Source: Engelhardtia mirabilis (lineage in GTDB: Bacteria > Planctomycetota > UBA1135 > GCA-002686595). Taken from it: a stretch of DNA of 64,000 bases. Shown piece by piece: positions 1 to 64,000 of the stretch; within the stretch, counting starts at the first letter, position 1, and the number at the start of each line of letters is the position of its first letter. The notes beneath the pieces are model-generated. The model worked only from the letters and a program-made list of their open reading frames with translations, did not search any database and was not told the origin of the DNA. A program made the translations under genes and the position numbers. The stretch spans positions 4,960,001 to 5,024,000 of the forward strand of contig CP036296.1 in assembly GCA_007751255.1 (NCBI GenBank). Reading direction: 5' to 3'.

Positions 1-348
1 CGAACCGGGGAAGTAGCCAGACGAGCCGGCCTCGTCGAACCAGACCAAGTGGATGTCGTCAGCGGCCCAGTCCGTGCGCGCCTTCGAGCCGGGGTTGGTG
101 TTCTCGATCAGGTTCGCGCCCGAGCCGGGCACGACGTTCCAGGCGTCGATGGCGTTGCGCACCGCCGTCTCGTGGCTGCCGTCGAGGATGTCGTCGGAGC
201 CGGCCGAGTTGATCGTCACCCCCACCGACGCGGGGTTGGCCCAGTAGAGGGGAGAGCCGTTGCTAGGGTGAAGGATGCGGATGTGAGCGCTGGCGGTGTA
301 GCCGAGCGCGACTGCCAGCAGGCAGCCGAAGGCGAGACGACGTCCCAT
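1..348 (-). CDS. Secreted matrixin-like protein, N-terminal part (runs off the window)
   Basis: The first 116 codons are present; the gene continues past position 1. The start ATG lies 4 bp after the stop of the gene at 353-946, so the two are very likely co-transcribed. A signal peptide is visible (MGRRLAFGCLLAVALGYTASA). The mature part carries a run (residues about 37-80) with strands, an S-D-D-I-L-D-G-S stretch and an A-I-D-A-W-N helix. This is the usual opening of extracellular matrixin-type (M10-like) zinc proteases, whose HExxHxxGxxH site would come later. That site lies outside the window, so protease function is inferred from the N-terminal pattern only. Confidence 0.6.
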   Translation of the reverse strand, partial: MGRRLAFGCLLAVALGYTASAHIRILHPSNGSPLYWANPASVGVTINSAGSDDILDGSHETAVRNAIDAWNVVPGSGANLIENTNPGSKARTDWAADDIHLVWFDEAGSSGYFPGS

Positions 349-352
349 GGGC

Positions 353-946
353 TCAGTCGTCCTGCGAGCCCGAGCCGCTCGCGCGGCGGTGGTTGACGGC
401 GGCCTCGACCTCGGCCGACAGCTCGGCGTAGGGTCGCGACTCGAGTCCGAAGTCCGCGCTGCGACCGCCCAACAAGCGCGTCGCGTCGCCATCGCGCAGG
501 GCGCGCCGCACGCCGTTGCGATCGGTCAGGAGCGAGTACTTGCCCTGGGTCAGGCCCACCGGCAAACGGCGCCCGTCGGGGCCGCCCTCGGTCAGGAACA
601 GCAGCACCTCCTCGCCTTGGGCCAGGCCGGGCAGGCCGGGCACGATCATCCCGCTGCCGTCGGAGCGTTGGCCGCCGGGCAGGAGGAAGCTGCGCTGGCC
701 GACGCCCTCGCCGAGGTAGTCACGGGCCAGGTCCACGGTGATCTCGGTGTCGATTCCGCCGTCCGTGCGCTCGACCGTGCGGCGCTCGACGACGCGCCCC
801 TCGACGACCCAGTCCGAGCGGTCGACGAGATCCTGAATGTCGAGCCTCAGGACGGTTGCGGCGTCGGTCGTCCCGCTCGAGCGGGCGAGTCCCCAACCGA
901 CGAGGATCGAGAGGGCGATGGCGGCGGCGGAGGAGATCGGTCGCAT
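353..946 (-). CDS. Small secreted protein, partner of the matrixin-like gene
   Basis: A 197-residue protein with an N-terminal hydrophobic segment (residues 5-21) ending near S-S-G-T, so probably exported. The core has D-L-V-D-R-S-D-W-V-V-E-G-R-V-V-E, then a beta-rich region with L-L-P-G-G and V-P-G-L-P. It ends with a polar, Ser-rich tail. I recall similar 'regions of secreted-protein partner' genes beside matrixin-like proteases in high-GC bacteria; no enzymatic motif is visible. It is transcribed ahead of the truncated protease gene with a 4-bp gap. Function is unknown; a role as protease partner or propeptide-like factor is inference from the pairing. Confidence 0.65.
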   Translation of the reverse strand: MRPISSAAAIALSILVGWGLARSSGTTDAATVLRLDIQDLVDRSDWVVEGRVVERRTVERTDGGIDTEITVDLARDYLGEGVGQRSFLLPGGQRSDGSGMIVPGLPGLAQGEEVLLFLTEGGPDGRRLPVGLTQGKYSLLTDRNGVRRALRDGDATRLLGGRSADFGLESRPYAELSAEVEAAVNHRRASGSGSQDD

Positions 947-1258
947 GGCGTGCGGAGCGGAGGTGGGGAGATCCTCACACCCCGTGTCGATCGACCCCGC
1001 CCGAGCCTCGACTTGAGCGAGGCAGCGCGCCGATTCGCCGTCGGCGGCCGCCCTCGAGCGGAACGCTGCCCCGCGCCGTGGTCACCGCCGCCGAAGACGG
1101 AAGAGGCGGCCAGATGGCCTCAACCGTGGGCGCTGGGTGTGCCGATGTTCGCCGGGTCGCGGGCTTCAAGGCTTCATCGGAGCCGCCACGCCCTTCGCCG
1201 CCCTCCGACGTTCCGGTCGAGCATCCGGAGCCCGATCACCACTGACTCCTCCCCGCAG
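947..1258. other. Divergent intergenic region
   Basis: This 312-bp gap separates the leftward pair at 1-946 from the rightward HDOD gene, so it should hold both promoters. I see no convincing -35/-10 pair, no long repeat and no RNA gene. An open frame extends the HDOD reading frame upstream through this region, but its residues are low-complexity and Arg/Pro-rich, as expected of non-coding high-GC DNA. Confidence 0.5.
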
Positions 1259-2104
1259 ATGAGCTCCGAACTGGTTCGCAACATCCTGGCGGACAACGTC
1301 TCGATTCCGTCCCTCCCCTCCGTCGTGGTGCGTATCAACGCGCTCTTGGAGGACCCCAATGCGGGTACCCGCGAAGTCGGTGCCGAGATCGCCAAGGACG
1401 CGCCCCTGGCCTCCAAGGTCCTGCGGCTCGTGAACAGCGCCGCCTACGGCATGCGGCAGAAGGTGGTCTCGACCGAGCAGGCCTCGGCCGTGCTGGGCAT
1501 GCGCGCCCTGCGGAACCTGGTCTTGCAGGTCTCGGTGGTCGGCCAGTTCAAGCACCTCGAACAGACCGGCTTCGATCTGGACGGGCTCTGGCGGCACGGG
1601 ATCCTGAGCGCCCAGTTGAGCCAGAGCCTGGCCAAGCTCTCCGGCACCAAGGCCGTGCTGCAGCCCGAGGAGTTCTACACCTGCGGCCTGTTGCACGACC
1701 TGGGGCAGGTGCTGCTGCTCGAGCACGTCGGCGAGAGCTACCTGCTGGTGGTCAAGAAGGCCGTCGACGAGGGCCGCTCCCTGTTCGACGTCGAGAACGA
1801 GGTGATGGGCTTCTCCCACGCCGAGATCGGCGCTCGGGTGGCGCTGCGCTGGGGCCTGCCGGGGGAGATCGTGAGCGCGATCCAGTTCCACCACGGCCCC
1901 GAGGACGAGATCGAGGCCGAGCCCACCGTGGGCATCGTCGACCTGGCCAACCGCACCGCCCACGCGATCCTCGAGCAGCGCGACAAGGTCGAGGCCCTGG
2001 CTTGCCTGGACGCGGAGCGCGCGGCGCTCTTGCGCCTGGACCAGGACGCCTTCGCCAACCTGGTCGACAGCGCCTCCGAATCGGCCGCCTCGATCGAGGT
2101 CTGA
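1259..2104 (+). CDS. HDOD domain signalling protein
   Basis: A 281-residue protein made almost entirely of one HDOD domain (an HD-related output domain in bacterial signalling that usually lacks phosphohydrolase activity). Visible family features are I-P-S-L-P-S-V-V-V-R-I at the N-terminus, L-A-S-K-V-L-R-L-V-N-S-A-A-Y-G at residues 44-58, a central G-L-L-H-D-L-G-Q-V-L segment and I-Q-F-H-H-G-P near the end. The chosen ATG gives the normal HDOD start (MSSELVRNILADN). A longer open frame upstream has no family similarity. No receiver or GGDEF domain is fused, so it probably acts as a stand-alone regulator. A small hypothetical gene follows 75 bp downstream. Confidence 0.92.
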   Translation: MSSELVRNILADNVSIPSLPSVVVRINALLEDPNAGTREVGAEIAKDAPLASKVLRLVNSAAYGMRQKVVSTEQASAVLGMRALRNLVLQVSVVGQFKHLEQTGFDLDGLWRHGILSAQLSQSLAKLSGTKAVLQPEEFYTCGLLHDLGQVLLLEHVGESYLLVVKKAVDEGRSLFDVENEVMGFSHAEIGARVALRWGLPGEIVSAIQFHHGPEDEIEAEPTVGIVDLANRTAHAILEQRDKVEALACLDAERAALLRLDQDAFANLVDSASESAASIEV

Positions 2105-2179
2105 GATCCAGGGCGGGCCCCCGACCCGGGGCCCGCGGCGGGGGTAGGGTTCGGGTGGACCGCGAGTCCATCCAAACCC

Positions 2180-2473
2180 ATGAGAGCCCACGACACCCTC
2201 CACGTCCTCTGCCGCAAGCACGGCGTGCCGGCGAGCTACGGCCGGCGGCTGCTGCCCCTCCTGGAACGCGCCCACGCAGCCCCGCCGGAGGTCCGGGATC
2301 GTCTGGTCCGCCTGGTCGAACTGAATCTGGTGCGCGAAGCCAATCGCCGCCGCGAGCTGGCGAGCCCCGTCGACGACGGTGCGGAGCAGGCCCTGGTGGC
2401 CGTGGCCCGCGCGCTGCACCGCTGGATCCCGCCCACGTGGCTGGACGGCTTGGTCGACCGGCCCAGCTCCTGA
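2180..2473 (+). CDS. Hypothetical protein, 97 residues
   Basis: A short, mostly helical, charged protein (MRAHDTLHVLCRKHG...) without signal peptide or membrane segment. The C-terminus has W-I-P-P-T-W-L-D-G-L. I do not recognise a family. Support comes from position: same strand as the HDOD gene, 75 bp downstream, and ending 15 bp before a large inverted repeat. The sequence looks like a real helical protein rather than an Arg/Pro-rich shadow frame. It could be part of an operon with the HDOD gene. Confidence 0.6.
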   Translation: MRAHDTLHVLCRKHGVPASYGRRLLPLLERAHAAPPEVRDRLVRLVELNLVREANRRRELASPVDDGAEQALVAVARALHRWIPPTWLDGLVDRPSS

Positions 2474-2488
2474 GGGCCACTCGCCGGG

Positions 2489-2655
2489 CTAGTGTCCTGG
2501 ATCAGAAATTCGGCGTCACTTCCCGGGCTCCGATCGCCGCTGGCGTCGCCAGCGCCTCCTCCGAGTATCGCAGCGGATACGCGTCGTCGGCGCGCCTAGC
2601 CAGCATCGATCGGACCTCCGGGCAGTGACGCCGAATTTCCGATCCAGGACACTAG
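2489..2655. repeat. CTAG-bounded inverted-repeat element A
   Basis: Left arm 2489-2520 and right arm 2624-2655 are reverse complements at 31 of 32 positions. Both arms begin or end with CTAG. The 103-bp interior contains further partly complementary sequence (a CCCGGGCTCCGATCG-like segment facing CGATCGGACCTCCGGG), so the whole element could fold into one long hairpin. There is no open reading frame of its own. It lies between convergent genes (2180-2473 rightward, 2813-4441 leftward). Its structure resembles a small non-autonomous mobile element or a REP/BIME-like element; the class is inference. Confidence 0.85.
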
Positions 2656-2774
2656 GCGTTCGTACGGTGCCAGGCACGAAACCGCCGCCTAACGCAATGG
2701 CTCCGGGCGCCTTCGGCGCCCGGAGCCTTTGCGTTAGGCGGCGGGTTCGTGCCTGGCACCGTACGAACGCCTAG
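2652..2774. repeat. CTAG-bounded inverted-repeat element B (60-bp arms, 3-bp loop)
   Basis: Left arm 2652-2711 and right arm 2715-2774 are reverse complements at 58 of 60 positions, around a TTC loop. The element begins with the same CTAG that ends element A. Each arm contains the core CGTACGGTGCC followed by AGGCACGAA, so GGTGCCAGGCAC and its complement occur in both arms. In RNA this would be an extremely stable hairpin, and it could terminate both converging transcription units. The near-perfect arms suggest recent origin or maintained pairing. Confidence 0.9.
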
Positions 2775-2812
2775 CCGCGTCCGCAGTGCCGAGGTGGCAG
2801 TGCCGGGCTGAC

Positions 2813-4441
2813 TCAGTCCTCCGAGCGCAGCTCCTCGAGGTAGCCGATCAAGGCGCGCACCTCGGCCCGCAACTCGGCCACCTCACCGCGCACGCCGGAC
2901 AGCTCCGCTTCGAGCTTCGCCGCGCGCGCCACCGCCTGGTCGCGTTCCCGAGCCATGCGCTCGAGCTCGGCCTGCAAGCCGCCGGAGCCCTGGGACCCCT
3001 CGAGCCTGCGCTCGAGTTGCTCGGCCATGCGGCCCGAGCGCTGGGCCATGTGGTCGGCCATGCGCTCCGCGTGGACCTCCATGCGCTGGGCGAAGTGCTC
3101 GATCGAGTTCCCGAACTCGTCCTCGAAGTCCTCGAAGGCGTCCTCGAGGCGCTCGCCGAAGGTCTCGAAGCGGCTCTCGAGGTGCTCGCCGAAGTGCTCC
3201 ATCTCGTCGCCGAAGGCCTCCATTCCGCCGCCGAAGGCTTGCCGGTCGTCGTCCTCCCACTGGCCCATCTGCTCGGCCCAGTCTTCGAAGGCCTCGGCCC
3301 ATTCCTCGTCGCCGTCCCATTCGGCACCGAAGTCGTCCATGGACCATTCGAGCTCGTCCTCGAACTCCATCGACTCGGCCCAGTCGGACTCGATGTCCTC
3401 GGCCCAGTCCTCGAACTCCTCGGTCCAGTCGCCGTTGAACTCGGCCCAATCCTCGGGGCTCATCTCGGTCCAACCGCCGGAGCCGTCGCCCATGAGGAAG
3501 CGGGTTCCGCCCTCGAGGTGCTCCGGACTCGGCGGCGGGATCTGGAAGTCGAAGGCCGACGCGGCCGCCGAATCCATCGGCCGCGCTCCGAGCACGACCT
3601 CGAACACGAGCGTGTCGCCGTCGCGCTGGACCTCGAGGCGAGTCTCATCGCCTACCCTGCGGTCGCCAATGGCGTCGATCAGCTCGGCGGTGGAACCGAT
3701 CTTGCTGCCGTCGACACGGGTGATCAGGTCGCCTGTGAGCAGTCCCGCGCCCTGTGCCGCCGCGCCGTCCACGGTCTCGGTGATCAGCGCGCCCCCCTCG
3801 GCCTGTCCCAGGGAAACGCCCAGGAAGGGACGTCCCCCGAAGATCGGGGCGAGGGTCGGCGCGAGGGGTTGCGGCGGAGTCGGCTCGGCGAAGATCGGCT
3901 CGTCGCGGGTCCCGAGCCGGGATTCGACCAGGACGGCGTTGCCGCCGCGCTGGACGACCAGCTTCAAGGTGCCGCCCACGCCGGCCTCGGCGATGGCGTC
4001 GAGCAGGTTCTCGGGCGAGGTGACCTGGATCCCGCCGGCCATCTTGAGCACGTCGCCGGCGAGCAGGCCACCGGCCTCGGCGGCCGAGCCCTCGACTACC
4101 TCGTCGACGACCACGGTCCCGTCGTCGCCGCCGAGCACCACGCCCAGGAAGGGGCGCTCGTCCTGCCCCACTGCGGCGGGTTTGGCGGGAGCGGGGGCCA
4201 CCGACACCTGGGCCGCCGGAGACGGGCTCGAGGCCTCCGAAGCCCCAGCCTGCGGGCCCAGGGGCAAGGATCGGATCCGCGCGAGCGCGGCCGGCTCGGC
4301 GGCCGTCGCTTGACCCGCGACGGCCGCTGGTGTGGCGACAACCACCGGTGCGGTGGCCGGGGCAGCGGCGAAGACGGGCGGCGGCGCCGGCACGGTCTGC
4401 TGGAGGGCCAGGGCGGCGGAGACGGTGAGCAGAGTCAGCAT
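2813..4441 (-). CDS. Secreted or periplasmic protein with two PDZ domains, an acidic Trp-rich region and a coiled coil
   Basis: A 542-residue protein. Order: short hydrophobic signal (MLTLLTVSAALALQQ), Ala/Pro-rich linker to about residue 95, PDZ domain 1 (about 96-175, starting R-P-F-L-G-V-V-L), PDZ domain 2 (about 205-290, R-P-F-L-G-V-S-L), a strongly acidic region rich in W-A-E and E-D-W (about 320-415), Met/His-rich helices, and a C-terminal coiled coil (about 490-535). There is no protease catalytic domain, so it is not a DegP or Ctp protease; it more likely scaffolds or binds peptides. The phosphofructokinase gene lies upstream on the same strand, 279 bp away, with a hairpin between them. 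Confidence 0.85.
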   Translation of the reverse strand: MLTLLTVSAALALQQTVPAPPPVFAAAPATAPVVVATPAAVAGQATAAEPAALARIRSLPLGPQAGASEASSPSPAAQVSVAPAPAKPAAVGQDERPFLGVVLGGDDGTVVVDEVVEGSAAEAGGLLAGDVLKMAGGIQVTSPENLLDAIAEAGVGGTLKLVVQRGGNAVLVESRLGTRDEPIFAEPTPPQPLAPTLAPIFGGRPFLGVSLGQAEGGALITETVDGAAAQGAGLLTGDLITRVDGSKIGSTAELIDAIGDRRVGDETRLEVQRDGDTLVFEVVLGARPMDSAAASAFDFQIPPPSPEHLEGGTRFLMGDGSGGWTEMSPEDWAEFNGDWTEEFEDWAEDIESDWAESMEFEDELEWSMDDFGAEWDGDEEWAEAFEDWAEQMGQWEDDDRQAFGGGMEAFGDEMEHFGEHLESRFETFGERLEDAFEDFEDEFGNSIEHFAQRMEVHAERMADHMAQRSGRMAEQLERRLEGSQGSGGLQAELERMARERDQAVARAAKLEAELSGVRGEVAELRAEVRALIGYLEELRSED

Positions 4442-4611
4442 GGGAATCCCTCTCGATTGTCGGCGCCGGGCGGGCGTTCGACGGGGGGTCGGCCGCGGGG
4501 GCCGGGCTGCGGGCCGCTGGGGGTGGGTGCGGCCAGCCGGGAACGGAGATCCGGGCCTACGGAACGCGGGAGCGACCGTTGGGCTCGGGATGGGCGGGGA
4601 ACGCCTTGGCG

Positions 4612-4633
4612 GCGCGGGTCCTTGGACCCGCGC
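4612..4633 (-). terminator. GC-rich hairpin downstream of the phosphofructokinase gene
   Basis: A perfect 10-bp inverted repeat (GCGCGGGTCC at 4612-4621, GGACCCGCGC at 4624-4633) sits 87 bp past the phosphofructokinase stop. There is no following U-tract, so intrinsic termination is uncertain; it may instead mark an RNA 3' end. A run of ten C (4701-4710) lies between it and the stop. The rest of the 279-bp gap presumably holds the promoter of the PDZ gene; no clear boxes are seen. Confidence 0.4.
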
Positions 4634-4720
4634 GCGCCCGCGAAGCTATTCGGAATCCGACCCCGCTCCTTTCGGGTCGCCCGCGCTTCGAATCGCGCCG
4701 CCCCCCCCCCGATCCCCGGA

Positions 4721-5920
4721 TCAGCCGATCGAGCGGTCGGTGAGGCGTCCCATGCGGGGCAACTTTCCGACCAGGGGCAGGGCGTAGTCCAGGAAGGCCG
4801 GACTGACGTCGTTGTCGCCGAGCAGGAACTCCTCCGGCAGGTCGCGGGTGTTCTTGGCCACGTCGGACAGGGCCGCGACCTCGTAGGCCACCTCGTAGGG
4901 CTCCTGGCTGGTCCGGCGGATGACGACGGTGCCGTGCTGGTGCTCGCCGTCCGTGGCCACGCGCACGGCCGTGCGACCGACCTCGCGCGCCTCGGCCGCG
5001 TCGACCTCGGAGACCAGGCCGGCGAAGGAGCGCTGCAGGTAGCCGAAGGTGTCGGCCCGCACGCGCAGGCTCGAGCCCAGGCGCTGCTTGATCGCACCGG
5101 CCAGGAAGTCGCCCAGGGCGCCGGAGCCGGAGAGCTGGGCGTTGCCGTGGCTGTCGACCTCGTCAGTCTTGAAGATCAACTCGCCGCCGGGGCCGTGGAT
5201 GCCCTCGGAGACGGCGATCAGGCAGCGACCGAGGTCGGAGTAGACGCGGTCCACGTCGCCGGCGAAGCGCTCCAGGTCGAAGTCGCGCTCCGGCATGTAG
5301 ATCAGGTGCGGACCGTCGTCGCTGAACTGGCGCGCGAGGGCGCTGGAGGCCGTCAACCAACCGGCATTGCGTCCCATCACGACATCCACCTTGATGCCGG
5401 GCAGGCTGCGGTTGTCCTGGTTGTCGCCCATGAAGGCCTGGGCCACGAAGCGCGCTGCCGAACCGTAGCCGGGGCAGTGGTCGGTCACGCGCAGGTCGTT
5501 GTCGATGGTCTTGGGGACGTGGAACAGCTTGACGTCGTACCCCTTCTCCACGGCGAGCTCGTTCAGCAGGTGCGCCGTCTCGGCCGAGTCGTTGCCGCCG
5601 ATGTAGAAGAAGTAGCGGATGTCGTGGCGCTCGAAGGCCGCCAGGACCTTCTCACCCTCCCCGCGCGTGGGCTTCTTCCGCACGGACCGCAGGGCCGCGC
5701 AGGGCGTGTTGGCCACGGCCTCGAGCGTCTCGCGCGACTCGGCGCCGAGATCGATCAAGTCGTCGTCGAGGATGCCGCGCACGCCGTGGACGGCCCCGAA
5801 GACCCGCCCCATGGCCGGATTGGCCACGGCCTGCTCGACGATGCCGATGAGGCTTTGGTTGATGACGGCCGTGGGGCCGCCGGACTGACCGATGAGGACG
5901 TTGCCGGTCGCGTTCGCCAT
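4721..5920 (-). CDS. pfp: Pyrophosphate-dependent 6-phosphofructokinase
   Basis: A 399-residue PfkA-fold enzyme for fructose-6-phosphate to fructose-1,6-bisphosphate (glycolysis; reversible when PPi is the donor). Visible motifs: phosphate-binding G-G-P-T-A-V-I-N (residues 14-21), G-G-N-D-S (108-112), catalytic P-K-T-I-D-N-D (136-142), and M-G-R-N-A-G-W (182-188). In this family, Asp at the fourth position of G-G-x-D-S and Lys in P-K-T-I-D-N-D block ATP and mark PPi-dependent enzymes; ATP enzymes have G-G-D-G-S and P-G-T-I-D-N-D. The donor is therefore inferred as PPi with good confidence. It ends about 220 bp from tRNA-Leu, which points the other way. Confidence 0.93.
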   Translation of the reverse strand: MANATGNVLIGQSGGPTAVINQSLIGIVEQAVANPAMGRVFGAVHGVRGILDDDLIDLGAESRETLEAVANTPCAALRSVRKKPTRGEGEKVLAAFERHDIRYFFYIGGNDSAETAHLLNELAVEKGYDVKLFHVPKTIDNDLRVTDHCPGYGSAARFVAQAFMGDNQDNRSLPGIKVDVVMGRNAGWLTASSALARQFSDDGPHLIYMPERDFDLERFAGDVDRVYSDLGRCLIAVSEGIHGPGGELIFKTDEVDSHGNAQLSGSGALGDFLAGAIKQRLGSSLRVRADTFGYLQRSFAGLVSEVDAAEAREVGRTAVRVATDGEHQHGTVVIRRTSQEPYEVAYEVAALSDVAKNTRDLPEEFLLGDNDVSPAFLDYALPLVGKLPRMGRLTDRSIG

Positions 5921-6096
5921 GGGGCTGCGGGGAGCTGGTTCGGGGGGGGTCGAGGTTGCGGATGGTCGGGACGCCGAGAAGTGGGCCTCGGTGGCCGCGA
6001 CCCTAGCGCCCCGGAGCCCCGGCCGGGAGTCCGTCGACGCCCTAGCGCGCTGATTCCGAAGTTCGGCGGCAGATCGCTTCGGCAGGGGGCAGAGCC

Positions 6097-6124
6097 TTGC
6101 CTTTCGATCCGCGGTTGCTAACCT
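6097..6124 (+). promoter_or_regulatory. Possible sigma-70-type promoter of tRNA-Leu
   Basis: TTGCCT (6097-6102) and TAACCT (6119-6124) are spaced by 16 bp. The second box ends 16 bp before the first base of the tRNA. Both boxes match the consensus only partly. Confidence 0.35.
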
Positions 6125-6140
6125 CTGCCGCTCGTCCCCT

Positions 6141-6225
<85 letters not shown>

Positions 6226-6231
6226 ATACAT

Positions 6232-6283
6232 CAGGCCGCGGTGCTGGAAGCCCACGCTTCCGGCGCCGCGGCCTGTGTTTTTT
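6232..6283 (+). terminator. Rho-independent terminator of tRNA-Leu
   Basis: CAGGCCGCGG (6232-6241) pairs perfectly with CCGCGGCCTG (6266-6275). The loop contains an inner inverted pair (GGAAGC/GCTTCC). The stem is followed by TGTTTTTT. This is the most canonical intrinsic terminator in the window. Confidence 0.9.
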
Positions 6284-6354
6284 GGGGGCGGCGTCCTGCT
6301 TCTTAGGGCGGCATGCTCGAGAGGGCCCGTCGAGTGAGTTGACCTCGAACCGAC

Positions 6355-6469
6355 GGACGCCTGCGGCCCACGCGGACGGACGCCTGCGGCCCACGCGGAC
6401 GGGCGCCTGCGTCCCACGCGGACGGACTCCTGCGGCCCACGCGGACGGACTCCTGCGGCCCACGCAAAC
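6355..6469. repeat. Tandem array, five 23-bp units
   Basis: Five head-to-tail units with consensus GGACGCCTGCGGCCCACGCG plus GAC. Units 1 and 2 are identical; units 3-5 differ at one to four positions, the last ending CAAAC. There are no spacers, so this is not a CRISPR array. It lies between the tRNA terminator and the end of the leftward gene at 6498-8522. Because 23 is not a multiple of 3, each unit shifts the frame. Leftward frames across it stay open but run into the tRNA, so they are not genes. Confidence 0.9.
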
Positions 6470-6497
6470 CGTCCGGGCAAGCTGTCCCGGCCCTCCG

Positions 6498-8522
6498 TCA
6501 ATCATCGAGGGGCGCGATCAGTCGAGCCTCGAGCTGGAAGTCCTTGAGCTCCAGCCGCAGTTGGACCAGGCCGTACTTGATCAACTCGATCGAGTCGAGC
6601 ATGCGCTCGGCGTAGCCCGCCAGGGCCGGAACCCGCTGGGCTCGGTACTGCCTGCGAAACACCTCGATCTCCTCTTCAACCAGGGGATCGATCTGCTCCT
6701 GCACTCCGGGTGTCAGGGCGCCCCAGACCTCCTCGGGGTAGCGCTCCTTCAGCACCGACTTCTCGATCCGCTGGCGCTCCAGGGTCCAGTCCACGTCGCG
6801 GAAGGCGTTGTCCTCGGCCTTCTGTCGCTCGATCGCGCGCAGGCCCGCGCCGATCGCGCGCGGATTGATCCAGACCGCGACGGTCGCGCTGGGCAGGCCG
6901 GCGTTGACCAGCCCCTGGAAGGGGCCGAAGTCCGAGAGGCGACCGCTGCGCTCGCCGGACTGCCCGTACTGCGTCCCGTAGTAGGTCGCCAGGACCTGAC
7001 CGAGCATGCGGAAGTTGTTGCTCACGATCAGGAAGTCCTGGTCGCTGGCGCTGGCGATGTGGCCGGTGCCGGGGACCAAGGGTGCCCAGTACTCGAAGAT
7101 CGAGTTGCCCCCGTCGACCTCGTTGACGAACACGCCTGCGGACCCCGACTCGGCGCCGCGAATTCCGAAGCGGGCCTGGTTGCCGTTGATCTTGCCCCGG
7201 ATCGCCTCGAGCTTCTCGAGGTTCTCGACCCACAGGACAAGGGTCCAGGCCATGGTCGGCAGGCCGTCGCTCGGCGGATCCGACTCGAGCGTGGCGTAAT
7301 CGTTCTCGCGCATGAAGAACGCGAAGCGGTCGTCGAAGATCGTGGCCAGGTCCTCGACCCAGGCGTCGACACCGTCGAAGCCGAACACGGGCCGCAGGAT
7401 CTCGGTCTCGAGGTTGCTGCGGGCGGCGCGTTCGATCGAAGACAGGTACGTGCCGAGCAGGGACTCGAGGTCGGCCTCACCGTAGAGGAACAGCCCCACG
7501 TCCTCGGGCGCGAAGCGCGCCACGTCGTCGAGCATGGCCTGCTGGTCCGCGTCCCGCTGGCGGTAGACCTTGCGCTGGAGCGGGGTCATGGAGTCCGAGT
7601 TGAACTCCCCCTCGATCTCGATCGAGAGGCCGCGCTTGAAGCCGATCAACCCCGTCATCTCGCGCATCAGCGAGTACTGGAACATGCGTCCCAGGAACGC
7701 GGTGGGCGCCTCGGGGCTGGTGGCGTTGGGCCCGTCCATGGGCCAGCCGAAGCGCGACGCCACGTCGGCGTAGTCGATCGCGAACTTGACCTCGTCCCCG
7801 TCGCGCACGTTGGTCGTGACGTTGTCGTGGAAGCTCGCGCTCTGCCCGAGGGAGTCCTCTCCCGCGCGTGCGTTGAGGTCGCGCGCCGCGACCACCAGGC
7901 GTGAAGCGTTGGAGACCACCAGCACGTCGCGCACGCGTGTGACGAACAGCGAGCCCTGGATTTCGCCGCCGGAGATGACGGTGTGGTCCTCGTTGCTCTC
8001 GACCTTGAGCCCCTGGGCGTCGAGCCCCAGCAGGCCGGGGTAGTCCAGCATCGAGACGCCCAGCTTGCCGACCCAGTTGGTCCGCAGGTAGGCAGCCCAT
8101 TCGGACCGCTCGAAGGTGTCCGCGGTGGCGTAACCCGCCAGGGCCATCTCGCGCCCCCCCACCACGGCCAGGGGGTCGACCGGGATCGGCAGGGCCGCGA
8201 GCTGCTGCTCCAGATCGGTGAACCACTGGTCCAGCCCCAACTCTTGGGCGCGGGCCTGCCATTCGGGACTGGCCAGGATCCGCTGGCCGCGCTCGCTGCG
8301 CTCCATGCGCCGCATGAAGTCCAGCTTCGGGAAGCTCGAGAACTCCCCCTCCAGGTCGCTCTTGGCCGAGAAGTAGTCCACGTCCCGCGGGACGAGGGTC
8401 GCCAGGTCGAACTCGTAGTCGCTCTCGAAAGGGCTGAAAACGAAGGTCGAGAAGGCGAAGTAGCCTGTGAAGAGGAGCACCGCGGCGGCGATCCCGACGA
8501 TCTTGATTATTCGGCGTTTCAT
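6498..8522 (-). CDS. Membrane-anchored protein of unknown function, 674 residues
   Basis: The chosen ATG gives a clean N-terminal anchor (MKRRIIKIVGIAAAVLLFTGYFAF) followed by a large exported part. An upstream in-frame extension is Ser/Arg-rich and has no family look. The body alternates helices and strands; recognisable pieces are L-V-P-R-D-V-D-Y-F near residue 45, a D-V-L-V-V-S-N strand, and late paired segments D-F-L-I-V-S-N-N. The repeating pattern of 'value versus threshold' strands resembles DUF3352-like or uncharacterised planctomycete envelope proteins, but I cannot assign a family. It is divergent from the aminotransferase gene (133-bp gap). The tandem array lies 28 bp beyond its stop. 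Confidence 0.75.
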   Translation of the reverse strand: MKRRIIKIVGIAAAVLLFTGYFAFSTFVFSPFESDYEFDLATLVPRDVDYFSAKSDLEGEFSSFPKLDFMRRMERSERGQRILASPEWQARAQELGLDQWFTDLEQQLAALPIPVDPLAVVGGREMALAGYATADTFERSEWAAYLRTNWVGKLGVSMLDYPGLLGLDAQGLKVESNEDHTVISGGEIQGSLFVTRVRDVLVVSNASRLVVAARDLNARAGEDSLGQSASFHDNVTTNVRDGDEVKFAIDYADVASRFGWPMDGPNATSPEAPTAFLGRMFQYSLMREMTGLIGFKRGLSIEIEGEFNSDSMTPLQRKVYRQRDADQQAMLDDVARFAPEDVGLFLYGEADLESLLGTYLSSIERAARSNLETEILRPVFGFDGVDAWVEDLATIFDDRFAFFMRENDYATLESDPPSDGLPTMAWTLVLWVENLEKLEAIRGKINGNQARFGIRGAESGSAGVFVNEVDGGNSIFEYWAPLVPGTGHIASASDQDFLIVSNNFRMLGQVLATYYGTQYGQSGERSGRLSDFGPFQGLVNAGLPSATVAVWINPRAIGAGLRAIERQKAEDNAFRDVDWTLERQRIEKSVLKERYPEEVWGALTPGVQEQIDPLVEEEIEVFRRQYRAQRVPALAGYAERMLDSIELIKYGLVQLRLELKDFQLEARLIAPLDD

Positions 8523-8655
8523 GCGGCTCGAGCTCGAGGCGGGCGCCACAGGGTAGCGACGCGATCGGGGCCCAGTCGCGGACCGCCCGAGGGATGACGT
8601 CGCAGGGCCCTGAATCTTCCCGACTGGGGCGACGGCCGACCGTATCCTCCGCGCC

Positions 8656-9819
8656 ATGCGACTGTCAGCGCGAGCCGAGGGCGTGGCCCTCTCGATCACC
8701 TTGGCCCTGGACGCCCGCGCCAAGGAGTTGGCGGCCTCCGGCCGAGACGTGGTCAACATGGCCGTGGGCGAGCCCGATGCCCCGGCGCCGGCGGTGGCCC
8801 GCGCGGCCGCCGTGGCGCGGGTGGAGAGCTGCGACGTGCGCTACACCCCCGCCGCGGGAACGCCGAGCCTGCGCCGCGCCCTGGCGGCGCACGTCACGGA
8901 GACCCGCGGCCGCCACCACGGTCCCGAGCAGATCGTCGTGTGCCACAGCGGCAAGCACGCCCTCTCGGGCGCCTGCACCGCCCTGTTCGATCCCGGCGAC
9001 GAGTTGCTGATTCCCCAGCCCTCTTGGGTCTCCTACGTGGAGATCGCGCGGGTCACGGGCCTGGTCCCGGTGCCCACGGCGGGGCGCCCCGATTGCGGCC
9101 CCGACCTCGAGGCCCTCGCGGCCGCGTGCACGCCGCGCACCCGCGGGGTGCTGATCAACTCGCCCTGCAACCCGAGCGGCTACGTGTGGTCGCGCGGGGA
9201 GCTGGCGACCCTGGTCGAACTCGCCGAGCGCCACGACCTGTGGATCGTCAGCGACGAGATCTACCGCCGCCTGGTCTACGGCGAGCGCCCGTTCGTCAGC
9301 CCCGTCGAGCTCGGCGACGCCGCGGCCGCGCGCACGGTGATCGTGGACGGGGCCAGCAAGACCTACGCCATGACCGGCTACCGCATCGGCTTCGCGGCCG
9401 GGCCCGCCGCCGCCATCGCCGGGATCGCGCGGGTCCACAGTCAGATGACCGGCTCGCCCAACACGGTCTCCCAGGCCGCCTACGAGGCCGTACTCGCGCC
9501 GGAGCCGCCGGAGGTGGCGCACATGGTCGAGACCTACGCCCGGCGTCGAACGCTGCTGTTGGACGGGCTCGAAGCCCTCGGCCTGCGCACGCCGGTCCCC
9601 CACGGCGCCTTCTACGCCTTCCCCGACGTCAGCGAGCACCTCGGCGGCGCGGCCGACAGCGGCGAGTTCTGCGCGCGCCTGCTCGAGGAGCAGGGCCTGG
9701 TGCTGGTGCCCGGAGCGGCCTTCGGCGCACCCGCCCACGTGCGCCTGTCCTACGCCCTCGACGACGAGCGCATCCGCGTCGCCCTCGAGCGCCTGGCGAC
9801 CTTCATCGGCCGCGCCTGA
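8656..9819 (+). CDS. Class I/II pyridoxal-phosphate aminotransferase (aspartate aminotransferase-like)
   Basis: A 387-residue fold-type I PLP enzyme that moves an amino group between an amino acid and a 2-oxo acid in the cytoplasm. Family markers in order: G-E-P-D-A-P near residue 38, Y-T-P-A-A-G-T-P near 60, N-S-P-C-N-P-S-G (the N-P-x-G signature), V-S-D-E-I-Y-R, and the PLP lysine in G-A-S-K-T-Y-A-M-T-G-Y-R-I-G with Lys about 235. A substrate-carboxylate Arg is expected in H-V-R-L-S-Y-A near the end. This is the subgroup I gamma pattern often annotated AspC/AAT. Substrate cannot be fixed: aspartate, aromatic and alanine transaminases share these motifs. It is convergent with the sulfatase gene (30 bp between stops). 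Confidence 0.93.
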   Translation: MRLSARAEGVALSITLALDARAKELAASGRDVVNMAVGEPDAPAPAVARAAAVARVESCDVRYTPAAGTPSLRRALAAHVTETRGRHHGPEQIVVCHSGKHALSGACTALFDPGDELLIPQPSWVSYVEIARVTGLVPVPTAGRPDCGPDLEALAAACTPRTRGVLINSPCNPSGYVWSRGELATLVELAERHDLWIVSDEIYRRLVYGERPFVSPVELGDAAAARTVIVDGASKTYAMTGYRIGFAAGPAAAIAGIARVHSQMTGSPNTVSQAAYEAVLAPEPPEVAHMVETYARRRTLLLDGLEALGLRTPVPHGAFYAFPDVSEHLGGAADSGEFCARLLEEQGLVLVPGAAFGAPAHVRLSYALDDERIRVALERLATFIGRA

Positions 9820-9849
9820 GCCCCGCGCGGGATCTCGGGCGCGGAAGCG

Positions 9850-11661
9850 TCACGGCCCCGGCGTCTGCGTCGCGAGCAGAGCCAGGAGCTCCGCTCGCAG
9901 GCTGGCCAGGTGTTGGGCCGCGACGACACTCAGGTTCGCTTCGCCGCCGGCCAACAGGTTGACCTGCTCGAAGGGATCCTGGCTCCGATCGAAGAGCTGC
10001 GCCTGGCCGCCGTGGGCGGTGATGATCAGCTTGTAGCCGTCCAGGTCCTCCACCGACTTGCGATCGAGGGTCGGGATCAACCCACCGACGGCGTTGCTGA
10101 AGACGTTGCCGAGGGGCTGGCTCGGGTCGACGATCACGGCCTGGGCCACGATCGAGTTGAAGCCGAAGCCGCTGAAGACGGCACCCACCACGGGCAGGTG
10201 CAGACTGCCGAGAGCATTCGTCGCCAGGGGCAAGAGCACCACCAGGGGCGAGGGCACCAGCGTCCCGCCCACCAGGGGAATCGGCTGGGCGCCGACCCCG
10301 ACCACCAGCAGCCCCGGCGCCAGGGGCGGGGCCCCGTCGAGGGTCAACATCAGGAGGTTGCCGTCGACCAGTCCCTGGCCGCCCGCGCCGCACAGGGCCA
10401 GGACCGGCGGCGAGGGCCCCGGTCCCGCGAAGCCCAGGTCGGTCTGGCACACCGCGGGCAGGCTCGGGTCGGCCGCCACGAGCTCTTGGGGCGAGGGCAC
10501 CCCCTTGCCGACGCCGTTGCCCCAGAAGCGCTCGCTGAAGAGCACGCTGCGCTCGGAGACCGCGGTCGGATTCGCGAGGTACGGCACCAGCGAGCGCGAG
10601 TCGATCGTCTTGCCGATCGTGGCCGGGTTGACCCCGGCGATCTCGGCCACGGTGGCGAACAGGTCGAGCACCTGCACCAGCGCCTGGCACTCGCCGGGCG
10701 CGGACACGGTCGGGCCACTGATCAAGAGCGGCACGCGCACGCCCCCGTCGAACAGGGTGTGCTTGCCGTGGGTGGGATCGAAGGGCGGCTCGATGCCGGG
10801 CCCCGCGGTGCCGTTGTCCCCCACCACGATCACGGTCAGGTCACCCGCGGGCGCGCCGACACCGCTGAGCAGGCGGCCGATCTCCGTGTCCAGGGCCTCC
10901 ACCATGGCGCGGTGCTGCCAGTGGGCGGGGTTGCCGGGCGGGATACTCGCGGGATTGACCGAGTGCAGCGCCGCCGGCGGCCAGTGGAAGGGCGAATGCA
11001 CCGCGTGGAAGGCGACGTAGGCGAACCAGGGCTCGGTCTGTTGGGAGATCCAACCGAGGGCCGAGTCGACCGTGGCCGAGGTCAGGTACTGGGTCGAGAC
11101 CGATTCGACGCCGTCCACGACCCGCGGCCAGTTGGTGTAGGACGCCGGATTCGAGGCGACGATGTCGAGGTTGCTCAGACAGCCGTCGTAGTGGCCGAAG
11201 CCGGCGTTGTTCGGCGCCAGGGCTCCGTCCGCAGCGCCTCCCAGGTGCCACTTGCCGAAGGCCGCGTGGACGTACTGGCCGCCCGTGTCGAGCAGCTCGG
11301 GCAGGATCGTCTCGGAAAGGGGCAGGCCGGTCTCCGTCGCGCCGCTGCCGATGGCGTTGCCGACGCCGGTGCGGAAGCCGTGGCGCCCTGTCATCAGGGC
11401 CGCCCGCGTGGGCGAGCAAACGGGATTCGACCAGGCCTGCCGGAACAGCACCGACTGGGCCGCGAGGGCGTCCAAGTTGGGCGTGGGCGGCGGGTTCGTG
11501 GCCTCGGCGTAGACGCCGAGTTGGTCGACGCCGACGTCGTCGAGGACGATCAGCAGCACGTTCGGCGGCGTCGTTCGCTGGCCCTGGATGGCGGAGGCGG
11601 ACGGGGCGACGACGAGGGCCAGGAACACCGCGCTAGCGAGCGCGCGACGGGGGTCGATCAT
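9850..11661 (-). CDS. Secreted sulfatase with an inserted beta-rich module
   Basis: A 603-residue exported arylsulfatase-family enzyme. Signal peptide (residues about 1-24), metal-binding L-D-D-V-G (39-43), then the sulfatase signature C-S-P-T-R-A-A-L-M-T-G-R (Cys82, Arg86). Cys82 is the residue converted to formylglycine in this family. G-K-W-H-L-G and G-D-N-G-T follow as expected. Unusually, residues about 425-525 hold an extra segment of hydrophobic strands with G-G-T-L-V-P-S-P and L-G-S-L-H-L-P, splitting the C-terminal subdomain; the sulfatase sequence resumes with L-D-G-Y-K-L-I and F-D-R-S-Q-D-P. The insert resembles the module shared by other secreted proteins here. It is downstream of, and 46 bp from, the SGNH gene on the same strand. 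Confidence 0.93.
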   Translation of the reverse strand: MIDPRRALASAVFLALVVAPSASAIQGQRTTPPNVLLIVLDDVGVDQLGVYAEATNPPPTPNLDALAAQSVLFRQAWSNPVCSPTRAALMTGRHGFRTGVGNAIGSGATETGLPLSETILPELLDTGGQYVHAAFGKWHLGGAADGALAPNNAGFGHYDGCLSNLDIVASNPASYTNWPRVVDGVESVSTQYLTSATVDSALGWISQQTEPWFAYVAFHAVHSPFHWPPAALHSVNPASIPPGNPAHWQHRAMVEALDTEIGRLLSGVGAPAGDLTVIVVGDNGTAGPGIEPPFDPTHGKHTLFDGGVRVPLLISGPTVSAPGECQALVQVLDLFATVAEIAGVNPATIGKTIDSRSLVPYLANPTAVSERSVLFSERFWGNGVGKGVPSPQELVAADPSLPAVCQTDLGFAGPGPSPPVLALCGAGGQGLVDGNLLMLTLDGAPPLAPGLLVVGVGAQPIPLVGGTLVPSPLVVLLPLATNALGSLHLPVVGAVFSGFGFNSIVAQAVIVDPSQPLGNVFSNAVGGLIPTLDRKSVEDLDGYKLIITAHGGQAQLFDRSQDPFEQVNLLAGGEANLSVVAAQHLASLRAELLALLATQTPGP

Positions 11662-11707
11662 CTTGGTTGGATCGGGCGGGCGGTAGCCGACCGCGCAGTC
11701 GTCCGGT

Positions 11708-12901
11708 TCACTCGGTACAGACGCGCGGGATCAACTCGTGGGCCAGATAGTCGCCCACGATCGCATGGCAACGGGCATTCGGGTGGCGGTCGTGGGGATG
11801 GACTTGCAGGGATTTTCCGTCCTGGCCCAAGAGGGGCTCGAGGAGGTCGAAGAAGGGCACCCCGCGCTCGGCACACATGGCCCCGAGGGTGCGGGCCTCC
11901 TCGGCGAAGGGGTAGTGCTCGTCGAGCTGCACCAGGGTCGGGTACATGGATCCGACCAGGTCGAAGCCCTGCTCCCGCGAGAGCGTCACCAGCCGATCGA
12001 GGGAGCGACCGACCATCTCCCGACCGGGCGAACCCTCGCTCCAGTCCAGCTTGTAGCTCTCGTACATCAGCCCGCCCCGCAGCCAACCGTGCAGGCGGTG
12101 GGCGATCATGTCGACCAGCACCGACCGCCGGCGCAAGGCCATGGTGCGCGCGCGGGCCGGGGTCAGCCCCTCGGTCTCGCCCGCGTCCCAGACTCCCGAG
12201 GTCAGCCCCAGGCGCTCGATCCACTGGGCCCGCTCGGAGGGCTCGTCGCTGCGACCGGGCGCCGCTTCGATGTTGCGGCCGGAGGCGTCGGGGATGGTCG
12301 AGACCAACAGCACCAGGTCGGGCTCGAACCGCGCCACGTTGAACTCGAACCAGGCCACCTGCTGGCTGGTGTTGTGGGCGAACACGCCGCAGTTCATGAC
12401 CTCGACCCGGCAGTCGAGGCCGGCCGCGGCGAAGCGCCGCTCCATCACCTTGGGCAGGCTGTCCTCGAGCTCCACGCCGGTGCCGTAGGTGACCGAATCG
12501 CCCAGCACCGCGATCCGGAACACGCCCTGCGGCTTGGGCCGCGCGTAGGACTCGGCCCGATCGCGGAAGCCGTCGCGGTTGATGGCGTAGTGGACGGTCC
12601 GGTCCGGCACGTCGCCGAAACCCGGGTACAGCACCTCGCCGCTGGTCGACGGCTTGAGCGTGTCGTACAGCCGCGGGGCCTTGTCCGGCGCCACCAGCGT
12701 GCGGATCGGCAGGCGGTTGTTGGGCCCCCGCGGCGGCACCCCCAGCCCGGCCACGCGGGCGCCGATCTCGAGCAGCACCAGGGCCACGACCAGGGCCGCG
12801 GTCCAGCGCAGGAGGGCCAACCCGGCGCGAATCGGGAAGGGACGATGGCGCGCCGGCGCGGCGAGCGGGGACGGAGAGTCGGAGGCGTGATCGGCGGGCA
12901 T
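11708..12901 (-). CDS. Membrane-anchored SGNH/GDSL hydrolase
   Basis: A 397-residue protein with one N-terminal membrane segment (about 28-45) and an extracytoplasmic SGNH domain. Block I is G-D-S-V-T-Y-G-T-G (residues 134-142, nucleophile Ser136); block V is D-R-H-P-N near residue 375, giving the Asp-x-x-His pair. The N-terminal half (I-N-R-D-G-F-R-D) matches the domain that precedes GDSL motifs in polysaccharide O-acetyl-handling proteins. Esterase or acetyl-transfer work on an exported glycan is the family expectation; substrate unknown. The sulfatase gene follows 46 bp downstream and is probably co-transcribed. An 84-bp divergent region separates it from the small membrane gene. Confidence 0.88.
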   Translation of the reverse strand: MPADHASDSPSPLAAPARHRPFPIRAGLALLRWTAALVVALVLLEIGARVAGLGVPPRGPNNRLPIRTLVAPDKAPRLYDTLKPSTSGEVLYPGFGDVPDRTVHYAINRDGFRDRAESYARPKPQGVFRIAVLGDSVTYGTGVELEDSLPKVMERRFAAAGLDCRVEVMNCGVFAHNTSQQVAWFEFNVARFEPDLVLLVSTIPDASGRNIEAAPGRSDEPSERAQWIERLGLTSGVWDAGETEGLTPARARTMALRRRSVLVDMIAHRLHGWLRGGLMYESYKLDWSEGSPGREMVGRSLDRLVTLSREQGFDLVGSMYPTLVQLDEHYPFAEEARTLGAMCAERGVPFFDLLEPLLGQDGKSLQVHPHDRHPNARCHAIVGDYLAHELIPRVCTE

Positions 12902-12985
12902 CGTCCAGGGGGGCTCGGGGCCCCAGACTCTACCCCGTGCGCCCCGCCGCGGCCCGGGATAGAGTTAGCGGCCGGAAGGCCCCCC

Positions 12986-13099
12986 ATGCGATTCCTCCGC
13001 AACGTCCTGATCATCTTCGTCCTGCTGGTCGCCCTCTTGTTCCTCGTGAACCTGCTGGGCGGCAGCGACTACCTGCCGTTCGACTACGGCGGGTTCTGA
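12986..13099 (+). CDS. 37-residue single-pass membrane protein (DUF5989-like?)
   Basis: MRFLRNVLIIFVLLVALLFL opens the protein: two Arg, then a membrane helix of about 20 residues, then V-N-L-L-G-G-S-D-Y-L-P-F-D-Y-G-G-F. The stop is 19 bp before the next SGNH gene on the same strand. Tiny proteins with one helix and a Pro-Phe-aromatic tail (DUF5989) are known beside SGNH, MBOAT and carbamoyltransferase genes in exopolysaccharide loci, and the tail here is similar in layout. The family link is inference from size and position, not from alignment. Confidence 0.6.
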   Translation: MRFLRNVLIIFVLLVALLFLVNLLGGSDYLPFDYGGF

Positions 13100-13118
13100 G
13101 CCGGAGTCGCCGCGCGCC

Positions 13119-14726
13119 ATGCGTCCCAGCCTCGCCCGACGATTGGGTGGTGCCGCCCTGTCGCTGCTCGCGGTGGTGGCGCTCTTCGCGGCGCTCGAGT
13201 TCGGGCTGCGCGCCGCCGGGATCGCCGAGCCGCCGAGCTCGACCCTGCGCTACCAGCAGGTCTACCCGCCGCTCCTGCGCCCCGACGAGCTGCCCGACGG
13301 GCGCCAGGTCCTGGCCACGGTCGACCCGCGCCTGCCCTACCAGTGGATCGCGCCCGGCGACGACGTCTTCCGCGTGGCTGTCTTCGGGGGTTCGGCGGTG
13401 GCCGGCCTCGGCTCCGCCCCCGGCGCGACCTTCGCGCGCGAGCTGGAGACGATCCTGCGCGCCGCCTACCCGGACACCGCCGTCGAGGTCTTGAACCTGG
13501 GTGTGGTGGCCCTGGCCTCGGGCCAGGTGCTCGAGTTGGTCGAAGACCTGGCCGCCCACGGCGAGCTGGACCTGGCCGTGATCTATTCGGGCAACAACGA
13601 GTTCCTGGAGCTGCACAGCCGCGTCTTCGCCGAGCACACAGGCGCCGCCCCCGGTCCGCTGGCCGCGGCCCTACGCAGCTCGCGCCTGGCGTCGCTCCTG
13701 CGCGGAGGGCGGCGCGAGCCCAGCCCCGAGGAACTCGAACGCAGCGTCTCGACCCGCAACCTGGCCGCCAACGACGACCGCGTCGAGCACAGCGACATGT
13801 TGGCCGAAGTGCGGATCGACGCGGCCCAGGTGACGGCCGTCGAGCAGGCCTACGAGGACAACCTGCGCGCGATGGTCGCCGCCTGCCGCGAGGCCGAGGT
13901 GCCGGCGGTGGTCTGCACCGTCGCGACCAACTGGCGCTGGACCGGCCTCGAAGACGAGGACGACAGCCTGTGGCGCGACGAACTGGGCCTGGCGGGCGAC
14001 GCCCTCGTGGCCGCCTGCGTCGACCGCGCGGCCCGGGCCGACGACCCCGTCGAGCGCTGGCACTGGCTGGATCGCGCGGCGCGCACGGCCGAGGGCGGTG
14101 GCCAGGCTGCGCGGGCAGCCGAGCTGTTCCGCTCCGCCCTCGACTCCGACCCGCACCTGCGGCGCGCCACCTCGCGCCTGGCCGAGCGGGCCCGCGCGGT
14201 GGCCGCCAGCGAAGCGGGCGCGTACCTGTTCGACGCCGATGCCGTCCTCACGGCCCTCTCCACCGGCGGAGTGATCGGCTTCGAGACCTTCTACGACTAC
14301 GTGCACTTCACCCCCGGCGGGGCTCTGACGATGGCGCGCGAGTTGGCGCGAGCCGCGGGCGCCGCGGGGCTCCTGCCCGGCCCCTACGAGGCGCCGCGAG
14401 GGGAACTCGAGCAGCGCCTGGCTTTCATCGAGGCCGACGGTCCCGACGCCCTGGCCGTGCGCGACTTCCTGGGCTTCGGCTTCGACCGCACCTTGCTCGA
14501 GAGCCGCGACCTGTGGCGCTACGACGCCATGCAGGACGACCTGGACGCACGCATCGACGCCGACCCGCAGGACTGGCGCGCCCGGTGCTACCGCGGCAAC
14601 GTGGCCTTCTTCCGCCCCGGCGGCGCCGCCGACGCCGAGCGCGACTACCGCGCCGCGCTCGCGATCCAGGAGCAAGAAGCGGTGCGCGGGAACCTCGAGC
14701 GGGTAACGACCGACCGACGCCCCTGA
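13119..14726 (+). CDS. SGNH-like membrane protein with TPR-type C-terminus
   Basis: A 535-residue protein with an N-terminal membrane segment (about 10-30). The SGNH core is readable: V-F-G-G-S-A-V-A-G as block I (Ser92), S-G-N-N-E as block III (Asn about 159), and D-Y-V-H-F-T-P as block V (Asp about 393, His about 396). Between blocks III and V, residues about 165-380 are helical and include an A-A-E-L-F-R-S-A-L-D-S-D-P repeat typical of TPR, and a second TPR-like unit closes the protein. Such 'SGNH + TPR' proteins are common in Planctomycetota and Myxococcota. It follows the 37-residue membrane gene by 19 bp and is probably co-expressed. Confidence 0.85.
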   Translation: MRPSLARRLGGAALSLLAVVALFAALEFGLRAAGIAEPPSSTLRYQQVYPPLLRPDELPDGRQVLATVDPRLPYQWIAPGDDVFRVAVFGGSAVAGLGSAPGATFARELETILRAAYPDTAVEVLNLGVVALASGQVLELVEDLAAHGELDLAVIYSGNNEFLELHSRVFAEHTGAAPGPLAAALRSSRLASLLRGGRREPSPEELERSVSTRNLAANDDRVEHSDMLAEVRIDAAQVTAVEQAYEDNLRAMVAACREAEVPAVVCTVATNWRWTGLEDEDDSLWRDELGLAGDALVAACVDRAARADDPVERWHWLDRAARTAEGGGQAARAAELFRSALDSDPHLRRATSRLAERARAVAASEAGAYLFDADAVLTALSTGGVIGFETFYDYVHFTPGGALTMARELARAAGAAGLLPGPYEAPRGELEQRLAFIEADGPDALAVRDFLGFGFDRTLLESRDLWRYDAMQDDLDARIDADPQDWRARCYRGNVAFFRPGGAADAERDYRAALAIQEQEAVRGNLERVTTDRRP

Positions 14727-14757
14727 GGACGACCGCGACTCCGGCGGCCGCCGTTAC

Positions 14758-16521
14758 TCACTCGGCCGCCATGCTCTCGGCCGCCGCGCTGGCTCGGTCG
14801 ACGGCTTCAGCGGTGCTGTCGCACAGGAGGAGCTTGCCCGCCTCCTCCACGACCCCGGCGCGGCGCAGCACTCGCTTGACCCCGGAGCCCATCCCGGCCA
14901 GCACCACCACCAGGCCGTCGCGGTGCAAGCGCGAGATCGCCGAGCGGAGGTTGACCAGGCCGGTCGCGTCGATGACCGGAACGGCCGAGAGGTCGAGCAC
15001 CACGACCTTGGCGTCGCTGCGTGCGCGGTGCAGGGCGCTGGTGGCACGATGGGCGGCGCCGAAGAACAGGGGACCCGCGATCTCGTACCAGACGATTCCC
15101 TTCGACCTGAGCTCCGGGGGAACCGCCTGCTGCTCGTCGACCAGGCGGACCTCGGAGACCTCGATCATCCGACGCATGAAGAGGATCGAGGCCAGCACCA
15201 ACCCGGCGCCGACGGCGATCACCATGTCGAACAGGACGGTCAGGCCGAGGCAGGTCAAGAGCACGAGGCTGTCGCCCCGGGGCGAGGTCCGCAGCACCAT
15301 CGCCACGTGCCTCACCTCCGCCATGTTCCAGGCGACCAGCGTGAGCAGCGCCGCGAGGGACGCCATGGGCAGGTAGCCGAGCACGGGCGCGAAGGCCAGC
15401 ACGGCCGACAACACGACCAGTGAGTGGACCACCGCCGCGATCGGCGTGCGCCCCCCCGCCCGCACGTTGGTGGCCGTGCGTGCGATGGCCCCGGTGGCGG
15501 CGATACCACCGAAGAGCGGGCAGAGCACGTTCCCGACGCCTTGCGCGAACAGCTCCGCGTCGGGGTCGTGGTTGTCCCCCATCATCCCGTCGGCGACCAC
15601 CGCCGAGAGCAGGGACTCGATCGCACCGAGCATGGCGATCGCGAAGGCCGAGGGCAGCAGCTCGCGCACCAGGTCGAAGGTGATCCCGATCGGGGCGCCG
15701 TCCGCTCCCGCGAGGTTCCAGGGCATCACGAGTTGGGGGGCGAGCCTGGGGATCCCCAGTCCGATCCCATCGGCCGTTTCAAAGGCGAAGCGGTCGCGAA
15801 TCGTCGCCACGTGGAAGCCGGGCACCAGCTGCTCGAGCGCCCAGGCCACGAGCGCCGCCACTGCCAGGGCCACCAGCGGGGCCGGGATGCGCCGACTCAC
15901 CCGGGGCCACAGGACCAGCATGAGCAGCGTGGACAGGCCCGTCGCGAACTCCGGCCAACGCGCGGTGGGAAGGGCTCGCGCCAGCGCCTCGACGCGGTCC
16001 AGGTAGTGCTCGGGACGCCCCGCCACCGCCAAGCCCAGCAGGTCCTGGACTTGAAGCGTCGCGATCACGACGGCGATGCCCGCCGTGAAGCCGACCGTCA
16101 CCGGGTAGGGGACGAGTTGGATCAGACGCCCCGCGCGGGCCAGGGCGAGGCACGCCTGCAGGAGTCCGGCCAACATCGTGGCCAACAGCAGTCCCCCCAG
16201 GCCGTGGCGAACCACGATCGGGGCCAGGATCACCACGAAGGCCGCCGTGGGCCCGGACACCTGGACCTTGGAGCCCCCGAGGACCGCGATCACGAAGCCC
16301 GCGACGATGGCCGTGTAGAGCCCGTGTTGCGGCGGCACGCCGACCGCCACGGCCAGGGCCATGGAAAGGGGCAGGGCCACCACCCCCACAACCACGCCCG
16401 CCAGGAGGTCCGCCCGCAGCGTGGAGGCGTTGTAGCCGCTCGCGATCGCGCCACGCAGCGCGGCGGCCACGCGGATCTTCCCGGACGGTTCCGCCGCCGG
16501 CAGCGGGGACTCTTGCGACAT
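14758..16521 (-). CDS. SulP-family anion transporter with STAS domain
   Basis: A 587-residue SLC26/SulP transporter. About 10-12 membrane helices occupy residues 35-440, beginning with the family signature region A-G-V-V-V-G-V-V-A-L-P-L-S-M-A. G-L-Y-T-A-I-V-A-G-F and V-S-G-P-T-A-A-F are conserved family stretches. A cytoplasmic STAS domain follows (about 455-570) with V-V-L-D-L-S-A-V-P-V-I-D-A-T-G-L, the normal nucleotide-binding/regulatory site. Substrate may be sulfate, bicarbonate or dicarboxylate and cannot be read from sequence. It is convergent with the SGNH-TPR gene (31 bp apart). Sulfate transport would fit two sulfatases in the window, but that link is inference. Confidence 0.95.
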   Translation of the reverse strand: MSQESPLPAAEPSGKIRVAAALRGAIASGYNASTLRADLLAGVVVGVVALPLSMALAVAVGVPPQHGLYTAIVAGFVIAVLGGSKVQVSGPTAAFVVILAPIVVRHGLGGLLLATMLAGLLQACLALARAGRLIQLVPYPVTVGFTAGIAVVIATLQVQDLLGLAVAGRPEHYLDRVEALARALPTARWPEFATGLSTLLMLVLWPRVSRRIPAPLVALAVAALVAWALEQLVPGFHVATIRDRFAFETADGIGLGIPRLAPQLVMPWNLAGADGAPIGITFDLVRELLPSAFAIAMLGAIESLLSAVVADGMMGDNHDPDAELFAQGVGNVLCPLFGGIAATGAIARTATNVRAGGRTPIAAVVHSLVVLSAVLAFAPVLGYLPMASLAALLTLVAWNMAEVRHVAMVLRTSPRGDSLVLLTCLGLTVLFDMVIAVGAGLVLASILFMRRMIEVSEVRLVDEQQAVPPELRSKGIVWYEIAGPLFFGAAHRATSALHRARSDAKVVVLDLSAVPVIDATGLVNLRSAISRLHRDGLVVVLAGMGSGVKRVLRRAGVVEEAGKLLLCDSTAEAVDRASAAAESMAAE

Positions 16522-16651
16522 CGTGGGGCGCAGGGATGTCCTGCCGCCCTTCTCTTCCGTGGTGTTGGTCGTGAAATCGGACAGACGGGCAGAGCATCCG
16601 TCTCAGGACCGGAGGGTGTCAAGCAAGCGGGCCGATGCCCGGGCCTCCCCG

Positions 16652-18073
16652 TCAGAGCCGGTACGCGTTGACCGCGCCCGGGAACTCGCCGATGGCGACC
16701 TCCTGGACCTTGGCCAGCACGGCCGGGTCGCGCGCGTCCGCGAGCACGTAGAACTTCCACAGGTCGCGGTAGGAGCGCTCCAGGTCCGCGAGGCGCGGGA
16801 CGCGGTCGGAGAACTCCGCCAGGGGGCGCGGCTCGTGCACGCCCGGCCAACGCACGTGGGTGGCGACCTCCTTGAGCTGCATCCGCGCGGCCGGGCAGTA
16901 GACGATCACCTCGATCTCCTTGCCGGTGGCGAAGCGCACCAGGTCGGCGATGCGTGCCTCGACGGCGGCGCGCTCGGCCCCGCGCCCGCGGGCGAAGTAG
17001 CGCTCGACCAGTTCCTTCTGGGTCTGCTCGTTCTCGTAGCGCGGGAAGACGCAGGCGCGCTTGAACAGTCGACGGCGCTCGAAGCCCTCGAGCAGGTGGC
17101 TCACGCGCGCGCGCAGGCGCGGATCGCCCTGGTGAACCGAGCGCCGCAAGAGGTCGACCAGGGAATGGTCGGTCTGCATGTAGAGGTCCGCGTCCTCGAT
17201 CAGACCCGCGCCCAGGCACAGCTCCGCGGCCCGGGCGATCAGGGCCCCGGCGGAGACCTTGGCGTGGTGGTAGTAGACGCGTTCGGAGAAGTAGTAGCGC
17301 GCCTCGAGGATCCGCACGATCTCGCTCAGGATGTCCTCGCGCAGGAGCTCGCGCTTCTGCAGGTCCAGATACAGGTTGCCGCTGGCTCGATCGACCTTGA
17401 AGTAGCGCACGATGCGCTCGTCCACCTGCAGCCGCAGACCGGTGAAGTAGGCGTCGCGGGCGAGGTAGTCGAGGATGTCGGAACAGATCGTGTCCGACAT
17501 GATCTGCGACCAGTAGGGCGGGATCGGCGCGCGACCTTCGGTGCCCTGGGGCAACAGGATCGTGAGCACGTCGTCGCGCACGCCCAGCTCGTCCAACAGG
17601 CGCCCCAGCTCGGTCGAGACCGACAGCATCCCGCGGTAGCGCGCGGCGGAGTCGTGGCGCTCGAGCAGCCCACTCTGGTCCTCGATGTTGTGCCCGAAGG
17701 GCACGTGGGTGACGTCGTGGATCAGGGCCGCGAGCCGGATCAGCCGGGCCTCCTCCTCGCTGATCCCGAGGCAGGCCCGGGGCTCGAGGTCGGCGTTCTG
17801 GTTGATCGCCTCGATCATCGAGCGGGTCACGTGCAGCGTGCCGATCGAGTGCTCGAAGCGCGAGTGGACCGCCCCCGGGTAGGCCAGGTAGGCGGTGCCG
17901 AGCTGCTTGACGCCCCGCAGCCGCTGCATCTCGCGCGTGTCGAGCACGGCGAGCTCCTCGTCGGTCAGATCGATGTCCCCGTGGACGGGGTCGCGCAGGA
18001 CGCTGAATCGTTTACGGCCGGACAAGAAACAGGGCTGTGGTCGGGAGTCGGGGCGAAGGGCTGGAGGGGTCAT
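16652..18073 (-). CDS. HD-domain phosphohydrolase (dNTPase/SAMHD1-like, COG1078)
   Basis: About 473 residues. The opening R-D-P-V-H-G-D-I-D-L and Q-R-L-R-G-V-K-Q-L-G, then A-V-H-S-R-F-E-H-S-I-G-T-L-H, A-L-I-H-D-V-T-H-V-P-F-G-H, are the hallmark metal- and substrate-binding motifs of this family (His70, His119-Asp120, His123, His128). Family members hydrolyse dNTPs or related nucleotides. The start is uncertain: ATG at 18073 is exactly at the edge of the inverted-repeat arm; an internal TTG at 18025 would remove 16 residues and leave the conserved core intact. It is divergent from the metalloprotease gene. A 130-bp gap to the SulP gene, on the same strand, contains nothing obvious. Confidence 0.9.
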   Translation of the reverse strand: MTPPALRPDSRPQPCFLSGRKRFSVLRDPVHGDIDLTDEELAVLDTREMQRLRGVKQLGTAYLAYPGAVHSRFEHSIGTLHVTRSMIEAINQNADLEPRACLGISEEEARLIRLAALIHDVTHVPFGHNIEDQSGLLERHDSAARYRGMLSVSTELGRLLDELGVRDDVLTILLPQGTEGRAPIPPYWSQIMSDTICSDILDYLARDAYFTGLRLQVDERIVRYFKVDRASGNLYLDLQKRELLREDILSEIVRILEARYYFSERVYYHHAKVSAGALIARAAELCLGAGLIEDADLYMQTDHSLVDLLRRSVHQGDPRLRARVSHLLEGFERRRLFKRACVFPRYENEQTQKELVERYFARGRGAERAAVEARIADLVRFATGKEIEVIVYCPAARMQLKEVATHVRWPGVHEPRPLAEFSDRVPRLADLERSYRDLWKFYVLADARDPAVLAKVQEVAIGEFPGAVNAYRL

Positions 18074-18189
18074 TTCGGGCCGTACGGTGCCGGGATCGTT
18101 TGGCCCACCGGCCGCCGACGATGTTGCGGTCCGCTGCGTCGTCGGCGGCCGGTGGGCCAAACGATCCCGGCACCGTACGGCCCGAAATG
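18071..18189. repeat. Inverted-repeat element C (50-bp perfect arms)
   Basis: Left arm 18071-18120 and right arm 18140-18189 are perfect reverse complements, with a 19-bp loop (18121-18139). Outside the arms, GGAGGGG on the left and CCCCTCC on the right continue the symmetry after a single-base bulge. Each arm contains CGTACGGTGCC, the same core as element B, and a GGCCCACCGGCCGCCGACG block. A further partial copy (CACCGTACGGCCCACGG) lies at about 18196-18212. The element sits between divergent genes and supplies the annotated start codon of the HD gene. Confidence 0.93.
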
Positions 18190-18284
18190 CCCCTCCACCG
18201 TACGGCCCACGGTTACGGCTCACCACCGCCCTGCTAAGCTCTTCCCGCCCCCCCCGGCGAGCGACCTCCACCCCACGGACGAGC

Positions 18285-21200
18285 ATGACCCGACCCCGAG
18301 CTTTCCGCCGGGCCCACCGCCGGGTGGTCCTCCTGGCGGCCGTAATCGGCCTGATTCCCTGCGCCGCGATTCTCGCCCGACCGAGCGCGGCCTCCGCGAG
18401 CGCTGCCGCTCCGTTCCGCGGCGACGACGACGCTCCGCCGACCCTCGGGTTGGCCCTCGACCGAGCCGAGAGTCTGCTCGAGCTGGGCGACCTGGACCGC
18501 GCCCGGGCCCAGATCGAGCGCGCCCTGGAGCGCGACGCGCGCTCCCTGCGGGCTTGGGACCTGCGCGCGCGCTGGGCCGAGGTGGCCGAGGACCGCGACG
18601 ACCTGGTGCACACGCTCCACCGCCGGCTCGAGCTGACCGTGGCCCAGGACCGGCCCAAGGCCGAGCGCGCGGAGGTCCGCGAGCGGCTCTACGCCGTCGA
18701 CCCCCTGGCCCGCGACCTCGAGCTGCTGCGCGAGGAGTTCGTCGAGGAGCTGGTCAAGCTGGCCGAGGGCTACACCAAGGAGAAGCGCCCCCACTCCGCC
18801 ATCCGGACCCACAAGGAGGTCCTGGCCCTGGATCCGTCCCGGATCGAGAGCGAGGCCGCGATCGAGCTCCTGGCCGCCGCGCCGGACCCCAGCCTGGCCG
18901 CCGACGCCAACCCGCCGGACCTGTTCGCCGACGTGACCGAGGAGTGGATCCGCGAGCACGACGAGAAGCACGGCGACTGGGGCGACCGAGCCAAGCTGAC
19001 CCGCGACAACTACGTCACCCAGACCAACGCCGGCTACGAGCTGATGGTCCGCGCGGGCGAGGCCATGGAGCAGATGAACGCCTTCTACCGGGTGTTCTTC
19101 GAGTACGGCACCGAGGACTCGCCCGGCGGCGTGTCGCGCATCGACCTTTTGATCTACAAGGATCGCCAGGAGTACCTCGACGCCGGCGCGATCGAGTGGT
19201 CGCGCGGCTTCTTCAACGGCGGCGCGGTGGTCACCTACGCCGGCGAGGACAGCTTCGAAACGATCGTCGGCGTGCTGTTCCACGAGGCGGCGCACCAGTT
19301 CGTGTCCCTGGCCACCAACGCGAGTGGCTGGCTGAACGAGGGCCTGGCGTCGTTCTTCGAGGGCTGCCGTATCCTGGCCAACGGCACGGTGATCATGAAC
19401 CTGCCGGCCAACCACCGGCTGTTCCCCCTCGCCAGCCGCATGGAGCAGGGCTGGATGGAGCACGTCAACGACGGCGTGGATCCGGCCGACCCCAACAAGA
19501 CGCCGGAGACCGCGCCGACCTTCGCGATCGTGCTCGGCGGTCGCTACCCCTGGGGCCCACCGTGGTACGCGCCGACCTGGGGCGTGGTGTACTTCTGCTA
19601 CAACTACCAGGACCCTGTCGACGGCCGCTACGTGTACCGCTCGGCCTTCCGCGGGTTCATGGACTCGCTCAGCTCGCGCCTGGGCGACTCGGCCATCGAG
19701 CACTTCGAGGAGGTCGTGCTCGGTCAACCGTCGAAGCCGACCGTCAAGGTCGACTACACCGGCCAGGAGCGCCTGCCCCTGCCGAAGACCGTCGACGAGC
19801 TGAACGAGATCTGGAAGGACTGGATCCTGCGCCTGCGCGACGAGCAGAGCGGCAAGCTCGAGGTGGAGCGCCCGTGGCGCGCCTGGGCCCTTTACGCCAT
19901 CGATCGCGGCGAGAAGGACGTGGCCCTCGAACACTTCGAGAAGGGCATCGCGGCCACGCCGGCCGACGTGGGCCTGTTGCAGGACTTCGCCGCGTTCCTG
20001 TCGACGACCCTCAAGAACGACGACCGCGCGTCCAAGCTCCAGTTGCGCGCAGTGCAGCTGCTCGAGAACGAGGACCCGATCGACGAGAAGGCCCTGGCCT
20101 CGGCCCGTCGCGCCCTCTCCAAGTACGACCCCGATCGCAAGGACGTCGAGGAGATCCACGACAAGCTGCGCTCGGCGGTGCTGGGCCTGGTGCAGCGCTA
20201 CGTGGCCGACGGGCTGTACCTGCAGGCCATGGACCTGTCCTGGCGCTTCGGCAACCAGCTGGGCGAGCAGCGACTGTTCGAGCTCTACGCCCAGGCCCTG
20301 GCGGCCGGCGGACGCTCGACCGCGATCTGGAAGCTGGCCTACGACGAGCGCGGGCTCGACGGCTGGGTCTCGGGCGAGACCGGGGGCTGGACCTCCGAGG
20401 GCGTCAACCTGCTGGGCAAGCTGGGTGAGTACCGCGCCGACAGCTTCGACTACCGCTTCCTGACCTTCGACACGGTCACCTCCGGCGACTACTCGTTCGA
20501 GGCCGAGGTCAAGGTCGAGAGCGGCAAGGGCGCCTTCGGAGGGCTGGTCTTCGGGCGCAAGAGCGACACGACCTTCCACTCGATGATCCTGTTCCCGCCC
20601 AAGCGCGGGCGCGAGGGCGCCGCCGAGACGGGCTACGTCGACCTGACCAGCTTCTACGGCGGCGACTTCAAGATCTGGCGCCACAACACGGTGCAGGTCG
20701 ACAAGGGCGAAGCCACCAGCGCCACCACCAGCTTCCACAAGCTGCGCGTGGACGTGGTCGGCACCACCGTCGACGTGTGGTTCGACGGCACCTTCATCGC
20801 CAGCCAGGACTTCGGCACGGCGGACGTGCTGCGCGGCGGCTTCGGCCTGGTCATCGGCCCCGGCGAGAGCCTGTTCCGCAACGTGCGCTACCTGGCGCGC
20901 CAGCCCAACGACCCCGCCTCCGCCCTCGAACGCGAGCGGCGCATCGAAGAGCTGATGGCCCAGGGTCAGGGGCTGAACGGCAGCTACCTGGGCTACGTGC
21001 CGCCCTTCCCGCGCGTGGAGCGCTGGGTCCGCGACCCGCTGGCCGATTGGGACGAGATCGGACCCTCGCCGACGCTGCTCGCCTTCTGGAACATCGACGT
21101 GAACGAGATCATGCCCCTGGACGGCTGGCTCGATCACCTGATGGACGAGCACGGCAAGGCCGGCCTGAAGATCGTCAACGTGGTCTCCCCCAACGACTCC

Positions 21201-22034
21201 GAGCGCATCGAGGAGTACCTGGCCGGGACGAAGTTCCCGGGCTCGGTAGCGCTCGACCGGCGCGAGGGCTTCGGCATCGGCGACACCTTCGAGGACTTCT
21301 CGATCGACCGCTTCAACCTGCCGCGGATGTTGCTCTTGGATCTCGACCACCGCGTGGTGTGGGAGGGCGATCCGGGCTTCAGCATCGGCACCGGGTGGGT
21401 CCCCGCCGAGGGCAGCTTCGTGGACGCGCCGATCGCGGAGCTGGTCGCCAAGCGCAAGCTCGCGACCCTGGTGCCCTGGCGCGAGCAGTGGACCGCCACG
21501 GGGCAGCCGGCCCTCGCGGCGGGTCGCTTTGCCGAGGCCGCGCCGCTCTTGATCGCGGCCGAGGGCTTCGACGCGCGCTTCGATCCCCAGGTCCGCGAGG
21601 CCAAGACGGCGCTCGACTCGGTGCGCTCATCCATGGCCAGCATCTCGGTCACCGCCGAAGCCATCGCCCGCGACGGGGCCGACCCGGCCCTGGACGTGCT
21701 GCTCGACTGGGGTCGCGAGGTCGGTGCCGAGCTGACGCCGCGCGAACGCAAGGAGCTCAAGGACGTCCTCGAGGGCCGGCTCGACAAGGCCTGGGATCGC
21801 GCGGAGAAGGCCGTGGCCGACTGGCTCAAGCGCAACCGGCGCGACCCCGCGGCGGCAGCGATCGACGAGTTGGCCGGCGAACTCGAAGCCCTCGAGGGGC
21901 GCTTCCCGACCGAGCTCGCCGCGCTGATTCGGACGGCCTGGGACGAAGGCGGCTACGACGCCGTGGGCGCCGAGGCCGAGTCGGCCGCGCAGCTCCCGGC
22001 CCGTTGGCTCGCCCGGGAGTACTTCCGCTGGTAG
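18285..22034 (+). CDS. Large exported mosaic protein: TPR, zinc metalloprotease, lectin-like and thioredoxin-like domains
   Basis: 1249 residues. Order: signal or anchor (about 12-38), TPR-like helices (about 60-210), a gluzincin-type protease domain with H-E-A-A-H (333-337) and downstream L-N-E-G-L-A-S-F-F (the E-x-x-A third ligand, about 352), further helical repeats (about 530-690), a jelly-roll/laminin-G-like domain (about 720-870, with F-G-G-L-V-F-G-R), then a thioredoxin-like domain (about 925-1045) lacking any C-x-x-C. A helical tail ends the protein. The protease part resembles DUF1570/peptidase MA-like proteins. The redox domain has no Cys pair, so it is probably structural. The ATG at 18285 was chosen because it gives a signal sequence; the frame is open further upstream through the inverted repeat. 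Confidence 0.85.
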   Translation: MTRPRAFRRAHRRVVLLAAVIGLIPCAAILARPSAASASAAAPFRGDDDAPPTLGLALDRAESLLELGDLDRARAQIERALERDARSLRAWDLRARWAEVAEDRDDLVHTLHRRLELTVAQDRPKAERAEVRERLYAVDPLARDLELLREEFVEELVKLAEGYTKEKRPHSAIRTHKEVLALDPSRIESEAAIELLAAAPDPSLAADANPPDLFADVTEEWIREHDEKHGDWGDRAKLTRDNYVTQTNAGYELMVRAGEAMEQMNAFYRVFFEYGTEDSPGGVSRIDLLIYKDRQEYLDAGAIEWSRGFFNGGAVVTYAGEDSFETIVGVLFHEAAHQFVSLATNASGWLNEGLASFFEGCRILANGTVIMNLPANHRLFPLASRMEQGWMEHVNDGVDPADPNKTPETAPTFAIVLGGRYPWGPPWYAPTWGVVYFCYNYQDPVDGRYVYRSAFRGFMDSLSSRLGDSAIEHFEEVVLGQPSKPTVKVDYTGQERLPLPKTVDELNEIWKDWILRLRDEQSGKLEVERPWRAWALYAIDRGEKDVALEHFEKGIAATPADVGLLQDFAAFLSTTLKNDDRASKLQLRAVQLLENEDPIDEKALASARRALSKYDPDRKDVEEIHDKLRSAVLGLVQRYVADGLYLQAMDLSWRFGNQLGEQRLFELYAQALAAGGRSTAIWKLAYDERGLDGWVSGETGGWTSEGVNLLGKLGEYRADSFDYRFLTFDTVTSGDYSFEAEVKVESGKGAFGGLVFGRKSDTTFHSMILFPPKRGREGAAETGYVDLTSFYGGDFKIWRHNTVQVDKGEATSATTSFHKLRVDVVGTTVDVWFDGTFIASQDFGTADVLRGGFGLVIGPGESLFRNVRYLARQPNDPASALERERRIEELMAQGQGLNGSYLGYVPPFPRVERWVRDPLADWDEIGPSPTLLAFWNIDVNEIMPLDGWLDHLMDEHGKAGLKIVNVVSPNDSERIEEYLAGTKFPGSVALDRREGFGIGDTFEDFSIDRFNLPRMLLLDLDHRVVWEGDPGFSIGTGWVPAEGSFVDAPIAELVAKRKLATLVPWREQWTATGQPALAAGRFAEAAPLLIAAEGFDARFDPQVREAKTALDSVRSSMASISVTAEAIARDGADPALDVLLDWGREVGAELTPRERKELKDVLEGRLDKAWDRAEKAVADWLKRNRRDPAAAAIDELAGELEALEGRFPTELAALIRTAWDEGGYDAVGAEAESAAQLPARWLAREYFRW

Positions 22035-23428
22035 AGCGAGCACGTCTTCGCGCCGCGGCCCCCGCGTTGCTGCTGCTGCTCGGCGCCTGCGCGCCGAGCG
22101 GCGGGGAGCAGCCGTCGCCGCCCCCGCGCCTGGTGCTGTTCCTGGTGGACACCCTGCGCGCGGACCGGCTCACGCCCTACGGGCACGACCGGCCCACTTC
22201 GCCCAACCTCGAGCGCCTGGTCGCCCGCGGGGCGGTCTTCGACCAGGCCTGGTCCCCCGCTCCCTGGACCCTGCCGGCCACGGCCTCGCTGCTGACCGGC
22301 GTCGACCCCGACCGCCACGGCGCGGGGCTGCACGGTTCGTGGCGCGACCTCGCCAGCCAAGTCCCCGACGGCCTGGCGGCGGACGTGCCGACCCTGGCCG
22401 AGCGCCTGGGCGACGAGGGCTGGCGCTGCGAGGCCTTCGTCACCAATCCCTTCGTGGGCTTCGGTCTCGAGCGCGGCTTCGAGTCCTTCACCCTGCGCCA
22501 GACCGAGGCGGCCGAGGTGCTCGACTGGACCCTCGAGCGCCTCGACGTGCCCGGCGACGAGCGCCCCACTTTCCTGCTCGCGCACCTGATCGACTGCCAC
22601 GACCCGCTGCTGATCCCGGACGAGTTCGTGCTCGACGCCAGGCCGCCCGGCGACAGGCTGCCCGTGCCCGACATCTCCAACCGCACCTTCTCGACCCTGG
22701 CGATGACGCCCGAGCACCGGGCCGCGCGCCTGCGCCTCTACGACGGCGCTGTGCGCTACGTGGACGCACAACTGGGCCGCCTGCTCGACAGCCTCGAGGC
22801 CGACGGGAGCATCGACGACACCTACCTGGTGTTCACCTCCGACCACGGCGAAGAGGTCTTCGAGAGCGCGGCCCTCGCCCGCGGCGCCGGCTACGTGCAA
22901 CCCGAGACCGTGCGGCCCCTCGGCCATGGGCACACCCTGTTCGAAGAGGTCCTGCGCGTGCCGCTGGTGATCGCGGGGCCGGGCGTCGAGGCGCGAGGCC
23001 TGCACGTTCCGGGGGCCGTCGCGACCCACGACCTGGTTCCGACCCTGCTCGAGCTCCTGGGCGTCGACCACGACCCGGCCGAGCTCGACGCGCGTTCGCT
23101 GGTGGGCACCCTGCGGGGTGAGCACGCCGACGCACGGGCGGTGGTCTCGCGCGGCATCGCCTTCGGTCGCGACCGCTCGGCGCTGCTGCGCGACGGCTGG
23201 TCGCTGGTCCGCGGCGGCGAGGGCGAGGCCACGGTCCTGTTGCGCGTGGGCGACCCCGAGCACTTGGATCGCTCCGCCGAAGAGCCCGACCGCCTGCTCG
23301 AGCTCGGGGCCGACCTCGATGCCCTGAACAGCCTGGCCCAGAGCCGGCGGGGCAGTGCGACGCAGATCGACCCGGCACAGCGCGCGCGCCTGCGGGCCCT
23401 GGGCTACCTGGACCGCGACCAGGAGTAG
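22028..23428 (+). CDS. Sulfatase-superfamily lipoprotein with Thr at the nucleophile position
   Basis: An alkaline-phosphatase-superfamily hydrolase of about 466 residues. F-L-V-D-T-L-R-A-D-R opens the domain; the active-site stretch is P-W-T-L-P-A-T-A-S-L-L-T-G, as in the large sulfatase-like group that lacks the C-x-P-x-R formylglycine site, so Cys-to-formylglycine maturation is not expected. T-S-D-H-G-E-E and G-H-G-H-T-L-F supply metal ligands. The N-terminus is a lipoprotein signal with L-L-L-G-A-C as lipobox. No ATG fits: CTG at 22028, after GGGAG at 22014-22018, is my choice; TTG at 22004 is the alternative. Either start overlaps the upstream gene, so translation is probably coupled. 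Substrate (sulfate, phosphate or phosphonate ester) is unknown. Confidence 0.85.
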   Translation: MVERARLRAAAPALLLLLGACAPSGGEQPSPPPRLVLFLVDTLRADRLTPYGHDRPTSPNLERLVARGAVFDQAWSPAPWTLPATASLLTGVDPDRHGAGLHGSWRDLASQVPDGLAADVPTLAERLGDEGWRCEAFVTNPFVGFGLERGFESFTLRQTEAAEVLDWTLERLDVPGDERPTFLLAHLIDCHDPLLIPDEFVLDARPPGDRLPVPDISNRTFSTLAMTPEHRAARLRLYDGAVRYVDAQLGRLLDSLEADGSIDDTYLVFTSDHGEEVFESAALARGAGYVQPETVRPLGHGHTLFEEVLRVPLVIAGPGVEARGLHVPGAVATHDLVPTLLELLGVDHDPAELDARSLVGTLRGEHADARAVVSRGIAFGRDRSALLRDGWSLVRGGEGEATVLLRVGDPEHLDRSAEEPDRLLELGADLDALNSLAQSRRGSATQIDPAQRARLRALGYLDRDQE

Positions 23429-23632
23429 GCGCGCGACGATCGGCGCGCCGCCGGGGTCGCGGGCGGGGCTCGATCGGACTCCACCCACCCGGCGGACCCC
23501 TCCGGGACGCGCCAGGGCGCCACGAAAACGCGCCGGATCGCCAAGAGGGCAAACCCCAAGCGCCGCTCTCCATTGCACATTGGTAGCCGGCCGTTCAGCC
23601 CTCCATCCAGCTCGACTGGCCGCCGCTCTCCC

Positions 23633-24202
23633 ATGACAGCCCCCACGCCCTCCCCCAGGGCTGCGATCGCGTTGTGCGCAGTCGCAGCCGTGATGCTCTC
23701 GTCGGCCTCGCTGCAGTCCGGGTCCCCGGCTCGCGAGGGGCGGATCCCGTCGGTCCCGGTCGCGAACGAGCCCGAGGCGCCCCTGGCGGTCGAGATCCAT
23801 CTGGATCCCCTACAGGGTGGACGCGCCCGCGTGCGGTACGAGGTGTCGCCACTCGTCCAATGCCTCGACGCGTCGGTCGAGCTGCGCCCCTCGAGCGCCG
23901 CCCGCGTGGTCGAGCACGTGGCTCCGCCCGCGGGGCCACGAGCCCGACGCGAAAGCGTCCAGGGACTGGCCCTGGTCGAAGTCGACGGGCCCGCGAGCCT
24001 GGAGCTGGTCTTCCGCATCGCCCTCGCCGACCCGGGCGGCATCGATGGCCGATCGACCTTCTCGATCGAGCGACAGGTCCTGTGGGGCGAGCTCCCCGTG
24101 GTCGACTCGACGCAACTGGTGTACGAGGCGGGCGAAGTTACGGCGCAGGTGCCGTCGATCCTGCGGCCGCGTGCGGCCGTCGCGGGCGGAGGTGAGCGGT
24201 GA
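23633..24202 (+). CDS. Small exported protein, partner of the metallopeptidase gene
   Basis: 189 residues with a signal sequence (hydrophobic A-A-I-A-L-C-A-V-A-A-V-M-L around residues 10-25) and a beta-rich body containing E-I-H-L-D-P, R-Y-E-V-S-P and several E-L-x-F-R-I strands. No enzymatic motif is seen. Its stop overlaps the start of the next gene by 4 bp (GTGA), so the two are translationally coupled. The 204-bp gap upstream has no evident repeat. The layout recalls an Ig-like or immune-inhibitor-like beta domain that might chaperone or inhibit the adjacent protease; this is inference from coupling alone. Confidence 0.65.
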   Translation: MTAPTPSPRAAIALCAVAAVMLSSASLQSGSPAREGRIPSVPVANEPEAPLAVEIHLDPLQGGRARVRYEVSPLVQCLDASVELRPSSAARVVEHVAPPAGPRARRESVQGLALVEVDGPASLELVFRIALADPGGIDGRSTFSIERQVLWGELPVVDSTQLVYEAGEVTAQVPSILRPRAAVAGGGER

Positions 24203-26286
24203 TCGCGCTCGCGCGCCTACGGCTCGCGTGGGCAGCACTGGCCCTGCTGGCGGCACTGGTCGCCCCGGCGCAGGCCGACCTGGTGATCAGCGGCAGCGCC
24301 CGCTACGTGGACCGCGAGTTCAGCTTCGACAGCGGCTTCACGGGCGTCGAACCCGAACTACCCGTGCGCTTCGCCACGGTGCGCGTGATCGAGGCCGCGA
24401 GCGGCGCGATCCTCGCCGTGAGCGCGACCGACGCCAGTGGTGACTTCTCGATTCCGATCGTCGGTTCGGGCCAGATGGACGTGATCGTGCGTGTGGTCGC
24501 GCGCTCGGAGGCCTTCGGCGCGGCGGTGCGCGTGACGAACGTCGCCAACCAGGTCTACTCCATGGCCACGCCGACCTTCGCCGGTTGGGACCTCTCCACC
24601 GACCTGGACATCGGCACCCTGGTGTCGCCCAAGGTCTTCGCCGCGGGCCGCTTCGGTAACCCGTTCAACCTCCTGGATCAGTTCGTCGTCGGCGTCGGCG
24701 CGGCCCAGGCCATCGGCGCGCCGTCGATCCCACAGGACCTGCAGATGACCTGGCCCGCGGGGCCGGTGTCCTTCTCCAGCGGGACCGAATCGTCGATCGC
24801 CGCCGACGACGGCTACGACGATCTGGTGGCGCTGCACGAGCTCGCCCACCTGCTCTACCACCTGTTCGTGGACGAGGACCAGCAGGGCGGGTCGCACTCC
24901 TTCGGCGAGTCCGACCAGGATCCGCGCTTGTCCTTCACGGAGGGCTGGGCCACGGCCTTCGCGGCCTTGGCCCGCGACTTGGCCGGCTTCGACGACTCCG
25001 GCTTCTACCTGGACGCTTCAGGGACGGGCGCCACTGGGCCCGCGTCGATCCAACTGCGCCTGCGCCTCGAGGACGGCTCGCCCTTCATCGGCAGCACCGA
25101 GGGCGAGGCCAACGAGGGCGCGGTGGCCTGCACCCTGTGGGACCTGGTGGATGGCGCCGAGACTCGGGGCCCGGTGCCCGGCGGCGACGACGATCCCGTG
25201 GACGGCTCCTTCGAGTTCGAGGGCGGGCTCGACGGGGCGCAACTGTTGTGGCGCGCCCTGGAGGGAACCGTGGCCGCGGCCCAGGACGCCACCGTGCTCG
25301 ACCTGTGGCACGGTCTGTTCGCGCCGAGCGATCCGGGCCACGGTGCGGAGTTGGTGGAGGTCGTCACGGCCTGGAAGCTGGGCTTCGCTGCAGACGCGGC
25401 CGAGCCCGATGACGGCCTGGCTGCGGCGCGGCTGCTGGACGTCGGCGGCGGCTGGAGCGTCACGCGCACCCTCTATCGTCCGCCGCCCGGCGCCTACGCC
25501 CCGGGCGACGGCGACGGGGACTTCCACCGCTTCACCCTCAGCCAGGGCCAGGGCTTCGAGGTCTCGACGCGCTACCCGGGCGGCAACCCCGACGCGGGCA
25601 CCTTCGTCGACCCCCTCTTGCGGGTGCGCCGACCCGACGGCTCGCTCTTCGGCCAGGACGATGATTCCGGCGTCGGACGCAACGCGCTGGTGGCGGGTAT
25701 CGCGGATGCGGACGGCGAGTGGTACGCGGAGGTCTCGACCCAGCACCCCTTCCGGCGCGCGGGCTCCTACGAGGTGCGCGTCGACCTGGCCGGCAGCGAC
25801 TGCAACGGCAACGGCATCCCCGACGAGCAGGACGTCCTCGCGGGGACCTCCCTGGACTTGGACGGGGACGGCGGGCCGGACGAGTGCCAGCCCCTGTCGG
25901 CCGACCTGGGCAGCCTGCCGCTGCTCTTCGGCGGCACCCAGACCCTGTCCCTCGACGCGGGGGCAGCCCATGCGGGGCAGCTCTACTGGATCCTGGGTAG
26001 CACCACCGGCACCCGGCCGGGCATCGCCGTGGACGGCGTGCTGCTACCGCTCAACGTCGACGCCTACACCGGCTTCACCCTCGCCAATCCCGGCTTCGCG
26101 CCCCTGATCGGGGGACTGGGCAGCCTCGACGCCGAAGGAAAGGGAACCGCGCAGTTCGCCCTGCCGTCCGGAGTTTCCCTGAGCCTCGTCGGCACCGTCG
26201 TGAACCACGCGTTCTTCGTGGTCGGCGGCTCGCAATCGCTGGTCTTCGCCAGCAACCCCATCCCGATCACCTTCACGCTCTTCTGA
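24199..26286 (+). CDS. Secreted zinc metallopeptidase-like protein with shared C-terminal module
   Basis: 695 residues from a GTG start that overlaps the previous stop. Signal peptide 1-27, a beta-sandwich domain (about 30-120, carboxypeptidase-regulatory-like), then a gluzincin-like centre with H-E-L-A-H (213-217) and F-T-E-G-W-A-T-A-F (about 245-253) as the third ligand. A pre-peptidase C-terminal-like domain follows (about 410-530, G-D-G-D-F-H-R-F-T). Next is a Cys/Asn/Asp motif (D-C-N-G-N-G-I-P-D, and D-L-D-G-D-G-G-P-D-E-C), then the shared beta module (about 567-695) with G-G-T-Q-T-L-S-L-D-A-G and L-P-L-N-V-D-A-Y-T. Peptidase activity is likely but untested. Confidence 0.85.
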   Translation: MIALARLRLAWAALALLAALVAPAQADLVISGSARYVDREFSFDSGFTGVEPELPVRFATVRVIEAASGAILAVSATDASGDFSIPIVGSGQMDVIVRVVARSEAFGAAVRVTNVANQVYSMATPTFAGWDLSTDLDIGTLVSPKVFAAGRFGNPFNLLDQFVVGVGAAQAIGAPSIPQDLQMTWPAGPVSFSSGTESSIAADDGYDDLVALHELAHLLYHLFVDEDQQGGSHSFGESDQDPRLSFTEGWATAFAALARDLAGFDDSGFYLDASGTGATGPASIQLRLRLEDGSPFIGSTEGEANEGAVACTLWDLVDGAETRGPVPGGDDDPVDGSFEFEGGLDGAQLLWRALEGTVAAAQDATVLDLWHGLFAPSDPGHGAELVEVVTAWKLGFAADAAEPDDGLAAARLLDVGGGWSVTRTLYRPPPGAYAPGDGDGDFHRFTLSQGQGFEVSTRYPGGNPDAGTFVDPLLRVRRPDGSLFGQDDDSGVGRNALVAGIADADGEWYAEVSTQHPFRRAGSYEVRVDLAGSDCNGNGIPDEQDVLAGTSLDLDGDGGPDECQPLSADLGSLPLLFGGTQTLSLDAGAAHAGQLYWILGSTTGTRPGIAVDGVLLPLNVDAYTGFTLANPGFAPLIGGLGSLDAEGKGTAQFALPSGVSLSLVGTVVNHAFFVVGGSQSLVFASNPIPITFTLF

Positions 26287-26358
26287 GCGCGTCGGAGGTC
26301 GCCCGTCGCCTCCCCACGCTCGCCGTCCCACGGCGGGTGGGCGTCCCGTTCCCCACCC

Positions 26359-28119
26359 ATGACGATCCGCCCCCTCATCGTCGGCGCTGCTGCGCTCGTC
26401 GCTCTCCCCGCGTACGCCGTCCAGGACACCGCCCCCGCGGCCATCGACCTGTGGCGCGCGGATCCCGACGAGACCTCGCCCGCGGCCCTCGCCGCCCTGG
26501 CAGAGGACTCGACGGTGCTGCGCTGGCGACCGATCGAGCTGATCGGGGCAGAGGCCCTTGTGCCGGTGAGCAACGCCCGGATAGCGCTCGAGTTGTTCGA
26601 TGGCCGTCGCGTGGAGGTCGACCTGGAGCGGCGTGCCCAACCGCGTCCCGGTTCGGCGAGTTTCCTTGGCGCGATCGGCGCGGCCGGCGACCACCTGGCC
26701 CTGGCGCTCGTCGACGGCGCGGCCGAGGGCACCCTGTGGCTGGACGAGCACCTGTTCGCCGTGACCAACCTGCCCGATGGCCAGGCGGTGCTGGTCGAGC
26801 GCACGTTGACCGCTCCGGGCACCTGCGCCCTGGGACCGGAGCACCACGTGGATACGCTGCCCACACAGGGCGCCGCGCGCCGCCTGCGCCGGGCCGAGGA
26901 CCCCTCAACGGATCCCGGCGGTCCGCTGACCGACACCCCCGACTTCAACTTCGTCGACGTGGTCACGGCCTACACCCCCGAAGCCCGTCAGGCCCAGGGC
27001 GGCACGGCGCAGATCCTGGCCCTGATCGACCTGGCCGTGCTCGAGACCAACGTCGCCTACGACAACTGCGGAGCCGACCTGGTCCTGCGCCTGGCCTACT
27101 CGGGCGAGGTCGTCTACACCGAGAGCGGCTCGATGAGCACCGACCTCTCGCGCTTGCGGTCGAAGACCGACGGCTACATGGACGAGGTCCACTCCTGGCG
27201 CGACGTCTACGGCGGCGACGCCGTGGCCCTGATCGTCAGCGGCGGCGGCGCCTGCGGCGTGGCCTACCTGATGACGAACGTCTCGCCCGGCTTCCAGTCC
27301 TCGGCCTTCAGCGTGACCGCGCGCGGCTGCGCGACGGGCTACTACTCCTACGGCCACGAGCTGGGCCACAACTTCGGCTGCGCCCACGACCGCGACAACG
27401 CGGGCAGCTCGTCCCATTCGTTCGGCTACGGGTACCGCACGCCGAACAACCTGTACCGCACGGTCATGGCCTACTCGCCGGGCTCGCGCAAGCCGATCTT
27501 CTCGAGCCCCGACCACTTCTGGAACGGCTACGTGATGGGCGCCGCGGGCACCGAGGACAACGCCCAGGCCCTGACCCTGAACGCCCCCACCGTCGCCGCT
27601 TGGCGCGACGCCGTGATCGAGGTCGCCGACTGCAACAGCAACGGCATCCCCGACGGGATCGAGATCGCCGACGGCCTGGTCGCCGACATCGACGGCAACG
27701 AGATCCCCGACACCTGCCAGAGCCTGACGGTCGACAAGCTGGAGCTGAGCCTGGTCCTGGGCGGCACCCAGACGCTCAGCTTCGACGCCGGTCCCGCCCG
27801 GGCGGGCGACATCTACTTCGTGCTCGGCTCCCTGGCCGGCACCGACGTCGGCTTCCCCCTGGGATTGGTCACGGTCCCCTTGAACCAGGACGTCTACTTC
27901 GACCTGACCCTGGCCTCACCAACCGGAACCCTGGTCCAAGGCGGCGCCGGCGTCCTCGACGGACTCGGCCGAGCCACCGCCGCCTTCGTCCTGCCCCCCG
28001 GCGTGGGCCAGTTCCAACTGACCCTGACTCCGGTCAACCACGCCTTCGTCGTGGTCAACGACCAACTCGTGCCCGACCTGGCCAGCAACCCGGCTCCGGC
28101 GCAGTTCATCGTGTTCTGA
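26359..28119 (+). CDS. Secreted reprolysin-like zinc metalloprotease with shared C-terminal module
   Basis: 586 residues. After a short signal (MTIRPLIVGAAALVALPAYA) comes a propeptide-like beta region (to about 185), then a metzincin catalytic domain with H-E-L-G-H-N-F-G-C-A-H-D (333-344), the full HExxHxxGxxH zinc motif, and a Met-turn M-A-Y-S near 370. This is the M12B/reprolysin (ADAM-like) arrangement. Then D-C-N-S-N-G-I-P-D and D-I-D-G-N-E-I-P-D-T-C precede the shared beta module (about 455-586), which has G-G-T-Q-T-L-S-F-D-A-G and V-P-L-N-Q-D-V-Y. It follows the neighbouring metallopeptidase gene by 72 bp on the same strand, so the three genes 23633-28119 probably form one operon. Confidence 0.93.
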   Translation: MTIRPLIVGAAALVALPAYAVQDTAPAAIDLWRADPDETSPAALAALAEDSTVLRWRPIELIGAEALVPVSNARIALELFDGRRVEVDLERRAQPRPGSASFLGAIGAAGDHLALALVDGAAEGTLWLDEHLFAVTNLPDGQAVLVERTLTAPGTCALGPEHHVDTLPTQGAARRLRRAEDPSTDPGGPLTDTPDFNFVDVVTAYTPEARQAQGGTAQILALIDLAVLETNVAYDNCGADLVLRLAYSGEVVYTESGSMSTDLSRLRSKTDGYMDEVHSWRDVYGGDAVALIVSGGGACGVAYLMTNVSPGFQSSAFSVTARGCATGYYSYGHELGHNFGCAHDRDNAGSSSHSFGYGYRTPNNLYRTVMAYSPGSRKPIFSSPDHFWNGYVMGAAGTEDNAQALTLNAPTVAAWRDAVIEVADCNSNGIPDGIEIADGLVADIDGNEIPDTCQSLTVDKLELSLVLGGTQTLSFDAGPARAGDIYFVLGSLAGTDVGFPLGLVTVPLNQDVYFDLTLASPTGTLVQGGAGVLDGLGRATAAFVLPPGVGQFQLTLTPVNHAFVVVNDQLVPDLASNPAPAQFIVF

Positions 28120-28207
28120 GCGGCGCGGGATTCCGAACTTCGCGGCGTCTCGAGTTGCGCGCCAAGCACTGGGCTCGCGGAGCGTCAGAATCCCGGGGGC
28201 AGGCCTG

Positions 28208-28234
28208 CTTCGCGAACTCACCTGAATCGCGAAG
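28208..28234. terminator. Hairpin between convergent genes
   Basis: CTTCGCGA (28208-28215) pairs perfectly with TCGCGAAG (28227-28234) around an 11-nt loop, in the 216-bp gap between the rightward protease gene and the leftward FG-GAP gene. No U-tract follows. A smaller GTGTC/GACAC pair lies near 28307-28320. The rest of the gap is less GC-rich than the genes and holds no reading frame I would accept. Confidence 0.4.
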
Positions 28235-28335
28235 TGCGCTGATCGACAAGGTCCGTCGAGCGGCGAACTCTGCCGATTCGCGGGCTTCGCTCGCCCCGCG
28301 TCGGAGTGTCCTGCGACACGGGGCGGTCACAGCAC

Positions 28336-31300
28336 TCAGCCCTCGTAGGCGCCGCGGTCGACCACGGCGCCAAGGGTTCCGGCGACGCCGGTGTCGGGGG
28401 CCAGGGGGTCGTTGACCACGCGCGGGTTGCCGCCCAGGTCCAGGGGCAGGGGCTCGGACTTGTCACCGTCGCCGTCCACGTCGAACACGTCCGTGGGGAC
28501 GATGATGCTGTTGCCCGAGTCGCGGGCGGGCGAGCCGGGGGCCAGGCGTAGGTTGTCGTCGGCGTTGCCGGCGATGCCGTCGAGGCCGTCGATGTCGACG
28601 AACAGCGGGTTGTTGCCGTCGCTCGAGATGCCGAACAGGGAGCCGTTCCAGCCTTCGATCGTCGTCCACTGGATGTTGGGCAGGCCGCCGGCGGACTGCA
28701 TCTGCTCCGCCTGTCCGCCGACGCCGCCGGCGCCGCGGTTGCCCCACAGGATCGAGTTCCGCAGGGCGACCGAGGAGCCGAAGGTCGAGAACACGCCGCC
28801 GCCGGTGGTCTGGGAGCGGTTGTGGACGACGGTCGAGCCCACCAGGTTGATCGAGGCGACTTCCGCGTAGGCGGCGGCGCCGCCCTCCGCGCTGTTGTTC
28901 CCGATCAGCAGGCAGTCGATCAGCAGGGGCCCGGCCGACGCGATCCCGGTGGCGAAGATCCCGCCGCCGAACTGGGCGTTGTTCTGCCGGAAGACGCAGT
29001 CCTGGAAGGTCGGCTTCGCGCCCACGTCGCTGTAGACGCCGCCGCCGCGGATCGCCACGTTGGCCACGAACTCGCAGTCGATGAAGCGGGTGTCCCGCAG
29101 GGTGTAGGCCCCGCCGCCGTGGTGGCCGCCGAAGTTGGACTCGAACACGCAGTGGCGGATGGTCGGCGCGCCCTCGCTGTAGAGGCCGCCGCCGCGACAG
29201 CTCGAGAAGTACACCGCGAAGACGTCGCAGCCGAGCACCTCGACCGCGTTGCCGCCACTGATCCGGAAGCCATCCAGGACCGCCGTCGGTCCGGCGTTCG
29301 TGCCGGCCCCGACCACGTTCCAGGAGTTGTCCAGGATTCCTCCGCCGGGGGCGAAGTCGTCGAACAGCACGTCGCCCGAGAGGGTCGGCGCGAAGTTCAC
29401 CCAGTCGCGCTGGGAGAGGCTGGTCTCGCCGCCGACGAAGCCGCCGTACACGCCGACGGTGTCGCGCAGAAGGAAGCTCGCGCCGTGGTTCTGGTCGTTG
29501 GGCCAGGGCGTGTAGGTGCCCACCGCGACCCACACCTGCGAATACTCGGGCGCCAGGCTCATGGCTGCGCGCAGGTCGGTGTAGGCGTTGGCCCACGAGG
29601 TTCCGTTCTTCGCTCCCGTCGCCGAGGCGTCGACGTAGACCACCGACTGGCACACGTCGAGGATGCCATCCAGGTCGACGTCGGCTCCCGCGACCAGCAA
29701 CTCACACTCGTCGGGCAGGCCGTTCTGGTTGCAGTCGATCGAGGTGCCGTCGGCGATGTCGCAGGCATCGAGCTGCCCGTTGCCGTTGCAGTCCCCCAGA
29801 CCGCCGACCGCCACGCAGGTGTCGGTCTCGAAACCCAGGGGCACCGCGTTGCTGACGGCAGTGGTCGGGAAGCCCGGCGTGCCCATGTCGAGGGTCGCCC
29901 AGGCGTAGTTCAACTTGACGCCGACCAGGGACGGCGAGGTGCCCGCGGGCAGGAAGATCGAGGCCTGGGCGTGGGTGCCGGCGCCGAAGAAGCCGAAGAA
30001 GCCGCCCAGCTCGGGCGCCTGGCTGAGGGTGTAGTTGGTGTAGCCGTCGAAGTTGATCGGCAGCACACCTGCGGGCGTCGGCAGCCCGGGCGAGGTGCCG
30101 CTGGCCGTTCCAAGCAGCACGTACAGGTGCCCGATCAAGCTCGGCGTGCCCTGCAGGTCGAAGTGGACCGTCCCGCCGTCGTTGACCGAGAGGCTATGGC
30201 GGTCCGCGGTCAGCCGCAGTTCCTTGGACGAGACGACCTTGGCCAGGCCGTAGCCCTCGCCACCGTCCCGCGGCTGACCGACCACCAGGTCGAGCTCCCC
30301 GTCGCCGTTCACGTCGCCGCTGGCCAGGGCCACGCCGGTCAGGGAGCCGGCGCCTCCGCCCTGGGCGAAGAGCTCGGTGCCGTCGATCCCCGAGAGCACG
30401 CGCGCCGCGCCCCCATTGGTGACGTTGCCCGTGCGCGGCGCGCCGACGCCCACGTCCGCGATCCCGTCGCCGCCCATGTCGCCCAGGTTGCGGGCGCGGT
30501 ATCCGAAGCGGTCCAGGGCCGTCGTGCCTTGCACCACCCAGAGAGTCGGCGTGCCCGCGGGCGAGCCGCCCTGGGCGCTCTGACGCAGCCAATCGCCGGA
30601 ATAGAGCTGCACGCGGCCACAGTCCTCGCCGGCCACGCCGTCGAACCATGGCGATCCCACGGCCAGCTCGTCCAGCCCGTCGCCGTCGACGCTCGGGATA
30701 CGCGCCAGAGACGTGCCCAAGCCTGCGCCGGCCTGGCTGCCCTCGATGCGGTAGAGCAGGGTTCCGGTGGAGCCGGAGTAGATGTCGATCGCGCCCGCGT
30801 CCGGGAGCAAGCCGCCCAGGGCGTCGAAGGCCGGCGAGCCCACGGCGAACTCCTCGGAGCCGTCGCCGGTCAGGTCACCCAGGCCGGCGATGGACGTGCC
30901 GAAGCTGCCGGGCCCCGAGACCACCAGCAGCACCTCGCTCGCGCTCGGTGCCTCGGCGATGGCCGTCGAGCGCAACCACGCGCCGGAGAAGCCCACCGCC
31001 GCCTGGGTTCCCGGCGTGCTCGCCACCAGGTCGTCGCGCCCGTCGCCGTCCAGGTCCGCCAGGGCCAGGACCGCGCCCAGCCGCTCGCCGGGCAGGCCCA
31101 CGTACTGGTGCAGCTCGAGTCCGTCGAGGCCGGAGTAGACGAAGACCGAGCCCGACTCCGCGCCGTTGTCGTCGTCGCGCGGAGCCCCCACCGCGAGGTC
31201 GGCGATGCCGTCGTCGTTGATGTCGGGCACCACCGCCAGCGCCTCGCCGAAGCGGTCGCTCAGCCCGTCCGCGAGGGTCGGACCGTCGATGCGGTAGTAG

Positions 31301-31566
31301 GGCGCGCCGGTCGCTCCGTCGTAGACCTGGACGTAGCCCACGGTGCCGGTGATCGGCCGCGGCGCGGCCACCACGACCTCCGCCCGGCCGTCGCCGTTGA
31401 GGTCGCCGAGCACGGCCACGGAACTGCCGGCGTGGTCGAGCAGCGCCTTGCCGCGGAAGGTGAACAGGTGCTGTTGCACCAGGTCCTGGCCCAGCCCCGC
31501 TTGGGGCGCAGCCAGGATCAAGCCGGCGACGAGGGTCGATCGGATGGGGAGGATCATTGCAATCAC
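28336..31566 (-). CDS. Very large secreted FG-GAP / beta-helix protein with internal shared module
   Basis: 1076 residues. Signal peptide (about 1-26), then FG-GAP repeats (integrin-alpha-like beta-propeller blades such as L-G-D-L-N-G-D-G-R-A-E, D-I-N-D-D-G-I-A-D) up to about residue 445. The shared beta module lies internally (about 450-577, with L-P-I-N-F-D-G-Y-T). It is followed by Cys/Asn motifs (D-C-N-G-N-G-Q-L-D, D-C-N-Q-N-G-L-P-D-E-C), then a right-handed parallel beta-helix (from about 640) starting V-Y-V-D-A-S-A-T-G and rich in short G-G-G turns. Such proteins are calcium-stabilised adhesins or surface scaffolds. Two Met codons (31566 and 31557) are possible starts. The esterase-like gene precedes it on the same strand with a 4-bp gap. 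Confidence 0.88.
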   Translation of the reverse strand: MIAMILPIRSTLVAGLILAAPQAGLGQDLVQQHLFTFRGKALLDHAGSSVAVLGDLNGDGRAEVVVAAPRPITGTVGYVQVYDGATGAPYYRIDGPTLADGLSDRFGEALAVVPDINDDGIADLAVGAPRDDDNGAESGSVFVYSGLDGLELHQYVGLPGERLGAVLALADLDGDGRDDLVASTPGTQAAVGFSGAWLRSTAIAEAPSASEVLLVVSGPGSFGTSIAGLGDLTGDGSEEFAVGSPAFDALGGLLPDAGAIDIYSGSTGTLLYRIEGSQAGAGLGTSLARIPSVDGDGLDELAVGSPWFDGVAGEDCGRVQLYSGDWLRQSAQGGSPAGTPTLWVVQGTTALDRFGYRARNLGDMGGDGIADVGVGAPRTGNVTNGGAARVLSGIDGTELFAQGGGAGSLTGVALASGDVNGDGELDLVVGQPRDGGEGYGLAKVVSSKELRLTADRHSLSVNDGGTVHFDLQGTPSLIGHLYVLLGTASGTSPGLPTPAGVLPINFDGYTNYTLSQAPELGGFFGFFGAGTHAQASIFLPAGTSPSLVGVKLNYAWATLDMGTPGFPTTAVSNAVPLGFETDTCVAVGGLGDCNGNGQLDACDIADGTSIDCNQNGLPDECELLVAGADVDLDGILDVCQSVVYVDASATGAKNGTSWANAYTDLRAAMSLAPEYSQVWVAVGTYTPWPNDQNHGASFLLRDTVGVYGGFVGGETSLSQRDWVNFAPTLSGDVLFDDFAPGGGILDNSWNVVGAGTNAGPTAVLDGFRISGGNAVEVLGCDVFAVYFSSCRGGGLYSEGAPTIRHCVFESNFGGHHGGGAYTLRDTRFIDCEFVANVAIRGGGVYSDVGAKPTFQDCVFRQNNAQFGGGIFATGIASAGPLLIDCLLIGNNSAEGGAAAYAEVASINLVGSTVVHNRSQTTGGGVFSTFGSSVALRNSILWGNRGAGGVGGQAEQMQSAGGLPNIQWTTIEGWNGSLFGISSDGNNPLFVDIDGLDGIAGNADDNLRLAPGSPARDSGNSIIVPTDVFDVDGDGDKSEPLPLDLGGNPRVVNDPLAPDTGVAGTLGAVVDRGAYEG

Positions 31567-31570
31567 CGGC

Positions 31571-32926
31571 TCAGAAGTAGACGTGGCTGGAAACGTTGCT
31601 CATCACGCAGTTCCCGAAGTCGACCACGTGGAAGAGCGCGGTCTGGCCCACCGAGGAGGCGTCGACCGGGAAGGTCCAGGTGCCGACCCCGGCCGGCGAA
31701 GCCGGCGCGGTTCCGAGCAGGGTGAAGTCGGTGATCTGACCCTCGAGGTTCGGGCAACCGGGCATCGGGAAGGTGCCCGCGGTGGTGCCGGTGTAGTAGG
31801 CCAGGGTGGCGCCGGCCTTCGCGCCGAAGACCGTCAGGGAGATGTCCCCGCCGGTGCTGCCGACCATGCCGGTCGGGGGCACCAGCCACAGGCCATCGAA
31901 GTCCGCCGCCAGGCGCTTGACGGCCCAGGCCACGATGGCGCCCGTGGCGTCGGGCATGGACGAGATGTCGATCGAGCTCGAGCGCTGCCCGAACTCGCGA
32001 TCGCCGGTCAGCTCGACGAAGTCCTCGATGGCCTCCAGCATCACGTCGCCGAACAGACCGCTGTGGACGTCGGTCACCTGACCGCAGACGTCCGTGTGGG
32101 CTGCCTTGTAGACGACGCACATCGGCGGCGTGCGCTGACGGTCGTAGAGGTGCGGGTTGAGCAGCGACCAATAGGCCGACTCTTCCAGGCGCTGTTCGGG
32201 TGTGCCCTGGTCGAAGGTCTGACCGGGGAAGAAGAACACGCTCATCGTGCTGTCCCAGGGCCCCGCCTGGGTCGAGAAGCACGTCAGCGTCGACGGCCCG
32301 AGGCGCGGGATGTAGTAGTCGGGACGGCTGGACTGCACCAACACGGGATCCGCCGAGCCGGGCACGGCGAAGTCCTCGCGCAGGGCCACCGGGTACATGG
32401 CAATGGTCCCGAAGGAGCGGCTCTGGATGAAGATCTGCTCCGGGTTGATGTTGTATTCGGCCGCGTTGCCGCGCAGCCACTGGATCATCAGCCCCAGACC
32501 GGCCGAGGCCACGTGGTAGTCCTCGGTCGGCCCCACGAGCGGGTAGTTGCAGTCCACGTGCAGGAACCCGAAGTCGTTGGACAGGTTGGTCAGCTCGTCG
32601 GGATTGCCCGTGCCCACGGTGATGTTGTTGGTGTTGCCACCGCGCACCGAAACCATCACCGGCAGCGGCTCGACCGGAAAGCCCAGGGCGGGCAGTCCCT
32701 TCGCGGCCGGATACCACAGGTTCGCCAGGGTCTCCTCGTAGTCGGGGTCCGAAGGCTGGGCGCTTTGGTCGTAGTTGATCTGCGCGTCGTAGTTCTGAGC
32801 CGCGGCGGTGGAGCCGAGGGCGCAGAAGCAGGCACCGACGAGGGCCGCGATCGGGGAGAGGGCGACGAGGGGCCGCAGGAAGCCGCGGAGCTGCTCCGCG
32901 GGCCGGCGCGATTGGTCGTTGAACAT
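31571..32926 (-). CDS. Exported alpha/beta-hydrolase-like protein with variant C-terminal module
   Basis: 451 residues from the ATG at 32926, chosen because it leads to a signal segment (residues about 18-44, ending A-A-A-Q); an upstream ATG would add 26 polar residues. The core has F-I-Q-S-R-S-F-G-T-I, an S-R-S-F-G nucleophile-elbow-like site (Ser in the middle), and surrounding strands as in alpha/beta hydrolases. Acid and His partners are not certain. The last 100 residues (about 355-451) form a beta-rich tail with G-G-D-I-S-L-T-V-F-G-A and T-G-T-T-A-G-T, a divergent form of the shared module. Its stop lies 4 bp before the start of the FG-GAP gene, so the two are co-transcribed. Substrate unknown. 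Confidence 0.75.
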   Translation of the reverse strand: MFNDQSRRPAEQLRGFLRPLVALSPIAALVGACFCALGSTAAAQNYDAQINYDQSAQPSDPDYEETLANLWYPAAKGLPALGFPVEPLPVMVSVRGGNTNNITVGTGNPDELTNLSNDFGFLHVDCNYPLVGPTEDYHVASAGLGLMIQWLRGNAAEYNINPEQIFIQSRSFGTIAMYPVALREDFAVPGSADPVLVQSSRPDYYIPRLGPSTLTCFSTQAGPWDSTMSVFFFPGQTFDQGTPEQRLEESAYWSLLNPHLYDRQRTPPMCVVYKAAHTDVCGQVTDVHSGLFGDVMLEAIEDFVELTGDREFGQRSSSIDISSMPDATGAIVAWAVKRLAADFDGLWLVPPTGMVGSTGGDISLTVFGAKAGATLAYYTGTTAGTFPMPGCPNLEGQITDFTLLGTAPASPAGVGTWTFPVDASSVGQTALFHVVDFGNCVMSNVSSHVYF

Positions 32927-33094
32927 CGCTTTCGAGGTCAGGGGCAATGGGGCTCGGTCTGCGCCCGGATGGAGTCCATCAAAGCTACTTGCTAGGCGGC
33001 GCAAGCGGCCGTTTTCGGAAGGGTTACTCGCAGTGCCAGCCCGGGCCGTCCCCGTCCGAAGGACTCGTCTGCCGAGGGCCCGAGCTCGGTCGCG

Positions 33095-33119
33095 GGGGGA
33101 GGGCCAGCCCCTCCCCCCC
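33095..33119 (-). terminator. G/C hairpin downstream of the M3 peptidase gene
   Basis: GGGGGGAGGG (33095-33104) pairs with CCCTCCCCCC (33110-33119) around a CCAGC loop, 13 bp past the stop of the M3 peptidase gene. No U-tract follows. The rest of the 205-bp gap before the esterase-like gene has no further structure I can support. Confidence 0.45.
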
Positions 33120-33131
33120 CCTCAGCCCGGC

Positions 33132-35192
33132 TCACTCGCCGAGACCCAGGTGCTCGAGAAAGGCGTCGCTGTTCGGCTCCCGGCCGAGGAACTCGCGCAC
33201 CAGGTCGATCGCGTCGACCGTGCCCCCGCGGGCCAGGACCGTGTGCCGGTAGCGCTGACCCAACTCCGGATCGAGCAGGTCCCCGTCGGCGAAGGGAGTG
33301 AACATGTCCTGGGCGTAGACCAGCGACCACAGGTAGCCGTAGTAGCCCGCCTGGTAGCCGTTCAAGTGCCCGAAGGAAGCGTAGCCCAGCGACCCCTCGA
33401 CCCAGGGCAGCAGGCACGAGCGCGCGTAGACCTCGTGGGCCACCGCTGCGGTGTCGACGTCCCCGTCGGGGTCCATGTGGAACGCCATGTCCATCTGGCC
33501 CAGGTAGAGCTGGTACTCGTTGCTGTAGCCGGAGCCCAGGTTCTTGGCCGCGATCAGGCCCTCGAGCAATTCCGCAGGCAGGGGCTCGCCGGTCTCGTGG
33601 TGGCGCGCGAAGCGGTTCAACACGTCGGCGTTCCAGATCCAGTTCTCGAGCATCTGCGAGGGCGCCTCGACGAAGTCGCGCGCCACCTGGGTGCCGGCGA
33701 ACCAGGCCAGGTCCACGTCACTCAGGATCGAGTGCATGCAGTGCCCGAACTCGTGGAAGAAGGTCTCCACCTCGCCGTGGGTCAAGAGCGACGGTGCGTC
33801 GGCCGTGGGCTTGGTGAAGTTGCAGACCAGGGCCACCACCGGCAGCTCGACAGTGCCGTCCGGATGCACCTTGCGCAGGGTCAGCGGGAACTGGGCCGCG
33901 TGGCTGTACTTGCCCGGGCGCGGGTAGAGGTCGATGTAGAACTCGCCCAGCTTCTCGGCCGAGGCCGAGTCGAACACGTCGAACAGGCGCACGTCCGGGT
34001 GCCACAGGGGCCGCCCGCGCTCGGCGGCCAGCTCGGTGACCTCGACAAAGCGCAGGCCGAAGATCTCCTGGGTCAGGTCGAAGATGCCGCCCAGGACGGC
34101 CTCGATCGGGAAGTACTGCTGCACTTCGCGCTGGTCCACCGCGTAGTGCGTGCGCATCAAGTAGTCGTGGTAGAAGCTGCGATCCCAGGGGTTCAGCACG
34201 GCTTCGGGGTCCCCGGTGTCCTCGCGCTTGGCGGCGGTGTACTCCGCCACGTCCTCGATCGACTTGCGGCGCAGCTTGGGCGTCAGTTCCGCGTAGAAGG
34301 CCATCACCGTCTCCGGGTCCTTGGCCATGCGGACCTCGGTCTCGTAGTGCGCCGTGGTCGGGTAGCCCAGAAGTTGCGCGCGCTCGTGGCGCAGGGCGAT
34401 CATGCGCTCGATCACGCGCACGTTGGCCTCGCCGCCGCGGCGCGAGAAGGCCAGGGAGACCTTGTGCCGCGTCTCGGGCACCGTGCAGCGCTGGAAGATC
34501 GGCAGCACGCTGGGGTAGGCCATGTCGACCAGGTACAGGTCACTCGAGCGGGCGTAGCTCGCCAACACGTCCGCCGGCACGCCGGCCAGCTCGTCGGCCG
34601 TGAGCGCCACCAGGGTCTCGTCGCCGGCGATGTTCTCCTGAAACTCCTGCCCCACTTCGACCAGTTGGCGATCGAGCTCGCCCACGCGCGCGCGCTGCGC
34701 CTCGTCCAGCTCCATCCCCGCTCGACGGAAGTCGCGCAGGAACTCCGACAACAGGCGCGCGCGCTCGCCCTCCAGCGCCGGCTCGGTGTCGGCGTAGGCG
34801 CGCACGGCGTTGTAGAGGCCCTCGTTCAACATCAGTTCGTTGAACCAGTTCGACAGGGCCGCATCGACCTCGTTGCCCTCCGCGCGCACCGCCGGGTCGG
34901 GGTGCACGTCCTTCATGAAGCCCGTGAAGCGCACCTCGCGGAACAGGGTCGCGATGGTCGCGTCCACGGCGTCCAGGGTGTTCTCGAAGGTCCGCCGATC
35001 GTCGGGTAGGGCGGCGATGGTGTCGATCGAGGCCTTGGCCCGCTCGAAGGCCGCGGCCATGGACGGCTGGAGGTCGTCGGCCGCCGAGGCCATGGCGCGG
35101 GCCTCGGGCCCCTCCCCGACGGGAGTTCCGGCGCAGGCGGCCGCGAGGGCCAGGCTCGAGAGGATGAAGACGCGGGACAGGGGACGTCGCAT
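33132..35192 (-). CDS. M3-family zinc oligopeptidase, lipoprotein
   Basis: 686 residues. The ATG at 35192 gives a lipoprotein signal (MRRPLSRVFILSSLALAAAC) with L-A-A-A-C as lipobox; the frame is open much further upstream but without similarity. The large helical M3 domain includes A-R-M-A-like and R-F-L-x regions and the zinc site F-F-H-E-F-G-H-C-M-H (HEFGH at 480-484), with the third ligand expected at F-V-E-A-P-S-Q (about 507). M3 enzymes (oligopeptidase A, Dcp, thimet oligopeptidase) cleave short peptides. A lipoprotein form suggests periplasmic peptide trimming. It is divergent from the ECF sigma gene, with about 96 bp between starts. Confidence 0.95.
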   Translation of the reverse strand: MRRPLSRVFILSSLALAAACAGTPVGEGPEARAMASAADDLQPSMAAAFERAKASIDTIAALPDDRRTFENTLDAVDATIATLFREVRFTGFMKDVHPDPAVRAEGNEVDAALSNWFNELMLNEGLYNAVRAYADTEPALEGERARLLSEFLRDFRRAGMELDEAQRARVGELDRQLVEVGQEFQENIAGDETLVALTADELAGVPADVLASYARSSDLYLVDMAYPSVLPIFQRCTVPETRHKVSLAFSRRGGEANVRVIERMIALRHERAQLLGYPTTAHYETEVRMAKDPETVMAFYAELTPKLRRKSIEDVAEYTAAKREDTGDPEAVLNPWDRSFYHDYLMRTHYAVDQREVQQYFPIEAVLGGIFDLTQEIFGLRFVEVTELAAERGRPLWHPDVRLFDVFDSASAEKLGEFYIDLYPRPGKYSHAAQFPLTLRKVHPDGTVELPVVALVCNFTKPTADAPSLLTHGEVETFFHEFGHCMHSILSDVDLAWFAGTQVARDFVEAPSQMLENWIWNADVLNRFARHHETGEPLPAELLEGLIAAKNLGSGYSNEYQLYLGQMDMAFHMDPDGDVDTAAVAHEVYARSCLLPWVEGSLGYASFGHLNGYQAGYYGYLWSLVYAQDMFTPFADGDLLDPELGQRYRHTVLARGGTVDAIDLVREFLGREPNSDAFLEHLGLGE

Positions 35193-35288
35193 GGCAGGTG
35201 GAGACGGGGGGCCTGGACGAGAGTGAGTGGGAGGCGGTGCTCCGCGAGGGACGATTCTAGGCGGCCCTCGCGCAGCGCCAGCGGGGCC

Positions 35289-36011
35289 ATGGACGGCCCC
35301 CGGCGGAATTCGCCGCTCGGCGCGAAGGATTCGCGGCGGCAGGGTCACGTTGGAGGGGTGCAGCCCCCCGCCCCCACTCCTGGCGCGTCCCCGGACTCGC
35401 CCGCAGCCGCGCCGGACGCGACCCACGCCGATGACCTGCGCCTGCGGGACGCGGTCGTCGGTGGCGATGCCCAGGCCGCCGAGGACCTGTTCCGGCGCCA
35501 CTTCGACGCCCTGCACGACTTCGTGCACTTCCGCGCCGGATCCGACCGGGGCGCCGTGGAGGACCTGGTCCAGGAGACTTTCCTGGTCGCTCTGGATCGC
35601 CTGGATCGCTACGACGGGCGCTCGTCCCTGCACACGTGGATGTGCGGCATCGCCAAGAACAAGCTGCGCGAGCTGCGCCGGCGGCGGCGACCGCGGCCGA
35701 TCGCGGACTTGCTCGAGGAGGCCGACGACGAGATCGACGCGATCCTGAGCCGGATCCACCACGAGGAGCTGCCCGAGTCCGTCCTGGAGCGCGCCGAGAC
35801 CGCCGAGCTGGTTGGCGCGACCCTCTCGTCCCTGCCGCCCGACTACCGCGAGGCCCTCACGGCCAAGTACGTCGACGGGCTCAGCGTGCGCGAGATCGGG
35901 GCCCGAGGCGGGCGCAGCGAGAAGGCCACCGAGTCCCTGCTCACGCGCTCGCGCACCGCGTTCGGACGGGTCTTCTCACTGCTCGCCAACCGGCGGGGAG
36001 GGCTGGCGTGA
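35289..36011 (+). CDS. ECF RNA polymerase sigma factor
   Basis: About 240 residues from the ATG at 35289. Region 2 is E-D-L-V-Q-E-T-F-L-V-A-L-D-R-L (-10 recognition), and region 4 is the helix-turn-helix around L-P-P-D-Y-R-E-A-L and L-S-V-R-E-I-G-A. Start choice is uncertain: a GTG at 35358, directly after GGAGG, would give 217 residues beginning V-Q-P-P-A-P and still keep region 2. The stop overlaps the start of the next gene by 1 bp (TGATG), so sigma factor and membrane partner are translationally coupled, as with sigma/anti-sigma pairs. Which genes it controls is unknown. Confidence 0.92.
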   Translation: MDGPRRNSPLGAKDSRRQGHVGGVQPPAPTPGASPDSPAAAPDATHADDLRLRDAVVGGDAQAAEDLFRRHFDALHDFVHFRAGSDRGAVEDLVQETFLVALDRLDRYDGRSSLHTWMCGIAKNKLRELRRRRRPRPIADLLEEADDEIDAILSRIHHEELPESVLERAETAELVGATLSSLPPDYREALTAKYVDGLSVREIGARGGRSEKATESLLTRSRTAFGRVFSLLANRRGGLA

Positions 36012-38254
36012 TGGCTCGGGGCGCATCTGGCGATGGGGATCGGCGCGGGGGCGACGTCCTGGAGCGCAACGTGGAGCGGCTGCTGCGGCGCGCCTGGCGG
36101 CCCGTCGAGGTCAGCCCCGACTTTCGCGCGTCGCTCGAGCGGCGCTTCGTGGAGCGTGCGGCCCAGCGCTGGGCGCCGGTGGTCGAACGGCCGCGGTACT
36201 CCGCCGTGGGCTGGGCGATCCTCGCAGCGGCGGCGGCCCTGGCCCTGCTGCTGGGTGCTGGCGCGCTGCTCGATGGCGCGGCGGCTCCGGGGGGCGTGGG
36301 CTCCGGGAACGACCTGGCCCTCTCCGACCCGGGGTCGACCCTTGGCGACGGACAGTCCGCGGGCTCGCCCGCGGAGGCTGCCGACGAGGCTGACGAGATC
36401 GGCTCGCCCCGGGACTTCCTCGCGGGCCTGCTCGACTCCGTGGGCGACCGACGGCGCCTGCCGGCGATCCCGGGGATCAACGCCGACGGCGCCGACGAAG
36501 CGACCGATGCCGCCAGCGGGGAGGCCGAGGATCCGGCTCGTCTGTCGATCGAGCTCTCGCTGCCCCAGGGTGGCCCGCAGCCCTCGTCGGTGCGTGCGGT
36601 GCTTCTGCGCTCGGCCCAGCTCCCGGACGTCGTCGACCCGATTCTGCTGCCGGCTTGGGGCGGCGACGAGGGCTCCGAAGCGCCGGACACGACGCGCCGC
36701 CGGACCTTCTCCGAGTTGGACGCCGGCCGCCACACCCTGCACGTCTTCGCCGGGGGCTATGCGCCCTGGCGCGGCGAGGTGGATCTGCGGCCCGGCGGAC
36801 TGTTGGAGGTCGACGTGCAGCTCGAACTCGGCGGCAGAGCCCGGGGCGAGGTGCTGGACGCCGCGACCGGCGCGCCGATCGAGGGCGCTCTGATCCTCAG
36901 CGAGGAGGACCTCCCGCTGCAGGTGATCGACGCCGGGCTAGACCGCGAGCGCGACCGCGAGGTCCCCGCAGTCGTCGCCCGCAGCGACGCCGCCGGTGCC
37001 TTCGAACTCGCGCCCCTCTCGACTGGCAAGCACCGCCTGCGCGCGACAGCTCCCGGCCACGCGCCGGTCTGGATCGAGGTCGAGATCGGCGCGCGGGCCG
37101 CGGAGGACCTGCGCTTCGAGCTGCCGGCCGGCGGCACCGTCTTCGGTCGCACGGCGGACGAGTTCGGTCGGCCCCGCGTCGGCGCCGTGGTCGTCTCGAG
37201 CTACTTCGAATCACCGGGCGGCACGCGCAAGGGCTTCTACGGCGCGGCCATCACCGACGAGCGCGGCGAGTACCGCATCGACGGCCTGCCCGCCGGGATC
37301 CACGTGGTGCTGCTGTTCGAGACCAGCGAGCCCGAGGCGCCCTCGGCCATGTTGCCGCTGGTGCTGCCAGCGGGCGGCCAGCGGCGGGTGGACTTCGTTC
37401 CGCATGACAACGGTGTCGCTTTGAGCGGGATCGTCGTCGACGCCCTGGGCGCTCCACTCGCGGGCCACGTGATCACCCTCAGTCGCAGCCACGTCCTGGA
37501 ATCGGACGCTGCCGTGGGCGACGACGACGGGATCGCTTCCTGGTCGGCGGTGACCACCGATGGCGAGGGCCGCTTCCGCTTCGAGCGCGTCGCTCCGGGC
37601 GAGTACGCCCTCTACGGCGCACCCAAGGCCGGGTCCGAGATGGTCCTGTACGACGAGGTCGATCTGCGCGCAGGCCTCGACCGAAGCGTACGCATGTCGG
37701 TGGGTTCGGCCTCCCTGGGCGGGCGCGTCACCGCCGCCGACGACGGCAGCCCGGTGCCCGACTCGACCCTGCTCCTGTTGTGCGACGACGACCGGGGCCG
37801 CCTGGTCTTCGCCGGGCGCCAGCTCACCGGCGCTGACGGCCGCTTCGCCTTCGACGGTGTCCGACCGCGGGACTATCGCCTGCTGGTCGTGCCCGCGCGC
37901 CCGGACCTGGCGGCGACCCTGGTCGAGGATGTGCGGGTGGAACTCGGCGTCGAGCGGACGACGCTGGAACTCACGCTCGAACCCGGCGGCACGATCGAGG
38001 TCGAGTGCCGCGACCTCGAGGGCCGACCGATCGCCGACGTCGACGTGGACCTGATCGACGCCGGGGGTCTCGAGGTCTTCGACGACGGCCGGTTCCGGAC
38101 CGGTCCCGACGGGCTGTCGGTGATTGAAAGTGTCGCGGACGGCCGCTGGACCGTGCGTGTGCAGGCGCCGGGCTTCGCCCGCGCGGAACGAACCATCCTC
38201 GCCGTCGCCGGCCAGACCCGGCGGGTGGAGGTCACCCTTGTCCTGGATGAATAG
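36011..38254 (+). CDS. Large single-pass membrane protein with CarboxypepD_reg-type repeats (putative sigma-factor partner)
   Basis: 747 residues. The cytoplasmic N-terminus (about 1-60) is helical and resembles an anti-sigma or zinc-less sigma-binding segment (V-L-E-R-N-V-E-R-L-L-R-R). One membrane helix follows (about 62-85, I-L-A-A-A-A-A-L-A-L-L-L-G). Outside are an acidic linker and about five beta-sandwich repeats of carboxypeptidase-regulatory type, marked by G-x-V-x-D-x-x-G-x-P and D-x-x-G-x-F/Y-R-I-D-G-L-P patterns. The layout suggests a signal-sensing or surface protein that releases the sigma factor, but no zinc-binding ASD motif is seen. The overlap with the upstream sigma gene (1 bp) and the downstream TPR gene (8 bp) supports an operon. 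Confidence 0.82.
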   Translation: MARGASGDGDRRGGDVLERNVERLLRRAWRPVEVSPDFRASLERRFVERAAQRWAPVVERPRYSAVGWAILAAAAALALLLGAGALLDGAAAPGGVGSGNDLALSDPGSTLGDGQSAGSPAEAADEADEIGSPRDFLAGLLDSVGDRRRLPAIPGINADGADEATDAASGEAEDPARLSIELSLPQGGPQPSSVRAVLLRSAQLPDVVDPILLPAWGGDEGSEAPDTTRRRTFSELDAGRHTLHVFAGGYAPWRGEVDLRPGGLLEVDVQLELGGRARGEVLDAATGAPIEGALILSEEDLPLQVIDAGLDRERDREVPAVVARSDAAGAFELAPLSTGKHRLRATAPGHAPVWIEVEIGARAAEDLRFELPAGGTVFGRTADEFGRPRVGAVVVSSYFESPGGTRKGFYGAAITDERGEYRIDGLPAGIHVVLLFETSEPEAPSAMLPLVLPAGGQRRVDFVPHDNGVALSGIVVDALGAPLAGHVITLSRSHVLESDAAVGDDDGIASWSAVTTDGEGRFRFERVAPGEYALYGAPKAGSEMVLYDEVDLRAGLDRSVRMSVGSASLGGRVTAADDGSPVPDSTLLLLCDDDRGRLVFAGRQLTGADGRFAFDGVRPRDYRLLVVPARPDLAATLVEDVRVELGVERTTLELTLEPGGTIEVECRDLEGRPIADVDVDLIDAGGLEVFDDGRFRTGPDGLSVIESVADGRWTVRVQAPGFARAERTILAVAGQTRRVEVTLVLDE

Positions 38255-39146
38255 ACCCATGAATCCCCTCTCGATCCTCGGTTTGGGCGCGTTGACCGGC
38301 GGCCTGGCCGCGGCCGGCGTCGTGCTGGTCCTGCGCCCCAGCCCCGTGGTGGAGTCCAGCTCCCCCGACGAATCGGTTCTCGCACTGCGCGCCATCGAGC
38401 AGCGGCTGGGTGCGATGGAGTCCGCCCAAGCCGAGCGCGACGCGGCCTTCGCGTCGCTCGAGGCCCGGGTCGACATGCGCCTGGCGTCGGCCGCCCGTCA
38501 GGTCGTGCCCGTCGCGACGGCGGGGCCGGCTTCCGCCGACGAGCCCGCGGCGGGGCTCGCGCCGCCCGCGGTCGCCGTCGACAGCGAGGCCGCCGTCGAC
38601 GCGCTCATGGCGCAGATCCTCGCCGCGAACTTCGGCGACGTGGAGACGGCCGAGCTGTGGAAGCGCGCCATCGACGAGGGCCTGATCGACGAGCTGGTGG
38701 CGCGCTTCGAAGCCCGCGCGGCGGCCGACCCCGACAACCCGGACGCCCAGGTGGAGCTCGGCGGCGCCTACATCCAGAAGATCCAGGAGGTCGGCAACTC
38801 GCCCCTGGCCGGGGTCTGGGCCACCAAGGCCGACGGAGCCTTCGACCGGGCCCTGGAGCTGGACGAGGACCACTGGGGCGCGCGCATGTCGAAGGCCGTC
38901 TCGCTCTCCTTCTGGCCGCCGATCTTCGGCAAGCAAGCGGAGGCCGTGAACCAGTTCGAAGTGCTGATCGACAAGCAGAAGCAGATGCCCCTCGACCCCA
39001 GTCACGAACAGCCCTACCTGCTGCTCGGCAATCTCTACTGGCAGCGCGGCGACTCGGCCAAGGCGCTCGCGATCTGGGAGGAGGGCCTGGGTTTCTTCCC
39101 GGGCTCGAAGGACCTCAGCGGCGCCCTCGCCAACCACCACGACTGA
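38247..39146 (+). CDS. Membrane-anchored TPR protein
   Basis: About 299 residues. The ATG at 38247 overlaps the end of the previous gene by 8 bp; ATG at 38259 would remove four residues. An N-terminal membrane segment (about 9-30, A-L-T-G-G-L-A-A-A-G-V-V-L-V-L) is followed by a coiled-coil stretch (R-L-G-A-M-E-S-A-Q-A-E-R-D) and then TPR-like helices from about residue 150: Q-V-E-L-G-G-A-Y-I-Q-K-I, A-F-D-R-A-L-E-L-D-E-D-H, L-L-L-G-N-L-Y-W-Q-R-G-D. TPR units usually hold partners together. As the third gene of the sigma operon it may link sensing to the envelope; that is inference. Confidence 0.82.
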   Translation: MNRPMNPLSILGLGALTGGLAAAGVVLVLRPSPVVESSSPDESVLALRAIEQRLGAMESAQAERDAAFASLEARVDMRLASAARQVVPVATAGPASADEPAAGLAPPAVAVDSEAAVDALMAQILAANFGDVETAELWKRAIDEGLIDELVARFEARAAADPDNPDAQVELGGAYIQKIQEVGNSPLAGVWATKADGAFDRALELDEDHWGARMSKAVSLSFWPPIFGKQAEAVNQFEVLIDKQKQMPLDPSHEQPYLLLGNLYWQRGDSAKALAIWEEGLGFFPGSKDLSGALANHHD

Positions 39147-39155
39147 GATTCCCGG

Positions 39156-39190
39156 CGCGGCTGCCCCCCCGCGACGGGGGGGCGGCCGCG
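39156..39190. terminator. Hairpin between convergent genes
   Basis: GCCCCCCC (39163-39170) pairs with GGGGGGGC (39176-39183). CGCGGC and GCCGCG (39156-39161, 39185-39190) extend the stem past one bulged base on each side. It lies exactly in the 50-bp gap between two converging genes, so it can end both transcripts, though no U-tract is present. Confidence 0.5.
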
Positions 39191-39196
39191 GCTCGC

Positions 39197-41836
39197 TCAC
39201 TGGCCGTAGCGCACGCGGAGGGCGTTGCTCAGGGTCAAGCCACCCGGACCCGCCGGGTCGACGACGAGGACCTGCTTGAAGAGCTCGAAGCCCGCGAAGC
39301 TCGGCGGCACGGAGAAGGGGAACTGGAACTGCCCGGCGCCCGGCGCGCCGAGCGATCCCGAGAGCACCTGGACGATGGGCGGGAAGAAGTCGCCGATCAG
39401 GACCGTGAGCCCCGGCGCGGGGAAGTCCGCGAGCAGGGCTGCGCTGGTCCCGTAGAAGTAGAACGCGGGCGCGCCACCGGTCCCGTTGACCAGGCGCGTC
39501 GTGACCGTCTCGCCCACCACCGGTACGCCGTCGTAGCCCAACAGGGGAGTCCAACCGCCGGTGCCAGTGGCCCCGGACCCGTACTGCTCCGTGAGCGGCG
39601 CCGTCGCGCCTTGGACCGTCCGCCCGAGGTAGAGGTGCTGGCCCGCCAGGTCCACGTCGCCGTCCGCATCCAGGTCCGCGACGAGGCGGGTGTAGGGCAC
39701 CGCGAAGCAACGCTGCGGCTCGAAGCCAAGGGGACTGGCGGTGGGGATCCCACGGTAGACGCCGAGGGTGCCGTCCACGCTCGCGACGGACGGATTCAGC
39801 AGGTCGAGGGTGCCGTCCCCGTCCACGTCGGCGGCGTAGTACTCCGAACCGAAGCTGGTGCTGGGGCAGGCCGCGCCGGTCGCGAGGAGTTGCTCTGCGC
39901 CGAAGCTGCCGCCCTGGTTGAGGCGCCCGACCAGGAGGTCCGCGCCACCGGTCTCGATTCGGCGCGCTACGAGGTCCGGGTCGCCGTCCCCGTCCAGGTC
40001 GACGAGGTCCACCGTGGTCGCGCTGATCAGGAGCTCGCTCGCGAACCTGCCGCCACCTTGGTTCCGCAGCAGCGAGAAGAGAGCCGAGGGCGTGCCGTTG
40101 GTGCCGCGCGTGACGAGGTCCGCGAGACCGTCCCCGTCGACGTCCACGACCTCCTGCAAGTAGGCGTCGGCGATGGCTTGGATCGGCCCGAAGCCCCCGG
40201 CGCCGTCGCCCGCCGACCAGTAGATCGTCGGGAGCTGGAAGGCGCCGAGGAGCGCCTGCAGCAGGTCGAGCCGACCGTCGCCGTCCACGTCCAAGAGGCC
40301 CTCTTCCTGGGCCACCAGTGGCAGCGGCACGGTCGACGTCGCGGCGGGGTCCTCGGTCCAGGTCCCAGGCGCGGTCTGGCGCAACAGGACCCGCCGCACG
40401 AAGGCCGGGGGAATGAAGGGGTGCGGGGTCGCTCCGACGTTGCAGACGAACTCCAGCCGACCGTCCCCGTCGAAGTCCGCCGGTCCGACAGCCGCCGTGA
40501 ATTGCTCGTTGGGCGCCAGTCCGGGGAACGACGGATCCGCCGGCGCGAATTCCGCTGACGCGTCGTTCTCGAGCAGCGCGAGATCGCCGGCGTAGACCGC
40601 CTGGTCGAAGCCCGGCGCGAGCAGGTCGAGGTCGCCGTCGCCGTCGAGATCGAAGGCCCGGTCGACGTGGTCCAAGAAGGCGTCCGGGCCGAGGTCGAAG
40701 GTGCCGTCCCCCACCATCAGGCGCCCCGCGGCCAGGTAGTCGGCCAGGCCGTCCCCGCTCGCGTCGGCGACGGCCACCGGCGCGTTCAAGGTCGGCACCG
40801 AGGCCGCGACCGCGAAGCTCCCGCCCAGGTTCTCGAACATGCCCCGCGGCCCGACCGCGTCGGAGTCCCCGTCGCCGTCCCAGTCGCCCGTGGCCACGAC
40901 CAAGCCATCGAGCTCGCCAAAGAAGCTGGCGGGGGTCAGTTGGAGCGATCCGCTCCCATCGTTCCGCAGCCACTGCAGCGCCGAGCCGAAGCCCTGGGGT
41001 CCGGCGGACGCGGACAACACGTCCAGGTCGCCGTCGCCCTCGCGGTCGCCCAGGTGCAGCTCCGTGCTCACGAAGGCGCCCAGGCCCGTCGCGACCGGAG
41101 CGAGGAGTTGACCCGCGTTCGAGGTGAAGACCAGCGCCTTGGACTGCGAGGCCTCGAGCGCGGCGACGACGACGTCCGCGCGCCCATCACCGGTCAGGTC
41201 GCCGCAGATCAGGGGCACGCCGAACGTGTTCAGGAAGGACCCGAAGGACTGGGACGGGCCGGGTACGAGCTGGGCCCCGTCCCAGTCCCAGGGGGTCAGG
41301 GTCCAGACGCCCGAGGCCTCCGTCAGCACCGAGACCACCTCGTCGTCGCCGTCCCCGTCCAGGTCACCGGCCGCCAGGTAGGTGTATTCGGGGTGGGTCT
41401 GCGGCGCGAGCGGCGCCGTCCCTGACTCGACGAACGGACCCGTCGGAGCGCTCCACAGGGCGACAACCAGGACGCCCGAGGCAGGCGTCTCGCCACCGCG
41501 CGCGACGCAATCGAGGTCCCCGTCCCCGTCCAGGTCGGCGAGGACGGCCCGCGAGATCGCAGCGATCGAGGGCACCGACATCTGCACCGGCGCGAGGAGG
41601 TCGCCGTCCCCGTCGTTGAGGGAGAGTCGGATCGACCCGGCCGATGTCTCGAACCGATCCAGGTCCCCGTCCCCGTCCACATCGCCGAGCTGGTGCCCCA
41701 CGTCGAGCAGGGGCTGGAGGGGCACGGCGCCGAAGAGCCGGGGCGCCCTGAAATGATCTCGAGCGGCGAGGGGCGCGGAGAGGACGGGAAAGGCGACCGC
41801 CAGGGTCGCGAGCCGGAGCGACGTGGTTCGGGGCAT
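39197..41836 (-). CDS. Secreted FG-GAP/VCBS-repeat protein with C-terminal module
   Basis: 879 residues from the ATG at 41836 (signal M-P-R-T-T-S-L-R-L-A-T-L-A-V-A-F to about 33); a Met six codons upstream is possible but less good. Nearly all of residues 40-740 are repeats with the calcium motif D-x-D-x-D-G-x-x-D (for example D-V-D-G-D-G-D-L-D), typical of FG-GAP/VCBS propellers, at least ten blades. The last 130 residues are a variant of the shared beta module, with V-P-V-V-G-E-T-V-T-T-R-L, F-Y-F-Y-G-T-S and a final R-V-R-Y-G-Q. Surface scaffold or carbohydrate-associated role is likely. It converges with the TPR gene across a 50-bp gap. Confidence 0.88.
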   Translation of the reverse strand: MPRTTSLRLATLAVAFPVLSAPLAARDHFRAPRLFGAVPLQPLLDVGHQLGDVDGDGDLDRFETSAGSIRLSLNDGDGDLLAPVQMSVPSIAAISRAVLADLDGDGDLDCVARGGETPASGVLVVALWSAPTGPFVESGTAPLAPQTHPEYTYLAAGDLDGDGDDEVVSVLTEASGVWTLTPWDWDGAQLVPGPSQSFGSFLNTFGVPLICGDLTGDGRADVVVAALEASQSKALVFTSNAGQLLAPVATGLGAFVSTELHLGDREGDGDLDVLSASAGPQGFGSALQWLRNDGSGSLQLTPASFFGELDGLVVATGDWDGDGDSDAVGPRGMFENLGGSFAVAASVPTLNAPVAVADASGDGLADYLAAGRLMVGDGTFDLGPDAFLDHVDRAFDLDGDGDLDLLAPGFDQAVYAGDLALLENDASAEFAPADPSFPGLAPNEQFTAAVGPADFDGDGRLEFVCNVGATPHPFIPPAFVRRVLLRQTAPGTWTEDPAATSTVPLPLVAQEEGLLDVDGDGRLDLLQALLGAFQLPTIYWSAGDGAGGFGPIQAIADAYLQEVVDVDGDGLADLVTRGTNGTPSALFSLLRNQGGGRFASELLISATTVDLVDLDGDGDPDLVARRIETGGADLLVGRLNQGGSFGAEQLLATGAACPSTSFGSEYYAADVDGDGTLDLLNPSVASVDGTLGVYRGIPTASPLGFEPQRCFAVPYTRLVADLDADGDVDLAGQHLYLGRTVQGATAPLTEQYGSGATGTGGWTPLLGYDGVPVVGETVTTRLVNGTGGAPAFYFYGTSAALLADFPAPGLTVLIGDFFPPIVQVLSGSLGAPGAGQFQFPFSVPPSFAGFELFKQVLVVDPAGPGGLTLSNALRVRYGQ

Positions 41837-41982
41837 GGATCTCACCGGAAGCAAGGATGCGGGTTGGGTGGAAGCACAATTCGCCGGGGGTGATGCTCGC
41901 CGGGTGGGTCGCTTTCAGAAATCTGACATCCGGCCTCGGCCCGGGCCCCATCACCGGTTCCCGGGGCCCCCTCTCGGACGAC

Positions 41983-43422
41983 TCAGTCCCGCGCTGCGGC
42001 AGCACGTCGCAAGGCCCGGGCGGCGGCGACGGCCACCAGCCGATTGCCTGCTGGATTGAGGTGAACCTCGTCGCTGGTCAGCACCCCCTGCGCCGCGTCA
42101 TCGAGGTTGTGAAGAGCCAACTCGTCGGCGAAACGGCGGGCCAGGTCGCACAGGACCAGGCCCCGCTCGGCGGCGACCAGGCGGGTGCGCGCCGCGTAGT
42201 CGTCCAGCTTGCCGTCGTGGCGGTTCGTTCCCGCGCGGCGCTCCCCGATCACCGATGGCGTCGCCAGGACGACCGTCGCCCCCGATTGCTCGAGGCCGTC
42301 GACGAGCTCGCGCAGGCCGGCTTCGAAGTCTTCGATCGACGTCCCGCCGCCCCACTCCTGGTGCCAGACGTCGTTGATCCCGATGTAGACGAAGACCAGG
42401 GTCGCGCCCTCGTCGACCACGTCCTTCCGGTAGCGCGCCAGGAGGTCGGGGACCCGGTTGCCGCTGATGCCCGCCGGGATCACCTGGGCTTCGGGACGGT
42501 GCTCGGCCAGGGCCCGACGCAAGAGGTCCACGTAGCCCTCCTCGGCGTTGCCCGCCTCGGTGATCGAATCGCCGAGGAACGCGACGCGCTCGTCCGGAGC
42601 ACAGGCTTCCGCGAAGAGCCGCGCGGCCGCCGCCAACTGCGCCTTTGGATCGCGCACCTGGGCGAAGATCCAGTCCAGGCAACCCTCGCTGCCATAGGCC
42701 TGGTTCCAGACGTCGTGCCCGACGCCCGGCAGCTCGTGGTAGTCGACCTCGGCACCGGCGGCGCGCAGGGCTTCGACCATGCGCTGTGACTGCCCCACGG
42801 CCACCATCGGGTCGTCGGCGCCGTGCCAGATCGAGAAGGGCAAGCCGGCCATGTCCGGGGCGTTCTCGACCAGCCCGCCGCCACACAGGGGCGTCGCGCT
42901 GGCGAACCAGTCCGGTCGGCGCGCGGCCAGGTCGAAGGTGCCGAAGCCGCCCAGGGAGAGGCCGGTCAAGTGGATGCGGTCGGTGTCGATCGGCTGTGTG
43001 CCCACGACTTCCCGCAGGGCGGCCATCGCGCCGCGCATCGCCGGAGTCGCCGGTGCGCCGGGCTCGAGCGCGCGGAAGCCGTCGGTGAACGTGGTCCAGG
43101 CCTGGCCCTCCGGGCACTGGGGCGCGAGGACGAAGCACGGGTACTTCGCGCGGTTCTCGGCCTTGGCCATGCGCTCGGGGAAGTGGTGCTGTTGGTTGCG
43201 GTTGTCGTCGCCGCGCTCGCCGGCGCCGTGCAGGAACAGGACCAGGGGGTAGCGCCGGCCCTCGACCAACTCGGCGGGCGGCAGCAGCAGGTAGGGCGTG
43301 CGCACGCCATCGACCTCGACCGCGCCCTCCAGGTAGACCGACTCCGGGACCGGGATCAGCGCGGGCGCCGGGTCCTGGGGCGAGCAGGACGCGAGCACGA
43401 GGGCGAGGGCGGCGATTGTCAT
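41983..43422 (-). CDS. Bifunctional esterase lipoprotein: alpha/beta hydrolase fused to SGNH hydrolase
   Basis: 479 residues. Lipoprotein signal with L-V-L-A-S-C-S (Cys13). Domain 1 (about 30-265) is a PHB-depolymerase/esterase-like alpha/beta hydrolase: oxyanion-type L-F-L-H-G-A-G, nucleophile G-L-S-L-G-G (Ser156), acid H-G-A-D-D-P, and His in G-V-G-H-D-V. Domain 2 (about 280-475) is a complete SGNH esterase: F-L-G-D-S-I-T (block I, Ser289), a block II A-G-I-S-G-N-R, G-I-N-D-V-W (block III) and [10 protein letters not shown] (block V). Such tandem esterases usually remove acetyl or aryl groups from plant or algal polysaccharides. A 146-bp gap to the FG-GAP gene holds nothing clear. Confidence 0.93.
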
Positions 43423-43484
43423 GGGCGTGTTGCGTCCGCTGGGGGGATAGCCGTGGGAGTGGAGCAGGAGGCTATGGTCGCGGC

Positions 43485-43904
43485 ATGAAGTCCCACCGCC
43501 AAGAGCTGACCTTCGAAGTGCCCGAGCGCCGGGGCTTCCTCAACATCACTCCCCAGGTCGAAGCCGCGGTCCGAGCGAGCGGGGTGCGCGAGGGCCTGTG
43601 CCTGGTCAATGCCATGCATATCACCGCCAGCGTCTTCATCAACGACGACGAGGCCGGCCTGCTGCACGACTACGAGCGCTGGCTGGAGCAGCTCGCGCCC
43701 CACGCCCCCACCTCCCACTATCGCCACAACGACACCGGCGAGGACAACGGGGACGCCCACCTCAAGCGCCAGGTCATGGGCCGCGAGGTGGTCGTGGCGA
43801 TCACCGGTGGCCAGCTCGACTTCGGGACCTGGGAGCGGATCTTCTACGGGGAGTTCGACGGACGGCGCCCCAAGCGCGTGCTGATCAAGGTCATCGGCGA
43901 GTAG
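43485..43904 (+). CDS. YjbQ family (UPF0047) protein
   Basis: 139 residues, the usual size. Conserved features: G-F-L-N-I-T near the start, [30 protein letters not shown] and [14 protein letters not shown]. The conserved His, Asp and Glu residues form the family's putative metal-binding pocket. Members are described as thiamin-phosphate-synthase-like by complementation, but the true role is unsettled. GGAGG lies about 16 bp upstream of the start. It is divergent from the bifunctional esterase (62-bp gap). Confidence 0.95.
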
Positions 43905-44095
43905 TCGACATCGGGGCTGGAGTCGGGCCCCCCCGCCGACTAGACAGGACGGCCGAAATCCCGCTTCGGTGGTCCGGATCCCCGCGGATCCGGCCGCCGG
44001 GCGGACGGCCGTCACGGCTCGCCCTCCGAGGGCGTACTCGGGCTCAGCCCGAGTAGAGCCGACCGATCGGCCCCTGGCGGCCCCGACGGCCCCGT

Positions 44096-44155
44096 CGATT
44101 CCCGTCCCACCGCTTCCCGTCCCACCGCTTCCCGTCCCACGAAGTCCCGTCCAAC
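44096..44155. repeat. Tandem array, four 15-bp units, abutting a start codon
   Basis: Four units of C-G-C-T-T-C-C-C-G-T-C-C-C-A-C type: the middle two are identical, the first and last differ at one to four positions. The array ends 1 bp before the ATG of the YceI-like gene and takes up the place of the ribosome-binding site. There is no purine-rich Shine-Dalgarno sequence in it. Confidence 0.9.
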
Positions 44156-44156
44156 C

Positions 44157-44768
44157 ATGCTCAACCGTCTCCTCCTCGCCGGCGGCGCCCTTGTCGCGAC
44201 CGCCGCCGCACTGCTCATCGCCCCCGCCCCGGCCGTCGCCGTCGCCCCGGTCAACACCGAAGGCGCGACCTACGACATCGACGCCGGGCACAGCTCGATC
44301 CACTTCGACGTCGAGCACCTGGGTCTCTCCCGCGCCTGGGGCCGCTTCAACGAGTTCGAAGGCAGCTTCACGTCCGGCGAGAAGGCCGCGGACATGTCGG
44401 TCGAGCTGACGGTCAAGACCGCCACGGTCGACACCAACAACCCCAAGCGCGACGAGCACCTGCGCTCGGCCGACTTCTTCAACGCAGCCCAGTTCCCCGA
44501 GATGAAGTTCGTCTCGACCGCGGTCAAGAAGAAGCGTGACGGCCAGTGGGACCTGGAGGGCAACCTGACCATGCTCGGCACCACCGCGAAGGTCGCGGCC
44601 GAGCTGACCATGGTCGGCAGCGGCGAGGACCCCTGGGGCGGTACCCGCGCCGGTTACACCGCCACGTTCACCGTCGATCGCACTGACTTCGGAATGGACG
44701 CCTACGAGGGCACCCTGGGCAACGAGGTCAACGTGCGCGTGGACCTCGAGGGCGTGCTGCGTAAGTAG
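44157..44768 (+). CDS. YceI-family secreted protein
   Basis: 203 residues. A signal peptide (residues 1-29: hydrophobic L-L-L-A-G-G-A-L-V-A-T, cleavage near A-V-A) precedes a lipocalin-like YceI beta-barrel. Family signatures: Y-D-I-D-A-G-H-S-S-I-H-F, H-L-G-L-S-R-A-W-G-R-F, R-D-E-H-L-R-S-A-D-F-F, F-P-E-M-K-F-V-S and the final F-G-M-D-A-Y-E-G. Relatives bind polyisoprenoids and are often periplasmic. A tandem array, not a Shine-Dalgarno motif, lies just upstream, so initiation may be leaderless or weak. A hairpin begins at its stop codon. Confidence 0.95.
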   Translation: MLNRLLLAGGALVATAAALLIAPAPAVAVAPVNTEGATYDIDAGHSSIHFDVEHLGLSRAWGRFNEFEGSFTSGEKAADMSVELTVKTATVDTNNPKRDEHLRSADFFNAAQFPEMKFVSTAVKKKRDGQWDLEGNLTMLGTTAKVAAELTMVGSGEDPWGGTRAGYTATFTVDRTDFGMDAYEGTLGNEVNVRVDLEGVLRK

Positions 44769-44791
44769 GACCCACGGGTCCCTCTCGAGGG
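44768..44791 (+). terminator. Paired hairpins at the end of the YceI-like gene
   Basis: GGACCC-AC-GGGTCC (44768-44781) and CCCTC-TC-GAGGG (44780-44791) overlap at the end of the YceI-like gene. No U-tract follows, so this may be an alternative-fold or RNA-stability site as much as a terminator. A further 120 bp to the next start contain no clear element. Confidence 0.4.
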
Positions 44792-44912
44792 TCCAGTGTC
44801 CTGACCGGCGTCGGGTGCGAGCTGCTCGCTCCCGGCGCCGTTTTCAAAGCCGCGCAGCTCGCCGCTGGCGTGCTGACCGACCGTTGAACCCTTCCGCCGA
44901 CCCGCGAGAGCG

Positions 44913-45830
44913 ATGCCGACCTTCGAACAACTGCTGCAGGGAGTCCCCACGGGCGACGCCCTGATCTGGGCTTCGATCCTGCCCTTCCTGTTGGGGCTCT
45001 TCCTGGTCGCGCTCGCCCTGCGGCGAACGGCGCCCGGCGGTTCAACGGCTTGGGGCGCGAGCCTGGCCCTGCTCGGCGCTTGGATCGCGATCCACATCGC
45101 CGTGTGGGGTCCGCCGCCGATGCCGCCGGTGATGGCCTACGACTGGTTGATCGTCGGTGTCCCCTTGGCCGCCCTCGCAGCACTGTGGACCGCAGCCAAT
45201 CGCGACCGCCGCAAGCTCGGCCTCGCGATCCAAGTGGTCGCCGCCGTGACCCTCGCCGGCCTGACCCTCTGGCCGCGCCTGCGCGTCGCCGGCTGGGGCC
45301 CCTGGGAGAACACGTGGCGCAGCGCCGTGCTCGGCGGAGCGATCCTCGTGGCCTGGCTCGGCGCCCTACGCGGTGCTGCGCGCCGACCCGCGCGCGAGAG
45401 CCTCGGACTCCAGCTCGCCACCGCCAGCTGCGCGGCGATCGCCGTGGGCATGTCCGGGACCCAGAACATGGCCCAGGCCGCCGGAGGCGTCGCCGCCTGC
45501 CTGGCCGGCGCACTCCTGGCCTCCATGCGCCAGGCCGACGGCGCCGGCCGCCTGGCCCTGGGCTCCGCCCCCATCGCCGCCGCCGCCGTGGGCGGCCTGC
45601 TGCTCAACGGGCACCTCTTCGCCTACGTGGAGTTGCGCGTGTTCCTGCTCTGCCTGGCGCCCCTGCTCCTGGCCCCCGCCGGAGCCCTGCTGTGGCCGAA
45701 CAAGCGCGGCCTGATCGCCGACGCCCTGCGGGTCCTGGTCCTGGCCGCCCCCGCGTTGCTCGGCGCCGCCCTGGCCGTCATGACCTTCCAAGCCGAGGCT
45801 GCCACCGACGGCAGCGCCGGGTACTACTGA
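44913..45830 (+). CDS. Polytopic membrane protein, unknown function
   Basis: 305 residues, about 8 membrane helices spread over the whole length (for example I-L-P-F-L-L-G-L-F-L-V-A-L-A-L near residue 25 and V-L-V-L-A-A-P-A-L-L-G-A-A near the end). It ends in a short hydrophilic tail, T-D-G-S-A-G-Y-Y. No known transporter motif is visible. A decayed partial copy of this gene lies at about 52430-52665 beyond the kinase locus, same orientation, with the same Y-Y ending. GAG-rich sequence just upstream of the ATG (CCGCGAGAGCG) is only a weak ribosome site. Confidence 0.75.
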   Translation: MPTFEQLLQGVPTGDALIWASILPFLLGLFLVALALRRTAPGGSTAWGASLALLGAWIAIHIAVWGPPPMPPVMAYDWLIVGVPLAALAALWTAANRDRRKLGLAIQVVAAVTLAGLTLWPRLRVAGWGPWENTWRSAVLGGAILVAWLGALRGAARRPARESLGLQLATASCAAIAVGMSGTQNMAQAAGGVAACLAGALLASMRQADGAGRLALGSAPIAAAAVGGLLLNGHLFAYVELRVFLLCLAPLLLAPAGALLWPNKRGLIADALRVLVLAAPALLGAALAVMTFQAEAATDGSAGYY

Positions 45831-46063
45831 GCGATGAGTCCATCCCTGCCGCAGGCCCCCGCCCTGGCCATCCCGCCGCAGCCTGATGGCCGACCCCCTC
45901 TGCGTGGTAGCTCCTACCCGCCCCCGCCACCCGAGCCGCCATAACCCTCCAAGCTGAAGCAGCGACCGACCCAAGCGCTGGCAACGTCCGAGTCCGGTGA
46001 GCCCATCTCGCAGGGCGTCCGCAAGGGCCGCGTCGGCTCAAGCTCGGCCCACCGGCCCCGCCT
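45831..46063. other. Convergent intergenic region with possible degenerate 3' remnant
   Basis: The 233 bp between the membrane-protein gene and the kinase gene contain no frame I accept. Around 45940-45985 the bases (ATAACCCTCCAAGCTGAAGC) resemble the 3' end of the preceding gene (ATGACCTTCCAAGCCGAGGC), suggesting another, highly eroded copy of that tail. This match is short and uncertain. Confidence 0.35.
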
Positions 46064-49000
46064 CTACCTCGAACTCTGTGGCACGGAACTCGCCACGACC
46101 GATTCCGCTTCCTCGATCAGGCGAAGAAGGCTCTCGTCGTCCCCATCCTGATGATTGCGCGCCGCGCGCCGCGCACGATCGAGCGCATCCACGGCCTCCG
46201 TACCGAGACCGAGCCGTGCCGCGGACATTGCCAGGAAGAGCTCGATTCGAGGACACGGTTCAGACGCTGACGCTCTCAAGGCGAGGAGACCCTCCATCGC
46301 TTCGTCGAAAGCGCCACAGCGATAGTCTGCAGCCGGCCATGCCCACCGATCTGCAGGGTCCAAGAAGGCATCCCGCGCCTTGAGCGTCGCCATCGCGCGT
46401 CGCGCCACGTCGTAGTCCTCGGGCGAGCCGTTCGGATTCGACAGTCGCTCCCCCGCGACCCAGCTGAGCCCGACGCTCGAGAGGCCGCCGACGCTCGAGG
46501 CGATCCGCAACGCTTCCTCGCGCACCTCGACCGCGAGCGCACTATCATTTTCGATCGCCGTGATGACGTCCGGTTGAAAGAAGAGTTCTTCGCTGAGGGC
46601 CTGCACAAGACAGGCGGCTTCGCGAACGATCTCGTTCAATCGAGTCGAAACCTCGTCCGAGGCGGCGTCCGAGACCTCTCTGGGCAAGTCAACAGTCTTG
46701 AGGAGCGCGAGAATCTCTCGCCACGCGGATCCGTTGGCACGTCGCGCCAGGATCCACTCGACCGCGATCGCTCTCGACTCCTCGAAATCCTTGCGCTCGG
46801 AGTACCGCCCGCCATACCACTGCGAATCCAAGATCCTCAGCTCGCCCGTCTCCGACTGAATCGCCAACCGCGATCCGTCAGGACTGAACTGAATCGAACG
46901 GGGCCCTTGAAATCCCCACCATTCGAAAGCCTTCACCTGGAACGACTGGACGACCTGCGACGTTCGGAGGTCGATCATCTTGACGACGCTGTACTCCGGC
47001 TCCGTCACGACTCGCTTGCCGTCGGCGGTCAAGGCCAGCACAGGCCATTGCTCATGCTCCGGAACACGTGCAGGCACGATCGTCCTCGATTCGAGATCTA
47101 CCAAGGCTGCCTCACCCAACTCGTGTTCAAAGACGAGCAGCCATCGACCCGAGGCATCGAAAATCGCACCGTCGGAACGAGCCAGCGGACTCGGTTGCGA
47201 GAAACCGATCAAACGGACTCCCGCGCCCACATCCCAGACCTCGACGCCTCTCGAGGAATGAACTACCGCCAGCGATCGACGGCCATCTACGTGCGCCGCC
47301 AAGACTGACCCGTCCCAAGGCGGCCCCTCGGACCCTTCCAGTCGCTCTCCAATCTCAGCGGCTCGCCCGTACAGCGGGTCGATCAAGGCAGGCCCCGACC
47401 GCTCAGACCATTCGATTCCTACGAGCGCCCCCACTCCCTCTGCACAGTAAGTTCCGATATCGCATTCGAAATCATACTGAAGCCGCCTCAGCATCTGCTT
47501 CGAACTCAGGTCCCAGACCTCGCCGACCCCATGGGACGGCCTCAGTGTCGCTAGCCTGGACGATCCTCCATCAAATGCCACGGGATACATCTCTTCGACC
47601 ATGCTCCCATCGCCTTGGATCGGGGGGTCGTCGATCCAATTCAGAACCGCCACTGGTGCTCCGTCGCCTAGATCGAAGACAAGAGTTCTTCCGTAAGCCC
47701 CATTGACGGCCGAAAATCTTCCATCCGGACTCAGAACGAGCGCTGCCTCCGACATCCATGTAATTCCATGCTGGGTACCATCCACCTCGAACCGGAGGCG
47801 GCAGTTCCCATCGACCAAGCGCCAGACCTCGCCCATCAGATTACCTTCGCCTCCAGAATCCGATATTGCGACGATTTCTCGACCATCCGGCGTGAAGGCA
47901 AACGCCTTAACAGGACGCTCATAGCCACCGATCGTGGACAGTCGGGCATCACATACGTCCCACTCGACCATCAGGCCAGAAAGCCCCGACCCTACGAGCT
48001 CAGTCCCTCCAGGACTGAATGAGAGATCATTAAGAGGCCCCTCCAATCGACGCAGTTGCGTGTCTGTGTCGACCTCGACGATCACCACCCCCTGAGATTC
48101 GTCCGAAACGGCGACAAGGCGCCCATTGCAGGAGACAGCCTCTAGAGCGACGGGTTTCTCGACAGCGAACAGCCGTCGAGCCGCCGCTTCGCTCGTTAGA
48201 TCTCTGACGAATAGCTCCTGATTTCCAGCGAGCGTGACGGCAAGCTCGGCATCATCGCTCAGCAGCGAGTCTATCGCGGATCGCTCGCCCTCGACGAGGT
48301 CGACCTCCCGCCAGACTTGTGCCCCACTGGACAGGACCTGAGCCGATCGCCCGCCGGCAAGGACGACAATACGCGAGTTGTCCCCTGCGAACTGCACTCG
48401 ATCGATGTTCCACGCCTCAGCCTCACCCACTGCGATCGGACTCGAGAAATCCAGATCCTGCGCCCGGAACCTCACGCAATAGCCCCCCTCACGGAGCTCG
48501 GGTTTCCCCTCGATCACCGCAGTCGGCGAGAAACTGTCGGCGCGCTCGAGGTAGCCACAGCCGGCGACTCTCTCGCTTCCGGCGTCCAGCCCTAGTGCTC
48601 CAAGGCTCTGGCCGGTGATCGCGTCCCAACGCCTGACTCCGTGGCTGTCCCAGACCAGCAACTCACGACCATCCGGTCGAAACGAACATCGGGTCGGTCC
48701 CTGCCTCTCCTTACGATCCGTCGCGCTCGTCTCCGGCTCCGACGCCGGCCCGATCGCTAGATCCAACCACAAGGGACCGCGGTCATCGCGAACTGACCAA
48801 ACCAAGACCCGGCCGTCCTTGGCGGCGACGGCGAGCGTCGACGAGTCCGAGCTAAAGGCGAACTCTCCGTCTGACAGCACCGGCACCTCGAAGTTCGCGA
48901 GCAGATTGCCGCTGTCCACATCCCAACATTGGATCCCGTCGTCGGTCCGACTTGCGATCAAGCTGCCATCTGGGCTGTACTCGATCTGCCGCGCCGGCCG

Positions 49001-50638
49001 GGCGCCCCCGAAGGAACGGCGATAGTCCTCGATGGCCGCGTCGAGGAAGTCCCACTCCCACCCCCGTAGCTCCTGCGGTGCGGCGTCCAGCAGGCGACGG
49101 ACCTCCTGTGATCCGAAACCTCGCTCGAGCGCTAGCCCGGCAGAGTTGACGAGCGCCACGTACTGCTGCTCGCGCAGTCGGCTCTGGCGCTCCGCGGCGA
49201 GCTCGACCAGGGCGTCCGCGCGGTGCTTCTGCAGGGTCGTCAGCGTGAGGCCGACGGCCACGGCGACCAGACTCAGTCCGATCGCGGCCGCCAGGGTGCG
49301 GTTGCGCAAGAGCCACTTGCGCGACTCGGCCCAGGTGCCGCTCTCGAAGGCGGCGACGACGCGGCGCTCGAGGAACGCGCGCAGGTCCTCGGCGAGGGCC
49401 TGGATCGTGGGATAGCGCTCGGCGGCGTCGCGGGCCATCGCCTTCTCGCAGATGGCGACCAGCTCGAGGGGCGCGCGCGGCGCGACCTCGGCGAGGGCGC
49501 GCGGCGGGCCCTCGAGGACCCGCATCAGGACCGTGTAGGGCGAGACGCGGGCGCCGGCGGGGACGAAGGGCACCTGGCCGGCGATGAGCTCGTAGAGCAT
49601 CGCGCCGACGCCGTAGACGTCGGAGCGCGGGCCGATGGCCTCGCGCTCGCCGCGGGCCTGCTCGGGGGACATGTAGGCGGGCGTGCCGATCACGTCGCCG
49701 TCCATGGTCAGGAGCGGGGAGTCAAGGGGGGTGTCAAGCTCGGGCCGGCGCAGGGAGTCGACGGCACTGGCATGTGGACGTCCGGTTGCGTTCGGACGCA
49801 CGTCACGCACGTCGGGCTCCCCGAGCACCCGCGCCAGGCCCCAGTCCATGACGTAGACCTCGCCGTGGCGGCCGACCATTACGTTGGCGGGCTTCAGGTC
49901 GCGGTGGATCACGCCCTTCTCGTGGGCGAAGGCGAGGCTCTCGCAGACACGCAGGAGCACGCCGAGGGCGCGGGGCTGGCTCCAGCCGTGGGCGCCGGAC
50001 CGGACGTGTTCGAAGACGGTCGCGAGGTCCTCGCCCTTGACCAGCTTCATGGTGAAGAACGCGCGGCCGCTCTCGTCGGCGCCGAGTTCGTGGACCGGGA
50101 CGATGCCCGGGTGGTTGAGCTGACTGGCGATGCGCGCTTCGTCGACGAAACGAGTGAGGGTCCGACCGTCGACCCTCGGTGTATCGCCCTCGGGGCTCTC
50201 CTCGCCGCGTCCGAGGACGACCTTCATGGCGAGCGGACGATTGAGCTTCGTGTCCCAGACCTTCAGCACGACGCCTCCCCCACCGCGGCCGATCACGGCG
50301 CGGAAGCGGTAGCGGCCCGAGTTGGGCGCGTGGATGCCGAGGCGGTCGAGAAGCTCGTCCGACGGGGGCTGACCGCTGTCTCGATCGTCGTCGCCCGCAC
50401 CCGAGAGCGGCGACAAGACGATCCCCGCGCCATCTCGCACGAGGCCGGGGACCGCGCGGCCGAGCAGCGGAGCGAACAGCTTCCAGTCGGCGTGGTACCG
50501 CGTGAGGTCGTCCGCGAGCGCCGGATGCTCGGCGAGGACTTCCTCGAAAGCCGGGGCTTCCCCCGCCTCGGCGGCCACCGCCCATGACGCAAAGATCAAC
50601 TCGGCGTCGTCGGGCTCGTCTATGTCATCCGTCGGCAT
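46064..50638 (-). CDS. Membrane-bound Ser/Thr protein kinase fused to WD40-like propeller
   Basis: 1524 residues. The kinase domain (about 110-425) has G-R-G-G-G-G-V-V, A-M-K-V-V (Lys), H-R-D-L-K-P-A-N-V (about 240), M-D-W-G-L-A (a D-W-G in place of D-F-G, common in Planctomycetota) and G-T-P-A-Y-M-S-P-E-Q-A. One membrane helix follows (about 446-466), then a coiled segment, then a long stretch of WD40-like blades (about 510-1290; recurring S-P-D-G-R/S and x-x-W-D patterns) and helical tail repeats. The ATG (M-P-T-D-D-I-D) is 17 bp after the stop of the sigma gene, so both are co-transcribed. The propeller half is visibly less GC-rich than the kinase half. Confidence 0.95.
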   Translation of the reverse strand: MPTDDIDEPDDAELIFASWAVAAEAGEAPAFEEVLAEHPALADDLTRYHADWKLFAPLLGRAVPGLVRDGAGIVLSPLSGAGDDDRDSGQPPSDELLDRLGIHAPNSGRYRFRAVIGRGGGGVVLKVWDTKLNRPLAMKVVLGRGEESPEGDTPRVDGRTLTRFVDEARIASQLNHPGIVPVHELGADESGRAFFTMKLVKGEDLATVFEHVRSGAHGWSQPRALGVLLRVCESLAFAHEKGVIHRDLKPANVMVGRHGEVYVMDWGLARVLGEPDVRDVRPNATGRPHASAVDSLRRPELDTPLDSPLLTMDGDVIGTPAYMSPEQARGEREAIGPRSDVYGVGAMLYELIAGQVPFVPAGARVSPYTVLMRVLEGPPRALAEVAPRAPLELVAICEKAMARDAAERYPTIQALAEDLRAFLERRVVAAFESGTWAESRKWLLRNRTLAAAIGLSLVAVAVGLTLTTLQKHRADALVELAAERQSRLREQQYVALVNSAGLALERGFGSQEVRRLLDAAPQELRGWEWDFLDAAIEDYRRSFGGARPARQIEYSPDGSLIASRTDDGIQCWDVDSGNLLANFEVPVLSDGEFAFSSDSSTLAVAAKDGRVLVWSVRDDRGPLWLDLAIGPASEPETSATDRKERQGPTRCSFRPDGRELLVWDSHGVRRWDAITGQSLGALGLDAGSERVAGCGYLERADSFSPTAVIEGKPELREGGYCVRFRAQDLDFSSPIAVGEAEAWNIDRVQFAGDNSRIVVLAGGRSAQVLSSGAQVWREVDLVEGERSAIDSLLSDDAELAVTLAGNQELFVRDLTSEAAARRLFAVEKPVALEAVSCNGRLVAVSDESQGVVIVEVDTDTQLRRLEGPLNDLSFSPGGTELVGSGLSGLMVEWDVCDARLSTIGGYERPVKAFAFTPDGREIVAISDSGGEGNLMGEVWRLVDGNCRLRFEVDGTQHGITWMSEAALVLSPDGRFSAVNGAYGRTLVFDLGDGAPVAVLNWIDDPPIQGDGSMVEEMYPVAFDGGSSRLATLRPSHGVGEVWDLSSKQMLRRLQYDFECDIGTYCAEGVGALVGIEWSERSGPALIDPLYGRAAEIGERLEGSEGPPWDGSVLAAHVDGRRSLAVVHSSRGVEVWDVGAGVRLIGFSQPSPLARSDGAIFDASGRWLLVFEHELGEAALVDLESRTIVPARVPEHEQWPVLALTADGKRVVTEPEYSVVKMIDLRTSQVVQSFQVKAFEWWGFQGPRSIQFSPDGSRLAIQSETGELRILDSQWYGGRYSERKDFEESRAIAVEWILARRANGSAWREILALLKTVDLPREVSDAASDEVSTRLNEIVREAACLVQALSEELFFQPDVITAIENDSALAVEVREEALRIASSVGGLSSVGLSWVAGERLSNPNGSPEDYDVARRAMATLKARDAFLDPADRWAWPAADYRCGAFDEAMEGLLALRASASEPCPRIELFLAMSAARLGLGTEAVDALDRARRAARNHQDGDDESLLRLIEEAESVVASSVPQSSR

Positions 50639-50655
50639 GGGCTCGATCTTTCACG

Positions 50656-51315
50656 TCAGGCGTCTCGCTCTCTCGGTTGCAATCGGGGGCGCAACGCCCG
50701 TCGGAGTCGAATCCAGGCGCGCTGGTGGAGTTGACGTGCAGCGCCCTGCTCCCGACCGAGCTCGGCCGCGATCCGATCCCAGTCCTCACCGACGTAGTCA
50801 CGCAGGACGACGACGCGGCGTTGGTCCTCCGGGAGTCGGGTAACCTCGTCGTCGAGCAGCTCGCGGACCTCGGCCAACATCGCCTGCTCGTCCGGACGCT
50901 CGTCACCGGCGCCGAGCCGCCCGCACGCACTCTCGGCGAGCGGGACCTCGCGCCTGACATCTCGCTTGCGAGTCGTGCGCGCGGCATAGGCATCGCGGAT
51001 CTGATTGGTCGCGATCATCGCGAGCCAGTTGAGGATCCCCGCGTGGTTGCGCGGATACAGGTCCGCAATGCGGGGCAGCGCCGCGCGGAACGTGCTCTGG
51101 ACAATGTCCATCGAATCGTGGTCGCGGCGCAGGAAGCTCTCCCCGAGTTGGATCCGCACGATCCGGCGCAGGCGATCCTGGTAACGCGCGACCAGGTCCT
51201 CGAGCGCATTGCGGTCACCTGCCCGTGCCAGCGCGAGCAGCTCGAGCGATGCTTTGGGTGTAGGCAGGTCACCCGGGGAGAGCGAGCGTGCCAGGAGATC
51301 GTCGGGGTCGGTCAT
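50656..51315 (-). CDS. ECF RNA polymerase sigma factor (kinase-linked)
   Basis: 219 residues. Region 2: D-I-V-Q-S-T-F near residue 70 and I-L-N-W-L-A-M-I-A-T-N-Q-I-R-D. Region 4: L-P-E-D-Q-R-R-V-V-V-L-R-D-Y with D-W-D-R-I-A-A-E-L-G as the recognition helix-turn-helix. Sigma factors immediately upstream of a Ser/Thr kinase are a known planctomycete arrangement, in which phosphorylation is thought to control the sigma factor. Here the kinase starts 17 bp past the stop. The FGE-fold gene precedes it by 95 bp on the same strand. Confidence 0.93.
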   Translation of the reverse strand: MTDPDDLLARSLSPGDLPTPKASLELLALARAGDRNALEDLVARYQDRLRRIVRIQLGESFLRRDHDSMDIVQSTFRAALPRIADLYPRNHAGILNWLAMIATNQIRDAYAARTTRKRDVRREVPLAESACGRLGAGDERPDEQAMLAEVRELLDDEVTRLPEDQRRVVVLRDYVGEDWDRIAAELGREQGAARQLHQRAWIRLRRALRPRLQPRERDA

Positions 51316-51410
51316 TCGGTCGAAGCGCTATTCTGCTCCGCTCTCGCGGATCTTGGGAGTGGGGTGATCGAGGCTTCGGCCCTGCGCCCACCAACGACCT
51401 CGAGACAGCG

Positions 51411-52298
51411 CTAGGGGTGCCTGGCCACTCGAAGGCCGTAGGGGCGGATGACCGGGTCGCTGTAGCGGCGCTGGCGCGCGGAGGCGCGAGCCTCGGACAT
51501 CGGTCGGCTGTACGCTCCGCCGCGCAGGACGTGCCCATTGCTGGGATTGGACGAGCCCGCCGGGTCGACGCCGAGGTCGGGAGCGGCCGCGATCCGCTCG
51601 TATTCGGCGGGGTCGTAGTGGTCAGAGCACCACTCCTTGACGTTGCCGAGCATGTCGTGGAAGCCGAGCGCGTTCGCCTTCCTCGTCCCGACGACGCGCG
51701 CTCTGTCGCCCGCGTTGTCGCGGTACCAGGCCACGCTCGACAGGCTCTTGCCGTAGACCGGCCCGTCCGTGCCAGCCCGACACGCGTACTCCCATTCGGC
51801 CTCGGTCGGGAGTCGGAGTGGGCTCGACTCGGTGTCGTCGGCCTGGTTCGCCCTTCGCAGGTAGGCCACAACGTCGTCGAAGCCGAGCCCTTCCTTGGGT
51901 AGCCCCGGGCGATTGGAGAGCTCAGCACCGTCGACCAGATGGTCCCACTCGTGCTTCTGTACCTCATATCGACCCAAGTAGAAGGGCGCGGTGATGGTGA
52001 CGGTGTGCCGCGGTTTCTCCTCCATGCCGGCGAGGTCGTCGCCCCTGCTCGCGCCGCGTTCGTAGGTGCCGGGCGGCACGAGGAGCAGCTCCACTCCGGT
52101 CGTCCGATCGCGCACTCGCCAGGCGAGCCCCGTTTCGGTGATTCGCCGGCGGAGGTCAGCATCCTTCACGACCGCTCTCGATGGCTTCGCGTCGAGGAGC
52201 TCGGCCCAGATCGGGACGGTCGGTCCCTCGGGCATCGCGAGCGAGGTGGCGGAAGGGAGGCAGTGGGCCAAGAGCACCAGGGCCGTTTCGAGCAGCAT
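51411..52298 (-). CDS. Secreted FGE-sulfatase-fold (SUMF1-like) protein, probably not a catalytic FGE
   Basis: 295 residues with an N-terminal signal (MLLETALVLLAHCLPSATSL). The domain runs P-P-G-T-Y-E-R-G, P-F-Y-L-G-R-Y-E-V, R-L-P-T-E-A-E-W-E-Y-A-C-R-A-G-T, D-M-L-G-N-V-K-E-W-C and R-G-G-A-Y-S-R, all core FGE-sulfatase motifs. The Cys pair that forms the active site of true formylglycine-generating enzymes (near the C-terminus) is absent; the C-terminal helix reads A-R-A-S-A-R-Q-R-R. It is thus more likely a structural or binding member of the family. It leads the sigma/kinase operon and may be a phospho-relay output or ligand sensor; that is inference. Confidence 0.9.
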   Translation of the reverse strand: MLLETALVLLAHCLPSATSLAMPEGPTVPIWAELLDAKPSRAVVKDADLRRRITETGLAWRVRDRTTGVELLLVPPGTYERGASRGDDLAGMEEKPRHTVTITAPFYLGRYEVQKHEWDHLVDGAELSNRPGLPKEGLGFDDVVAYLRRANQADDTESSPLRLPTEAEWEYACRAGTDGPVYGKSLSSVAWYRDNAGDRARVVGTRKANALGFHDMLGNVKEWCSDHYDPAEYERIAAAPDLGVDPAGSSNPSNGHVLRGGAYSRPMSEARASARQRRYSDPVIRPYGLRVARHP

Positions 52299-52429
52299 GG
52301 AGAGTCCTCCTGAGGATCATCGGAATCGCAACAGCCAGCGGGTCCGGCCATTCGGTCCATCGACGGCTGTCTCCTTTGGGTGTCACGCGGAATTCTTGGG
52401 AATCCGGCATGAAGCCCTGGCGAGCCACC

Positions 52430-52665
52430 GGTCAGCCTGACCCCTCTGACCGCGGCTTCATGTGGTCGGCTGGGGCCCAGGGAGAACACCTGGCGCTGCA
52501 CCAACTTCGGGGGCGCCATCCTCACCCTCTGGCTCGGCACCCTACGAGGGGCCCCCGCCCGAAGCCTTCCTGTGGCCGGACAAGCGCGGCCTGATCGCCG
52601 ACGCCTTGGCCGTCATGACCTTCCAGGCCGAGGCCGCCGCCGACGGCAGCGTCGGGTACTACTGA
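52430..52665 (+). pseudogene. Decayed, internally deleted copy of the membrane-protein gene at 44913-45830
   Basis: The segment matches two parts of 44913-45830. Bases about 52436-52550 resemble 45260-45375 (G-G-C-T-G-G-G-G-C-C-C, G-A-G-A-A-C-A-C, C-T-G-G-C-T-C-G-G-C). Bases 52555-52665 resemble 45673-45830 and preserve the ending G-T-A-C-T-A-C-T-G-A. Missing are about 300 bp in the middle and an exact 42-bp block between two G-C-C-C-T-G-like repeats near 45723 and 45767. A short frame from 52462 remains open but lacks almost all membrane helices. It is therefore a truncated remnant, lying in direct orientation beyond the kinase operon. Confidence 0.85.
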
Positions 52666-52754
52666 GCCCCACCGCCCACCGAACCGATCGGAGCAACCGA
52701 GGCGGTTGAAACGACCACCGTCCCGTCCGCATCCCAACACCGACGCGAACGCAA

Positions 52755-52795
52755 GACGCCCCGCGCCCGGACCGATCGTCCGAGCGCGGGGCGTC
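52755..52795 (-). terminator. Long hairpin downstream of nrdB
   Basis: GACGCCCCGCGC (52755-52766) and GCGCGGGGCGTC (52784-52795) are perfect complements, with an inner GGAC/GTCC pair closing the loop. It lies about 110 bp past the nrdB stop. Leftward, the stem is followed by TTGCGTT, a weak U-bearing tail. Together with the hairpin at 52885-52913 it probably ends the nrdAB message. Confidence 0.6.
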
Positions 52796-52884
52796 CTGCT
52801 TCTGGCCGTTCCCGGGCGGCAGCCGTCGGTCCGCACCAAGGACAGCCAACACTCCAACGGCGCCAGCCGTTGGGCCAAAGGCAG

Positions 52885-52913
52885 GTTCTAGCTGCCCTTC
52901 GGGCAGCTAGAAC
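52885..52913 (-). terminator. Perfect hairpin spanning the nrdB stop codon
   Basis: GTTCTAGCTGCCC (52885-52897) and GGGCAGCTAGAAC (52901-52913) are perfect complements around a TTC loop. The nrdB stop TAG (bases 52907-52909 on the complementary strand) lies inside one arm. No U-tract follows, so it may protect the 3' end or slow ribosomes at the stop rather than terminate transcription. Confidence 0.55.
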
Positions 52914-53905
52914 TCCTCGTCGAACCCGACATCCCCGCTGACCGCCACCTGGTAGGCGGAGACCCGGCGCTCGAAGAAGTTCGACAGCTCCTGCACGTCC
53001 TGCAGGTCCATGAACGCGAAGGGGTTCTTGGCCTCGAAGCGCTTGGCCATGCCCAGGTTGCCCAGGCGCTGGTCGGCGATGAACTCGAGGTACTGGCGCA
53101 TGTCGCGCATCGACAGGCCCGACACGCCCTGGTTGAGCAGGTCCTCGGCGAAGGCGGTCTCGCACTCGACCGCTTCCTCGAGCATCTGGACCACGCTGTT
53201 GCGGAGCTCGTCGTCGAAGAGCTCGGGCTCTTCCTTGCGGACCGTCTCGACCACTTCCAGGGCGTAGGCCATGTGGCAGGACTCGTCGCGGAAGACCCAG
53301 TTGGTCCCGGCGGCGAGCCCGTTGAGCAGGCCCCTGGAGCGCATGAAGTAGACGTAGGCGAAGGCTGCGAAGAAGAACAGGCCCTCGATGCAGGTCGCGA
53401 AGCAGATCAGGTTCAGCAGGAACTTCCTGCGGTCCTCCGGGGTGCGACAGGCCTCCATGGACTGGACCGTGTCCATCCACTTGAAGCAGAACTCGGCCTT
53501 CTTCTTGATCGACGGGATGTTGGTCACCGCCTGGAAGGCCTCTTCGCGCTCCTTGAGGTCCGGGATGTAGGTGTCCAGCAGGGTCAGGTAGAACTGGACG
53601 TGCAGGGCCTCCTCGTAGAGCTGCCGCGACAGGTACATCCGCGCTTCGGGGGCGTTGATGTGCTTGTAGAGGTTGAGCACGAGGTTGTTGGCCACGATCG
53701 AATCACCGGTCGCGAAGAACGCGACCAGGCGGTTGATCATGTGCCGCTCGGCCGGCATCAGCCGGTGCTGCAGGTCGACCAAGTCGGTCGAGAAGTCGAC
53801 CTCCTCCACCGTCCAGGTGTTCTTGATGGCGTTGCGGTACATCTCGTAGAAGACCGGGTAGCGCATCGGACGGAGGGTCAGGTCCATTCCGGGGTCGAGC
53901 AGCAT
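52907..53905 (-). CDS. nrdB: Ribonucleoside-diphosphate reductase, beta subunit (class Ia-like)
   Basis: 332 residues. The di-iron ligands are recognisable: G-D-S-I-V (first Asp), E-E-A-L-H-V-Q-F-Y (Glu, His and, four residues after the His, Tyr at the stable-radical position), then I-E-G-L-F-F-F and D-E-S-C-H-M-A (second-half ligands). Because the radical Tyr is present, this is class Ia-type rather than Chlamydia-type Ic, which has Phe there. The C-terminus ends G-D-V-G-F-D-E-E-F, the tail that binds NrdA. It supplies deoxynucleotides for DNA synthesis with NrdA. nrdA lies upstream on the same strand with a 274-bp gap containing a hairpin. Confidence 0.95.
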   Translation of the reverse strand: MLLDPGMDLTLRPMRYPVFYEMYRNAIKNTWTVEEVDFSTDLVDLQHRLMPAERHMINRLVAFFATGDSIVANNLVLNLYKHINAPEARMYLSRQLYEEALHVQFYLTLLDTYIPDLKEREEAFQAVTNIPSIKKKAEFCFKWMDTVQSMEACRTPEDRRKFLLNLICFATCIEGLFFFAAFAYVYFMRSRGLLNGLAAGTNWVFRDESCHMAYALEVVETVRKEEPELFDDELRNSVVQMLEEAVECETAFAEDLLNQGVSGLSMRDMRQYLEFIADQRLGNLGMAKRFEAKNPFAFMDLQDVQELSNFFERRVSAYQVAVSGDVGFDEEF

Positions 53906-54062
53906 CGTCTCTTGTTCCTTGGATCCGCTGAGTAGCAGGTCGGGCTCGGTGGCGGTTCGGGCCAGTTGTCGTGGGTACTGGCGGCAGTTGGGTACTGGCG
54001 GTAGCGCAGCCCGGTTGTAGTCCGGGCCAGCGGTGATTCAAGTCGAGCTGTGGGTCGGCGTT

Positions 54063-54104
54063 GGTGCCGCCTGGCGGCGCGCTCGCCGATCGGCGCCAGG
54101 CACC
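54063..54104. repeat. GGTGCC...GGCACC imperfect inverted repeat in the nrdA-nrdB gap
   Basis: GGTGCC-GC-CTGGCG (54063-54076) faces CGCCAG-GCACC (54094-54104), with two bulged bases. The motif GGTGCC(...)CTGGC is the same as in the arms of element B at 2652-2774. It could act as an intra-operon hairpin that sets the nrdA to nrdB ratio. The rest of the 274-bp gap shows no gene. Confidence 0.6.
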
Positions 54105-54179
54105 GATCGGCTCGTCAGCGCACGATCACCGCGCGAGTGATTCGCACACCGCTCGTCCTGCCCTGTCGCCTCGCAGCGA

Positions 54180-56681
54180 CTACTGGCAGGCTTCGCAGCT
54201 CTCGGGGTTCTCGAGTGAGCAGACCACCGCGTCGTTGTCGCTGTAGTCCTTCACGTCGCTGTCGGCTTCTCCCGGCTGGGCACTGACCGAGCTGTCGGTC
54301 TGGCGAATGCGCGTGGCCGGGCGCGAGCGCAGGTAGTAGGTCGTCTTCAGACCCTGCTTCCAGGCGTAGAGATACATGGAGCTCAGCTTTCCGATGGTCG
54401 GCGTCTCCATGAAGAGGTTGAGCGACTGGCTCTGATCGATGAAGGCCCCGCGCTCGGCGGCCATGTCGATCAAGGAGCGCTGCGGCACCTCCCAGGCCGT
54501 GCGGAAGACCGCACGCAGCTCCGCCGGCAGTTCCTCGAGGCTCTGGATCGAGCCCTCGGCGTTCTTGATGCGCTGACGCATCTCCGGCGTCCACTTGCCC
54601 AGCTTCTTCAGCTCGAGCACGAGGTAGTTGTTGATCTGCAGGAAGTCGCCCGAGAGCGTCTCGCGCTTGAACAGGTTCGAGATCTGGGGCTCGATGCACT
54701 CGTAGCAGCCGGCGATCGAGGCGATCGTGGCCGTGGGAGCGATGGCCAACATCAGCGAGTTCCGCAGGCCGTGGGTCTTGATCCGCTCACGCAGGGCATC
54801 CCAGCGCGCGGGGTCCTCGACCTCGACGCCGTCCCACAGCTCCCACTGGAACTTGCCCACCGCGGCGCGGGTCTCGTCGAAGGCGGGGTGCGCCCCGAGC
54901 TCCTCGGCCAGCTCGCAGGACATGTCCAGCGCGGCGAAGTAGATCTCCTCCTGGACACGGCGCGAGAGGGCCCGCGCGCGCTCCGAGTCGAAGGGCAGCC
55001 CGAGCTTGAAGAAGACGTCCTGCAGCCCCATCAGCCCCAGGCCCACCGGGCGCCAGCGCTGGTTCGAAGACTTGGCCTCGGCCGTCGGGTAGTAGTTGAT
55101 GTCGATCACGCGGTCGAGGTACCGCATGGCGATGCGCGCCACCTGGCGCAGTCGCACGTAGTCGATCTCGCCACCGACCACGAAGCGCCCGATGTTGATC
55201 GAGCCCAGGTTGCAGACCGCCGTCTCGCCCTGGCTGGTGACCTCGATGATCTCCGTGCAGAGGTTCGACAGGTGCACCACGCTGGGCTTGCCGTCGGTGC
55301 GCTCGGCGCCGGTCTGGTTGCACTTGCGGTTCGAGGCGTCCTTGAAGGTCATCCAGCCGTTACCGGTCTGGGCCAAGGTCCGCATCATGCGGCCGTAGAG
55401 TTCGCGCGCGGGCACCTTGCGGCTCGCGAGCCCCTCGGCCTCGGCCTGCTCGTAGGCGCGCTCGAACTCCTCGCCGTAGATGTCCGTGAAGTGAGGCACG
55501 ACCTTGGGGTCGAACAGCGACCAGTCCTCGCCCGCCTCGACCCGCTTCATGAACAGGTCGGGCACCCAGTTGGCCAGGTTCAGGTTGTGGGTCCGACGCG
55601 CGTCGTCACCGGTGTTGTCGCGCAGCTCGAGGAAGTCCTCGATGTCCGCGTGCCACGACTCGAGGTAGACGCAGGCCGCGCCCTTGCGCCGACCGCCCTG
55701 GTTGACGGCCGCGACCGAGGAGTCGAGCGTCTTGAGCCACGGCACGATCCCGTTGGAGTGGCCGTTGGTGCCGCGGATCAACGAGCCCTTCGAGCGGATG
55801 CGGTGGTAGGCCAGGCCGATGCCACCGGCGAACTTCGAGAGCTGGGCGACGTCGTTGTAGCGACGGTAGATCGCCGTCAGGTCGTCCTCGGGCGAGTCGA
55901 GCAGGTAGCACGAGCTGAGCTGCGTGCGCTGGCTGCCGGAGTTGAACAGGGTCGGCGAGCTGGGCAGGTAGACCAGCGAGCTGATCAGGTGGTAGAACTC
56001 GATCGCCTCGGCCGGATCCTGGGCCAGGCCGCAGGCCACCCGCATGAAGAAGTACTGCGGCGTCTCGAGCACGTCGCGACTGTGCGGGTCCTTGAGCAGG
56101 TAGCGGTCGTAGACCGTACGCAGCCCGAAGTACTCGAACAGGGCCACGCGCGAGGGGTCGATCGCGTCGTTGAGCTTGCGCTGGTTCTCCTGCACGAACT
56201 CGGCCACTCGCTCGGAGATCAGACCGGCCTCCACGCCGGCCTTGATCGACTGCGAGAAGCTCATGATGTCCTGGTTGGCGACCTCCTTGTCGATGTAGGT
56301 CCCGAGCAGGCGCGCCGCGAGCTTGGAGTACTGCGGTTCCTCGGCGATCAACGAGGCCGCGGTCTGGATCGACAGACGGTCGAGCTCGGAGGTCGTCGCG
56401 CCGTCGTACAGACCGCTGATCGTGCGGGTCGCGACCCGCAGGGGATCGACTGCGTCGAGGCCGGCTCCGCAGCGCTGGACAGCGCGCACGATCTTGTTGA
56501 CGTCGACGGGTTCGGAGCCCCCGTTGCGTTTGCGCACCCGCATGCCCACGGCCTCCGGGGTAGTGACTCCCGCGGAGCCCTCACCGCTACCCATCGAGCC
56601 CGTGCCGGGATCGGGGGTCGGGAGGGCGTACTGAATGGCTTGCTCGGGGTCGGCGAGGCTAGGTTCGTAGGCGCGATCCAT
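54180..56681 (-). CDS. nrdA: Ribonucleoside-diphosphate reductase, alpha subunit (class Ia-like)
   Basis: 833 residues. An ATP-cone allosteric domain (about 45-140, R-V-R-K-R-N-G and V-D-V-N-K-I-V-R-A) opens the protein. The catalytic domain has T-Q-L-S-S-C-Y-L-L-D (first active Cys), S-N-L-C-T-E-I (Asn, thiyl-radical Cys, Glu), then A-V-C-N-L-G-S-I-N (second redox Cys). The C-terminus E-S-C-E-A-C-Q carries the C-x-x-C pair that is re-reduced by thioredoxin. It reduces ribonucleotides to deoxynucleotides using the radical from NrdB. The 1.2-kb upstream region contains tandem repeats; I see no clear NrdR box. Confidence 0.96.
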   Translation of the reverse strand: MDRAYEPSLADPEQAIQYALPTPDPGTGSMGSGEGSAGVTTPEAVGMRVRKRNGGSEPVDVNKIVRAVQRCGAGLDAVDPLRVATRTISGLYDGATTSELDRLSIQTAASLIAEEPQYSKLAARLLGTYIDKEVANQDIMSFSQSIKAGVEAGLISERVAEFVQENQRKLNDAIDPSRVALFEYFGLRTVYDRYLLKDPHSRDVLETPQYFFMRVACGLAQDPAEAIEFYHLISSLVYLPSSPTLFNSGSQRTQLSSCYLLDSPEDDLTAIYRRYNDVAQLSKFAGGIGLAYHRIRSKGSLIRGTNGHSNGIVPWLKTLDSSVAAVNQGGRRKGAACVYLESWHADIEDFLELRDNTGDDARRTHNLNLANWVPDLFMKRVEAGEDWSLFDPKVVPHFTDIYGEEFERAYEQAEAEGLASRKVPARELYGRMMRTLAQTGNGWMTFKDASNRKCNQTGAERTDGKPSVVHLSNLCTEIIEVTSQGETAVCNLGSINIGRFVVGGEIDYVRLRQVARIAMRYLDRVIDINYYPTAEAKSSNQRWRPVGLGLMGLQDVFFKLGLPFDSERARALSRRVQEEIYFAALDMSCELAEELGAHPAFDETRAAVGKFQWELWDGVEVEDPARWDALRERIKTHGLRNSLMLAIAPTATIASIAGCYECIEPQISNLFKRETLSGDFLQINNYLVLELKKLGKWTPEMRQRIKNAEGSIQSLEELPAELRAVFRTAWEVPQRSLIDMAAERGAFIDQSQSLNLFMETPTIGKLSSMYLYAWKQGLKTTYYLRSRPATRIRQTDSSVSAQPGEADSDVKDYSDNDAVVCSLENPESCEACQ

Positions 56682-57098
56682 GGCAGTCGGAAGCGTCGGT
56701 CCAGACGGGCGGGGGGTGGGGCTCAGCCGAGGACGGCTGCGCGGAGGACAACTTCGTCCGCCGACCGCGGTGGGCGGTCGAGCGGATGGCGCTCGAAGCG
56801 AGTTCGAGCGTGGCCCGCGATCGCGTCCGGCCGGGCCGGCGCGCGTCGCAGTCGAGTTCAGGTCGCGGCGCCGGCGAGCGGCGAAGCGTTGGATGGGTGG
56901 CGAGTCCCGGCGGGTATCCGCTAGGGCTCGTTCCGGAGCGCGGCGACCGCGCCCGGTGACGAATCAAAGTTGTTGACGATTCCCGGCCGAGCCCTCTGGC
57001 CCCGCCCGGTCGGGCCATCCAGCCCAGCCGGAATGACCCGGCCGATGCGGAGGGCCAATGGGTCGGAGGACAGCCGGACTGGAAGACCTCCACGCCCG

Positions 57099-57187
57099 CT
57101 CGCCGCCAGTGCGCCAGCGCGGCTCGCCGCCAGTGCGCCAGCGCGGCTCGCCGCCAGTGCGCCAGCGCGGCTCGCCGCCAGTGCGAC
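57099..57187. repeat. Tandem array, 3.7 units of 24 bp
   Basis: Three identical units of CTCGCCGCCAGTGCGCCAGC plus GCGG, then a partial fourth (57171-57187). Because 24 is a multiple of 3, each reading frame translates as an eight-residue repeat (for example R-Q-R-G-S-P-P-V on the + strand), but no start or family supports a protein. It lies about 420 bp upstream of the nrdA start. Confidence 0.92.
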
Positions 57188-57386
57188 TGGCCGCCAGTGG
57201 GAAGGTCTCGTCGGATCGAGCAGTTCGAGAGCGAGCCGCGCGGGCCCCGGCAGTGGGGCGGCGTGGACAGTTGTTCTGGGCCGGGCGCCGAGAATCTCGG
57301 GCGCCGGTGGAGCGGGTCAGCGACCCGAAGCGGAGCAGAGGGCACCGGAGACGAGCAGAGCGGAGCAGAGGGCACCGCGGCCATTC

Positions 57387-57446
57387 GCCCGCCCGTCGAC
57401 CGCCCGCCCGTCGACCGCCCGCCCGTCGACCGCCCGTCCGTCGACC
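57387..57446. repeat. Tandem array, four 15-bp units with GTCGAC
   Basis: Units of GCCCGCCCGTCGACC; units 1-3 identical, unit 4 with one change (GTCC for GCCC). Each unit contains the palindrome GTCGAC, so the array also offers four equally spaced symmetric sites, one and a half helical turns apart. It could bind a dimeric protein; that is inference. Confidence 0.9.
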
Positions 57447-57907
57447 GATCGGACCGACTTGACCGCGCTGCCCCGAGGAGCCACGCCCGGCGTCGGCCAC
57501 CGAATCCCTTCGAACCGTCTCCCGGCGCCCTGGCCGGAGGGGAGGTTCAGAGGGGCGGTTCAAGGGTTCAGCGAGTCCTGCGCGGGGCGATTCGGAGGCT
57601 GGCGGCGGTGTCCGGCCGGGATCGTCGGATGGGTCGGCCGCACGCCCGTCGGATCCCCTCGATCGAGCCGAGGGGGTGCCGGTGAGCGAACGACCAGGAC
57701 CCCCAAGATATGGGGGTGCCGAGCAGGGTCAACGCAAAAGGATGGGGTTTCCCGACCGTGAGGACGTCCATCCAGGTGCCGCGCAACAGCCCTCCAGAAG
57801 GGGGTCAGGAAGCTGCGCTCCAACGGGGTCGAGACACCCCTCGGGGGCCCGACCGACGCCGAGAGTCCTCGCCGCGCTCGCGCTCGGCCGGATTCGCCCG
57901 CGCGAGG

Positions 57908-59158
57908 TCAGATTCGCGGGGACCGGGGCAACCGAGAGCCGCCCGCCTGGGAGCGCCGGACCAGCTGTCGGGCCACCGGCGGAGCGGCGCCCATGGCCGC
58001 GTCCACGGCCTGTCGCAGGCGCGGCCTCGTCGCCAGGCCGAAGTCGGTCGTCAGCCCCGACGGGCCCTCGCGGAAGACCTCGAGCAGGCCGCCGAGATCC
58101 TCGATGTTCCCGACGTCGTAGCGCTGCCCCCAACTCCGCAGGGCCGCCGACACTGCAAGCCGATCGCCCCCACCCCGCGCCAGCAGGAATCGCCCAACCC
58201 CCTGGGAGGTCAGACTCTCGACCAGCGCCCGGGCGGCGAGGGGGTCGATCGCCAGCACAGGCCCGAGAAAGTCGAGGGGGCACTCGAGCAAGGCGCCGGG
58301 GCAGGCGTCCGCGAGCTCCTGGAAGCCGATCGAGGCGCCGCTGAGGGGTTCTGCAGCCAGGCGCAGGTCCTGATTCGAGAAGCCCGACTGGACCAGGATC
58401 CGCAGCACCCGGGCGCGCAGCCGGGGGTCCGAATCGAGCCGCAGCCGCGCGCCCTTGTTGCACTGGGCCAGGACGCCGAGGACCTCGTCCAACGAGGGTT
58501 GGAAGCCGTCCTCACCGGCCAGCACCACGTCTCCCTGACCGCCGCGACGAATGGGGATCTCGGCCCATCGCACGGTCGAGCCGAGGAAGGCGTCGAGATC
58601 CTCACGGGTCCCCACGCCGCGCCAGGTGACCTCGGGGGGCGCGGGGCGTGGCTCTGAGCCCTCCGCAGCTTCGGCGCCGGCGGGGTGCACCACCCCTGCC
58701 CGCACCGTGGCGGTGGGGTTCGCCACGGCCAGGTCGGGGGCCGCCACCACGGCGACCTCCGCGCTTCGATCGCCAGCGAGCGTCTCGGAGCGATCGACGG
58801 CATCGCTGCGAGCGTCCACCACCACCGCCGGGCGCCAGCCGGCGCCGCGCCAGTGGTTCAGGTCCAGATCGCCAAATCCGAACAGGTCGCCGGGGATGCG
58901 GACCTGGTGCGGGGCCGAAAGGGCCCGCAGCCGTCCTAGGGCCTCGTCGCGGCCCCCTTCGCATCGATCGACACTGATCGCCGCGCCACTTCCTGGCTGG
59001 TTCTGGAACCAGCGCCAGGTCTCGATCAGCTCCGCCCCACCCTGTGCCGGGTCGGCGGGGAGTTGATCGAGTCGCAGGACGACGAGGAGGCGATCGGCTC
59101 GCGCGCTGCGGCGCAGTCGATCGTGGATGGCGGTGGTGACGTCTGCCCAGGTCTGCAT
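57908..59158 (-). CDS. Hypothetical protein, possible TIM-barrel (GDPD/FAM151-like)
   Basis: 416 residues from the ATG at 59158; the frame is open upstream but without plausible sequence. No signal peptide. The N-terminal half is helical and charged with [10 protein letters not shown]. The C-terminal half, from about residue 190, has [15 protein letters not shown], then W-A-E-I-P-I-R and S-L-D-E-V-L-G-V-L, and [10 protein letters not shown]. This order (strand, 'E-I-x-I', active-site-like L-D) recalls glycerophosphodiester-phosphodiesterase or menorin/FAM151 TIM barrels, but catalytic His residues are not seen. I treat function as unknown. It is divergent from pdxH (193-bp gap). Confidence 0.6.
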
Positions 59159-59351
59159 GGATGCCGGTCGCGCGGGTCGGGAAGACCTCGCGGCACATTC
59201 TTCTACGACGCCCGATACCATCGGCAACGGCCTGACGACGGCTTTGTCACTTCTTCGTGTGCGCTGTCTCCGAATCGATCCGCCAGGACCAGGCGGCCGC
59301 GGGGACGGCGACGGCCTGGTCGCAGGGGCCGCGAGGACCGATAGTGCCGGC

Positions 59352-59990
59352 ATGTCGATCGAAGACCTGCGCCGCGAATACGCCCGACACGAGCTGAACG
59401 AGGGGGCCGCGGACCCCGATCCCCTCGAGCTGTTCGCCCGCTGGTTCCGGGAGGCGCTCGCGTCCGAGGTCTCCGAACCCAACGCGATGACCCTCGCCAC
59501 CGTCGACGCGGACGGGGCGCCGAGGGCCCGCATCGTGCTCTTGAAGGGTGCCGAGGCCGACGGATTCCGCTTCTTCACCAACTACGAGAGCGCCAAGGGT
59601 CGCGAGCTCGCCGCCGACGACCGCGCCTGCCTGGTGTTCCTGTGGCACGAGCTGGAGCGGCAGGTGCGCGTCGAGGGCAGGGCCGAGCGGCTCCCCGCCG
59701 AGGAGTCCGACCGGTACTTCGCGGCCCGACCCCGCGACAGCCAACTCGGCGCTTGGGCCTCCCCCCAGAGCACCGAACTGGTGGGCCGCGCGGCCCTGGA
59801 AGCGCACCTGGCCGCGACCATGGACCGTTTCGGACTCGAGGGTCCGGTTCCTCGTCCGCCCCACTGGGGCGGCTACCTGCTGCGCCCGACCGCGATCGAG
59901 TTCTGGCAGGGGCGGCCCGCGCGGCTCCACGATCGGCTGCGCTACCGGCGCTCCGCCGGCGGTTGGGAACGTCAGCGCCTGGCGCCCTGA
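59352..59990 (+). CDS. pdxH: Pyridoxamine 5'-phosphate oxidase
   Basis: 212 residues, the usual size. It oxidises pyridoxamine- or pyridoxine-5'-phosphate to pyridoxal phosphate with FMN and O2. The opening [10 protein letters not shown] is typical. FMN and substrate contacts are in [38 protein letters not shown] and the C-terminal [13 protein letters not shown]. This gives PLP for the aminotransferase in this window and others. The longer frame that begins at 59127 adds unrelated residues. Confidence 0.97.
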
Positions 59991-60046
59991 GCGAGCAAGG
60001 TCGACGCTCGGGGCACCCTGACGCAGGTCGGACAGGCCCTGCGACA

Positions 60047-60070
60047 AGGGGGAGCTACCCCACTCCCCCT
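60047..60070 (+). terminator. Hairpin downstream of pdxH
   Basis: AGGGGGAG (60047-60054) pairs perfectly with CTCCCCCT (60063-60070), followed by CTTT. It begins 57 bp after the pdxH stop. The remaining part of this 302-bp gap, up to 60292, has an ATACTTGTAT palindrome (60081-60090) that may be part of the promoter of the next gene; no other element is seen. Confidence 0.5.
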
Positions 60071-60292
60071 CTTTGGACGATACTTGTATCCCCGCGTCGT
60101 CCCCCCGTCCGACGCGCCTAGGCTGTCCAGCGACCGCTCAACGACGCCGACTCCGACTCCGGCCCCGTCGGACGTCACGCGCGCCGAGCGTGGGATGACC
60201 CCAGCCGGACTTGCAGACACGAGTAGAAGAGTCGGGAGTTCGTCGGTACGCCATGCGCCCGGCCAAGCCACAAGCACAAGAGCGTCCCCTCC

Positions 60293-63200
60293 ATGACCGC
60301 GCAGCCCGTGTATCGCCCCTTGCATTCCCCTGATTCCAGATCGCTCGCCCGCGGGTGGGCCCGGGCCCTCCCTGAGCGCGCCCTGCCTGTGTTGGCCTGC
60401 GCGGCCCTCGCCGCGGCGCTCGCGACCCCCGCCGTGGCCCAGGTCCAGTACGAGTTGGCTGGTGGCTCGATCGCGTCGGTCACGGTCGGCGGCCAGAAGT
60501 TGACGCCCGACGAGCTCAGCACGGGTACGTCGACCGGAGCCGTGCAACTGCTCGAATCCGGCGGCAAGCCGATCACCGCTGCCGACAACCTCGACCTCTA
60601 CAGCTACTTCGCGCGCACGACCGTCTCGCCCGACCTGTGGGCGATCGACCTCGACCCGACCTGGCGGGACACCTCGGGCAGCGCTGAGGACTTCTTCGTC
60701 TTCGAGGTGGGCGGCAACGACCCCCTGCGGGTGTCCGCGCGACTGGTGGACGGCTCACTCGGGCAGGAAGTCACCTTCAGTGCTTGGAACGACCTGTCGT
60801 TGATCGCGTTGAACGGCCCGAACAGCGGTCAGCACGTCCACGCCCTGTCCTTCTCCGGCTCCGACCTCCTGGACCCCTCCGGTCTGCCCCTCGGCCCCGG
60901 TGATGAGCTGAGCGGCATCGAGATCCGCTCGGCCACGGTCGACGGCGCCGCCTTCGTCCATCGCGCCGTCCCGGCCGCGCCCCTCTATCGCCCGACCATC
61001 GTCGCCACCCACAGCGCGGTGCCGTTCCTCGACCTGGGTCAGACCCAGGTCACCCTCACGGCCACCCTGCCGGTGGGCGCGCCTCCGCAGGCCTTCGAGT
61101 GGTCGATCGGCGAGGCGACCTTCGTCGGCGGCTCGGGCGCCGGCGACCCCCAGATCACGCTCACGACCCAGGCCTTCGATCCGCTCGAGATCGACCTGAA
61201 GACCTACCCCCTCGGGCACCCGGAGGACTTCCAGAAGGCCAGCTACTCCCTCGGGCTGAAGCTGCCCGGTGGCGCGGAGCTGCACGGCTCGGCGAAGAAG
61301 TGGCAGAAGCTCGAACTGTGGTTCGACGGCCCCCTGCACGCGCAGGAAGACAGCGCCCCGAACCCCTTCTTGGACCTGCGACTGGACGTGCTCTTCCTGC
61401 GTCCGGACGGCACGCCCCTGCTGGTGCCGGGCTTCTTCGCCGGCGACGGGCGCGGCTCGGGCACCGGCCGTGTCTGGAAGGTGCGTCTGGTTCCCGATGC
61501 GATCGGGAACTGGACCTACCTGACGTCCTTCCGCTCGGGCCCGAACGTGGCGGTGGCGACCAACCCCCTGGTGGGCGTGGGCGTCGCGTTCGACGGCACC
61601 CTCGGCGCCCTCGCGATCGAGAAACGGGACACAGACGCGCCCGGCTTCCTGGCCGAGGGCCGACTCGTCTACGCGGACGGGCCCTACCGGCGGCAGGTGG
61701 ACGGCGGATACTGGCTCAAGGGCGGCACCAACAGTCCGGAGAACCTGTTCGCCTTCCGCGGCTTCGAGGGCACCGAGGACCAGAACGGCGTCGACGGGCT
61801 GCACGAGTTCGGTCCCCACGAGGCCGATTGGACCGCGGCCGACGCCGACATCCCCGGGGGCACCTTCGCCGGCGACCGGGCCCTGCTCGGCGCGCTCAAC
61901 TACCTGGAGAGCCAGGGTGTCAACGGGCTCTACTTCCTGCCCTTCAACCTGGGGGGCGACGGGTCGGACACGGCTCCCTTCCTGGGCTTCGCCAACACCG
62001 GCTACGACAAGACGCACTACGCGATCCGCCGCCTGCACCAATGGGAGGCGATCCTGTGGGAGGCCACCAAGCGCGGGATGCACCTGCAGATCGTGCTCGC
62101 GGAGACCGAGCCGGCCAACGAGAACTGGCTCGACGGCGGACAGTTCGGCAACGAGCGCAAGCTGTTCTTCCGCGAGCTCGTGGCGCGCTTCGGCCATCAC
62201 CTGGCGCTGAAGTGGAACCTGTCGGAGGAGAACGACTTCTCCAACGCACAGCTCACGGCCATGGCCGGCTACCTGCGCGGCATCGACCCCTACGACAGCC
62301 CGATCTCCTTCCACGTCAAGCCCAACGAAGTGGCTGTCTACCAGGCCTTCTACGGCAGCCCCCTGTTCGAGGCGGCCTCGGTGCAGTTCTCGCCCGACCT
62401 GGCCGGCAGCTTGACCGAGGAGGTCCGCGCCAAGTCGATCGCCGCCGGCCGCCCGTGGGTGGTCGACATGGACGAGACGACTCCGGCCGAGATCGGGTTG
62501 TCCGACGCCAACGCGCCGGATCTGCGCAAGCGGGTGCTTTGGGACGTGTACCTGTCCGGTGGCCAGGTGGAGTGGTACGCCGGCCAAAGCCCGCTCCCCG
62601 TCGGCGGCGACACGACCCTCGAGGACTTCCGCACGCGCGAGGAGATGTGGACCTACACGCGCCACGCGCGCACCTTCCTCGAGGCGCTGCCCTTCTGGCT
62701 GATGGAGCCCTCCGACGGGCTGCTCGCCGGCGAGAGTCCGGCCTTCGGCGGCGGCGAGGTGCTGGCCCTGGCGGGCGAGGCCTACGCGGTGTACCTGCCC
62801 GATGCCAGCCAAGCGGCCAGCCTCGATCTCTCCGGGGTCAGCGGCCCCTTCGACCTGCGCTGGTTCGACCCGCGCAGCGGTAACTACGGCCCCACCACGA
62901 AGGTCACAGGCGGCGGTCTGCTCGCGCTCGGTACCCCGCCCGCCCAGCCGGGCGAAGACTGGGCCGTCGTCGTGCGGCGCCCCTCGCTGTGGACCACGAC
63001 CAAGTCGGTCTCTTCGGCCACCGGCGGGACGGTCGTGCTCGAGCTCGACGGTACCCCCGCGATGGCAGGCTGGTCGTACGTGGTGCTGGGCTCGATCTCG
63101 GGCACGGCTCCGGGGCTGACCCTGGGCTCAGGGCTCGTGTTGCCGCTCGTCTACGACCTCTACAGCCAGCTGATCCTCTCCGGTGGCGCACCCATCAGTG

Positions 63201-63361
63201 GCGGCGCGGGGCTCCTCGACGAGGCCGGTCGCGCGACCGCGACCGTCGACTTCCCGGCCGCTCCCGCCGTCGTCGGATTGCGGGTCTACCACGCCTGGAT
63301 CGGCGCGCCGAACCTGGCCGACATACCGAGCGTGGCGACGATGGTCCTCTACGCCCCGTGA
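60293..63361 (+). CDS. Secreted glycoside-hydrolase-like protein (DUF5060 / GH140-type) with C-terminal module
   Basis: 1022 residues with a long N-terminal signal (hydrophobic A-L-P-V-L-A-C-A-A-L-A-A-A-L-A near 30-45, cleavage near A-V-A-Q). Beta domains to about 300 lead to a DUF5060-like domain (about 340-430, W-K-V-R-L-V-P-D-A-I-G-N-W-T-Y). Then a TIM-barrel (about 480-790) with L-Y-F-L-P-F-N-L-G-G-D, M-H-L-Q-I-V-L-A-E-T-E and A-L-K-W-N-L-S-E-E-N-D, where the double Glu is the expected catalytic region of apiosidase-like/GH140 enzymes. A further beta domain and the shared C-terminal module (about 900-1022, G-G-T-V-V-L-E-L-D-G, V-L-G-S-I-S-G-T-A-P-G) end it. Substrate is unknown. Confidence 0.88.
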   Translation: MTAQPVYRPLHSPDSRSLARGWARALPERALPVLACAALAAALATPAVAQVQYELAGGSIASVTVGGQKLTPDELSTGTSTGAVQLLESGGKPITAADNLDLYSYFARTTVSPDLWAIDLDPTWRDTSGSAEDFFVFEVGGNDPLRVSARLVDGSLGQEVTFSAWNDLSLIALNGPNSGQHVHALSFSGSDLLDPSGLPLGPGDELSGIEIRSATVDGAAFVHRAVPAAPLYRPTIVATHSAVPFLDLGQTQVTLTATLPVGAPPQAFEWSIGEATFVGGSGAGDPQITLTTQAFDPLEIDLKTYPLGHPEDFQKASYSLGLKLPGGAELHGSAKKWQKLELWFDGPLHAQEDSAPNPFLDLRLDVLFLRPDGTPLLVPGFFAGDGRGSGTGRVWKVRLVPDAIGNWTYLTSFRSGPNVAVATNPLVGVGVAFDGTLGALAIEKRDTDAPGFLAEGRLVYADGPYRRQVDGGYWLKGGTNSPENLFAFRGFEGTEDQNGVDGLHEFGPHEADWTAADADIPGGTFAGDRALLGALNYLESQGVNGLYFLPFNLGGDGSDTAPFLGFANTGYDKTHYAIRRLHQWEAILWEATKRGMHLQIVLAETEPANENWLDGGQFGNERKLFFRELVARFGHHLALKWNLSEENDFSNAQLTAMAGYLRGIDPYDSPISFHVKPNEVAVYQAFYGSPLFEAASVQFSPDLAGSLTEEVRAKSIAAGRPWVVDMDETTPAEIGLSDANAPDLRKRVLWDVYLSGGQVEWYAGQSPLPVGGDTTLEDFRTREEMWTYTRHARTFLEALPFWLMEPSDGLLAGESPAFGGGEVLALAGEAYAVYLPDASQAASLDLSGVSGPFDLRWFDPRSGNYGPTTKVTGGGLLALGTPPAQPGEDWAVVVRRPSLWTTTKSVSSATGGTVVLELDGTPAMAGWSYVVLGSISGTAPGLTLGSGLVLPLVYDLYSQLILSGGAPISGGAGLLDEAGRATATVDFPAAPAVVGLRVYHAWIGAPNLADIPSVATMVLYAP

Positions 63362-63371
63362 TCGAAGTTCT

Positions 63372-63409
63372 GGGTCCGGCCTTCGGCTGGACCCGGACAC
63401 GAGTCCGGG
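63372..63409 (+). terminator. Two adjoining hairpins after the glycosidase gene
   Basis: GGGTCCGGCC (63372-63381) pairs with GGCTGGACCC (63385-63394), one G-T wobble. It is followed by CCCGGA/TCCGGG (63392-63397 with 63404-63409). The first stem starts 11 bp past the stop. No U-tract. Confidence 0.45.
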
Positions 63410-63478
63410 GCGCCGCGGACTCGGACGCCCCGGCCAAGCGCGCCCACACGGGCCCGGTGGCGGTTAGGCTCGGAACCC

Positions 63479-64000
63479 ATGTACTCCGAGTCCCGGTGCC
63501 GCGCCCCCCAGGATGGACCGCGCCAGCCCCTGCATCCCTCGGCCGCGCTGTCCACGGCCTTGGCCCGAGGGGTGCTCGCCAGCTTCGCGTTCGTTGCCGT
63601 GTTGGTCGCGCCTGGGCTCGCCCGTGCCCAGTCCTCGTCCCCTGCGGCCGGCGAGCTGCCCGTGGTCGTCGTCGAACGCGATGACACGGTCGTCGACTCG
63701 AGCTGTCGGCTGGTCTTCCCCACCGAGGCGATCGCGGACGTGGCCGGAGACGGCGTGGTCCAGATCCGCGGGGACGGCCTGCGGGTGGTCTGCGAGGGCG
63801 GCCCCCTGCGCGGCTCGCCGGGCGAGATCGATCCCGACCGGTACCGAGGAGTCGGTATCGACGTGCGCGGGACCGGGGTGACGGTGACGGGCGCCAGCGT
63901 GCAGGGCTTCAAGATCGGCCTGCGGGCCAGCAGCGCCAACGGGCTGCGCGTGATCGACTGCGCCTTCGACGACCTCTTCCGCCAGCGGCTCGACTCCACC
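63479..64000 (+). CDS. Secreted beta-helix protein, N-terminal part (runs off the window)
   Basis: The ATG at 63479 opens a frame without stop to the window end (174 codons). A signal region (residues about 25-52, V-L-A-S-F-A-F-V-A-V-L-V-A-P-G-L-A-R-A-Q) is followed by V-V-V-E-R-D-D-T-V-V-D, then strands with regular G-D-G, I-D-V-R-G-T-G-V-T-V and G-L-R-A-S-S-A-N-G-L-R-V-I-D-C. This is the start of a right-handed parallel beta-helix of pectate-lyase type (NosD/copper-binding-like). Which enzyme or scaffold follows cannot be told. It is separated from the glycosidase by 117 bp, which hold the two hairpins. Confidence 0.75.
   Translation, partial: MYSESRCRAPQDGPRQPLHPSAALSTALARGVLASFAFVAVLVAPGLARAQSSSPAAGELPVVVVERDDTVVDSSCRLVFPTEAIADVAGDGVVQIRGDGLRVVCEGGPLRGSPGEIDPDRYRGVGIDVRGTGVTVTGASVQGFKIGLRASSANGLRVIDCAFDDLFRQRLDST

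Follow-up and report, generated by a model that had tools for sequence, protein, structure and literature searches.

Two families of small domains, here called A and B, were found to recur on exported-type proteins of Engelhardtia mirabilis. The reading favoured here, with a probability of about 0.46, is that they are interchangeable, mostly uncleaved C-terminal docking domains that represent two branches of one superfamily and would be recognised by a common partner. This reading is put forward because the modules lie at the chain end, keep a conserved last residue, occur on diverse exported hosts, replace one another on homologous hosts and are distributed together among genomes.

Copies in the window, in the genome and in the phylum

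The window, i.e., the whole stretch of 64,000 nucleotides analysed, contains seven host proteins, and all seven show a signal-peptide-like N-terminus by eye. A sequence-only reading of the window had proposed that one module recurs in four clear and three divergent copies. All four clear copies were recovered under one iterated HMM (family A), and the motif order proposed for them agrees with the alignment consensus of A, which ends in S-N-A-x-x-L-x-L-x-P. The divergent copies are real as well, but profile searches place them in a second family (B), of which the esterase copy is only a probable member, so the proposal of a single module in all seven proteins was rejected. The copies are as follows.

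25891..26283, + strand: module A, C-terminal, protein 24199-26286 (one iterated HMM)
27721..28116, + strand: module A, C-terminal, M12B reprolysin-like protease 26359-28119 (same iterated HMM as 25891..26283)
29812..30216, - strand: module A, mid-protein, protein 28336-31566 (same iterated HMM as 25891..26283)
62984..63358, + strand: module A, C-terminal, DUF5060 / Collagen_bind_2 protein 60293-63361 (same iterated HMM as 25891..26283)
39200..39586, - strand: module B, C-terminal, FG-GAP protein 39197-41836 (profile)
about 10072-10446, - strand: module B, insert in sulfatase 9850-11661, followed by about 78 residues (profile)
31574..31921, - strand: probable module B, C-terminal, esterase-like protein 31571-32926 (marginal E before inclusion)

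In protein 24199-26286, a PPC domain lies upstream of module A and an HExxH-like motif was seen by eye, while in 28336-31566 FG-GAP repeats are followed by module A and then by a right-handed beta-helix. With first-round B profiles, the sulfatase insert and the FG-GAP tail detected each other at E values of 1e-8 and 1.8e-8 when the other copy was still outside the profile, and by these profile matches both are firmly placed in family B. The esterase tail probably belongs to B as well: it scored between 1.5e-4 and 1e-3 in the run seeded with the FG-GAP tail, prior to its entry into the profile, and 0.009-0.08 in the run seeded with the sulfatase insert, where it never entered. Its profile match covers 31619-31921 only, and the BD-FAE match of its host was under the cut-off.

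A calcium-loop-like motif, D-x-N-x-N-G-x-P-D, is present directly upstream of the A copies at 25891 and 27721 (+ strand). As a constant partner of module A this motif was rejected, being found within 60 residues upstream in 7/75 copies. The window that holds the sulfatase also encodes a protein kinase fused to a WD40-type propeller (46064-50638) and a sulfatase-modifying-factor-like protein (51411-52298).

The source genome comprises 6.95 Mb on two contigs, and the set of modules in it is larger than the sequence-only reading had supposed. Module A is about 125 aa long, and an iterated profile seeded with the tail of 24199-26286 collected 75 distinct copies (three of them on frames <200 aa) from the window and from stretches taken from this genome. 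With an alignment of 51 of these copies as query, the whole genome returned 83 matches at E <= 0.001, a number that rose to 91 when the threshold was relaxed to E <= 1. For module B, at least 121 matches at E <= 0.01 were obtained, with 150 of the 317 candidates scored. One place only, near C1:427205, was common to the A and B match lists by eye.

Although the A profile failed to find the three B copies of the window (E 11 or worse, or no match), profile-profile alignment (hhalign) of A against B gave a probability of 83%, an E value of 8.6e-6 and a score of 36.4 over 98 columns. The controls reached at most 22.6 in 100 shuffles by blocks of three columns (62% of the real score) and 12-13 for reversed profiles. 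By this comparison the similarity is above chance, and A and B appear to be remotely related members of one superfamily. In Pfam and NCBIfam, no family matched more than one member among 51 members of A and 44 of B, and the isolated matches were at chance level. No description of either domain was found in the open-access literature, and on the basis of these three sources A and B are undescribed.

Within an evenly drawn sample of 294 Planctomycetota genomes (positive at E <= 1e-5), A was present in 54 and B in 57, and all 54 genomes with A were among the 57 with B; the three genomes with B only had one or two matches apiece. Copy numbers from this sample are floors and weak carriers may escape, since just 14-15 candidates were scored per genome. 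Among the source genome and 40 near ones, 39/41 were positive for A, with 0 to 36 matches per near genome vs 83 in the source genome. Since A has 83 matches in its own genome and is present in 39 of these 41, chance is excluded as an explanation for it. In a scan of named genomes with a single peptide pattern, a narrow probe that says nothing on absence elsewhere, 14 relatives of A were obtained among 21 stretches, 13 of them titled planctomycetes and one 'bacterium'. The module may be lineage-specific, as suggested earlier, the coverage being 13/14 planctomycete relatives in this pattern scan and a profile search inside the phylum.

Chain end, composition and predicted fold

In this genome 71 of the 75 A copies lie within 20 residues of the stop, the other four being 51, 390, 501 and 504 residues away, and in the relatives 41 of 43 A copies are terminal, with the remaining two 25 and 409 residues before the stop. 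Mid-protein copies of A are found in 28336-31566, in its paralogue (L057:3087-6818) and in a protein of locus L051. The two paralogues share the same order of FG-GAP repeats, module A, calcium-loop-like repeats and beta-helix. The L051 protein ends, by eye, in another B-like domain. For B, 9/63 copies are more than 20 residues from the end, one of these just 25 residues away and four on frames running past the fetched stretch. B is inserted in two related sulfatases, at locus L125 and in the window (9850-11661), where 71 and 78 residues, respectively, follow it. In a protein that looks by eye like a metallo-beta-lactamase (L133:1342-2679), B stands right behind the signal peptide, ahead of the catalytic part. 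These internal and N-terminal copies are easier to reconcile with a folded, uncleaved domain than with a tail that must be cleaved off.

The last residue is Pro in 52/68 A hosts, 7/16 B hosts and 28/304 other genes of a crude predicted gene set, as well as in 28/41 terminal A copies of the relatives and 28/54 terminal B copies; the copies are paralogues, so neither these counts nor those of position are independent events. The C-terminal Pro may have a structural role. Lys and Arg together account for 1.22% of A and 1.42% of B. The stretch of roughly 300 residues upstream of A has 4.76%, and the C-terminal 120 residues of the 388 predicted genes, a set that includes the module hosts, have 8.74%. 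GRAVY was 0.61 for A and 0.62 for B, compared with 0.04 upstream of A and 0.0 in the last 120 residues of the 388 genes. The near absence of Lys and Arg suggests that the surface of the folded domain would be largely uncharged.

For the A copy 25891-26283, AlphaFold2 with an input of 20 sequences (four from the window and 16 copies from 14 pattern-scan loci) returned a model consisting mainly of strands with one short helix, at a mean pLDDT of 96.2 and a pTM of 0.88. In Foldseek this model retrieved Ig-like sandwiches, the top one at E 5e-4 with a query-based TM of 0.51 and none of them a close match, and against viral models the matches were weak. Module A is thus confidently predicted to be an Ig-like beta-sandwich. 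Among the Ig-like PDB folds, the PapD pilus chaperone and the major sperm protein have a beta-sandwich as in A at 10% identity, a likeness seen at the level of fold, and the A profile, when searched against PDB sequences, gave no significant solved relative (best E 0.63, chance level). The sequence-only reading had named a match to a known common domain as evidence against its proposal; for A such a match was found at the level of fold, but at the level of family none was found in Pfam or NCBIfam. The B model, built from 8 sequences, is of low confidence (pLDDT 63.7), so the case for a fold shared by the two families depends on the comparison of their profiles.

Hosts and tail exchange

A domain scan covered 72 of the 75 A hosts, the three on frames <200 aa being excluded. 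FG-GAP_2 repeats were present in 24/72, and the other hosts contained PQQ, kelch, beta-helix, subtilase, M12B, DUF5060, glucose/sorbosone dehydrogenase, CHRD and arylsulfotransferase domains; many had no domain at E <= 1e-4 among the matches listed. By a crude rule that misses 23/68 A hosts, a signal-peptide-like N-terminus was assigned to 45/68 A hosts, 8/16 B hosts and 87/304 other genes. Judged from their sequences, the hosts vary widely, and most look extracytoplasmic. The earlier view that a mobile, folded module is carried by varied hosts, mostly of export type, is supported, the module being usually C-terminal but internal in the sulfatase and in mid-protein.

With the modules cut off, 134 host parts were clustered, and four clusters contained both A and B hosts (21 A and 4 B; 4 A and 1 B; 2 A and 2 B; 1 A and 2 B), the links being partly repeat-based and single links possibly loose. 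A fifth cluster joined 24199-26286, which carries A, with three paralogues at 43-44% identity that lack A; against B, the tail of one of these paralogues matched weakly at E 5.5e-4 and that of another at 0.0055.

Relatives of the M12B protease were searched in 41 genomes, of which 16 were positive (the source genome included), giving 19 loci. Three loci were left out, namely L183, which was missed by the local search, and two that are truncated ahead of the C-terminus. The 16 complete relatives, which include the paralogue L185 from the source genome and two proteins from one genome, end in A in one case (the window protein), in B in eight (E 2.1e-18 to 3.1e-11), in a B-like tail in four and in another tail in three. 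As a group, the B-like tails matched B with a probability of 93% and an E value of 4.1e-7 (a comparison without shuffled control), and one by one 1/4 was below 1e-3 against the B profile. The M12B tails at L170, L171, L172 and L175 form a third, shorter type, whose relation to B shows when profiles are compared, whereas the B profile hardly finds them one by one. L186, which is M12B-like, and L173 carry unrelated-looking tail domains at the same position as A and B. This mixture indicates that different tails occupy one boundary in related enzymes.

On a tree of the A modules, which is resolved in its smaller part, FG-GAP_2-type hosts required 14 changes compared with 18.3 after shuffling (7/500 shuffles as low), and four host groups required 20 changes compared with 26.7 (0/200 as low). 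Clustering by host type above chance indicates that the modules have been partly inherited with their hosts, which argues against free exchange.

Proposed function, rival explanations and significance

As docking domains, A and B would act after their hosts have crossed the inner membrane by the N-terminal signal peptide predicted from sequence. The module would fold in the periplasm, where a putative envelope partner, presumably common to both families, would bind the module and not the cargo. The partner would then direct the host to the outer layer or surface of the cell, or retain it there, and the module would normally remain attached to the host protein. Outer-membrane export and surface attachment are both compatible with the present data. 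A wider proposal, that a subset of planctomycetes has its own sorting system, with a dedicated receptor or exporter and with uncleaved, near-chargeless, often Pro-ending domains on some 200 cargo proteins in this genome, is tentative and rather doubtful.

Alternatively, A and B could be Ig-like domains of a generic kind, structural or ligand-binding (for adhesion or polysaccharide binding), that multiplied by duplication without any part in sorting. A position at the chain end in 71/75 A copies, together with a conserved last residue, is unexpected for binding domains. Nor do the hosts point to a shared substrate, Pfam gave no match to a carbohydrate-binding family, and related proteases carry A, B or other tails from the same boundary on. 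Since the Ig-like fold is common, an adhesive or structural domain is nevertheless possible, and the many weak Foldseek matches, the internal copies and the partial clustering of modules by host type are in line with it, as are lineage expansions, which are common for domains of this kind. A generic role is considered unlikely, though it deserves serious attention.

PEP-CTERM, MYXO-CTERM and GlyGly-CTERM tags are short, consist of three parts and include a membrane helix and a basic tail. A and B resemble them in that one C-terminal tag is placed on many exported proteins per genome, whereas A is predicted to be an all-beta-like folded domain and has almost no Lys or Arg. No NCBIfam model of the PEP-CTERM type matched the 51 A or 44 B members. 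The genome encodes one exosortase (G000:C1:5827508-5828239), so the A and B modules may exist alongside a PEP-CTERM-type system.

The sorting domains (CTDs) of T9SS in Bacteroidota are represented by the models Por_Secre_tail (Pfam) and TIGR04183. At E <= 0.1, 0/51 A and 0/44 B members matched a Pfam or NCBIfam T9SS sorting-domain model, and the one T9SS-related name returned, GldM_2nd, was for 1/51 A members at the chance level of E 0.07. A search for SprA_N gave no match in this genome, nor in any control genome, and no T9SS CTD was named among the best 50 of 1847 PDB matches to A in Foldseek. As described in PMC11285876, the CTDs are Ig-like beta-sandwiches at the C-terminus, 70-100 residues long, whose C-terminal end is conserved and whose last strand has a conserved Lys; they can be swapped between cargoes, and T9SS genes are reported there as absent outside the FCB phyla. 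By analogy with that description, they are the nearest known working model for A and B, the likeness lying in the C-terminal position, the conserved chain end, the many diverse exported hosts and the exchangeability (PMC11285876). The Ig-like sandwich is also shared by A, as predicted (pLDDT 96.2, Foldseek; terminal in 71/75). Differences are the length of about 125 residues for A, the near absence of Lys and Arg from A and B, the mostly Pro last residue, the internal copies and the other phylum. Membership in T9SS is not supported, because no model matched, the conserved Lys is lacking and T9SS genes are, according to PMC11285876, confined to FCB phyla. A type IX-like system in which the modules serve as outer-membrane export signals and are cut off by a sortase-like protease would account for the position, related fold class and conserved end shared by A with T9SS CTDs (PMC11285876), and is improbable in view of the missing models, Lys and gene distribution and of the internal and N-terminal copies.

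Five secretin-domain genes in the genome and the capacity of T2SS to export folded proteins could suggest that the modules are type II secretion substrate-recognition domains on folded cargo leaving via the secretin, but secretins were also found in 6/14 control genomes and serve type IV pili too, and this explanation is very improbable.

No account of protein traffic across or onto the outer membrane in these planctomycetes was found in the open-access literature. If the docking-domain reading is correct, the roughly 200 matches to the superfamily in this genome would directly list the likely surface and extracellular proteins. The superfamily would also offer a handle on the exporter or receptor, with a reporter assay possible, and the co-distribution of A and B points to the genomes expected to hold the partner. 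The wider proposal, if true, would mean a separate large sorting system in a phylum outside the group for which T9SS is reported in PMC11285876.
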